Shown here: positions 1-64,000 of the stretch, one piece after another
How positions within the stretch are numbered: the first letter of the stretch is position 1
Layout: each line of letters starts with the position of its first letter
Origin: an uncultured Prevotellaceae bacterium
Lineage (GTDB): Bacteria; Bacteroidota; Bacteroidia; Bacteroidales; Muribaculaceae
Direction of reading: 5' to 3'
DNA: 64,000 bases
Assembly: GCA_900319525.1 (NCBI GenBank)
Contig: ONOU01000007.1
Coordinates: 1-64,000 of the forward strand
Notes under the pieces: generated by a model
Database searches by the model: none
The model's input: only the letters and a program-made list of their open reading frames with translations
Told to the model about the DNA's origin: nothing
Program-made: the position numbers and the translations under genes

Positions 1-1
1 C

Positions 2-280
2 TATGGCACCAACTACAGCGAGTGGCCCATCTTTACCTGGCGCATAGGTATCCAGGTTTACTACACCTACCATGGTGTCAAGACTGCCAGCGACATCGTT
101 TACCTGGAGGTGTTCCCCAACCCCTATAGCGGTGTAGAGGAGATGAATGCCAACAAGACGGTAGCCAGTGTGCGCTATTACAACATGGCAGGTCAAGAGG
201 TGGCACAGCCTCAGGGCCTGGCTATCAAGGTGACTACCTACAGCGATGGTACCAGCAGCACCGTCAAGGTGATGAAATAG
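2..280 (+). CDS. C-terminal part of a secreted protein with T9SS-like tail (5' end outside window)
   Basis: An open frame enters from the left edge and ends at TAG 278-280, giving the last 92 residues of a larger protein. The final ~35 residues follow the pattern Y-x-N-M-x-G ... IKV-x-x-Y-x-x-G ... KV. The end of the giant C10 peptidase at 34529-39064 has the same pattern. I read it as a variant C-terminal sorting or anchoring tail of the T9SS type. The upstream part (FTWRIGIQVYY, LEVFPNPYSG) looks like a beta-sandwich but its family is not recognisable. No terminator is obvious between this gene and the next one, 66 bp downstream, so co-transcription is possible. Confidence 0.7.
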   Translation, partial: YGTNYSEWPIFTWRIGIQVYYTYHGVKTASDIVYLEVFPNPYSGVEEMNANKTVASVRYYNMAGQEVAQPQGLAIKVTTYSDGTSSTVKVMK

Positions 281-346
281 CAGCTGCAGGGCACGTTCTG
301 ATAAGATGATTGTCAATTCATTATAAATCAAAATATTAGTATTCTT

Positions 347-2617
347 ATGAAGAGATTCTTGTTTTTAACCGCATTGATAATTGCTTCGATGCAAGTGTTT
401 GGTGCCAATGTGGACCTGGCTACGGCCAAGGCAAGTGCCCAGCAGTTTGCTGCAGCCAAGATGGCAGCCAGCGGCAAATTGATGGCTCCGTCGGCTATTG
501 ACCTCAACCTAGTCAAGTTGGAGATGAACTCCGACCAGCCCGGCACCGCCGTGTATTACATCTTCAACACCGCCGACCATTTCATCATCGTCTCGGGTGA
601 TGACCGTGCCCGCACGGTACTCGCCTATGGCGATCGCCCCATGAAAGATGTCAACAGCATGCCTGCCAACATGAAGTATTGGCTCGGTGTCTACAAGCAG
701 GAGTTGGAGTATCTGCAGGCTCATCCCGAGATTGCCGCCGATCAGTCGCTCAATGCCGTTCCCACGAGGGGTGTCAGCGTCGAGCCGCTGCTCACGGCCA
801 TGTGGGATCAGCAGGAGCCTTATTACAACCACTGCCCGGTGTATAACGGCCAGTTGTGTGTGACGGGCTGCCCCGCCACCTCGTTGGCGATGGTGTTCTA
901 CTACTGGAAATTCCCCGTGGGCCCTGTGCCCGCTGTGAATGGCTATAACAACTATAGCTACGGTTTCCAGGTTGAAGCTTTGCCCGGAACGACCTTTGAC
1001 TGGGAGAACATGATCGACGATTACAGGTCTGGTTATACCGAGGCCCAAGCCGATGCAGTGGCATGGCTGATGCGCTACATCGGTCAGGAAGAGCAGATGG
1101 ACTACACGCCCACGGGCAGCGGCGCCTATGGCAGCGACATCCTGCGTGCCGTCAAGTTCTTCGGCTATAACAGCGAGACGGCTGAGATCTATTACAAATA
1201 CTCCTATGTCGACGGCTATGACGCAACAGACGACACCTATCATATCAACTGGGGCTGGAGTGGCGATTATAACTGCTACTGCGCGCTAAATGCCTTCAGT
1301 GACGGTGAGTACAACTTTACCGAAGACCAGCAGATGGTCATCGGTATCCAGCCGCCCTATCTGGGTCCGACGATTACCACCAGCGCCCTGAACATGGCCA
1401 TCGAGTCCTATGCCGAGAAGTCGGCCACTCAGGTGCTCTCGGTCTTTGGCTACTATCTGGACCATGACGTGACCGTTACCCTCGACGACCCCAATGGCGT
1501 TTACTCGATTGACGTTAATCATATCGCCTTGAGCGAGGTCGAGAGCGGCAAGGACATCACCATCACCTATGCTCCTCAGGAGGTGGGTTCCCACAATGCC
1601 ACCATCACCCTGAGCAGCGAGAATGCCGAGGACGTAGTGGTCAGCATCGTGGGCACGTCGTTGTTTGAGACACACGATCCCATCATGTTTGAGGCCAACG
1701 AGGACTTCATCAAGCTCACCGAGTTCCGTGCCGACTGGACCGACGAGACTCCAGCCAAGAACGTTGAAAGTTACACACTTGAGGTGGCTACTAAGCCCAT
1801 AACTGCTTTGCTGGGAGAAACTGACTGGAGCGATTTGACTTACAGTAGTTATAGTGTGATTTCTCACTGGCAGGATTACTTCCCTGAGGGTTGGACTTAT
1901 GATGGCCGTCAGCTGTTCACCGGCAACGGTTACCTCCAACTGGGTTCCGGCGGTGGCATCATCACGCCGCAGTATGACCTGACGGGATATGAGAAGGTGA
2001 CTGTAGTGGTGCATGGTTCGGGTTACAACACATGGCGCCCAGCTGGTTTGACAGTATCAACTAGCCTTCAGTCAGAACACGTGGACATGCAGCCTGGTGA
2101 TTTCGTCGACTATGTCTTCGTGCTGGATTGCACCGAGAGCGAGCAGATTACCATCCGGGGTGACTATTATCCCAACGATTATGGCTGGATCGAGAGCATT
2201 CAGATTTATGCCGGCGATGCCAGCGAGCCCTCAAATCTCAGGGCCATCAACGAGGAAGGCGATGCCACCTACCGCCTCATCACCGGTATCACCCCCGACA
2301 AGTTCTACACCGTTAAGAACCTGACTGCCGGTGGCACCTTCTTCTTCCGTGTGAAGGCCCATTACACCGATGACACCTGGAGTCCTTGGAGCAAGGCCAA
2401 GACCGTTGTTCTCGCTGGAGAAGGCCACGGCTACTCAATCGGCGACGTGGACCATGATGGCAATGTGAACATCAGCGACGTGACAGCTCTGATTGACTGC
2501 CTGTTGGGTAGCCAGGAAGACGCATGTCTCATCTGTGCAGATGTCGATCTTGACGGCAAAGTAACGATTACTGATGTCACCGAATTGATTGATATGCTTC
2601 TTGCTGGGGGCAATTAA
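347..2617 (+). CDS. C10 family peptidase paralog lacking the catalytic His (dockerin-ended)
   Basis: A 756-aa secreted protein: signal peptide 1-19, C10 propeptide ~20-140, C10 catalytic region ~145-335, Ig-like domain ~345-435, Fn3 halves flanking a jelly-roll-like insert ~440-690, and a two-repeat dockerin-like end ~698-756. The nucleophile motif TGCPATS is present (Cys175), as is the NWGWSG motif (301-306). The block carrying GHAFN with the catalytic His is missing. Compared with the paralog at 20385, 48 residues are absent between Lys284 and the VDGY motif, with the frame kept. Knowledge of streptopain (Cys/His dyad) implies an inactive or altered enzyme. A hairpin terminator follows. ATG 347 gives a good signal peptide. 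Confidence 0.93.
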   Translation: MKRFLFLTALIIASMQVFGANVDLATAKASAQQFAAAKMAASGKLMAPSAIDLNLVKLEMNSDQPGTAVYYIFNTADHFIIVSGDDRARTVLAYGDRPMKDVNSMPANMKYWLGVYKQELEYLQAHPEIAADQSLNAVPTRGVSVEPLLTAMWDQQEPYYNHCPVYNGQLCVTGCPATSLAMVFYYWKFPVGPVPAVNGYNNYSYGFQVEALPGTTFDWENMIDDYRSGYTEAQADAVAWLMRYIGQEEQMDYTPTGSGAYGSDILRAVKFFGYNSETAEIYYKYSYVDGYDATDDTYHINWGWSGDYNCYCALNAFSDGEYNFTEDQQMVIGIQPPYLGPTITTSALNMAIESYAEKSATQVLSVFGYYLDHDVTVTLDDPNGVYSIDVNHIALSEVESGKDITITYAPQEVGSHNATITLSSENAEDVVVSIVGTSLFETHDPIMFEANEDFIKLTEFRADWTDETPAKNVESYTLEVATKPITALLGETDWSDLTYSSYSVISHWQDYFPEGWTYDGRQLFTGNGYLQLGSGGGIITPQYDLTGYEKVTVVVHGSGYNTWRPAGLTVSTSLQSEHVDMQPGDFVDYVFVLDCTESEQITIRGDYYPNDYGWIESIQIYAGDASEPSNLRAINEEGDATYRLITGITPDKFYTVKNLTAGGTFFFRVKAHYTDDTWSPWSKAKTVVLAGEGHGYSIGDVDHDGNVNISDVTALIDCLLGSQEDACLICADVDLDGKVTITDVTELIDMLLAGGN

Positions 2618-2645
2618 GGCTATCATTCTTATCGGGACGCGATTT

Positions 2646-2685
2646 CAGGGTTTGGGCATTCATGTGCCCGAACCCTGTTTTTCTT
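2646..2685 (+). terminator. Rho-independent terminator after first C10 gene
   Basis: Arms CAGGGTTTGGGCA and TGCCCGAACCCTG (2646-2677, 6-nt loop) are followed by TTTTTCTT. Confidence 0.85.
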
Positions 2686-2757
2686 TAAGTGTTCATGCCC
2701 GTTGCTGCAATGGTATGATAGCTCAGCGGGGGTATGTATGCGTATTTTGCCTTTTGA

Positions 2758-2789
2758 TTTGCATAGGCGGTTGATTTTGTGTATCTTTG
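2758..2789 (+). promoter_or_regulatory. Bacteroidota-type promoter of second C10 gene
   Basis: TTTG at 2758-2761, a 20-nt gap, then TATCTTTG at 2782-2789 fit the TTTG / TAnnTTTG consensus. The start codon lies about 57 nt after the predicted transcription start. Confidence 0.7.
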
Positions 2790-2852
2790 GGCGCACATTT
2801 CATCGATTAACGATACTAACCCTTACATACTAATTTTTAACCGGTATTATTT

Positions 2853-4994
2853 ATGAGAAGATTACTGATTCTTATCGCCCTCTTGTCAGCGGCGATGCAG
2901 GTAATGGCTGCCGACGTTAGCGTGTCGTCAGCGCAGTCGATGGCGCAGCGTTTCCTGGTGAACCGTTCAAGCAAGGGCAGCTTCAATGCTGCCACTCCCA
3001 CCGTCAAGTGGATCCATCAGGAGATGAACTCCAACCGCGCCAACAAGGCTGCTTATTATGTGGTGAACACCGACCGCGGCTTTGTCGTTGTTGCTGGTGA
3101 CGACCGCGCCCAGGAAATCCTTGCCTATGGTGACGGTTCGTTGAAGGACATGAGCAGCCTGCCCGAGAACATGAAGTTCTGGCTGGATACCTACAAGCAG
3201 CAGATGGAGTACCTCCAGGCCCACCCTGGGCTGGAAGTGGAAAAACCCTCTCTCAAGGGTAACCGCACCGAGAGCATCGAACCGATGCTCGTTGCCAAAT
3301 GGGACCAGGGCTATCCCTACTACAACCAATGCCCCATGGACGGTGACCGTCGCGGCTTGACGGGCTGCGCTACCACATCGCTGGCACAGGTGTTCTACAA
3401 GTGGCAGTATCCCACACAGCCCACCCCCGAGGTGCCTGGTTACACCACCCGTACCCGCCATTTCGAACTCTCGACATTGCCTCCCATTACCTTTGACTGG
3501 GCCAATATGCTGCCGGTGTACAATTATAGTGCAAACGATGCTCAGAAGAATGCCGTTGCCTGGCTCATGCGTTACATCGGTCAGGCCGAGCAGATGGATT
3601 ACACCAACGAGGGCAGCGAGGCCTGGGAGGACGACATCCTCAGGGCTTGCCACTTGTTTGGCTATGTGGATGCCCGTGTCGAGTACAAGGCCACCCTTAA
3701 CTTTGACACCAATGGCGAAAACATGCTCATCAATGACGCCGACTGGAGTGTGATGCTGCAGGATGAGCTCGCCGCCGGCCGCCCCGTGGTCTATTGCGCT
3801 TATAGCTACAGCAGTGCCTATAACTCGTTCTATGGCCATGCCTTCAATGTCGATGGCTATGATGTATCCAGTGGCATGTACTCCATCAACTGGGGCTGGA
3901 GCGGCACCGGTAACGGCTACTTTGCCCTGCGTGCCTTCAACAATCAGGGCTACAGTTACAGCCTGGGCGAGTTGATGGTCATGGGTATTGAGCCTCCTGC
4001 TCCTATCGAGGCCTATGATCCCGTGATGCAGCCCGTTGACAGCACTTACATCACCTTGACCTCGTTCCGTGCCAACTGGACCGATGAAACCCCTGCCGAG
4101 AACGTCACCAGCTACACGCTCGAAGTGAATACCGATGATGGCAGCGAGCCTGGCGTGTATGAGAAAGTCTTTACCGAGACCTTCGGTTACTGCACGAGCA
4201 ATGGTGACCGTCCAATCTCCAGACTTGACAGTTATTGCGACAACAAGGGCTGGACAGGAAGCAATGCCTATGAGGCTCGCGGCGGCATCCGCCTGGGCGG
4301 TGGCGGCAATGTCGGCACCCTCACCACGCCTGCCCTCGACATGGCCCAGAGCGGCGGCAAGATGACCGTCATGCTCACCATGCGTCCCCACACGACGGCC
4401 GATACTGATATTCCCGTTACCGTTTCATGTGGTAGCAGCGTGCAAAGCGTTGTTGTCAATGCCGATCAAATCTATACATTTGTGCTGAACTGTGAAGCTG
4501 ATGCTAATCAGAAGGTGACCATCACCGGTGGCGACGGCTCCAATACCAAGCGTGTTGTTGTTACCCAGGTGGACATCTACAGTGCTACAGCCGATGCCGC
4601 CAAGATGATGTTCACGCTCCCCGTCGAGGATGGTGACGAGAATAGCCGAGTGATTACCGATATCACCGACAAGTTCTACACCGTTAACGGCTTGGCCGAG
4701 GGTGGTACGTTCACCTATAGGGTGAAGGCCTACTATGTAAACGGCACCCAGAGCGCTTGGAGCAACATCGAGACCGTTACCCTGGTGGACAACGGCTCAG
4801 CACCTCATGAGTTTGAAGTGGGCGACGTGAACCACGATGGCTACATCAATATTGGCGACGTGACTACACTCATCGACTACCTGTTAGGCAATCCTGACGG
4901 CGTGTGCACGACTTGTGCCGACATCAACGGTGACACCAATATCAACATTGCAGATGTCACTGACCTGATTGACCGATTGCTTGCCGGTGAATAA
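2853..4994 (+). CDS. Secreted C10 (streptopain-like) cysteine peptidase with dockerin-like end
   Basis: A 713-aa preproprotein. It has a signal peptide 1-19, a propeptide to ~140, and a C10 domain with Cys172 (TGCATTS), His329 (GHAFNVDGY) and NWGWSG from Asn346, so all expected catalytic elements are present. Unlike its longer paralogs it passes directly from the peptidase domain (~375) into the Fn3-type module and lacks the intervening Ig-like domain. A jelly-roll-like segment (~435-585) interrupts the Fn3 module. The last ~58 residues are a dockerin-like pair of Ca-binding repeats (GDVNHDG, ADINGDT) joined by a CTTC segment. It has its own promoter and terminator. The likely role is extracellular protein degradation with surface tethering through the dockerin end; the tethering is inference. 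Confidence 0.95.
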   Translation: MRRLLILIALLSAAMQVMAADVSVSSAQSMAQRFLVNRSSKGSFNAATPTVKWIHQEMNSNRANKAAYYVVNTDRGFVVVAGDDRAQEILAYGDGSLKDMSSLPENMKFWLDTYKQQMEYLQAHPGLEVEKPSLKGNRTESIEPMLVAKWDQGYPYYNQCPMDGDRRGLTGCATTSLAQVFYKWQYPTQPTPEVPGYTTRTRHFELSTLPPITFDWANMLPVYNYSANDAQKNAVAWLMRYIGQAEQMDYTNEGSEAWEDDILRACHLFGYVDARVEYKATLNFDTNGENMLINDADWSVMLQDELAAGRPVVYCAYSYSSAYNSFYGHAFNVDGYDVSSGMYSINWGWSGTGNGYFALRAFNNQGYSYSLGELMVMGIEPPAPIEAYDPVMQPVDSTYITLTSFRANWTDETPAENVTSYTLEVNTDDGSEPGVYEKVFTETFGYCTSNGDRPISRLDSYCDNKGWTGSNAYEARGGIRLGGGGNVGTLTTPALDMAQSGGKMTVMLTMRPHTTADTDIPVTVSCGSSVQSVVVNADQIYTFVLNCEADANQKVTITGGDGSNTKRVVVTQVDIYSATADAAKMMFTLPVEDGDENSRVITDITDKFYTVNGLAEGGTFTYRVKAYYVNGTQSAWSNIETVTLVDNGSAPHEFEVGDVNHDGYINIGDVTTLIDYLLGNPDGVCTTCADINGDTNINIADVTDLIDRLLAGE

Positions 4995-5031
4995 TTGATA
5001 CAGGACTGAACACACAGGCAATAGTTTACTT

Positions 5032-5067
5032 AAATGGGCACCCGCACACTAAAGCGGATGCCCATTT
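5032..5067. terminator. Terminator hairpin after second C10 gene
   Basis: Arms AAATGGGCACCCGC and GCGGATGCCCATTT pair over 14 bp with one mismatch around an 8-nt loop. The A/T flanks make it potentially bidirectional. Confidence 0.7.
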
Positions 5068-5123
5068 ATCATAATCCAAAGAATCCAAATAATAAGGCTG
5101 AGTATCCGAATGGTAAGGTTGTA

Positions 5124-5154
5124 TTTGCTGTTTGGAAAAAAAAGTGTAATTTTG
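5124..5154 (+). promoter_or_regulatory. Promoter of the aminotransferase gene
   Basis: TTTG 5124-5127, N19, TAATTTTG 5147-5154. Transcription would start near 5161. An in-frame TTG at 5166 would then sit almost at the transcript end, which favours ATG 5214 as the true start. Confidence 0.75.
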
Positions 5155-5213
5155 CCGGTTGAAAATTGACAACTTCAATATCATTATCAAACAATAACAA
5201 GAACATCAGAATT

Positions 5214-6407
5214 ATGCCTAAGATTTCACAACGCAGTGTTGACATGCCCGCTTCACCCATCCGCAAGCTGGCTCCCTTTGCCGCCGATGCCAAAAAACGC
5301 GGTATCAAAGTGTATCACCTCAACATCGGTCAGCCCGACTTGCCCACCCCCGAGGAAGGCCTGGAGGCTCTCAAGCATGTTGACCGCAAGGTGCTGGAGT
5401 ATTCGCCCTCACAGGGTTATCCCCACTACCTGGAGAAGCTGGTAGGCTACTACAAGCGCTATGACATCGACCTGAGCGTTGACGATATCATTGTTACCTG
5501 CGGTGGCAGCGAGGCCGTGCAGATGGCCTTCATGGTATGCCTCAACCCTGGTGACGAAATCATTATCCCCGAGCCCGCTTATGCCAACTATATGGGCTTT
5601 GCCTGCGAGACCGGCGCTAAGGTTCGCACCATCACCACCCACATCGAGGACGGCTTTGCACTGCCCCCCGTCGAGGAGTTTGAGAAGGTCATCAACGAGC
5701 GCACCCGCGCCATCATGATCTGCAACCCCAACAACCCCACCGGCACCCTGTATAGCCGTGAGGAGCTCATGCGCTTGCGCGACCTGGTCAAGAAATATGA
5801 CCTGTTCCTGTTTGCCGACGAGGTTTACCGCGAGTTCATCTATAGCGACGCCCCCTATACCAGCGCCATGCATCTCGAGGGCATCGAGGACAACGTGATC
5901 ATGATCGACAGCGTGTCCAAGCGCTACAGCGAGTGCGGCATCCGCATCGGTGCCTTCATCACCCGCAACAAGGAAGTGCGCACCGCCGCCATGAAGCTCG
6001 CTCAGGCCCGTCTGAGTCCTCCCCTGCTGGGTCAGATCGTTGCCGAGGCTTCGCTCGACGCACCCCAGGCCTACCACAAGGCCGTCTATGACGAGTACAT
6101 TGCCCGCCGCAACTGCCTGGTTGAGGGCTTGAACAAGATTCCCGGCGTCTTCAGCCCCATGCCCATGGGTGCCTTCTACACCGTGGCCAAGTTGCCCGTG
6201 AAAGACATCGACGACTTCTGCCGCTGGTGCCTTGAGGAGTTCAACTACGAGGGTGAGACCGTGATGATGGCTCCGGCCAGCGGTTTCTATGCCACCCCCG
6301 GCCTGGGCAAGGACGAGGTGCGCATGGCCTACGTGCTCAAGATCGACGACCTGAAGCGCGCCCTCGTGGTGCTCGAGAAAGCCCTCGAGGCCTACAACGC
6401 CCGCTAA
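5214..6407 (+). CDS. Class I/II PLP-dependent aminotransferase
   Basis: A 397-aa cytoplasmic fold-type I aminotransferase, related to aspartate/aromatic aminotransferases. Visible motifs are the N-terminal GQPDLPTP, the NPNNPTG loop, ADEVYREF, the PLP-lysine motif SVSKRYS (Lys236) and a late Arg-containing VRMAYVLK. It moves an amino group between an amino acid and a 2-oxo acid; the substrate cannot be read from the sequence. I chose ATG 5214 because the promoter and the start of family homology (near MPASPIRKL) both fit, and the longer TTG frame adds a low-complexity Asn-rich stretch. It is monocistronic, with a strong bidirectional hairpin following. Confidence 0.92.
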   Translation: MPKISQRSVDMPASPIRKLAPFAADAKKRGIKVYHLNIGQPDLPTPEEGLEALKHVDRKVLEYSPSQGYPHYLEKLVGYYKRYDIDLSVDDIIVTCGGSEAVQMAFMVCLNPGDEIIIPEPAYANYMGFACETGAKVRTITTHIEDGFALPPVEEFEKVINERTRAIMICNPNNPTGTLYSREELMRLRDLVKKYDLFLFADEVYREFIYSDAPYTSAMHLEGIEDNVIMIDSVSKRYSECGIRIGAFITRNKEVRTAAMKLAQARLSPPLLGQIVAEASLDAPQAYHKAVYDEYIARRNCLVEGLNKIPGVFSPMPMGAFYTVAKLPVKDIDDFCRWCLEEFNYEGETVMMAPASGFYATPGLGKDEVRMAYVLKIDDLKRALVVLEKALEAYNAR

Positions 6408-6439
6408 ACAGCGTCATCTCAATACATAACCTTATACTC

Positions 6440-6478
6440 TACCGCTGGTTCTCCATCACATCAGGAGAGCCAGCGGTA
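6440..6478. terminator. Strong terminator hairpin after aminotransferase
   Basis: TACCGCTGGTTCTCC and GGAGAGCCAGCGGTA pair over 15 bp with one G-T position and a 9-nt loop. Confidence 0.8.
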
Positions 6479-6492
6479 TTATGCGGGAGAGG

Positions 6493-6524
6493 CTTGGTGG
6501 ATCCAGGTTTTTGTGGTAATTTTG
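6493..6524 (+). promoter_or_regulatory. Promoter of the solute-binding protein unit
   Basis: TAATTTTG at 6517-6524 matches the -7 consensus. A near-consensus CTTG sits at 6493-6496 with a 20-nt gap. Confidence 0.5.
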
Positions 6525-6537
6525 CTGATGGAATTAT

Positions 6538-6672
6538 ATGGACGGCATTAAGGGACATATCAATAATGTATTCAGGGACGAGCTGGAACAATGGTGCCAA
6601 CAGGGGTATGACTGCCTGCCGCAAGAACCGCGTCTTCTGGAAACGACACATCAACGGACTGTAAACCAGTGA
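6538..6672 (+). CDS. Possible small protein upstream of solute-binding lipoprotein gene
   Basis: A 44-codon frame starts at ATG 6538, just after the predicted promoter, and ends at TGA 6670-6672, 9 bp before the next gene. The product is hydrophilic, with no signal peptide or recognisable domain, two cysteines and a Gln/Glu-rich composition. The tight spacing suggests an operon or a leader peptide whose translation affects the next gene. It could equally be a chance frame in a 5' UTR, and I see no clear ribosome binding site. Confidence 0.3.
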   Translation: MDGIKGHINNVFRDELEQWCQQGYDCLPQEPRLLETTHQRTVNQ

Positions 6673-6681
6673 CAATACCTC

Positions 6682-7524
6682 ATGATTAGACAACAATATC
6701 CCGCCAAGCGGGGACAAATAGTACTGTATGTGATACTGCTGGCCGTGGTCGTGGCCTTCATGATTGCCTTGAGCATGTGCGACAAGCCTGTTCAGGATCC
6801 CGACGTGCGCCCCAGTGGCGGCGACACGCTCGACATTGCCATCGAGTACTCGCCGGTGACCTACTACACCTATGACGATACGCTGGGCGGATACAACTAT
6901 GACCTGTTGCGCATGATAGCCAGTAGGGTGGGCTGTCCCATGAAGTTCCATCCCGTGGTCACTCTGGAGAAAGCCTTGACGGGGTTGGAAAACGGACGCT
7001 TTGACATCGTTGTGGCGCAGTTCCCCATGACGGCAGGTGACACGGCCCGTTTTGCATTCACCGATCCCATCTATATCGACCAGCAGGTACTGGTGCAGCA
7101 ACGCGGTAGCCAGGCCATCCATTCCCAGCTCGACCTGGCGGGTGACACCGTGTGGGTCGTCAAGGGCTCTCCCATGGTGGGGCGTATTGCAAGCCTGAGC
7201 CGTGAGATAGGCGACACAATCTATGTCCATGTCGATGAACTTTATGGCCCCGAGCAGCTCATGATGATGGTATCGGCTGGCGAGATCCGCTATGCTGTCG
7301 TCAACCGGTCCATTGCCCGCGCAATGGCCGCCCGTCTTCCCAATCTGGACCGGTCGGTGGCCATCAGCCTGTCACAGTTCCAGTCGTGGATGGTCGCTAA
7401 GGGCCGCATGGGCCTGTGTGACAGCCTCAACCGCTGGCATGAGCAAGTCAAACTCGACACGGCAACCTACCTGGGCCTGCAGCGTCGTTACTTTGGTGGC
7501 ACGTTCCCCACTTTGGCACGATAA
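6682..7524 (+). CDS. Extracellular solute-binding protein family 3-like lipoprotein
   Basis: 280 aa. After a basic start and a hydrophobic segment there is an LSMC lipobox-like motif (Cys33), so a lipid-anchored periplasmic or surface protein is likely. Residues ~50-250 resemble the SBP_bac_3 fold: DIAIEYSP at the start, GYNYDLLRMIA, FDIVVAQFPMT, and the FTDPIYIDQQVLVQ signature. Such proteins bind amino acids or small ligands, or form the N-terminal sensor part of MltF-like transglycosylases. No lytic domain follows and no ABC permease is adjacent, so transport is unproven and an orphan sensor or binding role is possible. Confidence 0.75.
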   Translation: MIRQQYPAKRGQIVLYVILLAVVVAFMIALSMCDKPVQDPDVRPSGGDTLDIAIEYSPVTYYTYDDTLGGYNYDLLRMIASRVGCPMKFHPVVTLEKALTGLENGRFDIVVAQFPMTAGDTARFAFTDPIYIDQQVLVQQRGSQAIHSQLDLAGDTVWVVKGSPMVGRIASLSREIGDTIYVHVDELYGPEQLMMMVSAGEIRYAVVNRSIARAMAARLPNLDRSVAISLSQFQSWMVAKGRMGLCDSLNRWHEQVKLDTATYLGLQRRYFGGTFPTLAR

Positions 7525-7634
7525 TTAGATATTATCGGCTGCACCTCAGCCATCAATGCAAGCATTATGGCGTTCGGTTGGCACGATTATTGCAGTAATC
7601 TGTTACATTTTGCCCATTAAACACATCATTGATT

Positions 7635-9320
7635 ATGCTCACGAGGAAGAAAAAGAAATCTGTTACAGCCGACCTAGAAAAGTTTCTTAAAGATTATAAT
7701 TGTGACTATAGCGTTGAAAAAGAGGACAATGCGACAATCTATAACTTTGAGTTCCAGGCGGCTCGTTTTGTCGCCGCCATTCGCAAGCAGGATGATTGTG
7801 TGGAGGTGAATTTCCCTACAATATCCAGTTTCCCGATGGGGCAGCTCGACCTGGTTAGGTCCAAGTGCAATGAGCGCAACAACGGAAACATCCTGTTCAA
7901 GTATAGCTACACCATTGACCACACGGCCAACAAGGTGGACGTGCACCTGTCGTTCTTCAACAACAAGTTTGAGCCCGAAGATTTTGCCCATGAGCTCAAG
8001 GCTGCGTTCCACTTCCAGCGGGAGTGGTACCGTGATATGGACGAAGCTGTTGCCATTGCCCGAGACAACGACACACTGGACCTGGAGAGTGAGCTCTACA
8101 AGCACCATCGCGAGATGTTCATGCTGCGCCGCCTGGAGTTGCGTCATCAGCTTGACAGCAGTGCCGCCAGCATCGCTGTTGGCACTGGTGCCCTGCCACT
8201 GTGGCAGCTGCTCGAGACGGTGGCACCGCTGCCCCAGTCGTCGTTGTTGTTCATGACCGTAAATACGGTCACGGGACAGCAGCGTCTTGAGGACGAACAA
8301 GCCATACGAGCCTATGACCTGCGCCATGCCCTTGTCGAGGGCAACGGCAAGCAGGCCAGGCTGGTGCGGGACTATGCTGTGCTCGACCTCCACTACAAGC
8401 AGGGACACGACGAGCAGCCGCGCATGCTCACCATTGCCCTTACTGCCGAGGGCGAGGATGACCACAGCATCTACACCCGCGTGACCGTGACACAGGTGCC
8501 GCGCAATGCCTCCCGCATGCGCTCGCTCAGCAACGAGGCTCGCCAGCCGCGCAGCTTGTCCATGCTCATTGCCCTCGACCGCTCCGACGACAAGCAGCGT
8601 CAGCAGGAGTTTGACTACATGTGGAGCGACGCTCAACTCAAGGCCCGCAACGGTGAGAAAGACAGCCTGACCGACGACCAGCTGCTGCTGGGCCAAGTCA
8701 GGGTAGCTGACGTGGCCTACAACCTATACTGGGGACAGCAGATGTTCCATGCCGAGCGTTTCTACGAGGCAATACTGTATCTGGAGAATGTGTACAACAG
8801 CTATCGTGAGGACTTCTTCGAGATGAAGAGCGAGCCCAGGCAGGTCTTTATGGAGGCGGTCTATAAACTGGGATTCTGCTACAACGAGCTGGGACTCTAC
8901 AAGCAGGCATTCTATTATCTGGACCTCATGGCCAGTGACGGAAACATCCGTCACACGATGGAGCTGGTCAACGCGATGGCCAACAGCAAGGACCTGCGCC
9001 TGTTCAGCTACACCGAGGGGGTAATGGAAGAGGTGAGACGCAACTTCTCGGAGGAGGATGAGATGCCCGACAACATCCGTGACTTCATCAACTTTTTGAG
9101 GCGTCGCCGCGGATATGCCTACATTGACTTTAACCAGCTGGACAAGGCCGAGGAAATCTTTACCCGCATGCTCGACGAGGAAGATAATGCCGACTATGCC
9201 ATCAACGAGCTGGCCTACATCAAGAAGCTGCGTCAGCAGCGTGGTGAGGAAGAGCCGACAGACGAGAATCCACACCCTGACGAGGGCATGGCTTCAGGTC
9301 CTGGGGAATGTCCGTTCTGA
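7635..9320 (+). CDS. TPR-type repeat protein of unknown function
   Basis: 561 aa from ATG 7635; an in-frame TTG 6 bp upstream is less likely. It is soluble, with a very basic start (TRKKKKS) and no signal peptide, so cytoplasmic. The N-terminal ~150 residues are an alpha/beta region that may resemble a YbjN/secretion-chaperone fold (weak impression). The middle is helical. Residues ~365-535 hold TPR-like helices (YEAILYLENVY, KLGFCYNELGLYKQAFYYL, GYAYIDFNQLDKAEEIF). The C-terminus is acidic and Pro-rich. It probably serves as a protein-interaction scaffold. It converges with the pseudouridine synthase gene, with only 14 bp between stops. Confidence 0.8.
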   Translation: MLTRKKKKSVTADLEKFLKDYNCDYSVEKEDNATIYNFEFQAARFVAAIRKQDDCVEVNFPTISSFPMGQLDLVRSKCNERNNGNILFKYSYTIDHTANKVDVHLSFFNNKFEPEDFAHELKAAFHFQREWYRDMDEAVAIARDNDTLDLESELYKHHREMFMLRRLELRHQLDSSAASIAVGTGALPLWQLLETVAPLPQSSLLFMTVNTVTGQQRLEDEQAIRAYDLRHALVEGNGKQARLVRDYAVLDLHYKQGHDEQPRMLTIALTAEGEDDHSIYTRVTVTQVPRNASRMRSLSNEARQPRSLSMLIALDRSDDKQRQQEFDYMWSDAQLKARNGEKDSLTDDQLLLGQVRVADVAYNLYWGQQMFHAERFYEAILYLENVYNSYREDFFEMKSEPRQVFMEAVYKLGFCYNELGLYKQAFYYLDLMASDGNIRHTMELVNAMANSKDLRLFSYTEGVMEEVRRNFSEEDEMPDNIRDFINFLRRRRGYAYIDFNQLDKAEEIFTRMLDEEDNADYAINELAYIKKLRQQRGEEEPTDENPHPDEGMASGPGECPF

Positions 9321-9334
9321 TTAAGGTGGAATAC

Positions 9335-10252
9335 TTAGGGTTTAGCGTGGAGCGCCGAGCCAAAGAAACGCGGGATTGGCGTTTCAAAGTATAGAGGTTC
9401 GCCCGTCACCGGGTGATGGAACGCCAGCCTAAAGGCGTGCAGACACATGCGGCTGCCAGGATTGTCCTGGTGGCCGTATTTGCCATCACCCACAATGGGA
9501 TGCCCGATGTCGGCCATGTGGACGCGTATTTGGTTCTTGCGTCCCGTGAGCAGGTGCAGGTAGAGCAGCGAGCGGTCGGCTGCTTGCTCGACGAGTTCCC
9601 ATTCGGTGGCAGACCACTTGCCGCCATCGTCCACGGGGCTGCTCACAACGACCATCTTGTCGGTGTCATGAAGCCAGCTCTCGACCTTGCCGGCTGGATC
9701 TTCCATGACGCCCTCGACCACAGCGACATAGCGGCGGTCGATAATCGTGCTGTGCCAGTCGGCAGTCATCTGTTGTTGCACTTCAAAGCTCTTGGCATAC
9801 ACCATTAGGCCCGACGTGCGGCAGTCCAGACGATGGACAACATGGGCTGTGCAGTGCTGTCTCGTCTGGGCAAAATGCCGGTCAAGCATCGTCTTCATGT
9901 TCAGGCTACCAGCCCCTACGGGCATCGACAGCACACCCTGCTGCTTGTCCACAACCACGACCCAGCGGTCCTCATACACGATGCGGTAGTAGGGATTGTT
10001 GGTCGATGAGGGACGGGCATGGCGGCGTATCTGCACCACGCAGCCCTCGTCGAGCGGATAATCAAAATGGCTCTGAATCCTGCCATCGACGGTGACGCCG
10101 CCATGGGCAAGGATGGATTTGGCCTTGTTGCGGCTGATGCCATCAAGCGTCTGCATGACATAGTCGAGCAGCTTGGCAGGCTGTTTCACCTCGCGCACGA
10201 TGGCCTTGTCATCGTTGCGGGGCACGCGGTGGTTGTGTTGTCTGTTAGCCAT
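9335..10252 (-). CDS. RluA-family 23S rRNA/tRNA pseudouridine synthase
   Basis: 305 aa, cytoplasmic. An S4 RNA-binding domain covers ~25-80 (LLDYVMQTLDGISRNKAKS..., GGVTVDG). The RluA-type catalytic domain follows, with the HRLDCRTSG motif and catalytic Asp143, then KNQIRVHMADIGHPIVGD near the end. It isomerises uridine to pseudouridine in structured RNA; the exact target (RluC/RluD-like) is not determinable here. It lies downstream of dnaJ on the same strand, separated by 97 bp that carry a CTAGA nonamer repeat. Confidence 0.92.
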   Translation of the reverse strand: MANRQHNHRVPRNDDKAIVREVKQPAKLLDYVMQTLDGISRNKAKSILAHGGVTVDGRIQSHFDYPLDEGCVVQIRRHARPSSTNNPYYRIVYEDRWVVVVDKQQGVLSMPVGAGSLNMKTMLDRHFAQTRQHCTAHVVHRLDCRTSGLMVYAKSFEVQQQMTADWHSTIIDRRYVAVVEGVMEDPAGKVESWLHDTDKMVVVSSPVDDGGKWSATEWELVEQAADRSLLYLHLLTGRKNQIRVHMADIGHPIVGDGKYGHQDNPGSRMCLHAFRLAFHHPVTGEPLYFETPIPRFFGSALHAKP

Positions 10253-10301
10253 CAGGTCTTGATTGTTTAGTTGTTAGTGGGCCTCTATTAAGCTAAATAA
10301 A

Positions 10302-10337
10302 CTAGATATTCTAGAGATTCTAGAACATCTAGTTAAA
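10302..10337. repeat. CTAGA-N4 nonamer tandem repeat (4 copies)
   Basis: CTAGA/CTAGT begins at 10302, 10311, 10320 and 10329, an exact 9-bp period. The array lies 12 bp past the stop codon of dnaJ. A six-copy relative lies at 56294-56347. Confidence 0.85.
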
Positions 10338-10349
10338 CCAGAGATTTTT

Positions 10350-11522
10350 TTAGTCAAAGATGTGTCGCAGACGGGAGAAGATGCGGCTCTTGTCGCTGTC
10401 GCTGGGCTTGACGTGCTCACCACTGTTCTGCAACATGGTGATGGCCTCTTTCTCCTTGTCGTTCAGTTTCTCGGGCATATAGACCATGACATTGATGAGC
10501 AGGTCGCCAGTGCCGTAGCGCTCGGGCGAGGGCAGCCCCTTGCCGCGCAGGCGCAGGATGCTGCCAGGCTGGGTACCGGGCTTGATGGTCACGCGGGCTT
10601 TGCCATCGACGGTGGGCACATCGACCTTACCGCCCAACACTGCCGTGGGAATATCGAGCATGAGATTGTAAATCAGGTCATTGCCATCGCGGGTGAGCTG
10701 GGCGTCACGCACCTCCTCAATCACGACAAGCAGGTCGCCGGGAACACCGCCACCGGGAGCGTCATTGCCTTGACGGCCCATGCGCAGTGTCATGCCGTCG
10801 GCCACGCCAGCGGGGATGCTGATGCTCACGACATCCTCCTTGCGCACGAGGCCCTTGCCGCTGCAGTACGGGCAGGTCTCCTTGATGCGCTTGCCGCTGC
10901 CGCCACAGGTATGGCACACGCTTTGGGATTGCATCGTGCCAAACATGGTGCGCTGCATGCGCACTTCCACGCCACTGCCCTTGCAGGTGGGGCAGGTCTC
11001 CATGGCAACTCCGTCCTTGGCACCGGTGCCGTGGCAATGGTCACAGGATTTCATGCGGGGGATGCGCAGCTTCTTCTCGGCACCCTTGGAAATCTCGTTC
11101 AGGGTCATCTTGACGCGCACGCGCAGGTCACTGCCGCGTTTCACACGCTGGGCTTGACCACCACCGCCGCCAAAGAAGTCGCCGAAACCCCCAAAGCCGC
11201 CGAAGCCGCCGAACAGGTCACCAAACTGGCGCAGGATGTCATCCATCGACATGCCGCCACCATAACCGCCGCCACCCATCTCCTCGCCTGCAAAGCCAAA
11301 CTGGTCATAGCGGGCGCGCTTATCGGGGTCGCTGAGCACGTTATAGGCCTCGGCTGCCTCTTTGAATTTCTCCTCGGCCGCCTTCTTCTCCTCGTCGCTC
11401 TTGCCCTGCTGCTTATCAGGGTGATACTGGATGGCCAGCTTGCGGTAGGCTTTCTTCAAGTCGTCGGCAGTAGCGTTCTTGTCCACCCCGAGAACCTCAT
11501 AGTAATCTCTCTTCTGAGCCAT
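10350..11522 (-). CDS. dnaJ: Chaperone protein DnaJ (Hsp40)
   Basis: A 390-aa full-length type I DnaJ, the co-chaperone that stimulates DnaK ATPase and delivers unfolded clients. It has a J domain 1-70 with HPD at 34-36, a Gly/Phe-rich linker ~80-130 (many GGFGG units), four CxxCxGxG zinc-binding repeats ~160-235 ([32 protein letters not shown]) and C-terminal substrate-binding domains. It follows grpE after a 121-bp spacer rich in short tandem repeats. dnaK is not in the window. Confidence 0.98.
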
Positions 11523-11535
11523 ATATCATTTAGTT

Positions 11536-11560
11536 TCTAGTCACTAGTTGTCACTAGTTG
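11536..11560. repeat. TCACTAGTTG decamer duplication in grpE-dnaJ spacer
   Basis: Two back-to-back TCACTAGTTG units follow TTTCTAG in the 121-bp spacer. It is another CTAG-containing low-complexity patch. Confidence 0.6.
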
Positions 11561-11591
11561 TTTGTTGTCAGTCCTTTCTGTAAATCTCTCT

Positions 11592-11619
11592 CTAAGCCCT
11601 AAGCTCTAAACCCTAGACC
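11592..11619. repeat. CTAAGCC-like heptamer tandem repeat (4 copies) in grpE-dnaJ spacer
   Basis: CTAAGCC, CTAAGCT, CTAAACC and CTAGACC are consecutive with an exact period of 7. The same pattern is found in the efflux operon spacer at 31251-31278. Confidence 0.85.
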
Positions 11620-11643
11620 TCAATGACTTAGTCATTGCCCCCC

Positions 11644-12222
11644 TCAGCTGCCTACAACCACCTTGGCGTGGCGCAGCACCTTGTCATTGATCATGTAACC
11701 CTTGATGGTCGTATCGATGACCTTGCCTTTCATTGCAGGATCAGGGGCGGGGAACATCGTCACGGCCTCGTGAACGTCGGTGTCAAAGTCCTTGCCTGTC
11801 GAGTCGATGGCAGTGACGTGCTGGCTCTCGAGGTATTTCACAAATTTATTGTAAATCAGGTTAACACCCTCCTTGAGGCTGTCCAGATCGCCACCCTTGT
11901 CGATGGCAGCCAGAGCGCGCTCCAAGTCATCGACCACGGGCAGCAGCTCTCGCATGGCGCTCTCAGCACCATTCTTGATCAGGTCGGCTTTCTCCTTGAG
12001 CGTGCGCTTCCTGAAGTTTTCAAAGTCGGCCATCAGGAAGAGGTATTCCTTCTTCTCGTGTTCGAGTTGTGTTTCAAGTTCAGTAATCTTCTGCTCAGGG
12101 GTGATGGCCGTTTCCTTGGTTTCCTGCTCCTGAGCTTGCTGGCCAGCGCTCTCCTCGTTGAGGATTTCCTCCTGAGCGGCCTTGGCCTCGTCGTTTTGAT
12201 TCTTCTTGTTCTTTTTTGACAT
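11644..12222 (-). CDS. grpE: Nucleotide exchange factor GrpE
   Basis: 192 aa. A charged, low-complexity N-terminus rich in Lys, Asn, Glu and Gln (1-45) is followed by the long GrpE coiled coil (~45-110) and the C-terminal beta domain with HEAVTMFPAPDPAMKGKVI and a terminal KVVVG motif. It releases ADP from DnaK. It precedes dnaJ on the minus strand, the common Bacteroidota arrangement, and lies 68 bp after ispE. Confidence 0.97.
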   Translation of the reverse strand: MSKKNKKNQNDEAKAAQEEILNEESAGQQAQEQETKETAITPEQKITELETQLEHEKKEYLFLMADFENFRKRTLKEKADLIKNGAESAMRELLPVVDDLERALAAIDKGGDLDSLKEGVNLIYNKFVKYLESQHVTAIDSTGKDFDTDVHEAVTMFPAPDPAMKGKVIDTTIKGYMINDKVLRHAKVVVGS

Positions 12223-12290
12223 ATCGTAGTTGTGTTAATAATCGTTGTTACCAGATGAAAAGTTGCAAAAACCACTCCAAAGCGGCACCG

Positions 12291-13115
12291 CTATAGCGTG
12301 AGGACAAAGGTGGCACAATCGGCAAATGTGTCAGCCGCCTGTTCTGCCAGTTTGTCATTGTCAAAGATGCCGTAGATGGTCGATCCCGACCCTGACATGG
12401 CGGCATACTGGGCACTTGCGTCTATCAGCCTGGCCTTGATGAGCCACAGCTGGGGAAGAGCGGCAAACACGCTGGGCTCAAAGTCGTTGACCAGTAACCC
12501 GTCCCAGCTGGCTATGGGGCGGCCGATGATGTCGGTCAATGGCGTGGCCGGCGTTTGGGGCACGACGCGGCTGTAGGCCGTGCGTGTGTCCACGCCTACC
12601 GGGGGCTTGACAAGCAACAGCGTGTGGTTATGCAGGCTCACGCCGATGGGCTCCAGCACGTCACCGATGCCGGTGGCCATCATGGGGCGGTTATAGATGA
12701 AAAAGGCGCAGTCGGCACCCAGGGTGGCAGCCATGCTGGCAAGCTCATTGTCACTTAGCCCGATGCTGAAGAGCGTGTTGAGCATCAGCAGCGTGTGGGC
12801 CGCATCACTCGACCCGCCTCCCAGTCCGGCACCGTCGGGGATGTGCTTGTACAGGTGCATCTCCACAGCGGGCAGGTCATAGCGCTCTTGCAGCAGGCGG
12901 TAGGCCTTCATCACCAGATTTTTCTCGGCTGGGCAGTCCACAGCGTTGCCATGGCAATGGAGGGCCGTGGCGGCACCCTCGCGGGCTGGCACAATTTCCA
13001 GCACATCGGTCAGCGGGACAGGATAGAAAACGGTCTCGATATTGTGGTAGCCGTCGGGGCGGCGCTCTACAATGTTCAAGCCCAGGTTGATTTTTGCGTT
13101 AGGAAATGAAATCAT
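12291..13115 (-). CDS. ispE: 4-diphosphocytidyl-2-C-methyl-D-erythritol kinase IspE
   Basis: A 274-aa GHMP kinase of the non-mevalonate isoprenoid pathway; it phosphorylates CDP-ME at the 2-hydroxyl. Visible motifs are FPNAKINLGL with Lys8, the ATP loop PDGAGLGGGSSDAA (93-106), LGADCAFF with Asp135 and a late SGSGSTIYGIF. It is slightly shorter than the E. coli enzyme but complete. It starts 16 bp after the cardiolipin synthase stop, so they are likely co-transcribed. Confidence 0.95.
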   Translation of the reverse strand: MISFPNAKINLGLNIVERRPDGYHNIETVFYPVPLTDVLEIVPAREGAATALHCHGNAVDCPAEKNLVMKAYRLLQERYDLPAVEMHLYKHIPDGAGLGGGSSDAAHTLLMLNTLFSIGLSDNELASMAATLGADCAFFIYNRPMMATGIGDVLEPIGVSLHNHTLLLVKPPVGVDTRTAYSRVVPQTPATPLTDIIGRPIASWDGLLVNDFEPSVFAALPQLWLIKARLIDASAQYAAMSGSGSTIYGIFDNDKLAEQAADTFADCATFVLTL

Positions 13116-13131
13116 GAGGCGGTGTAGGGTT

Positions 13132-14580
13132 TTACAAGATGGGACTGATGAGGCGCACGACCGACTCCAGAGCCTTCTGAGCCAGGGGACGCTTTTTCCA
13201 TTTGCCCATCGACACGCGTGTGCAATCCTTCATGTCGGCCATGAAGGTAGCACACATCTGGTCATTAAATTGTTTGCTGTAAATCAGCGTATTGAATTCA
13301 AAATTGTGCTCAAAGCTACGTGAATCAAAGTTGGTTGACCCGGCGGTGACAAACTCATCATCGACGATGACCACCTTGGCATGCATGACGGTTGGCTCGT
13401 AGAAGTAGATCTTCATGCCCGACAACAGACACTCCTTGATGTAGGAGCCTGTGGCCAGCCTCAGCATCCACGAGTCAGGACGGCGGGGTATCATGAGCTT
13501 CACGTCGATGCCCGAGAGGGCTGCGCTCTGTAAAGCCTTGAGCAGCGGGTCATTGGGCAGGAAATATGGCGTCTGGATATAGATGCGTTGCTTGGCCAGC
13601 GAGATGGCGCGCAGGAACACCATCGAGATGTTGTTCCAGCGGTCGGTGGGGCCACTGGACATCATCTGTACCAGATAGTCGGGACGGACAGGTGGCGTGG
13701 TATAGTGAACCGTGGGCGATGTCAGCAGCTTGCGGGTCGTGAAGTTCCAGTCGATGGCAAACGAGTACTGCAATGCGGCTACCGCCTCACCAACGATGCG
13801 CAGGTGAGTGTCGCGCCACGCTTTCCACTTCTTGTCGCCCGTCACATAGCGGCTTGCGATGTTCATGCCGCCCACGTAGCCGATCTCCCCATCAATGACC
13901 ACAATCTTGCGGTGGTTGCGCCAGTTGATGCGAAAGGCCATATTGGTCAGTGTCACTTCAAGGAAGGGGTGGATCTCGATGCCGGCGCGGCGCATCTTCT
14001 TGAGCACCCCGGGACGTATGTAGAACGAGCCCACGTAGTCATACAGCACCCTGACCTGTACACCCTCTTGAGCCTTGCGCATGAGCAGCTCGATCAACTG
14101 TGACCCGATGGCGTCGTTCTCTATGATGAAGTATTGCACATGGATGTAGTTGCGGGCTGACTCGATGTCGCGCAGCAGCGAGTCAAACTTGTCGCGGCCT
14201 GCCGTGAAGATCTCGATGTCATTGCCCGTGAACAGGTGGGGGCTGGTCAAGGTGTTGACCAGCGAGATGAGTTGGCGGGAACTGTCGTTCAGCTCTGTTG
14301 CCTTGTTGCTGTGATCACTATAGTCGTTCAGGCGCCGCAGCTCGCGCAGGTCGCTGCGGGAAATGAGTTTCATGCCCTTGAGGCTGCGGCCAAAGATCAG
14401 GTAAATCACTAGTCCCACCACGGGCAGCAATATCAGCACCAGCACCCATGCCATCGACTTGACCGGATTGCGGTTCTCGCTCAGCACGACAACAATGAGT
14501 GTGACGATTGTAATCACATACAACACCGTGAGGATGTCATAGACAATGTTTGCGTATGGGAATAGTTCTGCTAGCAGCAT
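13132..14580 (-). CDS. cls: Cardiolipin synthase (phospholipase D superfamily)
   Basis: 482 aa. Two N-terminal membrane helices (~10-33 and ~43-64) are followed by two PLD domains with HKD motifs at H223/K225/D230 (NHRKIVVIDG) and H400/K402/D407 (MHAKVVIVDD). It condenses two phosphatidylglycerols into cardiolipin at the inner membrane. The length matches bacterial Cls. The upstream gene on the same strand ends 7 bp before this start, which suggests an operon running 14588-gene, cls, ispE. Confidence 0.95.
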   Translation of the reverse strand: MLLAELFPYANIVYDILTVLYVITIVTLIVVVLSENRNPVKSMAWVLVLILLPVVGLVIYLIFGRSLKGMKLISRSDLRELRRLNDYSDHSNKATELNDSSRQLISLVNTLTSPHLFTGNDIEIFTAGRDKFDSLLRDIESARNYIHVQYFIIENDAIGSQLIELLMRKAQEGVQVRVLYDYVGSFYIRPGVLKKMRRAGIEIHPFLEVTLTNMAFRINWRNHRKIVVIDGEIGYVGGMNIASRYVTGDKKWKAWRDTHLRIVGEAVAALQYSFAIDWNFTTRKLLTSPTVHYTTPPVRPDYLVQMMSSGPTDRWNNISMVFLRAISLAKQRIYIQTPYFLPNDPLLKALQSAALSGIDVKLMIPRRPDSWMLRLATGSYIKECLLSGMKIYFYEPTVMHAKVVIVDDEFVTAGSTNFDSRSFEHNFEFNTLIYSKQFNDQMCATFMADMKDCTRVSMGKWKKRPLAQKALESVVRLISPIL

Positions 14581-14587
14581 CTTCTCG

Positions 14588-14899
14588 TCAACGCACCACC
14601 ACCTTGCGCGACCACTGGTTACTGCATTTCACAATGTAGAATCCCTTGGGAAAATCTACTGTGGCGCGTTGGTCGGCACCCACGCGCACCACTTTTACAA
14701 GCTGGCCCGTGATGGAATAGACGTTGAATGTGGCCTCACTACTGCCAGCAGTGAATACGATGCGACCCTCAGCCCCCTGCGCGGTAGGACCGGTCTGGAC
14801 CGTCTCGACGCGCTGCGGCGTGTAGCTGTCGGGCAACGCGATGGCGTGGATGCCACCCAGCGTTACCAGGCATACTGCTATGTAAAGTGCTCGCTTCAT
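14588..14899 (-). CDS. Small secreted protein consisting mainly of a T9SS-like sorting tail
   Basis: 103 aa from ATG 14899. This start gives a clean signal peptide (MKRALYIAVCLVTLGGIHA); a longer frame adds 18 residues before it. After a ~30-residue linker the rest resembles a type A T9SS C-terminal domain: FNVYSITGQLVK, GFYIVKCS and a terminal SRKVVVR. There is essentially no cargo domain. It is 7 bp upstream of cls. It could be a relict of a larger protein or a free-standing decoy or adaptor tail. Confidence 0.75.
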   Translation of the reverse strand: MKRALYIAVCLVTLGGIHAIALPDSYTPQRVETVQTGPTAQGAEGRIVFTAGSSEATFNVYSITGQLVKVVRVGADQRATVDFPKGFYIVKCSNQWSRKVVVR

Positions 14900-15046
14900 C
14901 TCTCTATAGTGGGTTTCAATCGGCAAATTTACTGCTTTTTGTTGATAATTCAAGTTTTTTTGCCACTTTTTTTATTCTTTAGACTCATTTTCAGGCCAAA
15001 AGTTACATCGCCCCTTGCATTTTTTCAGCAGATAGATAAAAAGACG

Positions 15047-15075
15047 ACGGGACTGGCATTAGAAGCCAGCCCCGT
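15047..15075 (-). terminator. Terminator of the 15129-17543 peptidase gene
   Basis: On the minus strand, ACGGGGCTGGC / GCCAGTCCCGT pair around a 7-nt loop and are followed by CGTCTTTTT. Confidence 0.8.
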
Positions 15076-15128
15076 TGACTATGATGATGGGGAATGATTC
15101 GTTCCCCCCCCTGAAGAATCTATCGGGA

Positions 15129-17543
15129 TTAGTTGCTACCCAACAGCATGTCAATCAAGTCGGTCACGTCGTCGATGCTTACATTGCCGTCGCCGTTAAC
15201 GTCGGCGCTGGCAGGAGCCTCACCGCCGGCGAGCAGGATGTCGATCAGGTCGGTCACGTCGTCGATGCTCACCTTGCCGTCGCCGTTAACGTCGCCCTTC
15301 AAGGTCTCGCCACCTTCCAGGGTCAGCACCTCCTTGTAGGAGCTCCAGTTGCTCTCGGTACCGTTCACGTAGTAGGATTTAACGCGATACAGGTAGGGAG
15401 TAGCAGGCAGCAGGCCGTTCACCGTGTAGAACTTGTCGGGGGTAATACCCTCGATCAGACGGTACTGGGCATCGCCAGTCTCGCTGGCAGCCTTCAGGCT
15501 GAAGGGCTCGGGATCGGTGATCTCACCACCATAAATCTTGATGCTCTGGATCTCGGGATAGTAGCCAGTGGTGAACTTGATGTATCCGTGCTGGCCAACT
15601 TCCAGTACTACCAGGTAGGTGTCGAGTTCCTTGGCCAGGGTCAACGTCTGGGAGCTGATGTCGGTAGCCACCTCGAGGGTCGTAGCGGCGCCCTTGGTGT
15701 AAGCCTTAGCGTTGATGATGACGCTAACAATGCCATAACCGGCCAGGTCGCAGTTCACATTGATGACCGAGTTGCGGCCAGGTGACAGGAAACCGCCATC
15801 CAGATACAGGTTGTTGCCGGTGAAGGTCCATCCCTCGGGCATATAGTTGGCGGCGTCGCTGGCATGGTTGGTGTTCTCCTTGGGAACGTCGCTCCAGTTA
15901 GCCTCGGTCAACAGGGTTACGTCGGGCTTGGCCATTACTTCCAGGGTGTAGCTGGTCACGTTCTCGACGGGAGTAGCATCGGTCCAGTCAGCACGGAACG
16001 AGGTAGCGGTAACGTACTCCTCGTTGGGAGCCTGCATCACGGGACGATACAACTCGTAAACCGAGGTGCCGTGAAGGGTGATCACAACGGGATCGGTGCC
16101 CGGAGTGGTGCAGGTGACGGTAGCAGTGTACTCGCCTTCGGTCAGGGGAGCATAGGTCACGTTGATGGCATTAGCGATCCTGCCTTCGGCATCGGGAGTC
16201 AGGGCATTATTGTCGATGCTGAACACACCGTTCTCGTCGTTGAGCGTTACCGTCACGTCACCCTCCAGGTTGCGGCCTGTGAGCTTGAAGCTGGCGGTAG
16301 CGGTGTTGTTCTTGAAGCACTCCATCGACAGCTCGCTCTTGTCGGCCTTGAGGCGCGGCGTCTTGATGGGAGGCTGGATACCGATGACCATCTGCTGGTA
16401 CTGGTTGAAGGTCGAACCACTACCGTTGAAGGCGTTCAATGCATAGTAGTTGTTGCTGTCGCCACTCCAGCCAAAGTTGATGTGATACTTGTTAGTGACA
16501 GAATCATAGCCGTCAACGTTGAATGCATGGCCACCGCCAAAGAAGCCACCAGCGATGGCGCAGAACACGATAGGACGACCCTCGGCGAGCTCTTCCTGGA
16601 TCATGGCAGCCCACTCAGCGTCGGTGTACAGGGTTGTGCCGCCACTGTAGGCGCTGGTCTTCTTGACCACGCGCACGGTCTCCTCGTCATAGCCGAAGAA
16701 CTTGAACGCGTCGGCAATGAGGCTAACGCTGTCGGCATTCACACCACTACCACCAGCGGCACTCGTGCCATACTCCATGCGCTCGGCCTGGCCGACGTAA
16801 CGCATCAGCGTGGCAACGGCGTCGGCCTGCGTTGTATTGTAACCTGTAGTGTAGCGGTCCAGCATATTTTCCCAGTCAAAGGTGACGGGGGGCAGTGCGT
16901 CAACGTTCACATAGCTGCCGCCATAGTAGCTCGTGCTCAAGTAGCACTTGTAGCCAGGAACCTCGGGGGTCTCAAAGTCGGGATACTTCCAGTAGTGGAA
17001 GACCATGGCTGCCGAGGTGGCGGGACAACCCGTCAGGCACTGGTTGCCATTGATCTTGCACTGGTTCCAGTAGGGAGCCTCCTGGTCCCACAATGCCGTG
17101 AGCAGCGGGTCAACCGACGCGATGCGCAACGACGGGGCCATCATCGACGGAGTCTCGACCTGCAAGCCCTCATGAGCCTGGAGGTACTCGATCTGCTCCT
17201 TGTAGGTGGCAAGCCAAGCCTTCATGTTGCAAGGGATGGTGTTGATGTCAAGGGGACGGTCACCATAGCCCAGAATCTCCTCGGCACGGTCATCACCCGA
17301 TACGATCACATAGCCGTTGCTGCTGTTGAAGATATAGTACACAGCACGATCCAGCATCTTGGAGTTCATCTCGGCATGAACCAGTTTCATCTCTCCAGAG
17401 ATGGGAGCACGCAGCTTGCCGCTATACAGCTTCTGCTGAACAAAATTCTGAGCCTGACGCTGGGCTGTCCTCATATCGACGGGGGCAGCTGACAGGCTGA
17501 TTGCCGCAAGCACAACTGCGGCACACAGTAAGATTCTTCTCAT
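15129..17543 (-). CDS. Secreted C10 cysteine peptidase with dockerin-like end
   Basis: 804 aa. Signal peptide 1-20, propeptide to ~140, and a C10 domain with Cys173 (TGCPATS), His339 (GGHAFNVDGY) and an NFGWSG motif near 356. An Ig-like domain (~395-490) and an Fn3 module interrupted by a jelly-roll-like insert (~500-735) follow. The end (~745-804) is a dockerin pair, GDVNGDGKVSIDDVTDLID and a near-identical second copy. Uniquely among the six dockerin-ended paralogs, its linker lacks the CxxC motif (it reads GEAPASADVN). Catalytic residues are intact. The 5' leader is long (~150 nt) if the promoter at 17700-17732 is used. Confidence 0.95.
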   Translation of the reverse strand: MRRILLCAAVVLAAISLSAAPVDMRTAQRQAQNFVQQKLYSGKLRAPISGEMKLVHAEMNSKMLDRAVYYIFNSSNGYVIVSGDDRAEEILGYGDRPLDINTIPCNMKAWLATYKEQIEYLQAHEGLQVETPSMMAPSLRIASVDPLLTALWDQEAPYWNQCKINGNQCLTGCPATSAAMVFHYWKYPDFETPEVPGYKCYLSTSYYGGSYVNVDALPPVTFDWENMLDRYTTGYNTTQADAVATLMRYVGQAERMEYGTSAAGGSGVNADSVSLIADAFKFFGYDEETVRVVKKTSAYSGGTTLYTDAEWAAMIQEELAEGRPIVFCAIAGGFFGGGHAFNVDGYDSVTNKYHINFGWSGDSNNYYALNAFNGSGSTFNQYQQMVIGIQPPIKTPRLKADKSELSMECFKNNTATASFKLTGRNLEGDVTVTLNDENGVFSIDNNALTPDAEGRIANAINVTYAPLTEGEYTATVTCTTPGTDPVVITLHGTSVYELYRPVMQAPNEEYVTATSFRADWTDATPVENVTSYTLEVMAKPDVTLLTEANWSDVPKENTNHASDAANYMPEGWTFTGNNLYLDGGFLSPGRNSVINVNCDLAGYGIVSVIINAKAYTKGAATTLEVATDISSQTLTLAKELDTYLVVLEVGQHGYIKFTTGYYPEIQSIKIYGGEITDPEPFSLKAASETGDAQYRLIEGITPDKFYTVNGLLPATPYLYRVKSYYVNGTESNWSSYKEVLTLEGGETLKGDVNGDGKVSIDDVTDLIDILLAGGEAPASADVNGDGNVSIDDVTDLIDMLLGSN

Positions 17544-17699
17544 AAATTCAGGTTAATTTAAAATAATTTAAATTGATATAATTTTTAATGTAGTTAAAAT
17601 ATTTTCCCGCTTCAGATGTCTGTCTCTGGCAGTTAATGTGAGTTGTCTATTATGCCTCCTGTATAGCCTTATAGCGATATGGTGGTAGTAAAAGACTTG

Positions 17700-17732
17700 C
17701 AAATTTACACCAAAAATAGTAAAAACGGCAAA
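17700..17732 (-). promoter_or_regulatory. Promoter of the 15129-17543 peptidase gene
   Basis: Read on the minus strand: TTTG 17732-17729, N21, TAAATTTG 17707-17700. It leaves an AT-rich leader of about 150 nt, most of the 331-bp gap 17544-17874. I see nothing else in that gap except the terminator at 17815-17847. Confidence 0.65.
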
Positions 17733-17814
17733 TTTTTTATAATAAAAATGTAATAAAAAACAATTTCATGGTTGTGAATAGTAAAATTCTATTATCGCAC
17801 ATTACGGAAAAAGA

Positions 17815-17847
17815 GCCGAATGTGCCCGTTATTCACGCACATTCGGC
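17815..17847 (-). terminator. Terminator of the 17875-20235 peptidase gene
   Basis: GCCGAATGTGC and GCACATTCGGC form a perfect 11-bp stem with an 11-nt loop. The minus-strand 3' side reads TCTTTTTCC. Confidence 0.8.
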
Positions 17848-17874
17848 CCCCATTTTCAATAAGTTAAAGAGTGA

Positions 17875-20235
17875 TTACCTGCTCAGCAAGACGTCAATCA
17901 GGTTGGTCACGTCGCCAATGTTCACATTACTGTCGCCGTCAACGTCGGCACAGGTGACGCATGCATCCTCACCGTTGCCCAGCAGGAGGTCGATCAGGAC
18001 GGTCACATCGCCAATATTGACACTGCCGTCATGGTTCACGTCGCCACGCTGGAAGGGGTGGGTATTCTCATGCAGGACGACCATCTCGCTGTTGCTCCAC
18101 TCGCTCTCGCTGCCGTCGATATAGGCTGCCTTGACCTTGTAGAAGTAGGTGCCTCCAGCGTCAAGGTCGCTGACGGTATAGAATTTGTCGGGCGTGATGC
18201 CCTCAATCAGGCGGTATGCGTTGTCGCCGCTCTCGCTAGCGTGAACCGACGCAGCCTGGGTCGCGTCACCGGCATAGATCTTGATTTCCCTGATCATGGG
18301 ATAATAGCCAGCCTTGAAGGTGATGTGGTCCTGCTCGGCGCAGTCAAGCACGACTGTCCATGTGCGGTAGGTGAAGTCGCTGACGATGGTGTCCTTGTCC
18401 ATGCTGGTGGACACATATAGTTCTGACGGGTCACCATAGTAGCCATAGCTGCGCATCAGCACTTCGACGGTCACCTTGTCATAACCCGTGAGGTCGAGTG
18501 TGCCGGTCGTGATTGTGGAGTTGCGGCGAGGACAGATGCAGCCACCCTCCAGGTTGAGTTCACTGCCGGTGAAGGCCCAGCCTGCAGGCAGGTACTGGCT
18601 GGCGTTGGAAGCCTGGTTGACTGCTTCCTGGGGCAGGTCGCTCCAGTCAACGTCAACGAGCAGGCTGTAGGCGGGCTTTGCCATCACTTCAAGCGTATAG
18701 CTGGCCACGTTTTGCGATGGGGTCTCATCGGTCCAGTCGGCGCGGAACGAGGTGAGCGTGATGCCTGATTCACTTGCCGGCAGCATCTCGGGTTGATAGA
18801 CCTCTAGCGGAGCATTGCCGTTCAAAGTGATGGTCAGTGTGTTGGCTCCGGGACTGGTGCAGGTCAGGGTTGCCGTGCTGGCGCCCACTGCCTGCGGGCT
18901 GTAGGTTACTGTGACCTCGGTACCGCCTTCGGCTATGAGTTGTGACAGGCTGGTGGCGTCGATGGCAAATGCGCCGTCGGGATCATTGAGCGACAAGGCG
19001 ACATCGCCGGTCAGGTTGGTGCCTTTCAAGGTGATTGAGGTTGTGGAGGGCTTGCCGATGTAGGCCTGCATCATCACGGTGGTGGGGTAGGCCTGCAATC
19101 TGGGATCCTGGTAGCCTTCGGGCGGCTGGATGCCGATAATCATCTGCTGGCCGGTGCCAAAGGTGTAATCGCTGTAACTGAAGGCATTGAGGGCAAAGTA
19201 ACCGTTGCCGCGGCCGTTCCAGCCCCAGTTGATGTGATAGTTGCCGTCGCTGTCAACACCATCAAGGTTAAAGGCGTGGCCCGAACCCGTCAGGTTGTCA
19301 TAGGCGCAATATACGATGGGGCGCCCGGCGGCGAGCTCGGTCTCGATCATCGAGCCCCACTGCGCGTCAGTGTAGTTGGCATAACCCAGGTCGTCGGTCT
19401 TATAAACCAGCTGGGCATTCTGGTCATACTCAAAGAATTTCACAGCCCTCAGGATGTCATTGCCCAGAGCGCCGCTGCCGCTGATGGTGTAGTCCATTTC
19501 CTCGGCCTGGCCGATGTAGCGCATCAAGTGTGCCACGGCGCTGGCTTGCACGTCGTTGTACTGCCCGGCGATGTAATTGTCGAGCATGTTGTCCCAGTCA
19601 AATGTGGTGGGCGCCAGCTCGGGCAGGAAGGTCCCGTAACTGGGCAACATGTAACTGGGCACGGTGGGCGTCTGCTGCTTGGGGTACTTCCAGTAATGGA
19701 ACACCATCGACAGGGACGTCGCGGGGCAGCCGGTGTAGCACGTGTCGGTGCCAAAGACGGGGCACTCGTTCCAGTAGGGAGCGTTCTGGCTCCAGTTGGC
19801 GCTCAACAGCGGAGTGACTGTCGTGCTGGCGCGCAAGGGGGACTGTATCGAGGGCTGCAACGCGGGGTGAGCATGCAGATATTCCATCTGCTGCTTGTAC
19901 TGCGTGAGCCAGTACTGCATGTTGGCGGGCAGATGAGCCATGTCGAGTGGCTGGTCGCCATAGGCCAGGATTTCACGGGCGCGGTCATCGCCGGCGACGA
20001 TGATGAACGTGTTGCCCGCATTGAAGATATAGTAGGCTGGAGCACTGCCTTGATGGCTCATGAACTCGGTGTGCGACAACTTGACGCCTGCCATGCCGGT
20101 GTGCATGTGGCCAGCCAGTGTGTGGCGCTGCATGAATTGTTGTGCCATGTGTTGTGCCGACCGCTGGTCAACCGTTGCCGACCATGCTGGCAATAATGCA
20201 ATGAGTAACGTGGCTAAGCAAAGAATCTTTTTCAT
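17875..20235 (-). CDS. Secreted C10 cysteine peptidase with dockerin-like end
   Basis: 786 aa. Signal peptide 1-19, propeptide to ~138, and a C10 domain with Cys170 (TGCPATS), His320 (GHAFNLDGVD) and NWGWNG. The usual VDGY is replaced by LDGV, a mild change next to the His. An Ig-like domain (~375-470) follows, then a split Fn3 with jelly-roll insert (~475-715) and a dockerin pair (~727-786) whose linker is DACVTCADVD. All core catalytic residues are present, so an active secreted protease is expected. It has its own promoter and terminator. Confidence 0.95.
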   Translation of the reverse strand: MKKILCLATLLIALLPAWSATVDQRSAQHMAQQFMQRHTLAGHMHTGMAGVKLSHTEFMSHQGSAPAYYIFNAGNTFIIVAGDDRAREILAYGDQPLDMAHLPANMQYWLTQYKQQMEYLHAHPALQPSIQSPLRASTTVTPLLSANWSQNAPYWNECPVFGTDTCYTGCPATSLSMVFHYWKYPKQQTPTVPSYMLPSYGTFLPELAPTTFDWDNMLDNYIAGQYNDVQASAVAHLMRYIGQAEEMDYTISGSGALGNDILRAVKFFEYDQNAQLVYKTDDLGYANYTDAQWGSMIETELAAGRPIVYCAYDNLTGSGHAFNLDGVDSDGNYHINWGWNGRGNGYFALNAFSYSDYTFGTGQQMIIGIQPPEGYQDPRLQAYPTTVMMQAYIGKPSTTSITLKGTNLTGDVALSLNDPDGAFAIDATSLSQLIAEGGTEVTVTYSPQAVGASTATLTCTSPGANTLTITLNGNAPLEVYQPEMLPASESGITLTSFRADWTDETPSQNVASYTLEVMAKPAYSLLVDVDWSDLPQEAVNQASNASQYLPAGWAFTGSELNLEGGCICPRRNSTITTGTLDLTGYDKVTVEVLMRSYGYYGDPSELYVSTSMDKDTIVSDFTYRTWTVVLDCAEQDHITFKAGYYPMIREIKIYAGDATQAASVHASESGDNAYRLIEGITPDKFYTVSDLDAGGTYFYKVKAAYIDGSESEWSNSEMVVLHENTHPFQRGDVNHDGSVNIGDVTVLIDLLLGNGEDACVTCADVDGDSNVNIGDVTNLIDVLLSR

Positions 20236-20273
20236 GTGATAGTGATATTTGGTTGGTTAATCGTTAATTGTTG

Positions 20274-20305
20274 CAAAGGTAATCAAATTCATGGTATCGG
20301 GCAAG
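20274..20305 (-). promoter_or_regulatory. Promoter of the 17875-20235 peptidase gene
   Basis: Minus strand: CTTG (near-consensus) 20305-20302, N20, TACCTTTG 20281-20274, about 30 nt before the expected leader and start codon. Confidence 0.55.
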
Positions 20306-20324
20306 CAGGCCCCTCAAGGAAAGA

Positions 20325-20362
20325 CATGGGCCAGGTGTTCATGATGAAACATCTGGCCCATG
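20325..20362 (-). terminator. Terminator of the 20385-22778 peptidase gene
   Basis: CATGGGCCAGGTGTT and AACATCTGGCCCATG pair over 15 bp with one G-T position; the loop is 8 nt. Confidence 0.75.
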
Positions 20363-20384
20363 CTTTTCATGTCATTATCGGGAT

Positions 20385-22778
20385 TTAGTTCCCGCTCAGG
20401 AGCTTGTCAATCAAGCTGGTTACATCCGAGATGTTGACATTACCATCGCCATCAACGTCTGCGCAGGTCTCGCAGGCCTCACTGCCTGCGCCCAGCAACA
20501 TGTCGATGAGCGAGGTGACGTCCGAGATGTTGATCTGTCCGTCATGATTCACATCACCAGGTTGATGGTCTTGACCATTCCCAAACAGGGTCACGTTCTT
20601 GCTCTTGCTCCAGGCACTCTGGGTGCCATCGGTATAGAAGGCTTTCACCCTGTAGTAGAATGTGCCGCCGGCAGCGAGACCCGTTACCAGGTAGTGCTTG
20701 TCGGTCAAGCCTGTAACAATGCGGTAGTTGGCGTCGCCTTCCTCGGCAATGGCGCGTAGCATGGGCTCGTCGAGCTCGCCAGCATATATCTGGATGCTCT
20801 GGAACTGCGGGTAATTGCTCTTGCCGGCAAACGTTACCTGGTCAATCTCCTCGCAATTGAGCACAGCGACAAATCGGGTGAAATCGGCGCCTGCATTGGC
20901 GGTGAATTCCTTCGAATCCACGCTGGTCGAGACGGTAAATCTGGAATTGCTGCTGGTCAAAACCGACTTGGCAGTAACCACAACCGTTACCTTCTCAAAA
21001 CCTGCCAGATCATAGTTGGGCGTGGCAAAGGAGCTCTTGTTGTTGATCGAGATGCCCCCAGCCTCGCGCCACAGGCCGTTACCAGCAAAGGTCCAGCCTT
21101 GAGGCAGGATGGCACCAGGATTGTCCGAATAATTGGTGCCCATCTCGGTCACCTCGCTCCAGTCCACTTCGTCAAGCAGGGCGGCACCCGGCTTGGTGTT
21201 GACTTCCAGGGTGTAGCTCTCGACATACTTGTCAGCAGTCAGATCGGTCCAGTCGGCACGGAATTGAGTCAAGGTGACATAGGCGCTGTCGGCGGGCAGC
21301 ATCACCGGGTCGTGGGTCTCCAGAGCGGCCTCGCCGTGGAGTGTGATGATTACATCCTCGGCCTCGGGGCTGCTAAGGGTTATCGTGGCGTTGTGGGTGC
21401 CGCTGTACTGGGGCGCATAGGTCACGGTGATTTCCTTGCCTTCGGCGGTCTCGGCGACATCAACACTGCTGGCATCCAGCGAGAAAACGCCATTCTCATC
21501 GTGGAGCGTCAATGTTACGGCATCAGTCAGGTATTTACCCTTGACGGTAAAGGTGGTTACATCCGTTTTCTCGGCAAGCGCCTGCATGTTGATTTGCACG
21601 GGCGATACCTTGATGGTGGGGGTCGTGATGGGCGGTTGCAGGCCCTTGATGATCAACTGCTCGACGTTGAACGTGTAGTCGCCATAGGTGAACGCGTTTA
21701 GTGCGAAGTCGCCGTTGCCTTCACCACTCCAGCCCCAATTCACGTGATAGGTGTTGTCGATAGCATTGTAGCCGTCAACGTTAAAGGCGTGTCCGCTCCA
21801 GCCATACCAGCTATCGTAGTCATAGGCACAATAGACCAGAGGACGGCCCTCGCTCAACTCGGTCTGTATCAGTTCGGCCCAGTCGGCATCGTTGATCAGC
21901 TCAGTCTCGCTGCCATAGTAGTCGGCAGTCGCCTTGTACACGACCTCGGCGTCCTCGTCGTAGCCGAAGAACTTGACGGCCCTCAGGATATCCTCACCCT
22001 GGGCTCCGCTGCCCTCAGGGCTGTAATCCATTTGCTCGACTTGCCCGATGTAGCGCATGAGCCATGCCACGGCATCGGCCTGGGCCTCGGTGTACTCCAC
22101 GCCCTCATATTTGTCGAGCATGTTGTCCCAGTCAAACGTGATGGAAGGTAGGGCGGGCAAACGGGTGCCGATGCTCGTTGCGGTGTAGGACTCCACTTCG
22201 GGGGTGGGTTCCTTGGGGTACTTCCAGTAGTAGAATACCATCGACAGCGAGGTGGCGGGGCATCCCGTAAGGCAGTACTCGCCGTTATAGACGGGGCAGT
22301 GGTTGTAATAGGGCTCCAGCTGGTCCCACTCGGCAGTGAGCAGCGGGGCAATGGTGTGTGCCCTCATGCTCGTGCTGGCTTTGGGCTTTTCGACAACCAG
22401 TCCGGGATGGGCCTGGAGGAACTCGATTTGGCGCTTATAGGTGCTCAGCCAGTACTTCATGTTGGCAGGCATGTGATTCATGTCCAGGGGGCGGTCGCCA
22501 TGGGCCAGGATTTCCTGGGCACGGTCGTCACCGGCCACGATGACAAAACTGTTATCGGTGTTGAAGATGTAATAGACGGGAACACTGGTGAGGCTGGAAT
22601 TTGCTTCGGCGTGAAGCAGCTTGATGTCGGCAGGCGTACTGCTGAGCCGCTTCCCGTTGTCATGGCGGTCGATAAAACGTTGTGCTGTGGCTTGTGCCAT
22701 AGCCAGATCCACATTAGCCGCTACAGCCTGCATCACGGCAAGCACTAGCAGCGAGGTAAAGAATAACATTCTCTTCAT
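20385..22778 (-). CDS. Secreted C10 cysteine peptidase with dockerin-like end
   Basis: 797 aa from ATG 22778; an in-frame TTG two codons upstream is not needed. Signal peptide 1-20, propeptide to ~140, and a C10 domain with Cys173, His330 (GHAFNVDGYN) and NWGWSG from Asn347. Then come an Ig-like domain, a split Fn3 with jelly-roll insert, and a dockerin pair (GDVNHDGQINISDV, ADVDGDGNVNISDV) with the EACETCAD linker. This is the closest in-window relative of the His-less copy at 347-2617 and the best reference for defining that deletion. No clear consensus promoter is seen upstream; TATATTCG at 22858-22865 is one mismatch away. Confidence 0.95.
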   Translation of the reverse strand: MKRMLFFTSLLVLAVMQAVAANVDLAMAQATAQRFIDRHDNGKRLSSTPADIKLLHAEANSSLTSVPVYYIFNTDNSFVIVAGDDRAQEILAHGDRPLDMNHMPANMKYWLSTYKRQIEFLQAHPGLVVEKPKASTSMRAHTIAPLLTAEWDQLEPYYNHCPVYNGEYCLTGCPATSLSMVFYYWKYPKEPTPEVESYTATSIGTRLPALPSITFDWDNMLDKYEGVEYTEAQADAVAWLMRYIGQVEQMDYSPEGSGAQGEDILRAVKFFGYDEDAEVVYKATADYYGSETELINDADWAELIQTELSEGRPLVYCAYDYDSWYGWSGHAFNVDGYNAIDNTYHVNWGWSGEGNGDFALNAFTYGDYTFNVEQLIIKGLQPPITTPTIKVSPVQINMQALAEKTDVTTFTVKGKYLTDAVTLTLHDENGVFSLDASSVDVAETAEGKEITVTYAPQYSGTHNATITLSSPEAEDVIITLHGEAALETHDPVMLPADSAYVTLTQFRADWTDLTADKYVESYTLEVNTKPGAALLDEVDWSEVTEMGTNYSDNPGAILPQGWTFAGNGLWREAGGISINNKSSFATPNYDLAGFEKVTVVVTAKSVLTSSNSRFTVSTSVDSKEFTANAGADFTRFVAVLNCEEIDQVTFAGKSNYPQFQSIQIYAGELDEPMLRAIAEEGDANYRIVTGLTDKHYLVTGLAAGGTFYYRVKAFYTDGTQSAWSKSKNVTLFGNGQDHQPGDVNHDGQINISDVTSLIDMLLGAGSEACETCADVDGDGNVNISDVTSLIDKLLSGN

Positions 22779-22933
22779 AAGCAACGTGTCGTTTAATTGA
22801 TTTATAGTTAATGCTTAACGTTAATTCCTTTATTCGTTCTTACCGGATTCGATTGTGCGAATATATCCAAAAAATCTAGAATAGGCAATGTTTTAGCTAA
22901 AAATCCTGCAGTTTTCTTTTTTCCCCCAGAAAA

Positions 22934-22967
22934 ACAAGGCCTGGAGCATTATCGCCCCAGACCTTGT
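22934..22967 (-). terminator. Terminator of the 22993-25392 peptidase gene
   Basis: ACAAGGCCTGGAGC and GCCCCAGACCTTGT pair over 14 bp with two non-Watson-Crick positions. The minus-strand 3' side is TTTTCTGGGGG. Confidence 0.7.
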
Positions 22968-22992
22968 AATGGAATTTAGTGATGAGCTACAA

Positions 22993-25392
22993 TCAATTGC
23001 CTTTGCTCAACAGCATGTCGATCAGGGCTGTTACATCTGCGATATTGATGTCGCCCTGGCCGTCAACGTCGGCACAGGTCGTGCATACACCGTCAGGATT
23101 GCCCAGCAGGTAGTCGATGAGCGTAGTCACGTCGGAGATGTTGACACCGCCGTCATGGTTCACGTCACCCACAGCAAACTCGTGAGGAGCAGGACCGTTA
23201 TCAAACAGGGTAACCATCTCCTTATTGCTCCAGGCGCTCTCGGTACCGTCGGTGTACAGGGCCTTCACCTTATAGAGGAAGGTGCCGCCTTCAACCAGGT
23301 TATTAACGGTGTAGAACTTGTCGGTGATGCCGGTGATCAGGCGATAGGTCTCGCTACCCTGCTCTTCAATGGCCTTGAGTTGGGGAGCGGTCATCTCACC
23401 AGTGTAAACCTTAATGCTCTGAATCTCGGGATAGTAGGTCTCGGAGAAAATCTCGATTCTCTCGTTCCCATTGCAATTCAAGACAACGGTGTAGTCGGCA
23501 TAGTCGTTAGCAAACTCAACGTACTTGCTGTCAACGCTGTTCTTCACCGAGATGGCCGAATTGGTCCAGGTATAGCAGTTCTTGCCCCTGACAACAACGG
23601 TCACCTTGTCATAGCCGGCAAGGTCAAGCACGGGTGTGTAGAGGCTGTAACCGCTGGAAATCGAGATGCGGCCACCCTCCAGGTAAACGCCACCATTGTA
23701 CACCCATCCCTCGGGCATATAGTCGGCGGCGTTGCCCGACGAGGGCACCTCGCTCCAGTCGGCTTGTGCGATCAGGCCGCTGGTGGGCTTCTCGCTCACC
23801 TCAAGGGTGTAGCTGGCAACGTTCTCGGGCACGGTCTGGTCGGTCCAGTTGGCGCGGAAAGAGCTCAGGGTGATGTTGGCGCTGTCGGCAGGCAGCATCA
23901 CGGGGTCATAAACCACCAGCGGTGCAACAGTGGCGGTGCCCTTGAGGGTAATGACCTTGGCATCAGCGCCCTCGCTCGTCAAGGTGATAGTGGCATTGTG
24001 GGTGCCGACAGCCTGGGGTGCATAGGTCACAATAATCTTGGCATTACCCACCTGGTCGAGAGCGATGGCATTGGCATCGATCGAGAAGACGCCGTTCTCG
24101 TCATCAAGCGTTACGTTGATGCCCTCGGTCAGGTATTGACCCTTCACGGTGATGGTGTCATTGACGGTTTCGCCGGCATAGCACTCCATATTCACGTTCT
24201 GCTTGTCAACCAGGATGCGGGGATCGGTCGAGAGGCCGGGGGGCTGCACGCCAACGTACATCGAAGGCCAGAAATCATAAACTATCATGCCGTCGATTCT
24301 GAAAGCGTCCAGTGCATAGAAGGCGTTCAATTCCGAGCGCATACCAAAGTTCACGTGATACAGGTCATTGGTGGCGTCATAGCCGTCAACGTTGAATGCG
24401 TGGCCTGCGATACCTGTCGAGTCACTGGACATGTCAAATGCACAATAAACCAGCGGACGTCTGGCAACCAGCTCTGACTGGATCAATTCGGCCCACTCAT
24501 CGTCGGTGTAGTTCTGAGTGGGATCGGACATGCTCTCAAAGAAGTTGTACTGCAATACATAGTGGGCACCCTCATCATAGCCGAAGGTCTGGAGGGCTTG
24601 GGCAATGTATTCATTTCCCGTACCGCTCTTGTCGGTATTGTAGTCAATGTTCTCGGCCTGGCCCACATAGCGCATGAGCCATGCGATAGCGTCTTTATTC
24701 ACTTCGGGCAAGCGGTCGATGTCAACGTCCTCATAGGTGTCCCACATGTTCTCCCAGTCAAAGGTGTACTCGGGCAGGGCAGGGACATTGATCTTGGAAT
24801 CGGGGCATTGATATCCGTCCATGGCGGGAGCCTTCTCGGGATATTCCCAGTATTTCATCACTTGAGCTAGCGATGTGGCGGTGCAGCCGGTCTTGCAATA
24901 GTCGCGGCCGACCTTGGGACAGCGCATGTTGTAAGGCTTGTCTTGTGCCCAGGCGGTCTGTAGCAGCGGCTCAACCGAAACGCCGCCACTCTTGATGTTC
25001 TTGTTGACGATGAGACCCGGATGAGCCTGGAGGTACTCCATCTGAGCCTGGTACAGGTTCAAGAAGAACTGCATGTTGTCAGGGATGTCGTTCAAGTCGG
25101 TAAGGGGCTTGTTGCCGTAGGCGAGGATCTCGCGGGCACGGTCATCACCAGCCACGATGACGTAACCCTTGTCGGTGTTGACGATGTAGTAAGCTGCCAT
25201 AGCGGCATTGCTTGAGTTCTTTACCTCGTGGGTCCACTTTACCGTGGGTGCCGAGGTCATCAGGCGACCATGTGAGGTCTTGTTGTGCAAGAATTTGGCG
25301 GCTTTGGTCTGGGCTGTTGATAAGTCAACATTGCCAGCCATTACCGATGTTGCCGCGAGCAGTGTGGCAGCAAGAAGCAGTAATTTCCTCAT
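22993..25392 (-). CDS. Secreted C10 peptidase with degenerate Asn/Trp motif, dockerin-ended
   Basis: 799 aa from ATG 25392; an in-frame TTG three codons upstream was discarded. Signal peptide 1-19, propeptide to ~138, and a C10 domain with Cys170 (TGCTATS) and His331 (GHAFNVDGYD). Where paralogs read N(W/F)GWSG it reads NFGMRSE (348-354), so the Trp that packs on the catalytic pair in streptopain-type enzymes is lost. An Ig-like domain, split Fn3 with jelly-roll insert, and a dockerin pair with a GVCTTCAD linker follow. The dockerin end closely matches that of the 2853-4994 gene on the other strand. Activity is uncertain. Confidence 0.93.
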   Translation of the reverse strand: MRKLLLLAATLLAATSVMAGNVDLSTAQTKAAKFLHNKTSHGRLMTSAPTVKWTHEVKNSSNAAMAAYYIVNTDKGYVIVAGDDRAREILAYGNKPLTDLNDIPDNMQFFLNLYQAQMEYLQAHPGLIVNKNIKSGGVSVEPLLQTAWAQDKPYNMRCPKVGRDYCKTGCTATSLAQVMKYWEYPEKAPAMDGYQCPDSKINVPALPEYTFDWENMWDTYEDVDIDRLPEVNKDAIAWLMRYVGQAENIDYNTDKSGTGNEYIAQALQTFGYDEGAHYVLQYNFFESMSDPTQNYTDDEWAELIQSELVARRPLVYCAFDMSSDSTGIAGHAFNVDGYDATNDLYHVNFGMRSELNAFYALDAFRIDGMIVYDFWPSMYVGVQPPGLSTDPRILVDKQNVNMECYAGETVNDTITVKGQYLTEGINVTLDDENGVFSIDANAIALDQVGNAKIIVTYAPQAVGTHNATITLTSEGADAKVITLKGTATVAPLVVYDPVMLPADSANITLSSFRANWTDQTVPENVASYTLEVSEKPTSGLIAQADWSEVPSSGNAADYMPEGWVYNGGVYLEGGRISISSGYSLYTPVLDLAGYDKVTVVVRGKNCYTWTNSAISVKNSVDSKYVEFANDYADYTVVLNCNGNERIEIFSETYYPEIQSIKVYTGEMTAPQLKAIEEQGSETYRLITGITDKFYTVNNLVEGGTFLYKVKALYTDGTESAWSNKEMVTLFDNGPAPHEFAVGDVNHDGGVNISDVTTLIDYLLGNPDGVCTTCADVDGQGDINIADVTALIDMLLSKGN

Positions 25393-25568
25393 AAATAGCA
25401 AGTTAATGGTTTAAAATGTGATTAAAATATTGTAGTTAGTATCCTTTTCTTACCTTTGAGCGTGCTAAGTTACTAATAAATAGGTGATAATAATTCAATT
25501 TCCGCCTTTTTTTCGTCAATTTGACTGAAAAAAAACGGAAACCGGTGAATGTGATCCCTGCTGGGTGA

Positions 25569-27578
25569 TCAGTTGACGAAGTTGACCGACACGCCAACTT
25601 GCAGACGTGCGGGATTCAAGGGATAATGTGGTGTGGCAAAATAAGCGTCACCGCTGTGAATCTTTTGGTTAAAGTGCGTCCAGGCGACAAAAAAGCGGGC
25701 CTGCTTCATCTTGAAGTTGGCATACAGGTTGAGCAACGGGAAGCCGCCACACTTTATCTCCTGCTGGCTGTGGAAGGTCATCGTCGCGGGATTATAGGAC
25801 GGTGCATAGTACTTGGTGTAGAAATTGCCGTCAACACCCAGTTGAACGTGCAGCACACGTGCGATGGCAAATGTGGCATACAGGTTGCTGTAGATGGCCA
25901 GCTTGGGCAAGGGCAGCACGGTCTCGTTGCTGCTCGTCTGCAAGGTGACACTGTTTTCCCAGTTGAAGGCCTTGAAATGCAAGCCTTGATGCCATCGCGC
26001 GCTCAGCACGTGGATGGCGCCACTGTGGTGCGCCGGCAGCCCGTCGGCATCCCAGTAGATATAGTCTGTCAAGGTCTCATAGCCCACATTGACGTTGGTC
26101 CATGTGTGGGGAATATTCAGTTCGCCGCCCACACGCACGCGTTTGGTCTTGGCAAAACTGTTGTCCCAGGCATAGTGGTTGGAGATGAAGTGTTGCAACA
26201 GGTAGGGCACAGACAGATTCTTGAAATAGCCGTATCCCTTGATACTGACGGTGTCGCCCAGCAGTCGGAACCGTGTGGTCACATCTCCGGCAATATCGAC
26301 TTCGCCAGCCGCGTCACCCAGCACACCGAATTGGGCAGTGGCATTGTAGCGCAGCAAGGAACCCTGCTGCTTGGTCAGCTGGCCTCCCACCCACAGCAGG
26401 TTCTGCGTCTTGGCGTGAACGATATCTACGGGTAAGGAATCCAGCCCGTCGTCCTGCTCGGTGCCGGTTAAGCTGTCGGCTGCTTGGGTGTAGCGCCTCA
26501 CCTCGTGTGTGCCATAGACGGCAAAACCAAATTTGGCCCACTTGTTGAACCCCTCAAGCATCGACACGCCCACGGTGTTGCGCAGCCGCCAGAACTTGGT
26601 TTCCTCGTTGGTGCCGTCCGGGCTCAGGTAGGTGTGGTCAAAGAACGAGCGGTCCTCGCTCGTTGAGCTGTTGATGAACTGGTGCTGGCTGTGCTTGAAA
26701 TCCAGGGTCCAGATAAAGCTGGTCACGGGCACATAGGTGCGGTCGATCACCGTGTCGGTAACGCTGTCACGGCGGTAGCGGTAAAAGCCCACCTTGTAGC
26801 GCTGGTTCAGGTACAGCTGGCTACCCTCCAGGTGGCTGTGGGCCGAGCTCAGGTGGGTGGGGATGCTCTTGTTATCGACCCGCGTCTCGCCGCCTTGCAC
26901 CTCGGCAGGGTCAGTGATGTAGCGGTCATCGGTGATACCGCCGCTCTCCTTAGTGGTGTAGTTGTAGTGGTTGAAGAACGTCTGCAACTCGTATCGGTCA
27001 CCCATGTGGGACCCGAACAGGCGCCACGTGAAGTCTTTGTCGGCCTGCACGTCATAGGAGCCCTTACTGTAGATGTAGTCCAGCCCGCCGCCCAATTGGG
27101 TCTTGCGGTTGACATTGCCCGAGAACTCCAGCCGTGTGCGGTCCAGGTTGCTGTACTTGTCACCGCCGGTAGAGTGGCTCAACAGTGTCATGGGGATGCG
27201 GGTGTTGTAATAGCGCATCGTGCCCGTGTCATGAAGCCATGCCCCGATGGCGTCCTCAAAGAAGAACTCACCCGTCACTGGACGGTCAAAGAAGATCTGG
27301 TCCTGGCCTGGCGCACCATAGTTGCCCGTGGTGAGCCATGCATCGCTCACCATCGACGGCACCATCGTGCGGTGATAGTCCAGATGGATGGTGTCGATGG
27401 TGGATGGATAGTGCAGGCCCAGCGGCTCGCTCACGCTCCAGGCAAAGGATGGTTCCACACGCTGCTTCTTGGGCTTAGCGGTTTTGGACGGGCGCTCCTG
27501 CTGGAATTGCGCCACAGCCACGTTGGCCATCGCTGCCACCAGCACCAGTATCAATATGACCAGTCTATTTTTCTTCAC
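25569..27578 (-). CDS. Putative outer-membrane porin (Porin_10-like)
   Basis: 669 aa starting at GTG 27578, giving a signal peptide (MKKNRLVILILVLVAAMANVA, cleaved near 23) and then a mature region of alternating, aromatic-rich beta strands to the C-terminus, as in Bacteroidota putative porins. Features are an early GLHYPSTIDT segment, many strand pairs such as LGGGLDYIYSKGSYDV, and a C-terminal LQVGVSVNFVN strand. It probably forms an outer-membrane barrel; the solute is unknown. A TATCTTTG element (27591-27584) lies so close that the transcript may be leaderless. No upstream ATG exists in frame before a stop. Confidence 0.8.
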   Translation of the reverse strand: MKKNRLVILILVLVAAMANVAVAQFQQERPSKTAKPKKQRVEPSFAWSVSEPLGLHYPSTIDTIHLDYHRTMVPSMVSDAWLTTGNYGAPGQDQIFFDRPVTGEFFFEDAIGAWLHDTGTMRYYNTRIPMTLLSHSTGGDKYSNLDRTRLEFSGNVNRKTQLGGGLDYIYSKGSYDVQADKDFTWRLFGSHMGDRYELQTFFNHYNYTTKESGGITDDRYITDPAEVQGGETRVDNKSIPTHLSSAHSHLEGSQLYLNQRYKVGFYRYRRDSVTDTVIDRTYVPVTSFIWTLDFKHSQHQFINSSTSEDRSFFDHTYLSPDGTNEETKFWRLRNTVGVSMLEGFNKWAKFGFAVYGTHEVRRYTQAADSLTGTEQDDGLDSLPVDIVHAKTQNLLWVGGQLTKQQGSLLRYNATAQFGVLGDAAGEVDIAGDVTTRFRLLGDTVSIKGYGYFKNLSVPYLLQHFISNHYAWDNSFAKTKRVRVGGELNIPHTWTNVNVGYETLTDYIYWDADGLPAHHSGAIHVLSARWHQGLHFKAFNWENSVTLQTSSNETVLPLPKLAIYSNLYATFAIARVLHVQLGVDGNFYTKYYAPSYNPATMTFHSQQEIKCGGFPLLNLYANFKMKQARFFVAWTHFNQKIHSGDAYFATPHYPLNPARLQVGVSVNFVN

Positions 27579-27583
27579 GGCTG

Positions 27584-27591
27584 CAAAGATA
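27584..27591 (-). promoter_or_regulatory. -7 element just before the GTG start of the porin gene
   Basis: TATCTTTG on the minus strand, ending 6 bp before the GTG. It has no convincing -33 partner. Confidence 0.4.
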
Positions 27592-27671
27592 GTTATTTTA
27601 GCCGTTGGTTGTTGTCATTTAGTGGATTGTTTTTCCCACTTCGGCATTATTGTGCCGGTATATGAGACAAT

Positions 27672-27705
27672 ACAAGGCCTGCCACGATGTCGCGGCAAGC
27701 CTTGT
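27672..27705 (-). terminator. Terminator hairpin of the efflux operon
   Basis: ACAAGGC..GCC.CG pairs with CG.GGC..GCCTTGT around ATGT, a long stem with small internal loops just past the last operon gene. Confidence 0.6.
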
Positions 27706-27727
27706 GAGTGAATCGTGACGCACGGGT

Positions 27728-28021
27728 CTAGATCGTGCGCTCCACGGGCAGGACAAAGGCGCGCAGGCCCAGCTTGGGTGTCGCCAGGTCCATCTGGTGC
27801 AACTCGTCGAGGACAACATCCACGCGGCGGTCGTCCACCACGGTCAGGATGGCCGAGGCAATCGAGGGCCAGGCGTGGGTCGCATAGTGCGGCTCGCCAT
27901 TCTTGCTGCCGCGGCCCTGTACCTCGCGCCAGCCCGTGAATCCACGGCAGTTGAGCAGATGCAGTTTGTCGACAATGCGGTCGTAGTAGGCCTCGTCAAA
28001 TGCTATAAATATCGCTTTCAT
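27728..28021 (-). CDS. Small PII-like protein at the end of an RND efflux operon
   Basis: A 97-aa soluble protein with an alternating beta-alpha-beta pattern (MKAIFIAFDEAYYDRIVDKLHLL, then a GFTGW turn, then SAILTVVDDRRVDVVLDEL, then LRAFVLPVERTI). This resembles the PII/DUF3240-type ferredoxin-like fold, and DUF3240-like proteins are known near RND heavy-metal pumps. It begins 34 bp after the RND pump gene. Central features are the GTG-less Gly-Arg-Gly loop (EVQGRGSKNGEP) and a His-rich stretch (PHYATHAW) that could bind metal or ligand; that is inference. A trimeric regulatory role on the pump is plausible. Confidence 0.6.
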   Translation of the reverse strand: MKAIFIAFDEAYYDRIVDKLHLLNCRGFTGWREVQGRGSKNGEPHYATHAWPSIASAILTVVDDRRVDVVLDELHQMDLATPKLGLRAFVLPVERTI

Positions 28022-28055
28022 ATTTACGTTGTTTTTAATGTCAAACTCCAGTCAT

Positions 28056-31000
28056 TTAGCTCTTGGCGTGTTCCTTTGCCATCTTCTTGCGGGTGCGGCG
28101 AATGCCCGTCAGCGCAAAGATGGTGTACATCGTGGGCACGAACAGCAGGGTCATCAGCGTGGACATGGTCAGACCACCGATGACGGCAGTACCCATCGGG
28201 CGCCACATCTCACTACCCACACCAGTACCGATTGCCATGGGCACCATACCCAGGATGGTCGTCAACGACGTCATCAGCACAGGACGCAGACGCGAGTGGC
28301 CACCATTGATCACGGCACGGCGGATGCTCATGCCGCGCTCACGGTTCAGGTTGATGTAGTCGATGAGCACGATACCGTTTTTCACTACAATACCGATCAA
28401 CATGATACCACCAATCATCGACATGACGTTCAGGTTGGTGTTCGTCAGCAACAGGATGAGCACGATACCCGAGAAGGCGAACAAGATCGAGGTCATGATG
28501 ATGGCAGGATAGGTAAACGACTCGAACTGGCCGGCCATCACCATGTACACGAGCATGATGATGAGGATACCCAGAACCGCCAGGTCGCTAAACGAATCCT
28601 GCTGGTCCTCATAGCTACCGCTCAGCTGAACGGTGATCTCGCTGGGCTTATCCATCTTGTCAATGAGTGGCTGGGCATCGGCGATGACCTCACTCATGGG
28701 ACGGTCTTGGACAACGGTCGAGACGGTAATCACGCGCTCGCGGTCCTTACGCTCGATTGTGGGCGGGTAGAAGCGCTCGACAACAGTGCCGACCTCCTTC
28801 AGGCGTACGCCTTGTCCCATCGCGTTATAGAGCATAATGTTCTCAATGTCGCTGATGCTGCGGCGGTGCTCGGGGTCATACATCACCTTGATGTCATACT
28901 CCATACCATCCTCGCGGAAGTAACTGGCCGTCGAGCCATTGATGCGGTTGCGCAGGGCGCTGGCCGCGGTGCTCAGGTTCAAGCCGTAGAGCGCCAGCTT
29001 CTCGCGGTCAAAGTCCACATGGTATTCAGGCTGATAGTCACTGCGGCTGATGTTGATATCGGCTGCACCAGGCACACTCTCAAGAATGCGTTTCAAGCGC
29101 TGGGCAACGCTATCGGTCTTGGTGAAATCGTAGCCGTAGATCTCGTAGTTTAGCGTGGACTGGCCGCTCATGCCGCCGCCACGAGAGCCGCCCACGTTAA
29201 CGAGGGCCTTCTTCAACTCGGGATATTGCTTGAGGTCTTCACGCATCATACCGGCAATCTCGGTAATGCTTCGGTCACGCTTGTCGGCGTCGGTCAGCGT
29301 GATGTTCATCGAGATGATGTGGGAACCATTGTTCTGCATCGAGGCAAAGGTATTGTCGCTGCTGGCCTGACCCACGGTGTAGTTAAACACCTTGATCTCG
29401 GGATACTTTTGGGTCCATTCCTTATACAGGCGCTGGCTGACGTCCTTGGCGAGATCTACACGTGAACCGATGGGAAGCTCCAGCGAGACACCCAGGCGTC
29501 CGTTATCGTTGGTGGGGAAGAACTCAGTACCGATGAATTTCATCAGGAACATCGAGGCGATAAAGATACCCAGTGCTGTGGCCGATGTGATCCAGCGGTG
29601 GGCAACGCACTTGTCAAGCACCTTGGCATAGAAGTCGTCGATCTTGTCAAGCACCTTGAGGATGGGACCATATACCTTCTGGAAAATCTTGGTGTCGCCC
29701 ACGTTGAGGCGCAACAGGCGGCTGCACAGCATGGGCGTCAACATCAGGGCGCAGATGAGCGACAGCACCATCATGATGGTTACCATCCAACCCAGCTGCT
29801 TGAAGAGCACGCCCGTCATACCCTTGACCAGCGTCAAGGGGAAGAACACCGCAATCAGTGTCAGTGTAGATGCCATTACCGAGAGGGCCACCTCATTGGT
29901 GCCGTTAACGGCGGCCTGCTTGGGTGCCGATCCGCGCTCGATGTGGGTCGTCACGTTCTCGAGCACCACAATGGCGTCATCGACCACCATACCGATAGCG
30001 ATGGACAATGCCGATAGTGATACGATGTTCAGCGAGTTGCCGGTCACATACAGGTAGATGAACGAGGCAATCAACGAGATGGGGATGGTTACCAGCACGA
30101 TGACGGTAGCACGCCAGCGCCCCAGGAACACAAATACCACAATACCCACGAACAACAGGGCGAACAGCACGGTCTCGACCAGCGAGCCGATGGTGTTGCG
30201 GATGTTGTCGCTCGTATCGACGATATAACCCAACTTGATGTCGCTTGGCAGGTTTTTCTGAATCTTGGGCAGCTGTTCGGCAATCTTGGTCGAAATCTCT
30301 ACCGAGTTGGCACCCGACTGCTTCTGCACAATGATCATTGCGCCCTTCTGGCCGTTGCTGAAGCTCTCTTGCGCGCGCTCCTCTAGCGAGTCGTCGATGC
30401 GGGCAACGTCGCTCAGGTGGACAACGCCACCGCCGGGCGACATGCCCACAACCATGTTACCCATCTGCTGCGGGTCGCTGAACTCACCTTGTACACGCAG
30501 GGGGTAGGTCTCGTTACCGATATCGAATGTACCGCCAGGGATGTTACGGTTCTCAGCACCAACCAGGGCGGCAATGGTCTCGACACTCAGGTTATAAGCC
30601 TCCATGCGCAGGGGGTCCAGATAGATGTGGATCTCACGCTTGGGGGCACCGGCAATCGATACCGAGCCCACACCGTCAACACGCGCTAGCGGGTTGGCGA
30701 CGTTCTCGTCCAGAATCTTGTACAGTCCCGGCATACTCTGGGTAGCCTGTACCGACAGCAGCACGATAGGGATCATGTCGCTGCTGAACTTGAAGATGAT
30801 GGGCGTGTTGGCATCGTCGGGAAGCATACTCGACACCATGTCGAGTTTGTCGCGCACATCGTTGGTCAACGCATCGATGTCATAGCCATATTCAAACTCC
30901 AGAGTCACAATAGAGATGTTCTCCCTACTGTTACTGGTGATGTGCTTGAGGTGCTCAACCGAGTTGAGGGTATTCTCGAGCGGACGGGTCACGTTCTGCT

Positions 31001-31178
31001 CGATATCTGATGCGCTGGTTCCCGCGTAGCTGGTCATCACCATGATGGTGTTGGTGTCCACGTCGGGAAACAAGTCGATGGGCAGATTCTTAAGCGAGAA
31101 CAGACCCAGCACAATCAGTGCCACGAACACGAGAATCGTGGTCACCGGTCGTTTTACTGAACTGGAATATAGACTCAT
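28056..31178 (-). CDS. RND-family efflux pump inner-membrane permease (AcrB/HAE1 type)
   Basis: 1040 aa, full length. It has N-terminal helix 1 (TTILVFVALIVLGLFSL), two large periplasmic domains, and twelve expected membrane helices. The proton-relay DD is visible in IGMVVDDAIVVLEN (about residue 400), with SMIGGIMLIGIVVKNGIVLIDY in the second half. It is a proton-driven exporter of drugs, bile acids or other hydrophobic compounds. It lies between the adaptor gene and the PII-like gene. The 129-bp spacer before its start, containing heptamer repeats, is unusually long for this operon. Confidence 0.96.
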   Translation of the reverse strand: MSLYSSSVKRPVTTILVFVALIVLGLFSLKNLPIDLFPDVDTNTIMVMTSYAGTSASDIEQNVTRPLENTLNSVEHLKHITSNSRENISIVTLEFEYGYDIDALTNDVRDKLDMVSSMLPDDANTPIIFKFSSDMIPIVLLSVQATQSMPGLYKILDENVANPLARVDGVGSVSIAGAPKREIHIYLDPLRMEAYNLSVETIAALVGAENRNIPGGTFDIGNETYPLRVQGEFSDPQQMGNMVVGMSPGGGVVHLSDVARIDDSLEERAQESFSNGQKGAMIIVQKQSGANSVEISTKIAEQLPKIQKNLPSDIKLGYIVDTSDNIRNTIGSLVETVLFALLFVGIVVFVFLGRWRATVIVLVTIPISLIASFIYLYVTGNSLNIVSLSALSIAIGMVVDDAIVVLENVTTHIERGSAPKQAAVNGTNEVALSVMASTLTLIAVFFPLTLVKGMTGVLFKQLGWMVTIMMVLSLICALMLTPMLCSRLLRLNVGDTKIFQKVYGPILKVLDKIDDFYAKVLDKCVAHRWITSATALGIFIASMFLMKFIGTEFFPTNDNGRLGVSLELPIGSRVDLAKDVSQRLYKEWTQKYPEIKVFNYTVGQASSDNTFASMQNNGSHIISMNITLTDADKRDRSITEIAGMMREDLKQYPELKKALVNVGGSRGGGMSGQSTLNYEIYGYDFTKTDSVAQRLKRILESVPGAADINISRSDYQPEYHVDFDREKLALYGLNLSTAASALRNRINGSTASYFREDGMEYDIKVMYDPEHRRSISDIENIMLYNAMGQGVRLKEVGTVVERFYPPTIERKDRERVITVSTVVQDRPMSEVIADAQPLIDKMDKPSEITVQLSGSYEDQQDSFSDLAVLGILIIMLVYMVMAGQFESFTYPAIIMTSILFAFSGIVLILLLTNTNLNVMSMIGGIMLIGIVVKNGIVLIDYINLNRERGMSIRRAVINGGHSRLRPVLMTSLTTILGMVPMAIGTGVGSEMWRPMGTAVIGGLTMSTLMTLLFVPTMYTIFALTGIRRTRKKMAKEHAKS

Positions 31179-31250
31179 AATTCTATGCTATATTGTTTAA
31201 GTTTCTCTAGTCGCACAAACTTGATGGTTAAGGTGAAAACTCTCAATACT

Positions 31251-31278
31251 CTAAGCGCTAACCCCTAAGCTCTAACCC
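31251..31278. repeat. CTAAGCC-like heptamer tandem repeat (4 copies) in efflux operon spacer
   Basis: CTAAGCG, CTAACCC, CTAAGCT and CTAACCC are consecutive with period 7, between the adaptor and permease genes. The pattern matches 11592-11619. Confidence 0.85.
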
Positions 31279-31307
31279 TCAAATTCTGCGACACGCAAAA
31301 CTTGAAT

Positions 31308-32321
31308 TTACTTCTTGAGTTGAACTTTAGCTCCATCCTGCAGGCGTGAAGCGCCGGCGATAACCACTTGGCTACCGGCTGCCAGTCCGCCCTTGATCTC
31401 GTAGCGGTCCTCCAGGCGCTGGCCCAGTTCGACCTCACGCAACTCGACTTCACCGCCCTGATAAACCCAGACGTAACGCACGCCCGAACCTACCTGCTTC
31501 TGCACGGCGCGGTCGGGAACGACAACGCTGTGGCTCGTGCCATAGTTGAAGTTGACGCGGGCAAACATGCCGGTGCGCACCTTGTCGCCGCGGTTGGTGA
31601 TGGCCACCTCGACCTGGAAGGTTCGGCTTGTGGCGTCAACAGTGGGATGGATGAGGTACACCTGGCCCTGGAAGGTCTCGTCGCCGTAGGTGTCAAACTT
31701 TACCGTCACGGGCATGCCGCGTTTCACCTTGGGATACTCGCTCTCGTTGACGTTGACGATGACCTTGAGGGGCTGTTGCTGCTCGATGGTCAGCACGGGC
31801 AGTCCTGCAGGCAGGTCGCCGGCGTCATAGTTCTTGGCGGTCACCACGCCGCTCACGGGCGAGGTGAGCACCGTGTTCTCCTGCATGGTGCGGATGGCAC
31901 GGGCATTGGCGTCATACTGTGCCTGCAACTGGTCCACCTGCTGCTGGGTGCCGCCACCGATTTTCACCAGTTCGCGGGCACGGTCCAGCTCGCGCTTGAG
32001 GTTTGCCAGGGCGATTTGCTGCTGGGCGATGTTCACGTCATCAAGGATGACCAGACGCTGGCCCTTGGACACGCGAGAACCCACGTCAACCAGGATGCGC
32101 TTGATGCGGGCGCCGCTGTTCGACGAGATGTTGTTGGTCTTGAAAGCCTCGACGGTACCGGTGTACTCGCTGATTTGCTTCACGGCTTCCTCACCGATGG
32201 TAGCTACCTCAACGATGGGCAGTTCTTCCTTGACCTGGGTGACCTTTTTGTCCTCTTTACTGGAACAGGATGCCAGTGCCAGCACGAGCATCACAATGGG
32301 TAAGAATTTCTTTGTTTTCAT
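31308..32321 (-). CDS. RND efflux periplasmic adaptor (membrane fusion protein), lipoprotein
   Basis: 337 aa. Lipoprotein signal with ASCSS (Cys19). The order is beta-barrel and lipoyl halves (RIKRILVDVGSRVSKGQRLVILDD and SPVSGVVTAKNYDAGDLPAG) around an alpha-hairpin (~75-130), then a beta-barrel and a membrane-proximal domain. It bridges the inner-membrane pump and the TolC-like channel. It is co-directional with tolC-like (34-bp gap) and permease genes. Confidence 0.95.
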   Translation of the reverse strand: MKTKKFLPIVMLVLALASCSSKEDKKVTQVKEELPIVEVATIGEEAVKQISEYTGTVEAFKTNNISSNSGARIKRILVDVGSRVSKGQRLVILDDVNIAQQQIALANLKRELDRARELVKIGGGTQQQVDQLQAQYDANARAIRTMQENTVLTSPVSGVVTAKNYDAGDLPAGLPVLTIEQQQPLKVIVNVNESEYPKVKRGMPVTVKFDTYGDETFQGQVYLIHPTVDATSRTFQVEVAITNRGDKVRTGMFARVNFNYGTSHSVVVPDRAVQKQVGSGVRYVWVYQGGEVELREVELGQRLEDRYEIKGGLAAGSQVVIAGASRLQDGAKVQLKK

Positions 32322-32355
32322 CTCTTTATGATAGTTTATTGTTATAATCTTATTC

Positions 32356-33696
32356 TTAATTCCTCACATGGTGGGTGTTACCCAGCACATACTCCAGGTC
32401 GCTCTCGGCTACCAGGTAGTTGTAGATGGCTTGGTAGTATGCCAGGCGGGCAGCCATCAGGGCGTCCTCGGTGTCTCGCAACTGGATGAATGACGCTGCA
32501 CCGATCTTGAAACTCTGCTGCATGATGTCGTTGGCTTTCTCGGCCATCTTCACACCGCCCTCGTTGCTCTCGATCTGCTTGAGGCTCTTGGCGATGGCAT
32601 CGTTCTGGGTCGCTACTTGCATGTGAAGGCTACGCTCCAGGTTTTCACGTTGCCACTTCATTTCCTCGACGGCAATTTCGGCCTGTTTCTGCTTGTAGTA
32701 ACGCTGGCCGCCCTGGAAGATGGGGAAGGCCAGGGTCAGACCCACGCTTGACGCGCGGCTCCAGCGCAGGCCCGTGAAGGGGCTGCCGTTATTCATCGAG
32801 TGCCACATCAGGCTGGCGCTACCGCTCAGGGTGGGATACCAGGCCATCTTCTGCACATCGAGCGCTTTCTTCAGGTAGTCGGTCTGCAGGTCCAGGGACT
32901 TGATGCTGGTGTTGTTGGCCAGCGTGGTGTCGGCGCCCAGGGTGTTGCTCAGTGCGCGGGCATACATCTCGCCCCTGAAGTCGTTCAACTGCTGGCTGGG
33001 GGCAATCTCGGTGCGCACGTCCATACCCATGAGCACCTTGAGTTGCAACAGCAGGGCGTTGATGGAGTTCTCGGCCTCGAGGATCGACGGTTCCAGGTTG
33101 GTCACGGCGACATTGGCGCGCAGCACGTCATATTCTGAAGCGGCACCCAGGTCAAATTTTTTCTGATAGATGTCGGCATTCAACTTGGCTGTGGCGTGGT
33201 TCTCCTCAATGACGCGCTTGCTGTCTTGGGCAAGCAGCAGGGCATAGTAGGCCTTTTCCACCTGATTGACCAGCGAGAGTTTGTTGGCTCGTGCCTTTTC
33301 CACGTTTTGCAGAATCTGATTCTCGCTCAACTTGATGGATTTCCACAGCTGAGGCACGACCAGAGGAATCTGGGCCTGAAAACCGGCGGCGTGGGTGTTG
33401 TCGCTACCCATCTTGATGGCCATGGTGCCGTTGGGGGTGTCCATGTACATCGTCTGCAACGACAGATTGCGGGTGTACTGGCCTGCCAGGTTGATGGTGG
33501 GGAACAGTTGGCCCAGCACCTCCTTGCGGCTATAGTCCACACGTGTAATCTCCATCTCCTGTACCTTGATGGTGGGATTCTCGTTCAAGGCAATGCGGAT
33601 GCACTCGTCAAGTGACAGCGCCAGCTGTGCCGTGGCACTCTGGGCGCAGCCCAGTAGCATGAATAGAATAATGTAGTAAATCTTGTTGTTGAACAT
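32356..33696 (-). CDS. TolC-family outer-membrane efflux channel
   Basis: 446 aa. Signal peptide (MFNNKIYYIILFMLLGCAQSATA), then two OEP repeats of long amphipathic helices: LSLDECIRIALNENP near 30, SLVNQVEKAYYALLLAQDSKR, then LDVQKMAWYPTLSG and LRDTEDALMAARLAYYQAIYNYL at the end. It forms the outer-membrane exit duct of the tripartite pump. It starts 14 bp after the TetR regulator gene, so the two are almost certainly co-transcribed. Confidence 0.95.
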   Translation of the reverse strand: MFNNKIYYIILFMLLGCAQSATAQLALSLDECIRIALNENPTIKVQEMEITRVDYSRKEVLGQLFPTINLAGQYTRNLSLQTMYMDTPNGTMAIKMGSDNTHAAGFQAQIPLVVPQLWKSIKLSENQILQNVEKARANKLSLVNQVEKAYYALLLAQDSKRVIEENHATAKLNADIYQKKFDLGAASEYDVLRANVAVTNLEPSILEAENSINALLLQLKVLMGMDVRTEIAPSQQLNDFRGEMYARALSNTLGADTTLANNTSIKSLDLQTDYLKKALDVQKMAWYPTLSGSASLMWHSMNNGSPFTGLRWSRASSVGLTLAFPIFQGGQRYYKQKQAEIAVEEMKWQRENLERSLHMQVATQNDAIAKSLKQIESNEGGVKMAEKANDIMQQSFKIGAASFIQLRDTEDALMAARLAYYQAIYNYLVAESDLEYVLGNTHHVRN

Positions 33697-33710
33697 TGTA
33701 TATTTGAGTT

Positions 33711-34325
33711 TTATTGGTTTTGTTGTTGTTGGCTCTCGAGATACTCAATCATCTCGATGCCCTTGATGGTAGCGACGCCACGCAGGAAACTGACGAACAC
33801 GTGGTCAAACATGTCTTCCTGCTTGAAACCGTATTTCTCTCCGTTGTACTCCTCGTGCAGCACCCGCATTGACTGCGAGAACAGGTAGGCCGCAATTTCA
33901 GGATTGATGCGCTTGATGACCAAGCCTTCGTTCTGGGCCTGTCGCAGTACCGATGCAATGCCGTTGATCACGTTCTTCTCGTTCTCGACGTGTTTCTCAA
34001 AGATGTCAGGGTACAGGCGCTTGATGTCGTTGATAAACGCCACCGATGTCGCCTTGTACATCTTGCGTGCGCGCTGATAGACGCGGAACATCGCCTCAAA
34101 GCAGTTGGACGATGTGCTGAAAATCTCTTTCATCGCGGCGTTCTTTACCTCATGCTCATGACGAATGCATTCCCCAATGAGCGTCCGCTTGTCGGGGAAG
34201 GTCTCATAGAGGGTGCGTTTTGAGATGCCGCAAGCACGGGCCACTTCATCCATTGTCATTGATGTGGGACCCACACTCATCAGCATCTGGGAGCATTCAG
34301 TCACAATGCGTTCTCTTGTGTCCAT
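33711..34325 (-). CDS. TetR/AcrR-family repressor of the efflux operon
   Basis: 204 aa. N-terminal helix-turn-helix ~18-48 (MTMDEVARACGISKRTLYETFP) followed by an all-helical ligand-binding domain. It is the first gene of the operon (regulator, TolC, adaptor, RND permease, PII-like). The promoter overlaps a perfect 12-bp inverted repeat at 34373-34404, which fits negative autoregulation and ligand-induced release. The inducer is unknown. Confidence 0.93.
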   Translation of the reverse strand: MDTRERIVTECSQMLMSVGPTSMTMDEVARACGISKRTLYETFPDKRTLIGECIRHEHEVKNAAMKEIFSTSSNCFEAMFRVYQRARKMYKATSVAFINDIKRLYPDIFEKHVENEKNVINGIASVLRQAQNEGLVIKRINPEIAAYLFSQSMRVLHEEYNGEKYGFKQEDMFDHVFVSFLRGVATIKGIEMIEYLESQQQQNQ

Positions 34326-34364
34326 GTTGATGCGTAGTAATGATATCTTCTATATTTGAGGGTG

Positions 34365-34395
34365 CAAAAGTAAAGAAAACTTTTAAAACTCCAAA
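34365..34395 (-). promoter_or_regulatory. Promoter of the TetR-RND efflux operon
   Basis: Minus strand: TTTG 34395-34392, N19, TACTTTTG 34372-34365, a full match to the Bacteroidota consensus 40 bp before the tetR start. Confidence 0.8.
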
Positions 34396-34404
34396 AGTTT
34401 TCTT
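34373..34404. promoter_or_regulatory. Candidate TetR operator: perfect 12-bp inverted repeat
   Basis: AAGAAAACTTTT (34373-34384), an 8-nt spacer and AAAAGTTTTCTT (34393-34404) are perfectly complementary. The repeat covers the whole spacer and -33 element of the operon promoter, a typical repressor site position. Confidence 0.75.
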
Positions 34405-34449
34405 GGTTTTTGTGCGCGATCAGGTATGAATTATAGGCCTTTAACAAAG

Positions 34450-34481
34450 TGAGGGCGGTGCCAGCACTGGCACCGCCCTCA
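34450..34481 (-). terminator. Hairpin after giant C10 peptidase gene
   Basis: TGAGGGCGGTGCCAG and CTGGCACCGCCCTCA form a perfect 15-bp stem with only 2 bases between. The T-rich tail is weak. Confidence 0.7.
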
Positions 34482-34528
34482 TGGTCAGTGATCGCTCTCA
34501 GGGTAATCCCTGAATAGCGTTAGTGGCT

Positions 34529-37500
34529 TTAATACAGCACTTTGCTGCTCTTTACAGCACCGCTCTTGTAGCGAACAACCTTGATGTTGACGCCCTCAAA
34601 CGGTTCCTTGCTCTGCATACCCGACATGTTGACGTAGGTAATCGACTCAATCTCATCACCATCGGCAACAATCGAGTTGATTGCGGTGTTGGGATTGAAG
34701 TTCATGCTAAGCAGCGTTACCTCTTGGGTATTGCTGGTAGCGGTGGTGCCGTCAACATAGTTGGCAACCAGATAGTAGGAGTAAGTGCCTCCCTCAACCA
34801 GATTGCTCAGGGTAATGCCTGCCGAGCCGGCTTCGATGTCGGTGATCACAAAGTCGGTGTTGTCGCCCGTTGCCGTAGCATTGAGGTTCAACGTGCCGGC
34901 ATAGATGCAGATGAGTGCCATATCAGGCGAGTAGCTGTTGTCGGTCGAGTAGATGGTGATCTTGTCACCAGCGCTGCCGGTTACGGTCCAGGTGTAGGTC
35001 TCACCCTTGGTGAAGGTGTGGCCCACTGCCGAGGTCTTGGCCGACTTCACAGTGATGTTGCCTGTGCCATAGCTGGTATTGGCCGTCGTGATCTGGATAG
35101 TGAAGGTTGCATTGCTGTAACCCGACGGGATGGTGAATGTGATGTTACCATAGCTGGTGCTCCACCACGATGTCGAGTTCTTGGTGTAGATGGCACCGTT
35201 TCCTGCCCTCACGTTGCTGCCGCCCCAAGGCGAGGTCAGCGAGATGCTGGCATAGCTGCCGGTGTAGTTGCTGCCGTCGAGGCTGCCCAGCAGGGTCGAG
35301 GTGGGCTCGTCGCCACCCTCGGGCTGAGCGGTCAGCTTGCCATACAAGGTATAGCTCGAAACGCTTGATGCATCAACATCGTGAGTCCAGTTGGCGGTGA
35401 AGCTGGTGCTGCTGATGTTGGTGGCATCTGTCAGCACGGGATCAGCCTTGTTGATGGTAGCGTTACCGGTGAGGGCAACGGTCTTGCTTGCAGCACCCTC
35501 GCTGGCGATGGTCACGGTAGCGGTCTGTGAACCATAAGCCGTGGGAGCATAGGTTACGGTGACGTTCACGCCGTTAGCGGCATTGGCTGCGGTGATGGTC
35601 GTCGGCGAGATGCTGAAGACGCTGGCACCGCTCAGGCTCAGGGTAACATTGCCGGTCAAGTCGGCGCCGGTTACCTTGAAGGTGGCCGTCTTGGTTGCCC
35701 CCACGTTGGCCGTCATGCTCAGGCTGGCAGGTGTTACCGTCAGGGTCGGGGTAGCAGCGGGCTCCTCGTCCTTGAGGGTGACGGTCTGCTCGTTACTCCA
35801 GGCACTCTCGCTGCCATCGGTGTAGATGGCCTTCACCTTATAGGTATAGGTGGCGGCTGTCGTCAGGCCGGTGACGGTGTAGTACTTGTTGGTGATGCCG
35901 GTGATGGTGCGGGCACTGGAGTCGCCGCTCTCGCTGGCATTCAATGTCGTGTTGCCTGCATAGACCTGAATCATCGTCATGTCGGGTGAGTAGCTGCTAT
36001 CGGTCGTGGTCAGGGTGATCACGTCGCCTGCGCTACCGGTAACAATCCAGGTATAGGTCTCATTCTTGGCGAAGGTGTGGCCTACAGCCGTGGTCTTGGT
36101 GGACTTAACGGTAACATTACCGGTGCCATAAGAGTTGTTTGAAGTGGTGACCTTCACGCTGAAGGTTGCGTTGCTGTAACCCGAAGGAATCGTGAAGGTG
36201 ATCTTGCCGCTCTTGGTGAAGTAAACGGCACTGTTACCGCCCTTGACGTTGCTGCCGCCCCACGGTGAGGTCAGCGAGATGGTCTTGTAGCTGCCGGTGT
36301 AGCTGCTGCCATCGATGGTGCCCAGCAGGGTGGTGCCGGTTGACGGAGTGGTACCGCCCTGGCCGTTCACTTGCAGGGTGTAGCTGGCCACGTTGGCACT
36401 GGCGGTCTGGTCGGTCCAGTCAGCACGGAAGCTGTTGGTGGTGACGTAGCTGCTGTTGGCGGCGCTCATCACGGGAGTGTAGGTCGTGATGGGTGCGGTG
36501 GTAGCGGTACCCGTCAGGGTGACGGTCTTGCTCTCAGCGCCTGAGCTGGCAATGGTGATGGTGCCCGTCTGGGTACCTGTTGCCGTGGGCTTGTAGGTTA
36601 CTGTCACGTTCACGCCATTTGCGGCATTAGCGGCCGTGATAGAGGTGGTCGAGATGGTGAAGACGCTCGAGCCGCTCTTGGTCAAGGTCACGTTTCCGGT
36701 GAGGTCTGCACCCGTTACCTTGAAGGTGGCGGTAGCGGTCTCACCCGTGTAGGCTGTCATGCTCAGCGTTGCGGGAGTCACGGTGAGGGTGGGAGTTGCC
36801 ACAACTTCCTCCTCTTTCAGGGTAACTTCCTGCTCGTTACTCCATGCGCTCTGACTACCGTCGGTGTAGATGGCTTTCACCTTATAAACAAATGTGCCGC
36901 CCGTCTTCAGGTTGTTAACGGTGTAGTACTTGTTGGTGATGCCAGTGATGGTGCGGCTGGTCTCACCGCCGGTCTCGCTGGCTGCCAGCATATTGAGTGA
37001 GGAGGCGTCGCCAGCATAAATCTCGATGTTGCTTATACTGATGTAGTTGCTCGTGGAACCGATGGTCACCTTGTCGCTGGATGAGCAGTCGAGAACAAAT
37101 GTGTACTCGGTGTTGGTGTCGCTCAGGGCCTGCGTCTTGCTGGCGCTACCCGTGGCCACACTCAGCGTGGCGTTGCCATAGTAGCTCGAGTAGTAGGAGT
37201 AAGCTTTCACCTTGACGGTCACCTTGCTGTAGCCGCTCAGGCTGTAGGTGGGCGATACCAGGTTGCCACCGGTGATGAGCATGCCAGTGTTGGCATACAC
37301 ATAGGTGGATGCGGTCCAACCCGTGCCCAGGTAGCTGGTGATGTTGCTCGACACGTCACTCAAGTAGCCGTCCGAGGTGGTGACTTGCGTCACACCGCTC
37401 AGGTCGATGTCAGCCAACTGAGTGGTGGCGGGAGTGCTGCCCTTCTCGGTCACTTGCAGGGTGTAGCTGGCCACATTGCTGCTGGTGGTCTGGTCGGTCC

Positions 37501-39064
37501 AGTTGGCGCGGAAGCTGTTGGTGGTGATGTAGCTGCTGTTGGCGGCGCTCATCACGGGGGTGTAGGTCTCGAGGGCTGCTGCCGTGGCAGTACCGCTCAG
37601 CGAGACGGCCTTGCTGGTAGCGCCGCTGCTGGCGATGGTGATGCTGCCAGTGTGGGTGCCGGCTGCCGTGGGATTGTAGGTCACGGTAACGGTGGCGCCG
37701 CTGGCGGCAGCACTGGCGCTGATGGTTGTCGGCGAAATGGTGTAGGCGCTATTGGCATCAGTCTTGGTCAGCGTCACGTTGCCGGTGAGGTTGGTGCCAG
37801 TAACGGTGAACGTCTTGCTCACGGTCTGACCTGCAGTGGTGCTGAAACTCAGCGAGGTGGGGCTAACGCTTAAGGTGGGAGTTGCGCTGGCGCCACTGGG
37901 CGGCTGGATACCGATGACCATCTGCTGATATACGTTGAAGTTGTAGCTGCTGTAGCCGAAGGAGTTCAGCGAGCACCAGGCGTTGCCGTCGCCACTCCAA
38001 CCGAAGTTGATGTGGTACTTGTTGGTGCTGCTGTTGTAACCGTCAACGTTGAAGGCGTGACCACCGGCATTGGAGCTCACGGCGCAGAAGACGATAGGAC
38101 GGCCAGCGGCCATCTCCTCTTGGATTAGCGCTGCCCACTGGCTGTCGCTGTACAGCGTGGTGCCGCCACTGTAGGCACTGGTCTTCTTGACAAAGCGCGT
38201 AGTGCTCGAGTCATAACCAAAGAAGGTGAAAGCGTCGCGAATGTTGCAAACACTGTCAACACTCACACCGCTACCATCGGTACCATAACCCATACGCTCG
38301 GCCTGGCCAACGTAGTGCATCAGTGTGGCAACAGCGTTACCCTGAGCGGTCGTGTAGCTGCCGGTGTAGTCGTCAAGCATGTTGGCCCAGTCAAAGGTTG
38401 TCGAGGGCAGGGCCGAGTGGGTGTAGCTCTTTGAACTATAGCTTCCCGTGCTGATGGTTGACTTGTAACCAGGAACAACGGGAGTTGGATCTGTTGGATA
38501 TTTCCAGAAGTAGAACACCATCGAGGCCGACGTGGCGGGGCAGCCCGTCAAGCACTGGTAGCTACCAAACTTGCACTGGTTGTAATAGGGCGCCTGCTGG
38601 TCCCAGTTGCAGGTCAGCAGGGGACCGTAGGTAGTGGCGCGCAGCGACGGGGTGCCGGGAGGAATCGCCATCGGGTTGCCGTGCAGTCCCGGATGCTCTT
38701 GCAGGAACATGATCTGATCCTTGTACTGGCCCAGCAGGTCGCGCAGGCCCAGTGGCAGGTTGTTCACGTCTTTCAGGGGACGGTCGCCCACCATGAGGAT
38801 TTCCTCGGCGCGGTCGTCACCGGCGACAACGACAAAGGTCGTTGCTGTGTTGTAGATGTAATAGACGGGCTCGTTGATTTTTGCTTTGCCCATCTCGGCC
38901 TTGAGCAACACTGGTTGAAGTGCTGCAGGGGCCATTACCTTGCCAGCATAGTGCTGACTCAAGAAATTTTGTGCTTTTCTCATGGCTGTGGCCTGATCAA
39001 CAGGAGCAGCCGATAGAGACATTGCCATAATCGCGGCAGTTAGGAAAAATAGAATTTTTTTCAT
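34529..39064 (-). CDS. Giant secreted C10 cysteine peptidase with repeated Ig/Fn3 modules and T9SS-like tail
   Basis: 1511 aa, about twice its paralogs. Signal peptide 1-19, propeptide to ~145, and a C10 domain with Cys175 (TGCPATS), His336 (GGHAFNVDGY) and NFGWSG, so catalytic residues are intact. Three Ig-like modules (each beginning TPTLxVxPxxLS) and split Fn3 modules follow. Two of the inserts are near-duplicates (SLTSPWGGSNV ... FTIPSGYSNATF ... SYGTGN). There is no dockerin. The last ~45 residues (TYVNMSGMQ ... GVNIKVVRY ... KSSKVLY) match the tail of the fragment at 2-280 and suggest T9SS-type secretion and anchoring. It has its own promoter and terminator. Confidence 0.95.
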   Translation of the reverse strand: MKKILFFLTAAIMAMSLSAAPVDQATAMRKAQNFLSQHYAGKVMAPAALQPVLLKAEMGKAKINEPVYYIYNTATTFVVVAGDDRAEEILMVGDRPLKDVNNLPLGLRDLLGQYKDQIMFLQEHPGLHGNPMAIPPGTPSLRATTYGPLLTCNWDQQAPYYNQCKFGSYQCLTGCPATSASMVFYFWKYPTDPTPVVPGYKSTISTGSYSSKSYTHSALPSTTFDWANMLDDYTGSYTTAQGNAVATLMHYVGQAERMGYGTDGSGVSVDSVCNIRDAFTFFGYDSSTTRFVKKTSAYSGGTTLYSDSQWAALIQEEMAAGRPIVFCAVSSNAGGHAFNVDGYNSSTNKYHINFGWSGDGNAWCSLNSFGYSSYNFNVYQQMVIGIQPPSGASATPTLSVSPTSLSFSTTAGQTVSKTFTVTGTNLTGNVTLTKTDANSAYTISPTTISASAAASGATVTVTYNPTAAGTHTGSITIASSGATSKAVSLSGTATAAALETYTPVMSAANSSYITTNSFRANWTDQTTSSNVASYTLQVTEKGSTPATTQLADIDLSGVTQVTTSDGYLSDVSSNITSYLGTGWTASTYVYANTGMLITGGNLVSPTYSLSGYSKVTVKVKAYSYYSSYYGNATLSVATGSASKTQALSDTNTEYTFVLDCSSSDKVTIGSTSNYISISNIEIYAGDASSLNMLAASETGGETSRTITGITNKYYTVNNLKTGGTFVYKVKAIYTDGSQSAWSNEQEVTLKEEEVVATPTLTVTPATLSMTAYTGETATATFKVTGADLTGNVTLTKSGSSVFTISTTSITAANAANGVNVTVTYKPTATGTQTGTITIASSGAESKTVTLTGTATTAPITTYTPVMSAANSSYVTTNSFRADWTDQTASANVASYTLQVNGQGGTTPSTGTTLLGTIDGSSYTGSYKTISLTSPWGGSNVKGGNSAVYFTKSGKITFTIPSGYSNATFSVKVTTSNNSYGTGNVTVKSTKTTAVGHTFAKNETYTWIVTGSAGDVITLTTTDSSYSPDMTMIQVYAGNTTLNASESGDSSARTITGITNKYYTVTGLTTAATYTYKVKAIYTDGSESAWSNEQTVTLKDEEPAATPTLTVTPASLSMTANVGATKTATFKVTGADLTGNVTLSLSGASVFSISPTTITAANAANGVNVTVTYAPTAYGSQTATVTIASEGAASKTVALTGNATINKADPVLTDATNISSTSFTANWTHDVDASSVSSYTLYGKLTAQPEGGDEPTSTLLGSLDGSNYTGSYASISLTSPWGGSNVRAGNGAIYTKNSTSWWSTSYGNITFTIPSGYSNATFTIQITTANTSYGTGNITVKSAKTSAVGHTFTKGETYTWTVTGSAGDKITIYSTDNSYSPDMALICIYAGTLNLNATATGDNTDFVITDIEAGSAGITLSNLVEGGTYSYYLVANYVDGTTATSNTQEVTLLSMNFNPNTAINSIVADGDEIESITYVNMSGMQSKEPFEGVNIKVVRYKSGAVKSSKVLY

Positions 39065-39122
39065 AAGCCTAAGGATTAATTAGTGATTAGGGTTGATTAA
39101 ACGTTATGTTTTATTTTGGCGC

Positions 39123-39154
39123 CAAAGGTAAAGGATTATTATCTATTATCCAAA
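39123..39154 (-). promoter_or_regulatory. Promoter of the giant C10 peptidase gene
   Basis: Minus strand: TTTG 39154-39151, N20, TACCTTTG 39130-39123. It leaves a leader of ~50 nt. The rest of the 327-bp gap 39065-39391 shows nothing but this and the divergent promoter at 39339-39369. Confidence 0.8.
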
Positions 39155-39338
39155 TTTTTCTTGAATATTTTTTGGAAATTTTCAATAATACTAATGATTT
39201 ATTCGTTTTAAGGCTTGATATGTGTGAAACCGTTTTTGTGATTTCAGCATGGTGATAATCCTCCTCCAAATGACGCGTTAACAAAAACTTAGGTATTGGT
39301 GCGCGAGCACCGATGAGCATGCTGGTTGCCTGCATGGC

Positions 39339-39369
39339 TTGCGGGTGTCGGTTAAAATGACTACTTTTG
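39339..39369 (+). promoter_or_regulatory. Promoter of the DUF2461 gene
   Basis: TACTTTTG at 39362-39369, with a near-consensus CTTG about 20 nt upstream. The leader is short (~16 nt). Confidence 0.55.
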
Positions 39370-39391
39370 TGTCGATAATAATAGACGACTT

Positions 39392-40057
39392 ATGAAATCA
39401 GCAAGCAATATGTCTCAGGTGATGGCTTTCCTGCGTGAACTGGCCATCAACAACGACCGCGCCTGGTTCAAGGCCCGTAAGGACCGCTTTGATGCCCTGC
39501 GCATGCCGTGGGAGCAGGACATGCAGCGCCTCATCGGCCTGGTGGCCGATTTTGACCCGCAGGCGCGTGGCCTCAATGTCAAGGACAGTGTTTACCGCAT
39601 CTACCGTGACATCCGTTTTTCCCATGACAAGAGCCCTTATAAGACCTATTTCTCGGGGGTCATCGGCAAGGGTGGGCGCCACACGCGGCAATCGTGCTAC
39701 TATGTCCACATGGGAGTGGAGGAAATGATGCTGTGTGGCGGTATCTGGTGGCCCGAGAAACCCATCCTGGACCAGTTGCGTGGGCTCATTGACGCCGAGC
39801 CCCAGGAGTTCCTTGCCATTGTCAACCATCCCGACATCACCTCGCGTTACCAGTGGATGTCGCAGTCCCTCAAGTCGATGCCCAAGGGGTATCCCAAGGA
39901 CCACCCGATGGGTGAGTACCTGAAGATGAAGGAGTATCTCATGGTCATGAAGGTCGATGAACAGTACTTTGACTGCGAGGACTGGGTAGAGCGTGTCGCC
40001 AGTGACTTACAACCTCTCAAACCATTGCACGATTTTCTTAATTATGTGTTTGAATAA
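39392..40057 (+). CDS. DUF2461 / TIGR02453 family protein
   Basis: 221 aa, soluble. Family features are the N-terminal MAFLRELAINNDRAWFKARKDRFD, the VYRIYRDIRFSHDKSPYKT motif and YVHMGVEEMMLCGGIWWPEKPIL. These conserved Arg/Asp/His residues define DUF2461, whose biochemical role is unknown. It is probably a cytoplasmic enzyme-like fold. It is monocistronic, followed by a 296-bp AT-rich gap leading to hppA. Confidence 0.88.
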   Translation: MKSASNMSQVMAFLRELAINNDRAWFKARKDRFDALRMPWEQDMQRLIGLVADFDPQARGLNVKDSVYRIYRDIRFSHDKSPYKTYFSGVIGKGGRHTRQSCYYVHMGVEEMMLCGGIWWPEKPILDQLRGLIDAEPQEFLAIVNHPDITSRYQWMSQSLKSMPKGYPKDHPMGEYLKMKEYLMVMKVDEQYFDCEDWVERVASDLQPLKPLHDFLNYVFE

Positions 40058-40254
40058 CCTTTATTGGTGTTACAGATTGTAACTTGGGAAATTGCCATCA
40101 TTTTGGCTGTGGAATCGGCAATTTGCCAGCGAAATGCAGTAGAAAGCGATTATTTTGCCATTTTTTTGGCCTTTTTAGCGACTCGATACAGATTTTTTTA
40201 TCGCTCGTTGTGCTGATTTCTTAATAAAATTATACCTATTAAAAAAAATGATAG

Positions 40255-40262
40255 TATCTTTG
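40255..40262 (+). promoter_or_regulatory. -7 promoter element of hppA
   Basis: TATCTTTG at 40255-40262. No exact TTTG sits at the expected distance. The leader would be ~85 nt. The rest of the 296-bp gap 40058-40353 is AT-rich with no other visible feature. Confidence 0.5.
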
Positions 40263-40353
40263 CACGCGATTTCAGGGAGTGAAATCACGTGAAAACCATT
40301 ATAGACGAGTAAACATAACTACATAAACAAAGTAATTTTTTTAGAGAACATCT

Positions 40354-42777
40354 ATGAAGAAATCCTTTATTTTGCTGATGGCGCTAGCGACAAGTCTTGG
40401 ACTTAGCGCCAGCGAAGCCGACTTGGTGATGCCCGAGTCGTTGCATGAGATCAGCTTCCTGCACTGGGGATTCCTGGTGTGCATCTTGGGTATGCTGTTC
40501 GGTGTGTATCATTTCATCAAGACCAAGAACCTGCCCGTCCATGACGCCATGCGCGAGATTGGTGAGGTCATCTACAAGACTTGTTCGACCTACCTCAAGC
40601 AGCAGGGCCGTTTCCTGGCCATCCTGTTCGTCTTTATCGGTGTGGTTGTCGCTTTCTACTTCGGCGGTTTGAGCCACATGAAGGTTTGGGAAGTGTGCAT
40701 CATCCTGTTTTCCACCATCATCGGTATGCTCGGCTCCTATGCTGTCGCTGCCTATGGTATCCGCATGAACACCTATGCCAACGCCCGCATGGCCTTTGCA
40801 TCGCTGCGCCGCGATCCGTTGCGCTTGCTCAATATTCCCTTGAATGCAGGTATGAGCATTGGTGTGATGCTCGTTTGCGTCGAGCTCATCATCATGTTGA
40901 TCATCTTGCTGTACGTTCCCTGCGACCTGGCTGGCGTTTGCCTAATCGGTTTCGCCATTGGTGAGAGCCTCGGTGCCAGCGCCCTGCGTATCGCCGGTGG
41001 TATCTTCACCAAGATTGCCGACATCGGCAGTGACCTGATGAAGGTGGTCTTCAAGATTGGTGAGGACGACCCCCGCAACCCTGGTGTGATTGCCGACTGT
41101 ACTGGTGACAATGCTGGTGACAGCGTTGGTCCCACGGCCGACGGCTTTGAGACCTATGGTGTGACTGGTGTCGCTCTGGTATCGTTCATCCTGCTCGCAG
41201 TCAAGGATCCCGAGATGCAGAAGAACCTGCTCGTGTGGATCTTCTCGATGCGTATCTTGATGGTCATCACCAGTGTCGTTGCCTACTGGATCAACAAGGC
41301 TTACTGCAAGGCAAAATATGCCGGTCAGGACAGCCTCGACTTCGAGAAACCGCTGACCTCCCTCGTGTGGATCGCCAGCGTGCTCAGTATCGTTGTGACC
41401 TACGCCGTTTCCTACTTGCAGCTCGGTGGCGTTGCTGGTCAGCCCAACCTGTGGTGGCAGTTGGCTAGCATCATCTCGATGGGTACTCTGGGCGCTGCCC
41501 TCATCCCCGAGATCACCAAGATCTTCACCTCGCCCAAGAGTGGCCACGTCCTGGAGGTCGTTAAGGCTTCTCACCACGGTGGCGCTTCGCTGAACATCCT
41601 TAGCGGTTTTGTGGCTGGTAACTTCTCTGGCTTCTGGACTGGTCTGGCCTTCGTGCTGCTGATGTTCGTCGGCTATGCCTTCTCGATTGATATCCCCGAG
41701 ACGCTGATGTCCTATCCCGCCATCTTCGCCTTTGGTCTGGTGGCCTTCGGTATGCTCGGTATGGGTCCTGTGACCATCGCTGTGGACAGCTACGGTCCCG
41801 TGACCGACAATGCACAGAGCGTCTATGAGCTCTCCCTCATCGAGGAAGTGCCCAACAAGGACGAGCAGATCGAGAAAGAGTTTGGCTTCAAGCCCGATTG
41901 GGAGAAGTCAAAGCACTACCTGGAGGAGAACGACGGTGCCGGCAATACCTTCAAGGCTACTGCCAAGCCCGTGCTCATCGGTACCGCCGTCGTTGGTGCC
42001 ACCACGATGATTTTCTCGATCATCCTTGTGATCCAGAAGACCCTCGGCGTTGACCCCGCCAGCCTGCTGAACCTGTTGAACCCCTACACCATCATCGGCT
42101 TCCTGCTGGGTGGCTGTGTTATCTATTGGTTCACCGGAGCTTCAACCCAGGCCGTAACCGTTGGCGCCAACCGTGCCGTTGCCTTCATCAAGGACCACAT
42201 CAAGCTCGATCCCAACGCTCCCAAGAAGGCCGACACCAAGTCGTCGGTCGAGGTCGTTAAGATCTGCACCCAGTATGCTCAGAAGGGTATGTTCAACATC
42301 TTCCTGGCCATCTTCTTCTTCGCCCTCGGTTTCGCCTGCTTGGCATCGCCGGGTAGCGTGGGTGGCAACAACGCCGTTTCGCTCTTCGTTTCTTATCTGA
42401 TCTCGATTGCCCTGTTCGGCTTGTTCCAGGCAGTGTTCATGGCCAACGCCGGTGGTAGCTGGGATAACAGTAAGAAGGTTGTCGAGGTTGACCTCGACCT
42501 CAAGGGTACCGACCTGCACGACGCATCGGTTGTCGGCGACACCGTTGGTGACCCCTTCAAGGACACCTCGTCGGTTTCGTTGAACCCCATCATCAAGTTC
42601 ACCACCCTGTTCGGTCTGTTGGCAATGGAGATGGCAATCAGCGAGAACTTCCGCGACTTTGCTCCCTGGATCGGCATTATCTTCGTCCTCGTGGCTATCT
42701 TCTTCGTTTGGCGCTCGTTCTACCGCATGCGCATCGACGACAGCATCGAGAACGTCATCAACGCCTACAAGAAGTAA
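40354..42777 (+). CDS. hppA: Membrane-bound ion-translocating pyrophosphatase
   Basis: An 807-aa polytopic membrane protein (about 16 helices, with an initial signal-like helix). It couples hydrolysis of pyrophosphate to H+ and/or Na+ pumping across the inner membrane. The substrate loop near 238-258 reads EDDPRNPGVIADCTGDNAGDSVG, a variant of the canonical DNVGDNVGD. A second acidic site near the end reads DTVGDPFKDTSSVSLN. At the position that separates K+-dependent (Ala) from K+-independent (Lys) enzymes it has Lys534 (GNTFKATAK), but the partner residue is Ala, so the subtype is unsettled. A 48-bp copy of its coding sequence recurs at 44099-44146. Confidence 0.95.
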   Translation: MKKSFILLMALATSLGLSASEADLVMPESLHEISFLHWGFLVCILGMLFGVYHFIKTKNLPVHDAMREIGEVIYKTCSTYLKQQGRFLAILFVFIGVVVAFYFGGLSHMKVWEVCIILFSTIIGMLGSYAVAAYGIRMNTYANARMAFASLRRDPLRLLNIPLNAGMSIGVMLVCVELIIMLIILLYVPCDLAGVCLIGFAIGESLGASALRIAGGIFTKIADIGSDLMKVVFKIGEDDPRNPGVIADCTGDNAGDSVGPTADGFETYGVTGVALVSFILLAVKDPEMQKNLLVWIFSMRILMVITSVVAYWINKAYCKAKYAGQDSLDFEKPLTSLVWIASVLSIVVTYAVSYLQLGGVAGQPNLWWQLASIISMGTLGAALIPEITKIFTSPKSGHVLEVVKASHHGGASLNILSGFVAGNFSGFWTGLAFVLLMFVGYAFSIDIPETLMSYPAIFAFGLVAFGMLGMGPVTIAVDSYGPVTDNAQSVYELSLIEEVPNKDEQIEKEFGFKPDWEKSKHYLEENDGAGNTFKATAKPVLIGTAVVGATTMIFSIILVIQKTLGVDPASLLNLLNPYTIIGFLLGGCVIYWFTGASTQAVTVGANRAVAFIKDHIKLDPNAPKKADTKSSVEVVKICTQYAQKGMFNIFLAIFFFALGFACLASPGSVGGNNAVSLFVSYLISIALFGLFQAVFMANAGGSWDNSKKVVEVDLDLKGTDLHDASVVGDTVGDPFKDTSSVSLNPIIKFTTLFGLLAMEMAISENFRDFAPWIGIIFVLVAIFFVWRSFYRMRIDDSIENVINAYKK
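42621..42668 (+). repeat. hppA segment duplicated at 44099-44146
   Basis: This stretch inside hppA matches 44099-44146 at 45 of 48 positions, same orientation. Confidence 0.9.
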
Positions 42778-42850
42778 TGCTCGCTGCGCTCGCAGTTTAA
42801 TGTTTAAAGCATAAAGTTTAAAGAATTAAGGGCGCGAGCCCCCGTCAATT

Positions 42851-42882
42851 AAGGCGGCGAGACCACACGGTCCCGCCGCCTT
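42851..42882 (+). terminator. Hairpin after hppA
   Basis: AAGGCGGCGAGACC and GGTCCCGCCGCCTT pair with a single mismatch and a 4-nt loop. There is only a weak T tail. An A/T-rich TTTAAAG-like stretch precedes it (42796-42830). Confidence 0.65.
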
Positions 42883-42906
42883 GCTATAAATAGCATGTAA
42901 AGTTCG

Positions 42907-43509
42907 TTATCTCTCAGGAGAGGCCACTTGTAATGGCACAAGGTACCGGTCAATGTCACCAGGCATTGGGTCTTTATTGCCATCAAGTACTTCGAGTTGC
43001 TCACCCAAGGCTTCCGAGAAACGGTTATTCTCGACCTTATAGTTGATCATGCTTGTACTGTTAAGCGCAAAACGTACATTTACAATTTTGCCTTGTATGA
43101 TTTCGTTGATTTGTTCACGGGAAACCATAAAGACGAGGTCATCATCAATGCCGTGGGATTGTGCATTGTTGACTTCATGAATGCCTGCGCCAACAGTATT
43201 GAATTCCAAAACTTTACCATTACTTAATGTCAGTAAAATGGGCTGTGCTTCAACCAAAAGCAGCCTTCTGTCTGATTTGGAGCGAAGTCCTGACAATCTG
43301 ACGGAATATAGTTGATCATTACCTTTGCTCTTATCTATTAAATGTACCTCTAAGTTAAGCGTCTTTTCTGTAAGTACATTTTCATGAGAAGCTGGAGCAA
43401 TACCAATATTTGAGGACTTCGGCTTCTTAATGTCCACCTTGCTGGATTTGCCTTGAGAAAACAGAGCAAATGGCATTAACGAGACGAGGAGTAATACAAT
43501 CGTTTTCAT
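42907..43509 (-). CDS. Secreted protein of unknown function
   Basis: 200 aa from ATG 43509. This start gives a clear signal peptide (MKTIVLLLVSLMPFALFSQG); an upstream extension of 16 residues is unlikely. The mature protein is basic at first (SSKVDIKKPKSS), then beta-rich (LNLEVHLIDKS, LYSVRLSGLR, PILLTLSNGKVLEF, VNVRFALNSTSMINYKVENNRF). No family is recognised. It lies between hppA and the gene-poor patch. A TATCTTTG -7 element is seen at 43546-43539 (minus strand). Confidence 0.7.
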   Translation of the reverse strand: MKTIVLLLVSLMPFALFSQGKSSKVDIKKPKSSNIGIAPASHENVLTEKTLNLEVHLIDKSKGNDQLYSVRLSGLRSKSDRRLLLVEAQPILLTLSNGKVLEFNTVGAGIHEVNNAQSHGIDDDLVFMVSREQINEIIQGKIVNVRFALNSTSMINYKVENNRFSEALGEQLEVLDGNKDPMPGDIDRYLVPLQVASPER

Positions 43510-43638
43510 AATACAATACTTTTTATAATGATTTTTTGCAAAGATATAAAGAACCATTGTAAATATCTGCTATTTTAATACTATTTATGCTTTATTTCAA
43601 CTTCACAACAAACATCATTACAATCGTAACAATTCATC

Positions 43639-43851
43639 GAATCATCTGCCGAAAAATCTCACGCAAAGTCGCAAAGCCGCTAAGTGTCTGATTTTAATTG
43701 ATTTCTGATTGCCAACTTATTGACGATAATTGGCTACATGTATGAATAGATGCTTGGATTAGTCTTCGGTTAATCATTGTATTAAATTGATAATTAATAG
43801 CTTAGCGTCTTTGCGACTTCGCGTGGGGCATTATTCGCTGAATAGATTCTT
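43639..43851. repeat. MITE-like element with imperfect inverted ends
   Basis: The core arms are 43658-43684 and 43801-43827 (27 nt); the left arm and the reverse complement of the right agree at 24 of 27 positions around GTCGCAAAG-CGCTAAG. Weaker complementarity continues outward to about 43639 and 43851. The ~115-bp centre has no frame. I see no gene in the gap 43510-44216 apart from this element, the hppA copy and the tRNA terminator. Confidence 0.7.
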
Positions 43852-44098
43852 ACAATCACCCCTGACTACAATTGCACGAAGCCGAGAATCATAGTCTCCA
43901 GGGGCCAGACGATTTGGTCTGATTTAGCAACTTTAATGTGTTTGGGTATAGCCAATGCCCGCTTGTGCTTTTTATCGTTGACAGGGAGCAGTTATTGGTG
44001 TTAACTTTGTGTACTGTAGGGGATTTCCTGGCAATCGTTAATTGCGATTAACACTTCCGCCCCTCCTTTTTACAAGGGTTCAGCAGAACTTTTTCGCT

Positions 44099-44146
44099 GG
44101 CAATGGGGATGGCAATCAGCGAGAACTTCCGCGACGATGCTCCCTG
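44099..44146 (+). pseudogene. 48-bp orphan copy of an hppA segment
   Basis: 45 of 48 bases equal hppA 42621-42668, same orientation. The conceptual translation keeps LAMGMAISENFRDDAP versus LAMEMAISENFRDFAP. It has no flanking hppA sequence and no start. It lies 70 bp beyond the 3' end of tRNA-Ser. Confidence 0.85.
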
Positions 44147-44172
44147 CTTGGCTTCCTCAGCCCAATTTCTAC

Positions 44173-44207
44173 AAAGAAAAAAAGGGGCGACAGTGGTTGT
44201 CGTCCCT
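44173..44207 (-). terminator. Terminator of tRNA-Ser
   Basis: AGGGGCGAC and GTCGTCCCT pair around a 7-nt loop (44183-44207). The minus-strand transcript then runs into a seven-T stretch. Confidence 0.8.
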
Positions 44208-44216
44208 CTTTTTGGG

Positions 44217-44304
44217 CGGAGTGACCGAGATTCGAACTCGGGATACGCTTTTGACGTATACACGCTTTCCAGGCGTGCCTCTTCAGCCACTCGAGCATCA
44301 CTCC
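44217..44304 (-). tRNA. tRNA-Ser (anticodon GGA)
   Basis: An 88-nt class II cloverleaf on the minus strand including the discriminator G at 44217. The acceptor arm is GGAGTGA/TCACTCC. The anticodon stem-loop is CACGC-CTGGAAA-GCGTG with anticodon GGA. There is a long variable arm and a T-loop TTCGAAT. CCA is not encoded. It reads UCC/UCU serine codons. Confidence 0.95.
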
Positions 44305-44372
44305 AATCGTCAAATGCGGGGCAAAGGTAATACAATTTGGCGGAAAACAACAACAAAACGCACATTTTTTGT

Positions 44373-44380
44373 TATTTTTG
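44373..44380 (+). promoter_or_regulatory. -7-like element before the helicase gene
   Basis: TATTTTTG only 4 bp before ATG 44385. If used, the transcript would begin at or past that ATG and a later start would apply, or the message is leaderless. Confidence 0.35.
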
Positions 44381-44384
44381 TGGC

Positions 44385-45854
44385 ATGGAACACGATGGGA
44401 GATTGACAAATTTCAACCATACGGGCGGTGCCGATCGTCAGGACCCGCGCGTGAAACAACTGGCCATGGATGTGTTGCGCTGGTTGCCCTATGACCCCAA
44501 CGACGACCAGATGCTGGTTATCGTTGCGCTGGCCCATTACCTGCTGTATGCTCCCGAGCGGTCGGTATTTCTGCTGGGTGGCTATGCCGGCACGGGCAAG
44601 ACGTCGCTCACCGGAGCCATCGTCAAGGCCTTGCACGGAATGGGGCGTAAGTCGGTGCTGATGGCCCCCACGGGGCGGGCGGCGCACATCTTCAGCGAGT
44701 ATTCGGGCCATCCTGCCTATACCATCCACCGCAAGATCTATCGCCAGCAGGGCTATGGCATCGACGCCTTTGGCCTGGCCGACAACAAGCACACCGACAC
44801 CGTGTTCATCGTCGATGAGGCCTCGATGATCAGCAACGCCAGCGACGGGTCGATGTTTGGTAGTGGACGGCTGCTAGAGGACCTGATAGGCTATGTCTAT
44901 AATGGCCAGGGCTGCAAACTGGTGCTCATGGGCGACAACGCGCAGCTGCCACCCGTGGGCCAGCTCGTGAGTCCCGCCCTGGATGATGGCATACTGCAAT
45001 CGATGGGACTGACGACCTATGGCGTGTTCCTGCGTCAGATTGCCCGACAGGCTCAGGAGAGCGGCATCCTGCACAACGCCACACTGCTGCGGCAGGCCAT
45101 GGAAAACGGCGAGTTGGGCAGGCCGCGCTTTGATCTCGATGGCATGGACGATATCCAGACCGTGTCGAGCGAGTTTCTGCTCGAGACCATCAGCGACTGT
45201 TATGACCGCGACGGTATGGCCGAGACCATCATTGTGACCCGCAGCAACAAGCGTGCCACATTATTTAATATGGGCGTGCGCAACACGATACTCTATCGCG
45301 AGGACCTGCTCGTGAACGACGACATGCTGCTGGTGGCCAAGAACAACTATTACTGGGCCCGTGACTATGAGCAGCTGGACTTTATCGCCAATGGCGACGT
45401 GTGCCGCGTGAGGCGCGTGTGGGGCGACATCGAGCACAAGTATGGCCTGCGCTTTGCCAACGTGACCGTCGAGTTCCCCGACCACGATGGGGTGGAAATG
45501 GACTGTAAAATTGTGGTCGATTGCCTGCTGAGCGACACCCCGGCGCTGGACCGCGAGCAGAGTGACCGCCTGTTCAACGAGGTGTGGGAAGAGCTGACGG
45601 GCGACAAGCGCACGCGCTACAAGGCACTGAAGGAGCATCCTTACTTCAACGCCCTGCAAGTCAAGTATGCCTATGCCGTGACGTGCCACAAGGCGCAGGG
45701 CGGACAGTGGCGCAACGTGTTCATCGACATGGGAGGCATCATGCCCGACGCCATGCAGTCGATGGACTTCTACCGCTGGCTCTACACCGCGATAACCCGC
45801 GCGCGTGACCGCGTCTATCTCATCAACTGGGTGAATGATCCTGTCGGGTTTTGA
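44385..45854 (+). CDS. RecD/UvrD-like superfamily 1 DNA helicase (AAA ATPase)
   Basis: 489 aa from ATG 44385. Walker A is GYAGTGKT (66-73); the GRAAHIFSE motif, Walker B VFIVDEASMIS, MGDNAQLPPVGQ, and C-terminal VTCHKAQGGQWRNVF with WLYTAITRARDRVYL form the RecD/Pif1-like helicase set. It is an ATP-driven 5'-3' DNA unwinding enzyme, likely in repair or recombination; no RecB/RecC partner is present. A later ATG 44467 keeps all motifs and is possible if the -7 element at 44373 is real. An upstream TTG extension is unlikely. Confidence 0.9.
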   Translation: MEHDGRLTNFNHTGGADRQDPRVKQLAMDVLRWLPYDPNDDQMLVIVALAHYLLYAPERSVFLLGGYAGTGKTSLTGAIVKALHGMGRKSVLMAPTGRAAHIFSEYSGHPAYTIHRKIYRQQGYGIDAFGLADNKHTDTVFIVDEASMISNASDGSMFGSGRLLEDLIGYVYNGQGCKLVLMGDNAQLPPVGQLVSPALDDGILQSMGLTTYGVFLRQIARQAQESGILHNATLLRQAMENGELGRPRFDLDGMDDIQTVSSEFLLETISDCYDRDGMAETIIVTRSNKRATLFNMGVRNTILYREDLLVNDDMLLVAKNNYYWARDYEQLDFIANGDVCRVRRVWGDIEHKYGLRFANVTVEFPDHDGVEMDCKIVVDCLLSDTPALDREQSDRLFNEVWEELTGDKRTRYKALKEHPYFNALQVKYAYAVTCHKAQGGQWRNVFIDMGGIMPDAMQSMDFYRWLYTAITRARDRVYLINWVNDPVGF

Positions 45855-45895
45855 GAAAAATCATCGTGTCGAGTCACTGACTGTCAGTTTTTTAT

Positions 45896-45903
45896 TACCT
45901 TTG
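45896..45903 (+). promoter_or_regulatory. -7 promoter element of the endonuclease gene
   Basis: TACCTTTG at 45896-45903, 30 bp before the start; no clear -33 TTTG. Confidence 0.4.
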
Positions 45904-45932
45904 CCGATTGGTAAGCAAACTATGTTCAAGTT

Positions 45933-47636
45933 ATGATGTTAAAAAAATTATCCAGGATAGCCATCATCACATTGATGGCCATTGCCGTTGGCCAGAGTGC
46001 CGATGCCGCGATTCCCGCTGGCTATTACAGTTCGCTCGATGGCAAGAGCGGGCAAGCGTTGAAGGACGCCATTCATGAGCTGGCCCTGCAGCACACGACA
46101 CTGAGCTATGGCAGCCTGTGGATATACTTTGCCGACACCGATCATCAGCCCGATGACAAGAGTAAGGTGTGGGACATGTACAGTGACAACACCTACTACT
46201 TCAGGGGCGGAACCAGCGGCGTGTACGGCATGCACAAGGAGCATTCCTTGCCCAAGAGTTGGTGGGGCGGACAGGACGAGACTCAGGGCTATGCCGGGTA
46301 CACCGACATTAACCACCTGTACCCGTCGAATGGCGAGGCCAACATGGCCAAGTCCAACTTTCCGTTGGGCGAGGTGTCCAGGGCAACATTTGACAATGGT
46401 GTGACCAAGGTGGGCTCTCCCATGACAGGACAGGGTGGGGGATGCTACGCGGTGTTTGAACCAGACGACCGCTATAAGGGCGACTTTGCGCGCACCTACT
46501 TCTATATGGCCTGTGCTTACCAGAACTACCACTGGCGTTACACCTATATGCTCAATAACAGCGACTGGAAGACGTTGAACGAGTGGTCAATCAACCTGCT
46601 ATGCCGCTGGGCACGCAACGATGCCGTGAGTGACAAGGAGGTGGACCGCAACGATGCCGTGCAGCGCAGCCAGAACAACCGTAACCCGTTCATTGACTTT
46701 CCTGATTTGTTTGAATACATCTGGGGCAATCGCCAGGGGCAGGTCTTCTATGTGAGCGAGGCAGGTGACACGACAACCTATACCGGTGATCCCGAACTCA
46801 TCTCTCCCACCCAGGGCTCGGTGCTTGACTTTGGCGACGTGGCATTGGGCAAGTCGCTAGACTACACCCTGTATATCAAGGGCCGGGGCTTGAGCAATCC
46901 ATTGTCGTTGCAGATCTACCGCTATGACGAGGAAATGTTTGACATTCCGGTGAGCAGTGTGAGTCGCGTCGCGGCCAACAGTGCCGAGGGATATCCCCTG
47001 AAGATCACTTACACGCCCACCACGACCGGTGAGCACATGTCACGACTGCTCATCTCGGACGGTGGCATGACGGGCAGCGTCGGTGTCGAGCTGCGTGCCC
47101 GTTGTCTGCCCGTGCCGACGCTGTCTCGCCTGGAGGCGCTGCCTGCCACGGGCATCACCAGCACGAGCTATGTGGCCAACTGGCGCAAGGCCAACGAGGA
47201 AGTGGACTACTACATCATCACCCGCACGGTGTATAACAAGAACACGGGTGAGACGCGCACCGAGACGTTCACCACCGACAACGGCGACGTCACCAGCTAC
47301 GCGTTTGACGACCGCCAGCAGGACGAGTCCCACACTTACAGTGTGCAGTCTTACCGACTGGGATATACCAGCGAGCCCTCTAACGTGATCACTCTAGACA
47401 TGAGCGGCATCACGGGAGTGGAAGCCGACAAACCGCTGCAGGTGCTGCCTGCCGATGGCGGCATCCTGATTAAGTGCAGCGAGGACATGGGTCAGGCGGT
47501 CATCTATGACATGGCAGGACGCATCATTCGCCGCATCAACAATCTGCAGAACGACATGGTCATCGAGTTGCCGCGAGGCATCTATCTGCTCAAGACGTCA
47601 TCCTGCCGCAGCGACTGGAAAATTGCCATCCGGTAA
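45933..47636 (+). CDS. Secreted endonuclease I family nuclease with T9SS-like tail
   Basis: 567 aa. Signal peptide 1-25. The endonuclease I (EndA/NucM) His-Me-finger domain covers ~28-265: HKEHSLPKSWWG (Glu103, His104), DINHLYPS (His128) and NMAKSNFPLG (Asn137). An Ig-like segment ~275-375, Fn3-like ~380-480, and a C-terminal domain (VIYDMAGRIIRRIN, GIYLLKTS, terminal WKIAIR) of the type A T9SS class follow. It probably degrades extracellular DNA or RNA for nutrients. An Mg-dependent non-specific nuclease is expected from the family. Confidence 0.92.
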   Translation: MMLKKLSRIAIITLMAIAVGQSADAAIPAGYYSSLDGKSGQALKDAIHELALQHTTLSYGSLWIYFADTDHQPDDKSKVWDMYSDNTYYFRGGTSGVYGMHKEHSLPKSWWGGQDETQGYAGYTDINHLYPSNGEANMAKSNFPLGEVSRATFDNGVTKVGSPMTGQGGGCYAVFEPDDRYKGDFARTYFYMACAYQNYHWRYTYMLNNSDWKTLNEWSINLLCRWARNDAVSDKEVDRNDAVQRSQNNRNPFIDFPDLFEYIWGNRQGQVFYVSEAGDTTTYTGDPELISPTQGSVLDFGDVALGKSLDYTLYIKGRGLSNPLSLQIYRYDEEMFDIPVSSVSRVAANSAEGYPLKITYTPTTTGEHMSRLLISDGGMTGSVGVELRARCLPVPTLSRLEALPATGITSTSYVANWRKANEEVDYYIITRTVYNKNTGETRTETFTTDNGDVTSYAFDDRQQDESHTYSVQSYRLGYTSEPSNVITLDMSGITGVEADKPLQVLPADGGILIKCSEDMGQAVIYDMAGRIIRRINNLQNDMVIELPRGIYLLKTSSCRSDWKIAIR

Positions 47637-47668
47637 CCCGGCAATGACCGATGACAAAGGAGCGGTCT

Positions 47669-47769
47669 AAGTAGAGACGCAAAATCTTGCGTCTCCCATG
47701 CAGGGACAATAATGATAAAGAACAGATAACCCACAAAAAAGAGAGACGCAAGATTTTGCGTCTCTACTT
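47669..47769. mobile_element. 101-bp MITE-like element with perfect 27-bp inverted ends
   Basis: 47669-47695 and 47743-47769 are exact reverse complements. Each arm is itself nearly palindromic (GAGACGCAA ... TTGCGTCTC). The 47-bp centre has no frame. The element lies between the converging endonuclease and oxidoreductase genes and might also act as a terminator. Confidence 0.8.
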
Positions 47770-47800
47770 GATTATGCCGTTAATAAATGGGCTTTGACGT

Positions 47801-48340
47801 TTACTCCTTGATGAGGTTTCCACCTTCCTTCAGAGCCTCCTCGTTGAGGGGGATGAGGTGCCAGTGGCGCTCGGGAAGGGTCTTCTTCAGGGCCTTGAGC
47901 ACGCTCTCGATGGTCACCATGGGGCGAACCTTGAGCATAGCGCCCAGAACGATCATGTTGAAGGTCTTGGAGTTCTTCATCTCGATCGACTTCTCGGTTG
48001 CATCGATGGGATAAACCGTGATGTCGGTGCGGGTGGGTTTCTTGTGGATGCCATAGGTGTCATACATCAGGATACCACCGGGCTTTACCTTGCTCTCAAA
48101 CTTGTCGAGAGACTGCTGGTTGAGCACAACCACAACATCATAGGTGTTGAGGACGGGCGAGCTGATGCGCTCATCGCTCACGATAACAGTCACGTTAGCG
48201 GTACCACCGCGCTGTTCGGGACCATAAGAGGGCAGCCAGCACACTTCCTTGTCTTCCATCAGGCCAGAGTAGGCAAGAATCTTACCCATTGACAGTACAC
48301 CCTGTCCGCCGAAACCGGCAATAACTATTTCGTTAATCAT
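47801..48340 (-). CDS. 2-oxoacid:ferredoxin oxidoreductase, gamma subunit
   Basis: 179 aa. It begins with the family motif IVIAGFGGQGVLSMGKILA. The conserved SYGPEQRGGTANVTV and SPVLNTYDVVVVLNQQSLDKFE segments identify the gamma (catalytic-like) domain of PFOR/KGOR/VOR enzymes. It is the last gene of a four-gene operon (ferredoxin, alpha, beta, gamma), 15 bp after beta. Substrate is 2-oxoisovalerate or 2-oxoglutarate. Confidence 0.93.
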   Translation of the reverse strand: MINEIVIAGFGGQGVLSMGKILAYSGLMEDKEVCWLPSYGPEQRGGTANVTVIVSDERISSPVLNTYDVVVVLNQQSLDKFESKVKPGGILMYDTYGIHKKPTRTDITVYPIDATEKSIEMKNSKTFNMIVLGAMLKVRPMVTIESVLKALKKTLPERHWHLIPLNEEALKEGGNLIKE

Positions 48341-48355
48341 AGTGTCTTCTAAATT

Positions 48356-49135
48356 TTAGCGTTGAATACCATCTTTCAAGTCCTTCAAGTCTCCCAGGGG
48401 ATACTTGGCGAACATATTCTCTTCCATCCACTTGTTGGCCTTCTCGGGAGTGAGCTTCCAACCGGTGTTGCAGGCGCTGACGATCTCGACAACCGAGGTG
48501 CCCTTGCAGTTGATGCTGTTCTCAAAGGCTTTCTTCAGAGCGGCTTTGGCCTTGCGGACGTTGGCAGGCGTGTGAACGCTCTGGCGGGTCACGTAGCAGG
48601 TACCGTCGAGCTGAGCCAGCAGCGGAGTGATGGCCAGGGGATAACCATTGAGGTCCGGACGGCGGCCATAGGGGCAGGTAGCGGTCTTCTGGCCCAGCAG
48701 CGTGGTGGGAGCCATCTGACCACCAGTCATACCGTAGATGGCATTGTTGATGAAGATGATAGCGATGTTCTCGCCACGGTTGCAAGCGTGAATCGACTCG
48801 CAGGTACCGATGGCCGAGAAGTCACCGTCGCCCTGATAGGTGAATACCAGGTTCTCGGGCCAGAGGCGCTTTACAGCGGTAGCCAGAGCGGTGGCACGGC
48901 CGTGGGGAGCCTCCTCCCAGTCAACGTCGATGTAGTTGTAGGCAAAGACGGCGCAACCAACGGGCGAAACGCCGACGGTCTTCTCAGCAACACCCATTTC
49001 CTCGATGACTTGGGCAACGAGCTTGTGTACAACGCCATGGCTGCAACCAGGGCAATAGTGCATGTGAACTTGGTTCAGCAGCGCAGGTGCAGAATAAACT
49101 TTATTCTCAGGTTTAATGATATCGTTAAGTTCCAT
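48356..49135 (-). CDS. 2-oxoacid:ferredoxin oxidoreductase, beta (TPP-binding) subunit
   Basis: 259 aa. The thiamine-diphosphate signature GDGDFSAIG ... FINNAIYGMTGGQMAP is clear. An N-terminal CPGCSHG cysteine pair and a later cysteine are expected Fe-S cluster ligands. It carries out CoA-dependent oxidative decarboxylation with reduction of ferredoxin. It follows the alpha gene by 7 bp. Confidence 0.94.
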   Translation of the reverse strand: MELNDIIKPENKVYSAPALLNQVHMHYCPGCSHGVVHKLVAQVIEEMGVAEKTVGVSPVGCAVFAYNYIDVDWEEAPHGRATALATAVKRLWPENLVFTYQGDGDFSAIGTCESIHACNRGENIAIIFINNAIYGMTGGQMAPTTLLGQKTATCPYGRRPDLNGYPLAITPLLAQLDGTCYVTRQSVHTPANVRKAKAALKKAFENSINCKGTSVVEIVSACNTGWKLTPEKANKWMEENMFAKYPLGDLKDLKDGIQR

Positions 49136-49142
49136 TGCGTTA

Positions 49143-50228
49143 TTACTTATTAATGAGTTTCTCTTTCAGTACGTTCAACAGTTCGTCGGGCGTGGGCACG
49201 TTGCCACCGAAGCGGCCATAGTGCTCAACCGGCATCTTGCATTCAACGGCAAGTTTCACATCCTCGACCATCTGGCCGGCGTTGAGCTCAACGCAGAGGA
49301 TACCCTTGACGTTCTTGGCGGCCTCGCGCAGCTGCTTCTCGGGGAAGGGCCACAGGGTGATGGGACGGAACATACCGACCTTGATACCCTCCTGGCGTGC
49401 CAGTTCCATCGTCTTCATGGCGATGCGTGCGGTGGTGCCGAAGGCGGTGATCAGGTAGTCGCAGTCCTCGACGTCGATGAGCTCGCAACGGGTCTCGTTC
49501 TTCTCGATCTCGCGATAGCAAGCCTGGAAGCGCCAGTTGTTCTCCTCCATCTTGTCGTCATCGAGCTCCAGGCTGGTAACGACATTGCTGGGACGCATGC
49601 CCTTGCGGCCGTTGACGGCCCAGGGGCACTGCTGGCGGATTTCCTCCTCGGTGCGGCGCGGACGCTGCTCGGGCAGCACGACCTTCTCCATGAGCTGACC
49701 GATGGTACCGTCGGCGAGGATCATCGACACGCAACGATACTTGAATGCCAGGTCAAAGCCCAGGGCGACCATGTCGGCCATCTCCTGAACGCTGCTGGGA
49801 GCGAGGACGATCATGTGATAGTCACCGTGACCGCCACCCTTACATGCCTGGAAGTAGTCGGCCTGTGATGCATGAATGGTACCCAGACCGGGGCCACCAC
49901 GCTGTACGTTGATCAACAGAGCGGGAACCTCGCTGGCTGCGAGATAAGACACGCCCTCCTGCATGAGGCTGAAACCGGGGCTGGAAGTAGAGGTGCAGAC
50001 AGCCTTGCCGGTCATTGCGCCACCATAAACCATGTTGATGGCAGCGACCTCACTCTCGGCCTGCAGTACAACCATACCAGTAGTCTCCCAAGGCATTTCT
50101 TCCTCGAGTTTCTCAAGCACCTCACTCTGCGGAGTGATCGGGTATCCGAAATATCCGTCGGCACCATAGCGGATCATGGCCATGGCGAGGGCTTCGTTAC
50201 CCTTCATCAATGTTACTTTATCGTTCAT
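49143..50228 (-). CDS. 2-oxoacid:ferredoxin oxidoreductase, alpha subunit (VorB/KorA type)
   Basis: 361 aa. It starts MKGNEALAMAMIRYGADGYFGYPITPQSE and holds TSSPGFSLMQEGVSYLAASEVPALLINVQRGGP, both typical of VorB/KorA pyrimidine-binding subunits. Gene order and lengths best match the branched-chain (2-oxoisovalerate) VOR or the 2-oxoglutarate KOR of anaerobic Bacteroidota; sequence alone does not decide. It follows the ferredoxin gene by 34 bp. Confidence 0.92.
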   Translation of the reverse strand: MNDKVTLMKGNEALAMAMIRYGADGYFGYPITPQSEVLEKLEEEMPWETTGMVVLQAESEVAAINMVYGGAMTGKAVCTSTSSPGFSLMQEGVSYLAASEVPALLINVQRGGPGLGTIHASQADYFQACKGGGHGDYHMIVLAPSSVQEMADMVALGFDLAFKYRCVSMILADGTIGQLMEKVVLPEQRPRRTEEEIRQQCPWAVNGRKGMRPSNVVTSLELDDDKMEENNWRFQACYREIEKNETRCELIDVEDCDYLITAFGTTARIAMKTMELARQEGIKVGMFRPITLWPFPEKQLREAAKNVKGILCVELNAGQMVEDVKLAVECKMPVEHYGRFGGNVPTPDELLNVLKEKLINK

Positions 50229-50262
50229 ATTGTTCGACAGTAGTTTAAATGGTTAGTCACTA

Positions 50263-50493
50263 TTATTTCTCGGTCACGCGATAAACCTCGATGCAGGCAT
50301 CGGGGCATACGAGAGCACAACTCTGGCAACCGATGCAAGCCTCGGGTTGCTCCATGTATGCGAAATGATATCCGCGGTCATTTACCTCTTTTTCTTTGAG
50401 GTTCAGTACATTGCACGGGCATGCTACAACACACAGGCGGCATCCCTTGCATCGTTCCGTATTCACTACTACGGCTCCATGAATTTTTGCCAT
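50263..50493 (-). CDS. 2[4Fe-4S] ferredoxin subunit of the 2-oxoacid oxidoreductase
   Basis: 76 aa with two CxxCxxCxxxCP clusters: Cys15/18/21/25 and Cys53/56/59/63. It carries electrons from the TPP site to soluble ferredoxin. It is the first gene of the operon, 41 nt after the predicted transcription start. Confidence 0.94.
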   Translation of the reverse strand: MAKIHGAVVVNTERCKGCRLCVVACPCNVLNLKEKEVNDRGYHFAYMEQPEACIGCQSCALVCPDACIEVYRVTEK

Positions 50494-50540
50494 ATAAAGA
50501 TAGTTTAAAGGTTATAAATTGTAAGTTTGTCTAGGTTGTG

Positions 50541-50571
50541 CAAAAATACTTCTTTTTGGGGACATGACAAA
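50541..50571 (-). promoter_or_regulatory. Promoter of the oxidoreductase operon
   Basis: Minus strand: TTTG 50571-50568, N19, TATTTTTG 50548-50541, a full consensus match. Confidence 0.8.
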
Positions 50572-50697
50572 CAAAAATGAATGAATATTTACCAACAAAT
50601 AGTGATTTTTCCCCTCAACCATCACCTGTATCCACAGGGTTGGGGAAATAACCAGCCCGAAACACGGGTGGACGCAGGAGATATTCAGGCGTTAAGG

Positions 50698-51000
50698 CTA
50701 TCTTGTGGAATGGACGATTTTTACAATGATATACACTGCAAGGACGCACAGGAACATGAGATCAAAACAGGCGATGTCTTGATAGATATTGGAAATCGAG
50801 TCTGATGCTTCAAATATGTAAGAATGCGATAGATTTGCCGAGTAGGCAAATATTGTTGAGATGATAAAGGATATGGCCAAAATAACAAGCAGGACACCAG
50901 CTCTGACGGCTCCAAGGCGCTGCTTAAACGCCAAGATTGCTGCCACGAGCAGGATGACGGGTAGTGTAGTGATTATTAAGAACTCAATAAACTTGTCCAT
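50698..51000 (-). CDS. Small membrane protein of unknown function
   Basis: 100 aa from ATG 51000. Three hydrophobic segments (~6-24, ~32-52, ~75-95) predict three membrane helices with a short polar loop (NLSHSYIFEASDSISNIYQD). No family is recognised. Its promoter is a TATATTTG -7 element at 51026-51019 (minus strand). The start ATG preceding DKFIEFL is preferred to one seven codons upstream. Confidence 0.6.
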   Translation of the reverse strand: MDKFIEFLIITTLPVILLVAAILAFKQRLGAVRAGVLLVILAISFIISTIFAYSANLSHSYIFEASDSISNIYQDIACFDLMFLCVLAVYIIVKIVHSTR

Positions 51001-51137
51001 ATTTTGGTTTTGAAACTGCAAATATAAAATAAGTTTCTTAAATTAAGATAAATTGGAGAAAAAATATAAAATTATAAGCTGCATTTATTTCTTTAGGTAG
51101 CGTAGTGATTACGTCGACCTGTTAACGGGAAATGAAA

Positions 51138-51169
51138 ACACCCTGTTGCCATGGTCGGCAGCAGGGTGT
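51138..51169 (-). terminator. Terminator of the OPT transporter gene
   Basis: ACACCCTGTTGCC and GGCAGCAGGGTGT pair over 13 bp with a T-rich tail on the minus strand (TTTTCATTT). Confidence 0.75.
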
Positions 51170-51197
51170 CTTGATAGCTTGTTAAAGTCTCGTTTTT

Positions 51198-53159
51198 TTA
51201 GTCCTCTTTTTTAGCGCGCAGGCAGGAAACGGCGAGGAACAGGATCAGGGCAATGTACATCACGATGGCGAGAACATTGCTTGCGGTCTCGCTCAGCGGG
51301 CTGGTGTACTTAAAGCCGAAGAAGATCATAGCGGCGCTCACGACTCCCATCAGGGCACCACCGGCGATGAAACCGCTGGCCAGCAGGGTGCCGCGCTCCT
51401 TGCGTGCGTTGTTGACTTTCTCGTCCTTGCTGCGTGAGCCGACAAACCAGCTGATGATGGCACCAACGAGCAACGGGGCATTCAGCTGCAAGGGGATGAA
51501 CATACCCAGCGAGAAGGGCAGGGCAGGCACCTTGAGCCAGTTGAGCAGCAGGGCCAGGATTGCGCCCACACCGTAGAGCAGCCACGGAGTCTCACCACCC
51601 ATCATGAGGGGCTTGATGACTGCGGCCATGGCGTTGGCCTGAGGTGCAACGAGAGCATTGTCGCCGACGAAGCCGTAGGCCTTATTGAGGATGATCATGA
51701 CACCACCCACGGTAGCTGCCGACACGAGGGTGCTGACAAACTTCCAGGTCTGCTGCTTGGCAGGCGTGGTGCCGATCCAGTAACCGATCTTCATGTCGGT
51801 GACCATACCACCAGCCATCGAGAGGGCGGTGCAAACCACGCCACCGATGACCATGGCGGCAACGATACCCTTGGAACCGTTCAAGCCGATGGCGACAAAG
51901 ATGACGCTGGCCACAATCAGGGTCATCAGCGTCATTCCCGACACGGGATTACTGCCCACAATGGCAATTGCGTTGGCGGCTACCGTGGTAAACAGGAAGG
52001 CAATAACGAGCACCACCAGGAAGGCGACAACCGTCTGCATCAGGTTATGGATCACACCAATATAGAAGAACACGAAGGTCACTACCAGGGCAGCCAGTAA
52101 GGCAAAGACGAGGACCTTCATCGAGATGTCGCGCTGGTGACGCTCGACCTGCACGCTCTGGTCCTGACCTTTAAAGGCTTGGCCGGCAAGTCCGGCGGCA
52201 TTCTTGATGACACCCCACGACTTGACGATGCCGATGATACCGCTCATGGCAATACCACCGATACCGATGTAGCGTGCGCCGCCAGCAAAAATCTGGTCTG
52301 GTGCCATCTGGGCATACTCGGGATTCATACCCAACAGGGGAACGATGACCCACCAGATGAAAGCACTACCGGCAAAGATGATGAAGGCGTAGGGCAGTCC
52401 GATGATGTAACCCAAGCCCAGCACTGCGGCGCCCGTGTTGATCTTGAAGATCATCTTTACGTTGTCGGTAAATCCCTGAAGGGCTGGGATGGCCTGGGTG
52501 GTGAGCACCTCTTTCCACCAGCCGAAAGTCGAGAGCAGGAAATCGTACAGACCACCCACAAGGCCGGCAATGAGCAGCGGACGGGCTTGGTCACCGCCCT
52601 TCTGGCCACTGACGAGCACCTGGGTAGTCGCGGTAGCCTCGGGGAACGGGAACTTGCCGTGCATGTCGCTCACGAAGTACTTGCGGAAGGGGATGAAGAA
52701 CAGGATGCCCAAGATGCCGCCGAGCAGTGAGCTCAGGAACACTTCCAGGAAGTTGACGGTAATCTCGGGATACTCGGCTTGCAGGATGTACAGGGCGGGC
52801 AGGGTGAAGATGGCACCGGCCACGATAATGCCCGATGCTGCACCGATCGACTGAATGATGACATTCTCGCCCAGTGAGTTCTTGCGCTTGGTCACGGCAC
52901 CGATACCGGCGGCGATGATGGCAATGGGAATAGCGGCCTCAAAGACCTGACCCACCTTTAGGCCCAGATAGGCCGCGGCGGCGCTGAAGATGACGGCCAT
53001 GATCAGACCCAGCGATACAGAGTAGGGCGTGATTTCGGGATAAGTCTTGTCTGGTTTGAGGATGGGGACATATTTCTCCCCAGGCTTGAGCTCGCGGGCC
53101 GCATTGTCGGGCAGCGCGATCTCATCTTGCTGTTGTACAATGATTTCTTCGTCTTTCAT
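51198..53159 (-). CDS. OPT-family oligopeptide transporter
   Basis: A 653-aa polytopic inner-membrane protein (about 14-16 helices). OPT features are an N-terminal EITPYSVSLGLIMAVIFSAAAAYLGLKVGQVFEA, a loop with FPEATATTQVLVSG, and a later DMKIGYWIGTTPAKQQ. It is a proton-driven importer of di- to pentapeptides or related metal chelates. It would suit uptake of peptides released by the secreted peptidases nearby (inference). An A/T heptamer repeat lies in its leader. Confidence 0.93.
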   Translation of the reverse strand: MKDEEIIVQQQDEIALPDNAARELKPGEKYVPILKPDKTYPEITPYSVSLGLIMAVIFSAAAAYLGLKVGQVFEAAIPIAIIAAGIGAVTKRKNSLGENVIIQSIGAASGIIVAGAIFTLPALYILQAEYPEITVNFLEVFLSSLLGGILGILFFIPFRKYFVSDMHGKFPFPEATATTQVLVSGQKGGDQARPLLIAGLVGGLYDFLLSTFGWWKEVLTTQAIPALQGFTDNVKMIFKINTGAAVLGLGYIIGLPYAFIIFAGSAFIWWVIVPLLGMNPEYAQMAPDQIFAGGARYIGIGGIAMSGIIGIVKSWGVIKNAAGLAGQAFKGQDQSVQVERHQRDISMKVLVFALLAALVVTFVFFYIGVIHNLMQTVVAFLVVLVIAFLFTTVAANAIAIVGSNPVSGMTLMTLIVASVIFVAIGLNGSKGIVAAMVIGGVVCTALSMAGGMVTDMKIGYWIGTTPAKQQTWKFVSTLVSAATVGGVMIILNKAYGFVGDNALVAPQANAMAAVIKPLMMGGETPWLLYGVGAILALLLNWLKVPALPFSLGMFIPLQLNAPLLVGAIISWFVGSRSKDEKVNNARKERGTLLASGFIAGGALMGVVSAAMIFFGFKYTSPLSETASNVLAIVMYIALILFLAVSCLRAKKED

Positions 53160-53177
53160 AAAAAAATATTTTAGTTC

Positions 53178-53201
53178 TTAAGTTTTAAGTTTTAAGTTTT
53201 A
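53178..53201. repeat. TTAAGTT heptamer repeat upstream of the OPT gene
   Basis: Three exact TTAAGTT units (53178, 53185, 53192) and a partial fourth, 19 bp before the OPT start codon on its leader side. Confidence 0.75.
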
Positions 53202-53294
53202 TGTCGTTGGTTGAAATGAGTTAATGAACTGCGAAGATAGTCAAAAAAAGACAAACTCACATCATCTGATGCAGGAAATGTGTGATTTTTGCAT

Positions 53295-53302
53295 TATCTT
53301 TG
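53295..53302 (+). promoter_or_regulatory. -7 promoter element of the 53343 gene
   Basis: TATCTTTG 41 bp before the start codon. Confidence 0.45.
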
Positions 53303-53342
53303 CGACAGAAACGAGTAATCACTGTTATTTCAATCTATATCA

Positions 53343-54173
53343 ATGAGAAGGAAGAAAATTGTGATGCTGGCTCTTGTCGCCAGCTTGATGATAGGGAACA
53401 TGAGTGCCCAGCAGGGGTTTGTAGATGCCTTGTGCACCGAGGATGTCACTCTGGAAGCCTTGACCGGCTACATGGACACGGTGCGCCCGGCCGAGGCGCG
53501 TGTCAAGAGTTTCTATGCTAACCTGATCAACAATCCGACACACAGCTACCGCATCGAGCATCTGGACCTGGGATTCAATGGCTGTACAGGCCGTGTCGAT
53601 GAGCAGGTGACGATGGCTAATGGCACCAAACGTGACAACGTGTTCATTTTCAACGACAAGGGGCTGCTCACACAGTCCACCATCCAGGGTAGCAAGGGCG
53701 CCAAGACGGTGGTCAACTACAGCTATGCCTACAGCGTCCAGCAGGGCTTCTCGCTCAAGCAGAGCAAGAGCAAGGGCAGGACAATCAACTATGCGTCATT
53801 GTTTGACGAGACGGGTTACCGCGTGACCATTAAGGGCGACAACGGCAGCCGCCAGGACTATAGTTACAACGAGAATGGCAACCTGACCAAACTCGTGATC
53901 ACGCCTGCCAAGGGCGACAAGCGCACACTCCTGTATCAAGATGGCTATGTCGTGCGCGAGGAGACGGGCAGCAGGGTCTTCCGCTACCATTATGACTTTG
54001 ACACGGCCACGGGCAAGAAATTCCTCATCGCCATCAAGGAACTGAAAGGGACCGATGTGATCCACGAGCGCACCTTTGACTACGACATCGACACGCATGG
54101 CCGCTACACGCGGGTGAACATCGCGCTCGACGGGAAACCCCAGATGACGATCACGAGAAGTTATAGCTTCTAG
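53343..54173 (+). CDS. Secreted protein of unknown function (YD-repeat-like strands)
   Basis: 276 aa. Signal peptide 1-20 (MRRKKIVMLALVASLMIGNMSAQ). The mature part is beta-rich, with repeated short motifs reminiscent of YD/RHS-type strands (VFIFNDKGLLTQSTI, DYSYNENGNLTKLVI, RTFDYDIDTHGRYTRVNI), perhaps a DUF4595-like periplasmic or surface protein. The end TITRSYSF has no sorting tail. It stands 84 bp upstream of the PorE-like gene, so a shared function is possible. Confidence 0.7.
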   Translation: MRRKKIVMLALVASLMIGNMSAQQGFVDALCTEDVTLEALTGYMDTVRPAEARVKSFYANLINNPTHSYRIEHLDLGFNGCTGRVDEQVTMANGTKRDNVFIFNDKGLLTQSTIQGSKGAKTVVNYSYAYSVQQGFSLKQSKSKGRTINYASLFDETGYRVTIKGDNGSRQDYSYNENGNLTKLVITPAKGDKRTLLYQDGYVVREETGSRVFRYHYDFDTATGKKFLIAIKELKGTDVIHERTFDYDIDTHGRYTRVNIALDGKPQMTITRSYSF

Positions 54174-54257
54174 TTTCGGCCTTCAACTCCCTATAAATAC
54201 AATAAATGTGGAGACATTGACGTTTTTATGATGAAAGTGTATTGTAAAGCGTTATAG

Positions 54258-56255
54258 ATGAAACGGATTATATATATTGTAGTAGGTCTGGTGATGGCAT
54301 CAGTGGCGCTGTCGCTGTCGTCGTGCAAGGGTCCCAAGCTCAAGGACGCCGATGAGGCCTACGACCGCGGTGAGTACTTTGATGCGGCAACCATCTACCG
54401 CAAGCTGTACAACCGCTATAACCGCAAGGAGGATGCCTGGTTGCGTGGCGAGTTGGCTTTCCAGCTGGGCATGTGCCACTTGAAGCTCAATCAGGGCAAC
54501 CGTGCCTCTGCCGCGTTCCAGAATGCCATCCGCTATGAGTATGGCGACTCGACAACCCTTCTCAGGTTGGCCCAGGCCCAGCAACGCGAGGGCCAGTATT
54601 CCTTAGCGATCAAGAACTACAATGAGTACCTCGACATGTTCCCCGATGACTGGGAGGCACAGGTGGGCATCAGTGGCTGTGAGCTGGCGCCCAAGTGGAA
54701 GGAGGAGGGCTCGCGTTACATCGTCAAGCCGTTCAAGATGCTGAACTCGCGCCGTGCCGACTATTGCCCCATGTATCTGGACAAGAACATGGAGTATATC
54801 TATTACACCTCGACCAACGAGAAATCCACTGGCGAGCTGCATAGTGAGATTACCGGAACCAAGAAGGGTGATATCTATTTCACCAAGAAAGATGAGAAAG
54901 GCAACTGGTCGCGTCCGGCAGTGGTCGAGGGCGGCCTGAATACCGAGCATGATGAGGGTGCGGCGGCATTCACCCCCGATGGGTCAACGATGTATCTGGC
55001 TCGTGCCGTGCGTCAAGACTGGCCCACCACAGTCGAGATTTATACCAGTACCCGTAGCGAGGCCAAGTGGAATGCCCCCCAGAAGTTTGAGATTACGGCC
55101 GACACGCTGAGCAACTATTCGGACCCGGCCGTGAGCCCTGATGGGGAATGGCTGTATTTTGCCAGCGATATGCCGGGAGGTCAGGGCGGCACTGACATCT
55201 GGCGCATCAACCTCAAGGACAAGCACGGCACCCTGGAGAACCTGGGGCCGCAGATCAATACCAAGGGCAACGAGCGTTACCCGAATGTGAGAACAGACAG
55301 CTTGCTGTACTTCGCCAGTGACGGACATCCCGGCATGGGTGGACTGGACTTGTTTGTGGCCCAGTTGCAGCCGCGTGACGAGGAACACCATCTGGATATG
55401 GACCGCTGGGTGATTAAGAACATGGGTGTGCCGATGAACTCGGCAGCCGACGACTTTGGCATCACCTTTGGTACTGGCGAGAGCGGTCTGTTCTCGAGCA
55501 ATCGTGGCGATGCCCGCGGCTATGACCACATTTTCAGTTTCATCAAGCCTGACCTTCAGATTTGGATCTCGGGCTACGTGCTTGACAAGGACGATGAACC
55601 TGTGCCCAATGCCGTGATACGCATCGTGGGCGACGATGGCAGCAACCAGAAGACCGCCGCCAAGCCTGACGGTTCATTCCGCTTTGACCTGCAGCGCGGC
55701 GTGAAATACGCGATGATGGCCGGTGCCGATGGCTACCTGAACGCCCGTCAGGAATTTGTGAGCGACACCACCGAGGAGGACGCCGAGTACAATGTGGACT
55801 TTGTGCTGGCCGCGATGTTCAAGGCTCAAATCATCGAGAATATCTTCTACGACTTTGACAAGGCTGTCCTGCGTGACGAGTCCAAGCTAGCGCTCGACAG
55901 CATGGTCATGCTGTTGAAGGATCACCCTAACATCGTTATCGAGATGGCCTCGCACACCGACCGCATCGGCAGCGCGAAATATAATCAAGGACTCTCACAG
56001 CGGCGCGCCCAGAGCGTTGTGGACTACCTGATAGAGAACGGCATTCCCCGTGAGCGTTTGAAGCCTGCGGGATATGGCGAGTCCAGACCCAAGACGGTTA
56101 CCAAGCGCATCCACAGCAAGTATCCGCAGTTTGAGGAGGGCGTTACCTTGACCGAGGAATTCATCAAGACCCTGAGCAAGGAGGACAGGGAAGCGGCCGA
56201 CCAGATCAACCGGCGCACCGAGTTCCAGGTCATTGACACCAGCTACGAGTACTAG
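54258..56255 (+). CDS. porE: PorE-like OmpA-family lipoprotein of type IX secretion
   Basis: 665 aa. Lipoprotein signal with LSSC (Cys23); TPR helices ~30-155; WD40/PD40 beta-propeller ~165-410 (YCPMYLDKNMEYIYYTS, DPAVSPDGEWLYFASD, NVRTDSLLYFASDGHPG, GTGESGLFSSNR); a carboxypeptidase regulatory-like domain ~435-515; and an OmpA peptidoglycan-binding domain ~530-655 (FYDFDKAVLR, ASHTDRIGS). This order matches PorE of Porphyromonas, which anchors T9SS parts to peptidoglycan. The presence of five proteins with T9SS-like tails in this window supports a T9SS role. A simple OmpA/TPR structural role is the alternative. Confidence 0.8.
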   Translation: MKRIIYIVVGLVMASVALSLSSCKGPKLKDADEAYDRGEYFDAATIYRKLYNRYNRKEDAWLRGELAFQLGMCHLKLNQGNRASAAFQNAIRYEYGDSTTLLRLAQAQQREGQYSLAIKNYNEYLDMFPDDWEAQVGISGCELAPKWKEEGSRYIVKPFKMLNSRRADYCPMYLDKNMEYIYYTSTNEKSTGELHSEITGTKKGDIYFTKKDEKGNWSRPAVVEGGLNTEHDEGAAAFTPDGSTMYLARAVRQDWPTTVEIYTSTRSEAKWNAPQKFEITADTLSNYSDPAVSPDGEWLYFASDMPGGQGGTDIWRINLKDKHGTLENLGPQINTKGNERYPNVRTDSLLYFASDGHPGMGGLDLFVAQLQPRDEEHHLDMDRWVIKNMGVPMNSAADDFGITFGTGESGLFSSNRGDARGYDHIFSFIKPDLQIWISGYVLDKDDEPVPNAVIRIVGDDGSNQKTAAKPDGSFRFDLQRGVKYAMMAGADGYLNARQEFVSDTTEEDAEYNVDFVLAAMFKAQIIENIFYDFDKAVLRDESKLALDSMVMLLKDHPNIVIEMASHTDRIGSAKYNQGLSQRRAQSVVDYLIENGIPRERLKPAGYGESRPKTVTKRIHSKYPQFEEGVTLTEEFIKTLSKEDREAADQINRRTEFQVIDTSYEY

Positions 56256-56256
56256 A

Positions 56257-56293
56257 AACGATAAAAACCGCCCCTCAAGGCGGTTTTATCGTT
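56257..56293. terminator. Bidirectional terminator between porE-like and ugd-like genes
   Basis: AACGATAAAAACCGCC and GGCGGTTTTATCGTT form a long stem (one bulge) with a 6-nt loop and T/A-rich flanks. Confidence 0.8.
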
Positions 56294-56347
56294 CTAGACT
56301 ATCTAGAAGATCTAGACTATCTAGATTCTCTAGGCTATCTAGATGGT
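56294..56347. repeat. CTAGA-N4 nonamer tandem repeat (6 copies)
   Basis: CTAGA/CTAGG starts at 56294, 56303, 56312, 56321, 56330 and 56339, with exact 9-bp spacing and varied filler. It ends 5 bp before the stop codon of the minus-strand gene, abutting the terminator. CTAG is usually rare in bacterial DNA. Confidence 0.9.
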
Positions 56348-56351
56348 TGTT

Positions 56352-57668
56352 TTATCGGCCGATGCAGTAGTAGGTGAAGCCCAGGTCCTCGAGCTCGTCG
56401 CCGTCATACACGTTGCGCCCGTCGATAATGACCGGGGTCTTCATGAGGCTTTTCACCATCTGCCAGGCCGGGATGCGGAATTGGCGCCACTCGGTGAGCA
56501 GTAACACGGCGTCAGCACCCTTGACGGCATCATACATGTCCAGGCCGCAATACACGTTGCTCCAGCGGCGCTTAGTGGCGTTCATGGCAACGGGGTCATA
56601 GACGCGCACATGGCATCCGGCGTCCATGAGCAGGTTGATGGTGTCGATCGATGGGGCTGCGGTCATGTCATCGGTCTCAGGCTTGAAACTCAATCCCCAC
56701 AGGGCAACGGTCTTGCCATCAAGGTCGCCCTTGAAGTGCGCATTCAGTTTCTTGAACAGGATGCGTTTCTGGCGTTTATTGACGTTCTCTACCGCCTTGA
56801 GGATTTCCATATCGTGGTTGTGCTCGCTGCCGATCTTGATCAGGTCGTTGATGTCTTGCGGGAACAGCGTGCCGCCATATCCGCAGCCCGGGAAGATGTA
56901 CTTGGGGCCGATGCGGCTGTCCGAGCCCACGCCATGACGCACCACGTTGACGTCGGCACCCACGATTTCGCACAGGTTGGCGATCTCGTTCATGAAGCTC
57001 ACGCGGGTGGCGAGCATCGAGGTCGCGGCATACTTGATCATCTCGGCCGTGCGGGTGTCGGTGTAGATGACGGTGCGGTTGTTGTGCATCAGGATGGTGC
57101 GGTACAGCCGTTCCATGGCCTGTCGCGCGCTGGTGGTCTCGGTACCGATGACGATGCGGTCAGGCTTCATGAAGTCCTTGATGCCGTTACCCTCGGTCAA
57201 GAAGTCGGGATTGCTGGCCACGTCAAACTTGATATCTCCTGCGCCACGTTCCTCCAGGGTCTCGGCAATGATTTTGATCACATGCTGAGCCGTGCCGACG
57301 GGCACCGTTGACTTGATGACAAACACACTGTATCGGGTGATATTGTTGCCGAAGTCTTTGGCTATCTCCAGGATGGGGCCCAGGTCGGTCGATCCGTCCT
57401 CGTCGGCCGTCGTATCAATGGCACAGAAGACAAAGTCTTGATTGATAAACCCCTGTTTGTAGTCGCTCAAGAAGGTGAGGCGCTTATCGGTGACATTGCG
57501 GTTGATCATGTTGTCCAGCCCAGGTTCATAGATGGGAATAGCGCCATAGACGAGGCGGTTAATCTTCTGGCTGTCACGGTCAACGCAAGTGACGTTTACG
57601 CCCAGGTCGGCGAAGCATGTGCCGCTCACCAGACCCACATATCCTGTTCCTACTATCGAAACATTCAT
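56352..57668 (-). CDS. UDP-glucose/GDP-mannose dehydrogenase family protein with altered active site
   Basis: 438 aa, full length. Rossmann motif GTGYVGLVSGTCFADLG at the start; IKYAATSMLATRVSFMNEI, the KYAANAML equivalent; then the C-terminal NAD/UDP domain. Family UDP-glucose 6-dehydrogenases oxidise UDP-glucose to UDP-glucuronate by a cysteine thiohemiacetal. Here the catalytic Cys in GGSCFPKD is Leu268 (GGTLFPQD), the adjacent Lys is Gln271, and the Asn of KYAAN is Thr216; SNPEFL is SNPDFL. Lys212 and Asp272 remain. It may be inactive, have a new reaction, or be a paralog of a normal Ugd elsewhere. Minus strand; converges with porE-like. Confidence 0.88.
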   Translation of the reverse strand: MNVSIVGTGYVGLVSGTCFADLGVNVTCVDRDSQKINRLVYGAIPIYEPGLDNMINRNVTDKRLTFLSDYKQGFINQDFVFCAIDTTADEDGSTDLGPILEIAKDFGNNITRYSVFVIKSTVPVGTAQHVIKIIAETLEERGAGDIKFDVASNPDFLTEGNGIKDFMKPDRIVIGTETTSARQAMERLYRTILMHNNRTVIYTDTRTAEMIKYAATSMLATRVSFMNEIANLCEIVGADVNVVRHGVGSDSRIGPKYIFPGCGYGGTLFPQDINDLIKIGSEHNHDMEILKAVENVNKRQKRILFKKLNAHFKGDLDGKTVALWGLSFKPETDDMTAAPSIDTINLLMDAGCHVRVYDPVAMNATKRRWSNVYCGLDMYDAVKGADAVLLLTEWRQFRIPAWQMVKSLMKTPVIIDGRNVYDGDELEDLGFTYYCIGR

Positions 57669-57771
57669 AAGTTATCTTATCTGTTAGTCTTTTCTAGTTA
57701 GCTGGATGTATTTAATTTGCAAATATACTAAGATTTATTAAAAATTTCTTGTGTTTTTCATTAAAAATTGC

Positions 57772-57779
57772 TAAGTTTG
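57772..57779 (+). promoter_or_regulatory. -7 promoter element of the aquaporin gene
   Basis: TAAGTTTG at 57772-57779; a near-consensus -33 (TTGT) lies around 57749. The leader is ~69 nt. Confidence 0.5.
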
Positions 57780-57854
57780 CCATTCCAAAAGAGAAAAAGA
57801 ACCTTGTACTGATCTTAAATTAACTTGTTTAACCAAAATAACGTGATTTGAACA

Positions 57855-58550
57855 ATGAAAAAGTATTTAGCTGAAATGGTAGGCACGATGGTCCTGGTAT
57901 TGATGGGCTGTGGTGTGGCCGTGAGTCTCGGTTGTGATCCTGTTAACAACATTCCCGCTGTAGTTGGTACAGCATTGGCATTTGGTTTGGCAGTTGTTGC
58001 GATGGCCTACACGATTGGAGGCATCAGCGGTTGTCACATCAACCCCGCCATCACGCTGGGCTGCTTCCTGAGCGGACGCATGAGTGCTAAGGATTGCTGC
58101 ATGTACATGATTTTCCAGGTGATTGGTGCCTTCATCGGCTCGGCATTGCTTTACCTGTTGACCACCAACGTGATGGGCATGGACGGCACGGGTGCCAACG
58201 ACTTGCAGGAGGGTGTGTCGATGTGGGGTGGCCTGCTGGCCGAGATTATCTTCACATGCGTGTTTGTGCTTGTTGTGCTCGGCGCTACCGCCAAGACCAA
58301 TGGTGCTACCAACAACTTTGCTGGTTTGGCCATCGGTCTGTCGCTGGTGCTCGTACACCTGGTATGCATCCGTTACACCGGCACCTCGGTGAACCCCGCA
58401 CGCTCGATTGCTCCCGCCATCTTCCAGGGAGGAACCGCATTGGCCAACCTGTGGATATTCATCGTCGGCCCGTTCATCGGCGGCGCCCTTGCAGCCTGCA
58501 TCTGGAAACTGATCGACTGCAACTGCAATTGCGAGAAGAAAGCTGAGTAA
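57855..58550 (+). CDS. aqpZ: Aquaporin Z-type water channel
   Basis: 231 aa, six membrane helices and two half-helix NPA boxes (63-65 and 180-182). The selectivity filter residues Phe43, His168, Thr177 and Arg183 match the water-specific AqpZ set, so this is a water channel and not a glycerol facilitator. The tail DCNCNCEKKAE is unusually Cys-rich. The next gene begins 31 bp downstream, suggesting an operon. Confidence 0.93.
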   Translation: MKKYLAEMVGTMVLVLMGCGVAVSLGCDPVNNIPAVVGTALAFGLAVVAMAYTIGGISGCHINPAITLGCFLSGRMSAKDCCMYMIFQVIGAFIGSALLYLLTTNVMGMDGTGANDLQEGVSMWGGLLAEIIFTCVFVLVVLGATAKTNGATNNFAGLAIGLSLVLVHLVCIRYTGTSVNPARSIAPAIFQGGTALANLWIFIVGPFIGGALAACIWKLIDCNCNCEKKAE

Positions 58551-58581
58551 TAATCACATTTAATTTAATAATCCCTTCACA

Positions 58582-58989
58582 ATGAATTACAAGATTATTG
58601 ACATTGAGGGCATTGGGGATGCTTATGCTCCCAAATTGATTGCCCAGGGCATCGAGACCGTTGAGCAGCTGCTGGACGCTTGCGCTGCCCCCGCTGGACG
58701 CAAAATGATGGCCGAGAAGACCGGCATTAGCGAGAAACTGATTCTCAAGTGGACCAACCATGCCGACCTGTTCCGCATCAACGGCATCGGCCCGCAGTTT
58801 GCCGAGTTGCTCGAGGCTGCAGGCGTTGATACCGTCAAGGAGCTGCGTCACCGTGTGGCTGCCAACCTGGCCGCCAAGGTGGCCGAGGTCAATGAGGAGA
58901 AACACCTGTGCGGCCGTGTGCCCGCCGAGGTGGAGATCCAGAAGATGATCGATCAGGCCAAGGAACTTGAGCCCCGCATGACCTACTGA
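58582..58989 (+). CDS. DUF4332 helix-hairpin-helix protein
   Basis: 135 aa, soluble. Two helix-hairpin-helix-like units (IEGIGDAYAPKLIAQGIETVEQLLDAC and INGIGPQFAELLEAAGVDTVKELRHR) match the DUF4332 layout. DUF4332 members often accompany other genes as small nucleic-acid-binding-like adaptors; the function is unknown. It lies 31 bp after aqpZ and is followed by a strong terminator. Confidence 0.85.
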   Translation: MNYKIIDIEGIGDAYAPKLIAQGIETVEQLLDACAAPAGRKMMAEKTGISEKLILKWTNHADLFRINGIGPQFAELLEAAGVDTVKELRHRVAANLAAKVAEVNEEKHLCGRVPAEVEIQKMIDQAKELEPRMTY

Positions 58990-59012
58990 TTGTTGATCGA
59001 CGACATGACAAA

Positions 59013-59049
59013 TCAAGCCGCCTTGGAGCACATGCTCGAGGCGGCTTGA
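59013..59049 (+). terminator. Terminator after aqpZ-DUF4332 pair
   Basis: TCAAGCCGCCTTGGAGC and GCTCGAGGCGGCTTGA pair with small bulges; CGTTATTTCTT follows. Confidence 0.8.
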
Positions 59050-59081
59050 CGTTATTTCTTGAGAATCCATTTTATAATGGA

Positions 59082-59966
59082 TTAATCCCACCAGAAGCAC
59101 CAGTACCGTGATTGTCTCAACATCTGTTCCTGGGTGTTGATGTTCCCGACTCCCTGTGTGACAATATCTTCGTCATAGGCAAATTGCTCCTCGGCGAGGG
59201 TGGCGGCGCGGTCGTCGTCAACGGGCTCGGGGACTCGGTAAATGATGAAATCGGAGCCGATCACCATGGGGACGGCCTCATACTCCTCATGCCAGTATCT
59301 GGCGACGGCAAGGTGGGTGTCGGCATCGGGACACGCGTTCCAGTCGCCGTAGGGGCACCAGGCGAACACTTGCCAGGGGTGTTGCACCGGAATTTCGGCC
59401 AAAATGAGGTCGTGCTCGGTTTTTCCGCTTTCGTCCCACAGGATTCCGGTAAAGCAGTCGTTGGAGACGTTCTTGTAGGCCGGTTCCGACCTGAACTGCT
59501 GCCAGCCCGGATTGCCGTCATGGTCATAGTCCTTGATATACTGCTGGAGTAACTTTTCAAGCATTTCCTGACCTGACTTGCCTTCCTCGGTGAGCAACCT
59601 TTTCCTCAGACCTTTCAACATTTCGTCAAAGGGCAAATCCCCGTCCACCATGTCCTCCCTGTCAAATCCCATGTTGGACATCAGGCACTCAAAGAGGTTC
59701 ACATCGATGGTGAAGAAAACCGGAATAAATCCCTTAGCCGTGTCACAGGCCTGCTGGTAAGCCTCGATGATATATTGTTTGTCGATGCCACTTGAATAGA
59801 GCGAGTATGGACAATCCATTAATGCGATCATGTCGTCAATCAGTTTCTCCTGGTCGGGCGGGATGAAGTCGGTCGTTGCTTGGGCTTTTGCGTGGCTATT
59901 ACGGCTTGCAAGATAAGCAGCGACTAGGAGCACTGCAACGGCAAGGATGAGATAATATTTGTTCAT
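59082..59966 (-). CDS. DUF4253 domain protein with N-terminal membrane anchor
   Basis: 294 aa. The N-terminal hydrophobic helix (YLILAVAVLLVAAYLA) anchors or exports it. The C-terminal ~110 residues match DUF4253: WNACPDADTHLAVARYWHEEYEAVPMVIG, then IIYRVPEP...DDRAATLAEEQFAYDEDIVTQGVG and a terminal SRYWCFWWD. DUF4253 function is unknown. The central part (~50-180) is specific to this protein. It ends the asparaginase/esterase/TadA/LRR run; the preceding gene stops 20 bp upstream. Confidence 0.78.
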   Translation of the reverse strand: MNKYYLILAVAVLLVAAYLASRNSHAKAQATTDFIPPDQEKLIDDMIALMDCPYSLYSSGIDKQYIIEAYQQACDTAKGFIPVFFTIDVNLFECLMSNMGFDREDMVDGDLPFDEMLKGLRKRLLTEEGKSGQEMLEKLLQQYIKDYDHDGNPGWQQFRSEPAYKNVSNDCFTGILWDESGKTEHDLILAEIPVQHPWQVFAWCPYGDWNACPDADTHLAVARYWHEEYEAVPMVIGSDFIIYRVPEPVDDDRAATLAEEQFAYDEDIVTQGVGNINTQEQMLRQSRYWCFWWD

Positions 59967-59986
59967 GCTTCAGGTTTGAGGTGGGT

Positions 59987-61018
59987 TCAAGGGAGGGTGA
60001 GTTCGCCGCACAGGTCGCTCACCATGTATTTCTTGACCATGCTGGGGGAGTACCGCATGCCGAAGAGGAACATCATCTTGGTGATGGCGGCCTCGCTGGT
60101 CATGTCGGCGCCGCCGATGACGCCAGCGTCGAGCAGCGTCTTGCCCGTCTCGTAGAGGGAGCAGTTCACGCCGCCGTTGACACACTGGGTCACGTTGACG
60201 ATGACCACGCCGCGCTCTACCGCCTCGCGGATGCACTTGATGAACCAGGGATGGCTCGGGGTGTTGCCCGCGCCGTAGGTCTTCAGGACGATGCCCTTGA
60301 TGCCGGGCGTGTGCAGCAGGTAGTCGAGCGTCTGCTCGGTCATGCCAGGGTTGAGTTCCAGGAACATGACGTTGGTGTCCATGTCGGTGCACACCCTCAA
60401 CGGGCGTGGCGGCATCTTCCTCAGGCTGGCCTCGTTATACTCGATGTCGAGGCCTATCTCGGCCAGTTCGGGATAGTTGAAACTCTTGAAGGCGTTGAAG
60501 TTGTCGGCGCTCATCTTGGTAGCGCGGTTGCCGCGCCACAGGTAATTCTCAAACAGGATGGCGACCTCCTGCACCCGGGGGCGTCCCTTCTCGTCGATGG
60601 CGGCAGCCACCTGCAGGGCGGTGATCAGGTTCTCCTCGCCGTCGGTGCGCACCTCGCCGATGGGTAGCTGTGAGCCGGTGATGATGACGGGTTTGCTCAG
60701 GTTCTCGAGCATGAAGCTCAGCGCCGATGCCGTGAAGGCCATCGTGTCGGTGCCGTGCAGCACCACGAAGCCGTCGTAGCGGTCGTAGTGTTCCTCGATG
60801 GCCAGGGCGATGTCGCGCCAGTGGGTCGGGTCCATGTTGCTGCTGTCGATGGGCGGGTCAAACTGCAGGTTGTCGATGTCGTAGTCCAGCTTCTTGACCT
60901 TGGGCACATTGTCCATCAGGTGTGAGAAGTCAAACGGCTGCAGGGCATGGGTCTCGGGGTTCTCGATCATGCCGATGGTGCCGCCGGTATAGATGATCAG
61001 TATCTTGGGTCGTTTCAT
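59987..61018 (-). CDS. ansA: Type I L-asparaginase
   Basis: 343 aa, no signal peptide, so cytoplasmic type I. TGGTIG with Thr14, GFVVLHGTDTMAFTASAL with the GTDT motif (89-92), SKPVIITGSQLPIGE, and a C-terminal ITKMMFLFG are all present. It hydrolyses asparagine to aspartate and ammonia; the low-affinity type I form serves intracellular nitrogen use. It starts 20 bp after the esterase stop codon on the same strand. Confidence 0.95.
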   Translation of the reverse strand: MKRPKILIIYTGGTIGMIENPETHALQPFDFSHLMDNVPKVKKLDYDIDNLQFDPPIDSSNMDPTHWRDIALAIEEHYDRYDGFVVLHGTDTMAFTASALSFMLENLSKPVIITGSQLPIGEVRTDGEENLITALQVAAAIDEKGRPRVQEVAILFENYLWRGNRATKMSADNFNAFKSFNYPELAEIGLDIEYNEASLRKMPPRPLRVCTDMDTNVMFLELNPGMTEQTLDYLLHTPGIKGIVLKTYGAGNTPSHPWFIKCIREAVERGVVIVNVTQCVNGGVNCSLYETGKTLLDAGVIGGADMTSEAAITKMMFLFGMRYSPSMVKKYMVSDLCGELTLP

Positions 61019-61038
61019 TATGGTAAGGTATTATCAGG

Positions 61039-61980
61039 TTAGTTTTGATTGTTGCCCGCTTCTTTCTCCATGAGTTCGCGGCCGCGGTCAAAGGCCTTGT
61101 CAAAGAACATCATGTGGTAGTCGAGCGAGTTCACCCAGTAGGTCCAACTGTGGCGGCCGGGGCGCACGGTGAAGTCGTGGTCGATGCCCATCTCCACCAT
61201 CTTGTCGTGGATGGCGATGTTGTTCTTGATGAAGATGTCGTTCAGGCCGTCGTCGATGAGGATGTTCTGGGCGGGCTTGAGGGGGCAGTTCTTCACCTTG
61301 TCCAACTGGTTGACCACGGCATGGTCATGCCAGCGCTGCGGGTTGTTCTCGTAGTCACCCAGGCGGGCGCGTATGTGCCAGCGGTCGGTGAATTGGGTGA
61401 TGTCCATGTTGCCGCTCATGCTGCCGCAGGACCAGAACACGTCGGGGTGGCGGAAGGCCAGAAACAGCGCGCCATGGCCACCCATGCTCAGGCCCGTGAT
61501 GGCACGCATGTAGCGGTTGGCAATGGTGCGGTAGTGGCTGTCGATGTAGGAGACCAGTTCCTTGCTCACGTAGGTCTCGAACTGCATCTTGGGATCAATG
61601 GGTGAGTCAAAATACCAACTGTCCTGCCCGTCGGGACACACGATGATCACTTTGTACTGGTCGGCCAGACGGTGCAGGTCGGCCTTGCGGGACCAGTCGT
61701 TGTAGCAGCCATCGGCACCATGCAGCAGGTACAGCACGGGGTATTTGTTGTTGTCCTCCACGTCATAAAAGTATTGCTGAGGCTTTACGACAACATTCTT
61801 GATGATGCGGCCCATGGCCTGGCTCATCACCTCGATGGTATCGGCAGGAAATGTTGCATCCTCTTCGGGTGCAGCCATCTCGATGCCGTTATTTTGAGAC
61901 TGTGTGTGGGCACACGCGCTTGATGACAAAATCATCACACTGGCAAGCAGTGCTAAAGGTCTCCAGAAGGTTCTATTCAT
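61039..61980 (-). CDS. Secreted putative esterase (alpha/beta hydrolase)
   Basis: 313 aa, likely a lipoprotein (SSSAC, Cys23). Putative-esterase family (PF00756-like): LYLLHGADG oxyanion motif (~84-92), nucleophile GLSMGGHGA (Ser165), and a C-terminal His in GRHSWTYW (the HxW motif). Substrates may be acetyl- or feruloyl-polysaccharides. It is 2 bp downstream of tadA (same strand). Confidence 0.9.
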   Translation of the reverse strand: MNRTFWRPLALLASVMILSSSACAHTQSQNNGIEMAAPEEDATFPADTIEVMSQAMGRIIKNVVVKPQQYFYDVEDNNKYPVLYLLHGADGCYNDWSRKADLHRLADQYKVIIVCPDGQDSWYFDSPIDPKMQFETYVSKELVSYIDSHYRTIANRYMRAITGLSMGGHGALFLAFRHPDVFWSCGSMSGNMDITQFTDRWHIRARLGDYENNPQRWHDHAVVNQLDKVKNCPLKPAQNILIDDGLNDIFIKNNIAIHDKMVEMGIDHDFTVRPGRHSWTYWVNSLDYHMMFFDKAFDRGRELMEKEAGNNQN

Positions 61981-61982
61981 TG

Positions 61983-62444
61983 TTATTTGGTTTTAAGTGG
62001 TCTTTTTTTCTTGAAGAAGTCGGTCATGAGTTTGGCGCACTCGTCGGCGAGGATGCCGCCGGTGACCGTTGTCTTGGGATGGAAGGGGGTGGCACACATC
62101 GTGTGGTAGCCGCGCTTGTCGTCGCTGGCTCCGTAGACGATGCGCGAGATCTGGCTCCAGGCCAGGGCTCCGGCGCACATTAGGCACGGCTCGACGGTGA
62201 CATACAGGGTGCAGTCGGTCAGGTACTTGCCGCCCATGGTCGAGGCTGCGGCAGTGATGGCCTGCATCTCGGCATGGGCGGTGACGTCGGTCAGCGCCTC
62301 GGTCAGGTTGTGGCCGCGCCCGATGACGCGCCCCTTGCTCACGATGACAGCCCCGATGGGCACCTCGTCGCGCTCCAGCGCCTTGTGGGCCTCGTCCAGC
62401 GCCATGCGCATGTACTTGATGTCGATATCTTCCTTGTTGATCAT
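61983..62444 (-). CDS. tadA: tRNA-adenosine deaminase TadA-type
   Basis: 153 aa. Zinc-site motifs HAEM (His57, Glu59) and PCLMC (Cys87, Cys90) fit TadA, which converts A34 to inosine in tRNA-Arg(ACG). The length is standard. The start overlaps the stop of the LRR gene by one base (TAATG), suggesting translational coupling. Confidence 0.92.
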   Translation of the reverse strand: MINKEDIDIKYMRMALDEAHKALERDEVPIGAVIVSKGRVIGRGHNLTEALTDVTAHAEMQAITAAASTMGGKYLTDCTLYVTVEPCLMCAGALAWSQISRIVYGASDDKRGYHTMCATPFHPKTTVTGGILADECAKLMTDFFKKKRPLKTK

Positions 62445-63610
62445 TAGTTCAGAAATACTTTTCTAACCGTGTTGCCGACCTTGACGATATAGACGCGCTG
62501 GCCCGGCAGGCTGATCCAGTTGTTGACCGACGGCCGTTCATACCACAGGTTGCCATACACGTCATAGATGAACGTCCACAACCCGTGGGTGTCACCCTCG
62601 ATGTAGATGGTGCCGTCCAAGCCCAGGATGGTGAGCTGGAGCTCGTTGTCCTCTTCCTCTACCTGCTCGATGGCGGCAGCCTCACTGTTGGCCACCAGTT
62701 GCAGGTCCTCGTCGTCATACATCAGCGTGGTGGGCACGACCAGGTATTCGGAGCTCTGTGCGCTGGTGGGCAGGTAGTAGTGGTCGGCAGCGGTGATGGC
62801 CATCAGGTATCCGTCAGGGCCGTAAATCTTGTAGGCCAGGCTATTACCCAGTGTCAACGCTGTCCAGTTATCGCCGCGTTGCTCCTGCTGCATCGTCGGC
62901 AAGATGGCCAGACCCTCGTCGATCCAGTGCGAGAACAGCTCCTCGTTGCCCCACACGGGGTCGTCCTGATAACGACGGCTGGTGGCGCCATCGGCCAGCA
63001 TGACGTTGATATTGTCGCAGCCCTCAAAGGCATCGTCGCCCATCGTCAAGGGGGGCATGGCTGCATCACTGTAAATCTCGTTGAGGCAGATGCAGTAGCC
63101 GAAGGCCCTTTGGCCGATGTACCGCAACGAGGCGGGCAGGAAAACGGTGCTCAGGTTGGTGCAGTCTTCAAGTGCTCCCTTGTCGATACTCGTCACCCCC
63201 TCGGGCAATACCAGATGGCTCACGGCTGTACCAGCCAGCATATAGCGGCTCACGACGGTCAGTCCCAGCGGCAGGGTGATGTTGGCCAGCTGGTCGGCAT
63301 CGGCAAATGCCGCCTCGCCAATCGTTGTCACGCTGTTGGGTATCTGCACCTCGGTCACTGCCGATTGCCAGAAGGCCCGCGGTGCGATGGCCGTGACGTC
63401 ATAGTTCACACCGTCGCAATAGACCTTCTCGGGCAGGATGATGCAGCCCTGATAGTGGTTCACGCCGTCGTAGTAGGCAGGAGCGACCTCCACCTGGGTG
63501 TCGCTGATGATGTTGTAGTATATGCCACCGGCCTCGATGTCCTGTCCATGAACACTCATGGTGCAGCACAGCAATGCCAGCAGCAGTAATATGTCATTGA
63601 TTCGTCTCAT
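62444..63610 (-). CDS. BspA-like leucine-rich repeat surface protein with T9SS-like tail
   Basis: 388 aa. Signal peptide 1-22. Residues ~75-205 hold BspA-type LRR_5 repeats (VTEVQIPNSVTTIGEAAFADADQL, VSHLVLPEGVTSIDKGALEDC, LSTVFLPASLRYIGQRAFGYC). A beta-rich region follows. The tail (VYIVKVGNTVRKVFLN) is of T9SS type A. BspA-type proteins bind host or matrix ligands in oral and gut Bacteroidota. It starts 3 bp after the alanine racemase stop. Confidence 0.9.
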   Translation of the reverse strand: MRRINDILLLLALLCCTMSVHGQDIEAGGIYYNIISDTQVEVAPAYYDGVNHYQGCIILPEKVYCDGVNYDVTAIAPRAFWQSAVTEVQIPNSVTTIGEAAFADADQLANITLPLGLTVVSRYMLAGTAVSHLVLPEGVTSIDKGALEDCTNLSTVFLPASLRYIGQRAFGYCICLNEIYSDAAMPPLTMGDDAFEGCDNINVMLADGATSRRYQDDPVWGNEELFSHWIDEGLAILPTMQQEQRGDNWTALTLGNSLAYKIYGPDGYLMAITAADHYYLPTSAQSSEYLVVPTTLMYDDEDLQLVANSEAAAIEQVEEEDNELQLTILGLDGTIYIEGDTHGLWTFIYDVYGNLWYERPSVNNWISLPGQRVYIVKVGNTVRKVFLN

Positions 63611-63613
63611 TGA

Positions 63614-64000
63614 TTATTCACGGTAATAAACACGTTTCACGCGTGGCGATACGCTCGTGAGGATCTCGTAGGGGATAGTGCCTCGTGCCTCGCTCAACTG
63701 CTCGACGGGCACATGCTCGCCAAATATCTCGACTGTGTCGCCCACCTTGCAAGGCACATCGGTGACGTCGATCATCACGGCATCCATGCACACGTTGCCC
63801 ACAGTGGGGCACAGCTTGCCGCCGACCCACATGCTCACCCGCCCGTTGCCAAAGTGGCGGTCAAAGCCGTCGGCATAGCCGATGTTGACCGTAGCGATGC
63901 GGCTGTCGCGCGCGAGCAGGCCGTGGCGGCCGTAGCCGATGGTGGTACCCGCCGGCCACTCCTTGATGCTGATGATGATGGATCGCAAGGCCGAAACGGG
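63614..64000 (-). CDS. alr: Alanine racemase C-terminal part (gene continues past right edge)
   Basis: The 128-residue frame to the window end begins PVSALRSIIISIKEWPAGTTIGYGRHG, the C-terminal beta domain of alanine racemase; NVCMDAVMIDVTDVP includes the conserved MD pair. It interconverts L- and D-alanine for peptidoglycan. In Bacteroidota this domain is often fused to MurF; the cut hides whether that applies here. Confidence 0.92.
   Translation of the reverse strand, partial: PVSALRSIIISIKEWPAGTTIGYGRHGLLARDSRIATVNIGYADGFDRHFGNGRVSMWVGGKLCPTVGNVCMDAVMIDVTDVPCKVGDTVEIFGEHVPVEQLSEARGTIPYEILTSVSPRVKRVYYRE

Follow-up and report, generated by a model that had tools for sequence, protein, structure and literature searches.

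A putative peptidase-rich cohesin-dockerin display system with T9SS-like anchors in an uncultured Muribaculaceae bacterium

Introduction

A case comparable to the system proposed here is that of ScaE/ScaC in Ruminococcus flavefaciens. Single-cohesin anchoring at the cell surface is also described in Ruminococcus albus (PMC6118326). The genome that we analysed shares with R. albus many dockerins, few cohesins and, likely, a single-cohesin surface anchor; it differs in that the host is Gram-negative with an outer membrane, the anchor is a T9SS-like tail and the cargo is rich in peptidases (PMC6118326). In Candidatus Stygibacter (Cloacimonadota), C-terminal dockerins are predicted on secreted enzymes, including S8 and C25 peptidases, together with a cohesin scaffoldin whose conserved CTD would serve surface attachment (PMC8542988). 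Dockerin-bearing peptidases and a cohesin protein with a putative CTD-type anchor are predicted in both. However, Stygibacter belongs to another phylum, and its description names one scaffoldin of 3755 aa and four dockerin enzymes, whereas here we found 122 dockerin ORFs, diverged cohesins, candidate single-cohesin anchors and tail swaps (PMC8542988). A surface peptidase complex built on cohesin-dockerin pairs, the planctosome, has been hypothesised for freshwater Planctomycetes (PMC6461901); it has a Lamin-tail anchor and other peptidases, and the passages describing it leave T9SS unmentioned.

Dockerins are also present, as here, in reported rumen Bacteroidota (PMC9863278, PMC7480376, PMC6071333), where their role has been left undefined or termed non-amylosomal (PMC7480376, PMC9863278); for rumen Prevotella it is called undefined (PMC7480376). 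The rumen Muribaculaceae C941 is said to have dockerins and to lack cohesins, and rumen Prevotella with both are on record (PMC9863278). Bins 49 and 58 of camel-rumen Bacteroidetes have 11 dockerins and 0 cohesins (PMC6071333), and PMC5831590 gives neither for its Bacteroidetes genome. Cohesins have already been reported in Prevotella UBA3846 and in bins 129 and 136 (PMC9863278, PMC6071333); cohesins in rumen Bacteroidetes are not new as such.

Results

The window, that is the whole stretch of 64,000 nucleotides analysed (contig ONOU01000007.1), carries seven C10 peptidase paralogs and a further tailed fragment:

2..277 (+): C-terminal fragment of a further protein, its gene truncated at the contig start, carrying a KVIK-type tail
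347..2617 (+): C10 paralog with I69 propeptide, Ig module and C-terminal dockerin, without the His block (Pfam, alignment)
2441..2602 (+): dockerin module of 347..2617
2853..4994 (+): C10 paralog with C-terminal dockerin, one Ig module missing (Pfam)
4821..4982 (+): dockerin module of 2853..4994
15129..17543 (-): C10 paralog with C-terminal dockerin (Pfam)
15141..15299 (-): dockerin module of 15129..17543
17875..20235 (-): C10 paralog with C-terminal dockerin (Pfam)
17887..18045 (-): dockerin module of 17875..20235
20385..22784 (-): C10 paralog with C-terminal dockerin (Pfam)
20397..20561 (-): dockerin module of 20385..22784, also modelled
22993..25401 (-): C10 paralog with C-terminal dockerin (Pfam)
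23008..23169 (-): dockerin module of 22993..25401
34529..39064 (-): giant C10 of 1511 aa, in which Ig/Fn3-like modules are repeated and a T9SS-type tail replaces the dockerin
34535..34747 (-): T9SS-type (KVIK-type) tail of the giant, by homology to KVIK-type tails

Pfam recognises Peptidase_C10 and the I69 propeptide family in all seven paralogs, and Dockerin_1 is matched above its cut-off in six of them (E 6e-7 to 2e-11) and not in the giant. The division drawn in the preliminary description, six C10 peptidases with a dockerin and one with a sorting-type tail at the same position, is thus borne out, the end of the giant sharing homology with KVIK-type tails found in this genome. Of the modules that the description held to be shared, the C10 domain and the propeptide were recovered in 7/7 paralogs; those between the C10 domain and the C-terminal end are Ig/Fn3-like, and Fn3 stays below the Pfam cut-off wherever it is listed. 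The model of the dockerin of 20385..22784 reaches a pLDDT of 85; when its fold is compared with the PDB, dockerins take all of the first 36 places. C10 Cys and His motifs, with roles that we presume from streptopain, occur with an I69-type propeptide in six of the seven. The exception, 347..2617, is without a 34-residue block that holds the catalytic-His motif and is kept in 8/8 aligned relatives; judged from the alignment, its peptidase is probably inactive (a dead paralog), or the gap is an assembly error.

The giant reaches the NCBIfam choice-of-anchor-D cut-off, and a TIGR04183 scan gave no match at its C-terminal end. A model of its tail is of low confidence (pLDDT 61); compared with the PDB, this model places RemA-CTD and RemZ, which are chains from T9SS complexes, first (E 0.42) and third (E 0.47) among 510 matches. 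The 2..277 fragment scores 16.9 bits with TIGR04183, below the cut-off of 23. The window encodes further tailed proteins. Immediately downstream of a C10 gene, 14588-14899 (-) encodes a 103-aa protein made up almost entirely of a signal peptide and a T9SS tail of type A (27.6 bits with TIGR04183), and at 45933-47636 (+) an endonuclease I protein has a T9SS tail only; a second endonuclease I protein of the genome (L169, G000:C33) has a dockerin and then a T9SS tail.

Throughout the genome (3.28 Mb, 54 contigs, 94.5% complete), we counted 123 Pfam Dockerin_1 matches in 122 distinct ORFs. These dockerins, like those of the window, are of type I, with two calcium-loop/helix repeats, on secreted enzymes. 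The dockerin ends at most 20 residues from the C-terminus in 100/122 ORFs and starts within the first 70 residues in 10/122, one of these genes being truncated at a contig end. In L216, L217, L194, L146, L153, L181, L222, L140, L179 and L223 the dockerin lies near the N-terminus or far from the C-terminus, and several N-terminal or mid-chain dockerins precede large domains. By a crude rule, 118/122 ORFs have a signal-peptide-like start. Six show a lipobox-like match, of which one was judged convincing; the background rate of such matches (6/49) is itself crude and was left out of the argument. The cargo, assessed with Pfam on the first 410 aa of the 122 ORFs, includes the peptidase families C10 (22), M6 (6) and S8 (5), next to LRR_5 (19), CotH (7) and alpha-amylase (4), and no cellulase family appears in the best 25 of 59 cargo families. 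Among the 28 C10 genes of the genome (three partial rows excluded), a dockerin is recognised near the end by profile in 25, two of these matches being partial; the remaining three have a degenerate dockerin (by eye), unknown bases, and the T9SS-type tail of the giant, respectively.

We then considered the cohesins. Up to E 1, neither of two cohesin profiles matched any ORF of the window, and Pfam Cohesin (PF00963) matched none of the whole proteins of the genome. A search with a cohesin-like domain that adjoins a dockerin in L002 nevertheless retrieved relatives, five of them, in four proteins, in the genome itself:

C24a, C24b: in LRR proteins, L150
C19a, C19b: in one protein, L208
C31: L231, with signal peptide, one cohesin and tail; the simplest (minimal) receptor candidate

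Scanned alone, C19a is a Pfam Cohesin (28.9 bits for a cut-off of 24.1, E 1.5e-6), unlike the whole C19 protein, which is silent in the same scan. Cohesin is also the sole Pfam match of C31 alone, below the cut-off (20.5 bits, E 6e-4), and C19b, C24a and C24b scanned alone gave no Pfam Cohesin match. Aligned as a set to 27 Pfam cohesins from across the order (30 loci less L244, L248 and L256, left out for stops in the frame read), the five domains gave an hhalign probability of 95.7 and an E of 1e-8. Against 1000 shuffles with this order profile, C19a and C24b scored clearly above, C31 barely above, and C19b and C24a did not exceed them. Moreover, a 34-member profile of the cohesin family gave 13 PDB matches at E up to 10, the best five being the cellulosomal scaffoldin chains 5n5p, 6kgc, 6kg8, 5m2o and 5aoz (E 2.7e-4 to 0.031); 5n5p alone lies below E 0.001, and scaffoldin chain 5m2s is seventh. 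Viral contigs yielded no relative of these cohesins. The five domains thus appear to be cohesin homologues too diverged for standard annotation. We rejected the statement that cohesins are absent from the genome, since PF00963 on whole proteins misses diverged cohesins. The earlier observation that no cohesin is visible is correct for the window and fails for the genome, where C19a and its four homologues provide, by sequence, the putative cohesin partner looked for. With these homologues, and with scaffoldins of 4-6 cohesins in relatives, the premise of a cohesin-free, non-cellulosomal role of the dockerins does not stand.

Each of the genome's four cohesin proteins has a T9SS-like tail at its end, though the support is uneven. 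The tails of C24a and C31 match a KVIK-tail profile built in this analysis and gave no T9SS match in the NCBIfam scan. For the tails of C19 and C24b, TIGR04183 is the sole NCBIfam match, at 18.5 and 13.6 bits for a cut-off of 23. Over the seven receptor tails scanned, TIGR04183 was the best NCBIfam match in five, at 13.6-21.1 bits and never reaching 23, and Pfam recognised a T9SS tail in none. The receptor tails are likely T9SS tails, though below standard cut-offs. SprA, the T9SS translocon, is present in the genome (2676 bits).

To place these proteins among relatives, 297 genomes of the family were surveyed with dockerin and cohesin profiles, 68 from the same genus and 229 others. Each of the 68 genus members scored 20 or more dockerins, with scoring stopped at 21, and one or more cohesins, with first-look dockerin candidates ranging from 47 to 318 and cohesins from 1 to at least 14 per genome. 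Among the 229 others, dockerins occur in 76, mostly one or two, and cohesins in 62; G294, dockerin-rich and 85% complete, gave no cohesin match with the family profiles. Strong C31 orthologues (E below 1e-28) are found in 30/68 genus members, the own genome included, and in 0/229 others. A recognisable tail is missing in 12 of these 30, two of which have a stop inside the match; the C31 orthologues without a recognisable T9SS tail are L364 and L366-L376, and most end at its expected start. Of the 294 genomes of the order, 80 have Pfam cohesins, 106 have dockerins and 278 have SprA. Pfam cohesins are found in 12/16 dockerin-rich genomes (8 or more dockerins scored) versus 68/278 others (Fisher 6e-5, uncorrected for descent). 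Co-occurrence with SprA was rejected as a test, because all 16 dockerin-rich genomes have it but so do 278/294 genomes of the order.

The family loci fetched hold 127 distinct cohesin ORFs, of which three are cut at the 3' end and 124 were assessed; these loci were picked by score, and the fractions are no census. After the last cohesin, 81 of the 124 have a tail of 40-95 aa, 27 end in a dockerin, 11 stop shortly after the cohesin and 5 end otherwise. The 81 tails were judged T9SS-like by eye, save a few that were scanned, and that of L371 is not CTD-like. In relatives, scaffoldins are encoded at ten loci; nine of them have six cohesins and the tenth has four, and every one has a C-terminal dockerin and adjoins a tailed dockerin-cohesin protein. 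One of these neighbouring anchor tails was scanned and gave 21.1 bits with TIGR04183. At these loci (L377-L386), the anchor beside the scaffoldin has a third dockerin type (NVTDVMCVANYIVG), unlike the enzyme and scaffoldin dockerins. Small cohesin-dockerin adaptors also occur in relatives. In L295, L300 and L312, a signal peptide, a cohesin and a dockerin are followed by an end that resembles, by eye, an FGE-sulfatase domain, a domain that also follows dockerins in L155 and L217 of the own genome.

One could imagine that the cohesin-like domains act only in cis or homotypically, and that the enzyme dockerins bind something else or nothing. Cohesin and dockerin do adjoin in many cohesin proteins (among the 81 tailed ORFs, the arrangement is DC in 33 and CDC in 18), and many family genomes with one or two dockerins also have a cohesin. 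Some cohesins may indeed act in this manner, since a dockerin is also present in three of the genome's four cohesin proteins and the domain is found in 62 of 229 mostly dockerin-poor genomes. As a general account, however, it seems unlikely: 22 tailed ORFs have one cohesin and zero dockerin (two are cut at the 5' end, and L371 is without a CTD-like tail), the ten scaffoldins have 4-6 cohesins for a single dockerin, and the scaffoldin dockerin shares its type with the enzyme dockerins of scaffoldin genomes and differs from the anchor's own.

Evidence that the two kinds of end replace each other comes from related C10 genes. The bodies of L071, L083 and L072 are 93-95% identical over 723-724 residues, and 99-100% identical across the last 100 residues before the junction, whereas their tails are only 12-36% identical: a type-B dockerin in L071, a type-A dockerin in L083 and a T9SS-type tail in L072. 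L108 and L111 are the reverse case, with tails 93% and bodies 76% identical. In a quick tree of the C10 sequences, the two T9SS-tailed members lie apart, each among dockerin-tailed rows, so that two changes are needed; several long branches are unsure and shuffled labels also need two changes, and the tree shows only that these two are not neighbours. Five of the 74 C10 loci (L053, L081, L088, L103, L112) have no usable C-terminus. The C-terminal tail is a swappable module. Of the proposal that the swap reflects one and the same job, the interchangeability of the tails holds, with surface retention as the likeliest job served by both ends, and the non-cellulosomal, cohesin-free part is lost.

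The same swap could mean, in line with the preliminary description, that the T9SS or some other surface factor reads the dockerin directly, as a signal for sorting or retention, with no cohesin involved. It does occupy the position of the T9SS-type tail, near-identical bodies carry either tail, and SprA accompanies dockerins in 16/16 dockerin-rich genomes of the order, though it is found in nearly all others too. However, cohesin homologues exist in the genome and the genus, and the position is not fixed, nine dockerins starting within the first 63 residues and some lying mid-chain. Moreover, some chains have a dockerin together with a T9SS-like tail (twice in L150, and in L169 and L208), and the dockerin model is helical whereas the tail model is beta. 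We consider such a direct signal quite unlikely.

The dockerin types themselves suggest recognition by a partner. Among the top-scoring dockerins compared, type A (T[SA].D.T..YN) accounts for 20/20 from nine scaffoldin genomes and type B (D..x[LM]I) for 20/20 from fourteen genomes chosen by their C31 orthologue alone, with zero overlap between the genome groups. The scaffoldin's own dockerin is of type A, like the enzyme dockerins of the scaffoldin genomes and unlike the anchor's dockerin. The A/B split may follow phylogeny, and shared descent can explain part of it. Within the own genome, the helix motifs of 105 dockerins with both repeats read are T in both repeats in 68, N in both in 36 and mixed in 1; the window dockerins are of the TT type. 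Paired calcium-loop-like motifs are kept, as they would be if the dockerin were a partnerless, calcium-binding end cap that stabilises secreted proteins. Yet the helix motifs hardly vary between unrelated proteins, their two types are matched between repeats, and they change with the genome group, which makes a mere cap highly improbable. Matching between repeats and genome-specific typing would be expected of a binding module with few partners.

Discussion

The reading that we favour, and hold to be fairly probable, is a peptidase-rich cohesin-dockerin display with T9SS-anchored receptors, in which the giant C10 peptidase is anchored directly; the binding and the surface location are what we infer from sequence. 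The window would represent part of the cargo of this system. In this rumen bacterium of the Bacteroidales, about a hundred secreted proteins, many of them peptidases, end in a type I dockerin, which would plug, with calcium, into a cohesin on a protein with a T9SS-like C-terminal tail. Because of this tail, the cohesin proteins would be exported and fixed at the outer surface. Some relatives would have a second layer, formed by a scaffoldin that has 4-6 cohesins and a dockerin of its own. The giant, because it carries a T9SS-type tail itself, would skip docking and take the direct route.

Sequence features of the dockerin proteins do not account for their passage across the outer membrane, since they have a Sec-type start, mostly no lipobox and, a few exceptions apart, no T9SS tail. 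We speculate that a dockerin protein might leave docked on a cohesin-CTD carrier: it would fold in the periplasm, dock on the carrier, and the pair would exit through the wide SprA translocon. The dockerin would in that case be a hitch-hiking tag and the C31-type carrier a dedicated export adaptor. We regard this route as possible but doubtful, and capture from outside of proteins that leave by another route is a simpler alternative.

Under the favoured display model, the genome would hold a cohesin-dockerin system and not a cellulosome. We do not file it as a cellulosome because no multi-cohesin scaffoldin was found in this 94.5% complete genome, where a chain has at most two cohesins, and because the cargo is not dominated by cellulases. 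That five cohesin-like domains stand there for 122 dockerin ORFs, with no multi-cohesin scaffoldin, speaks against the display model. What is new is the diverged cohesin family, its T9SS-like anchors, the scaffoldins and the tail swaps; in the literature searched, with subscription papers mostly outside it, we came across neither T9SS-anchored cohesins nor this Bacteroidales cohesin family.

If the genus is C941, the negative result for cohesins in C941 would be overturned. The candidate dockerin partners described here escape standard models when whole proteins are scanned, and they are apparently tied to the T9SS. We therefore propose a surface-display system that can be put to the test and has about a hundred candidate clients in one genome; it would link two fields, secretion and anchoring, and it offers natural tail-swap variants and several dockerin types.
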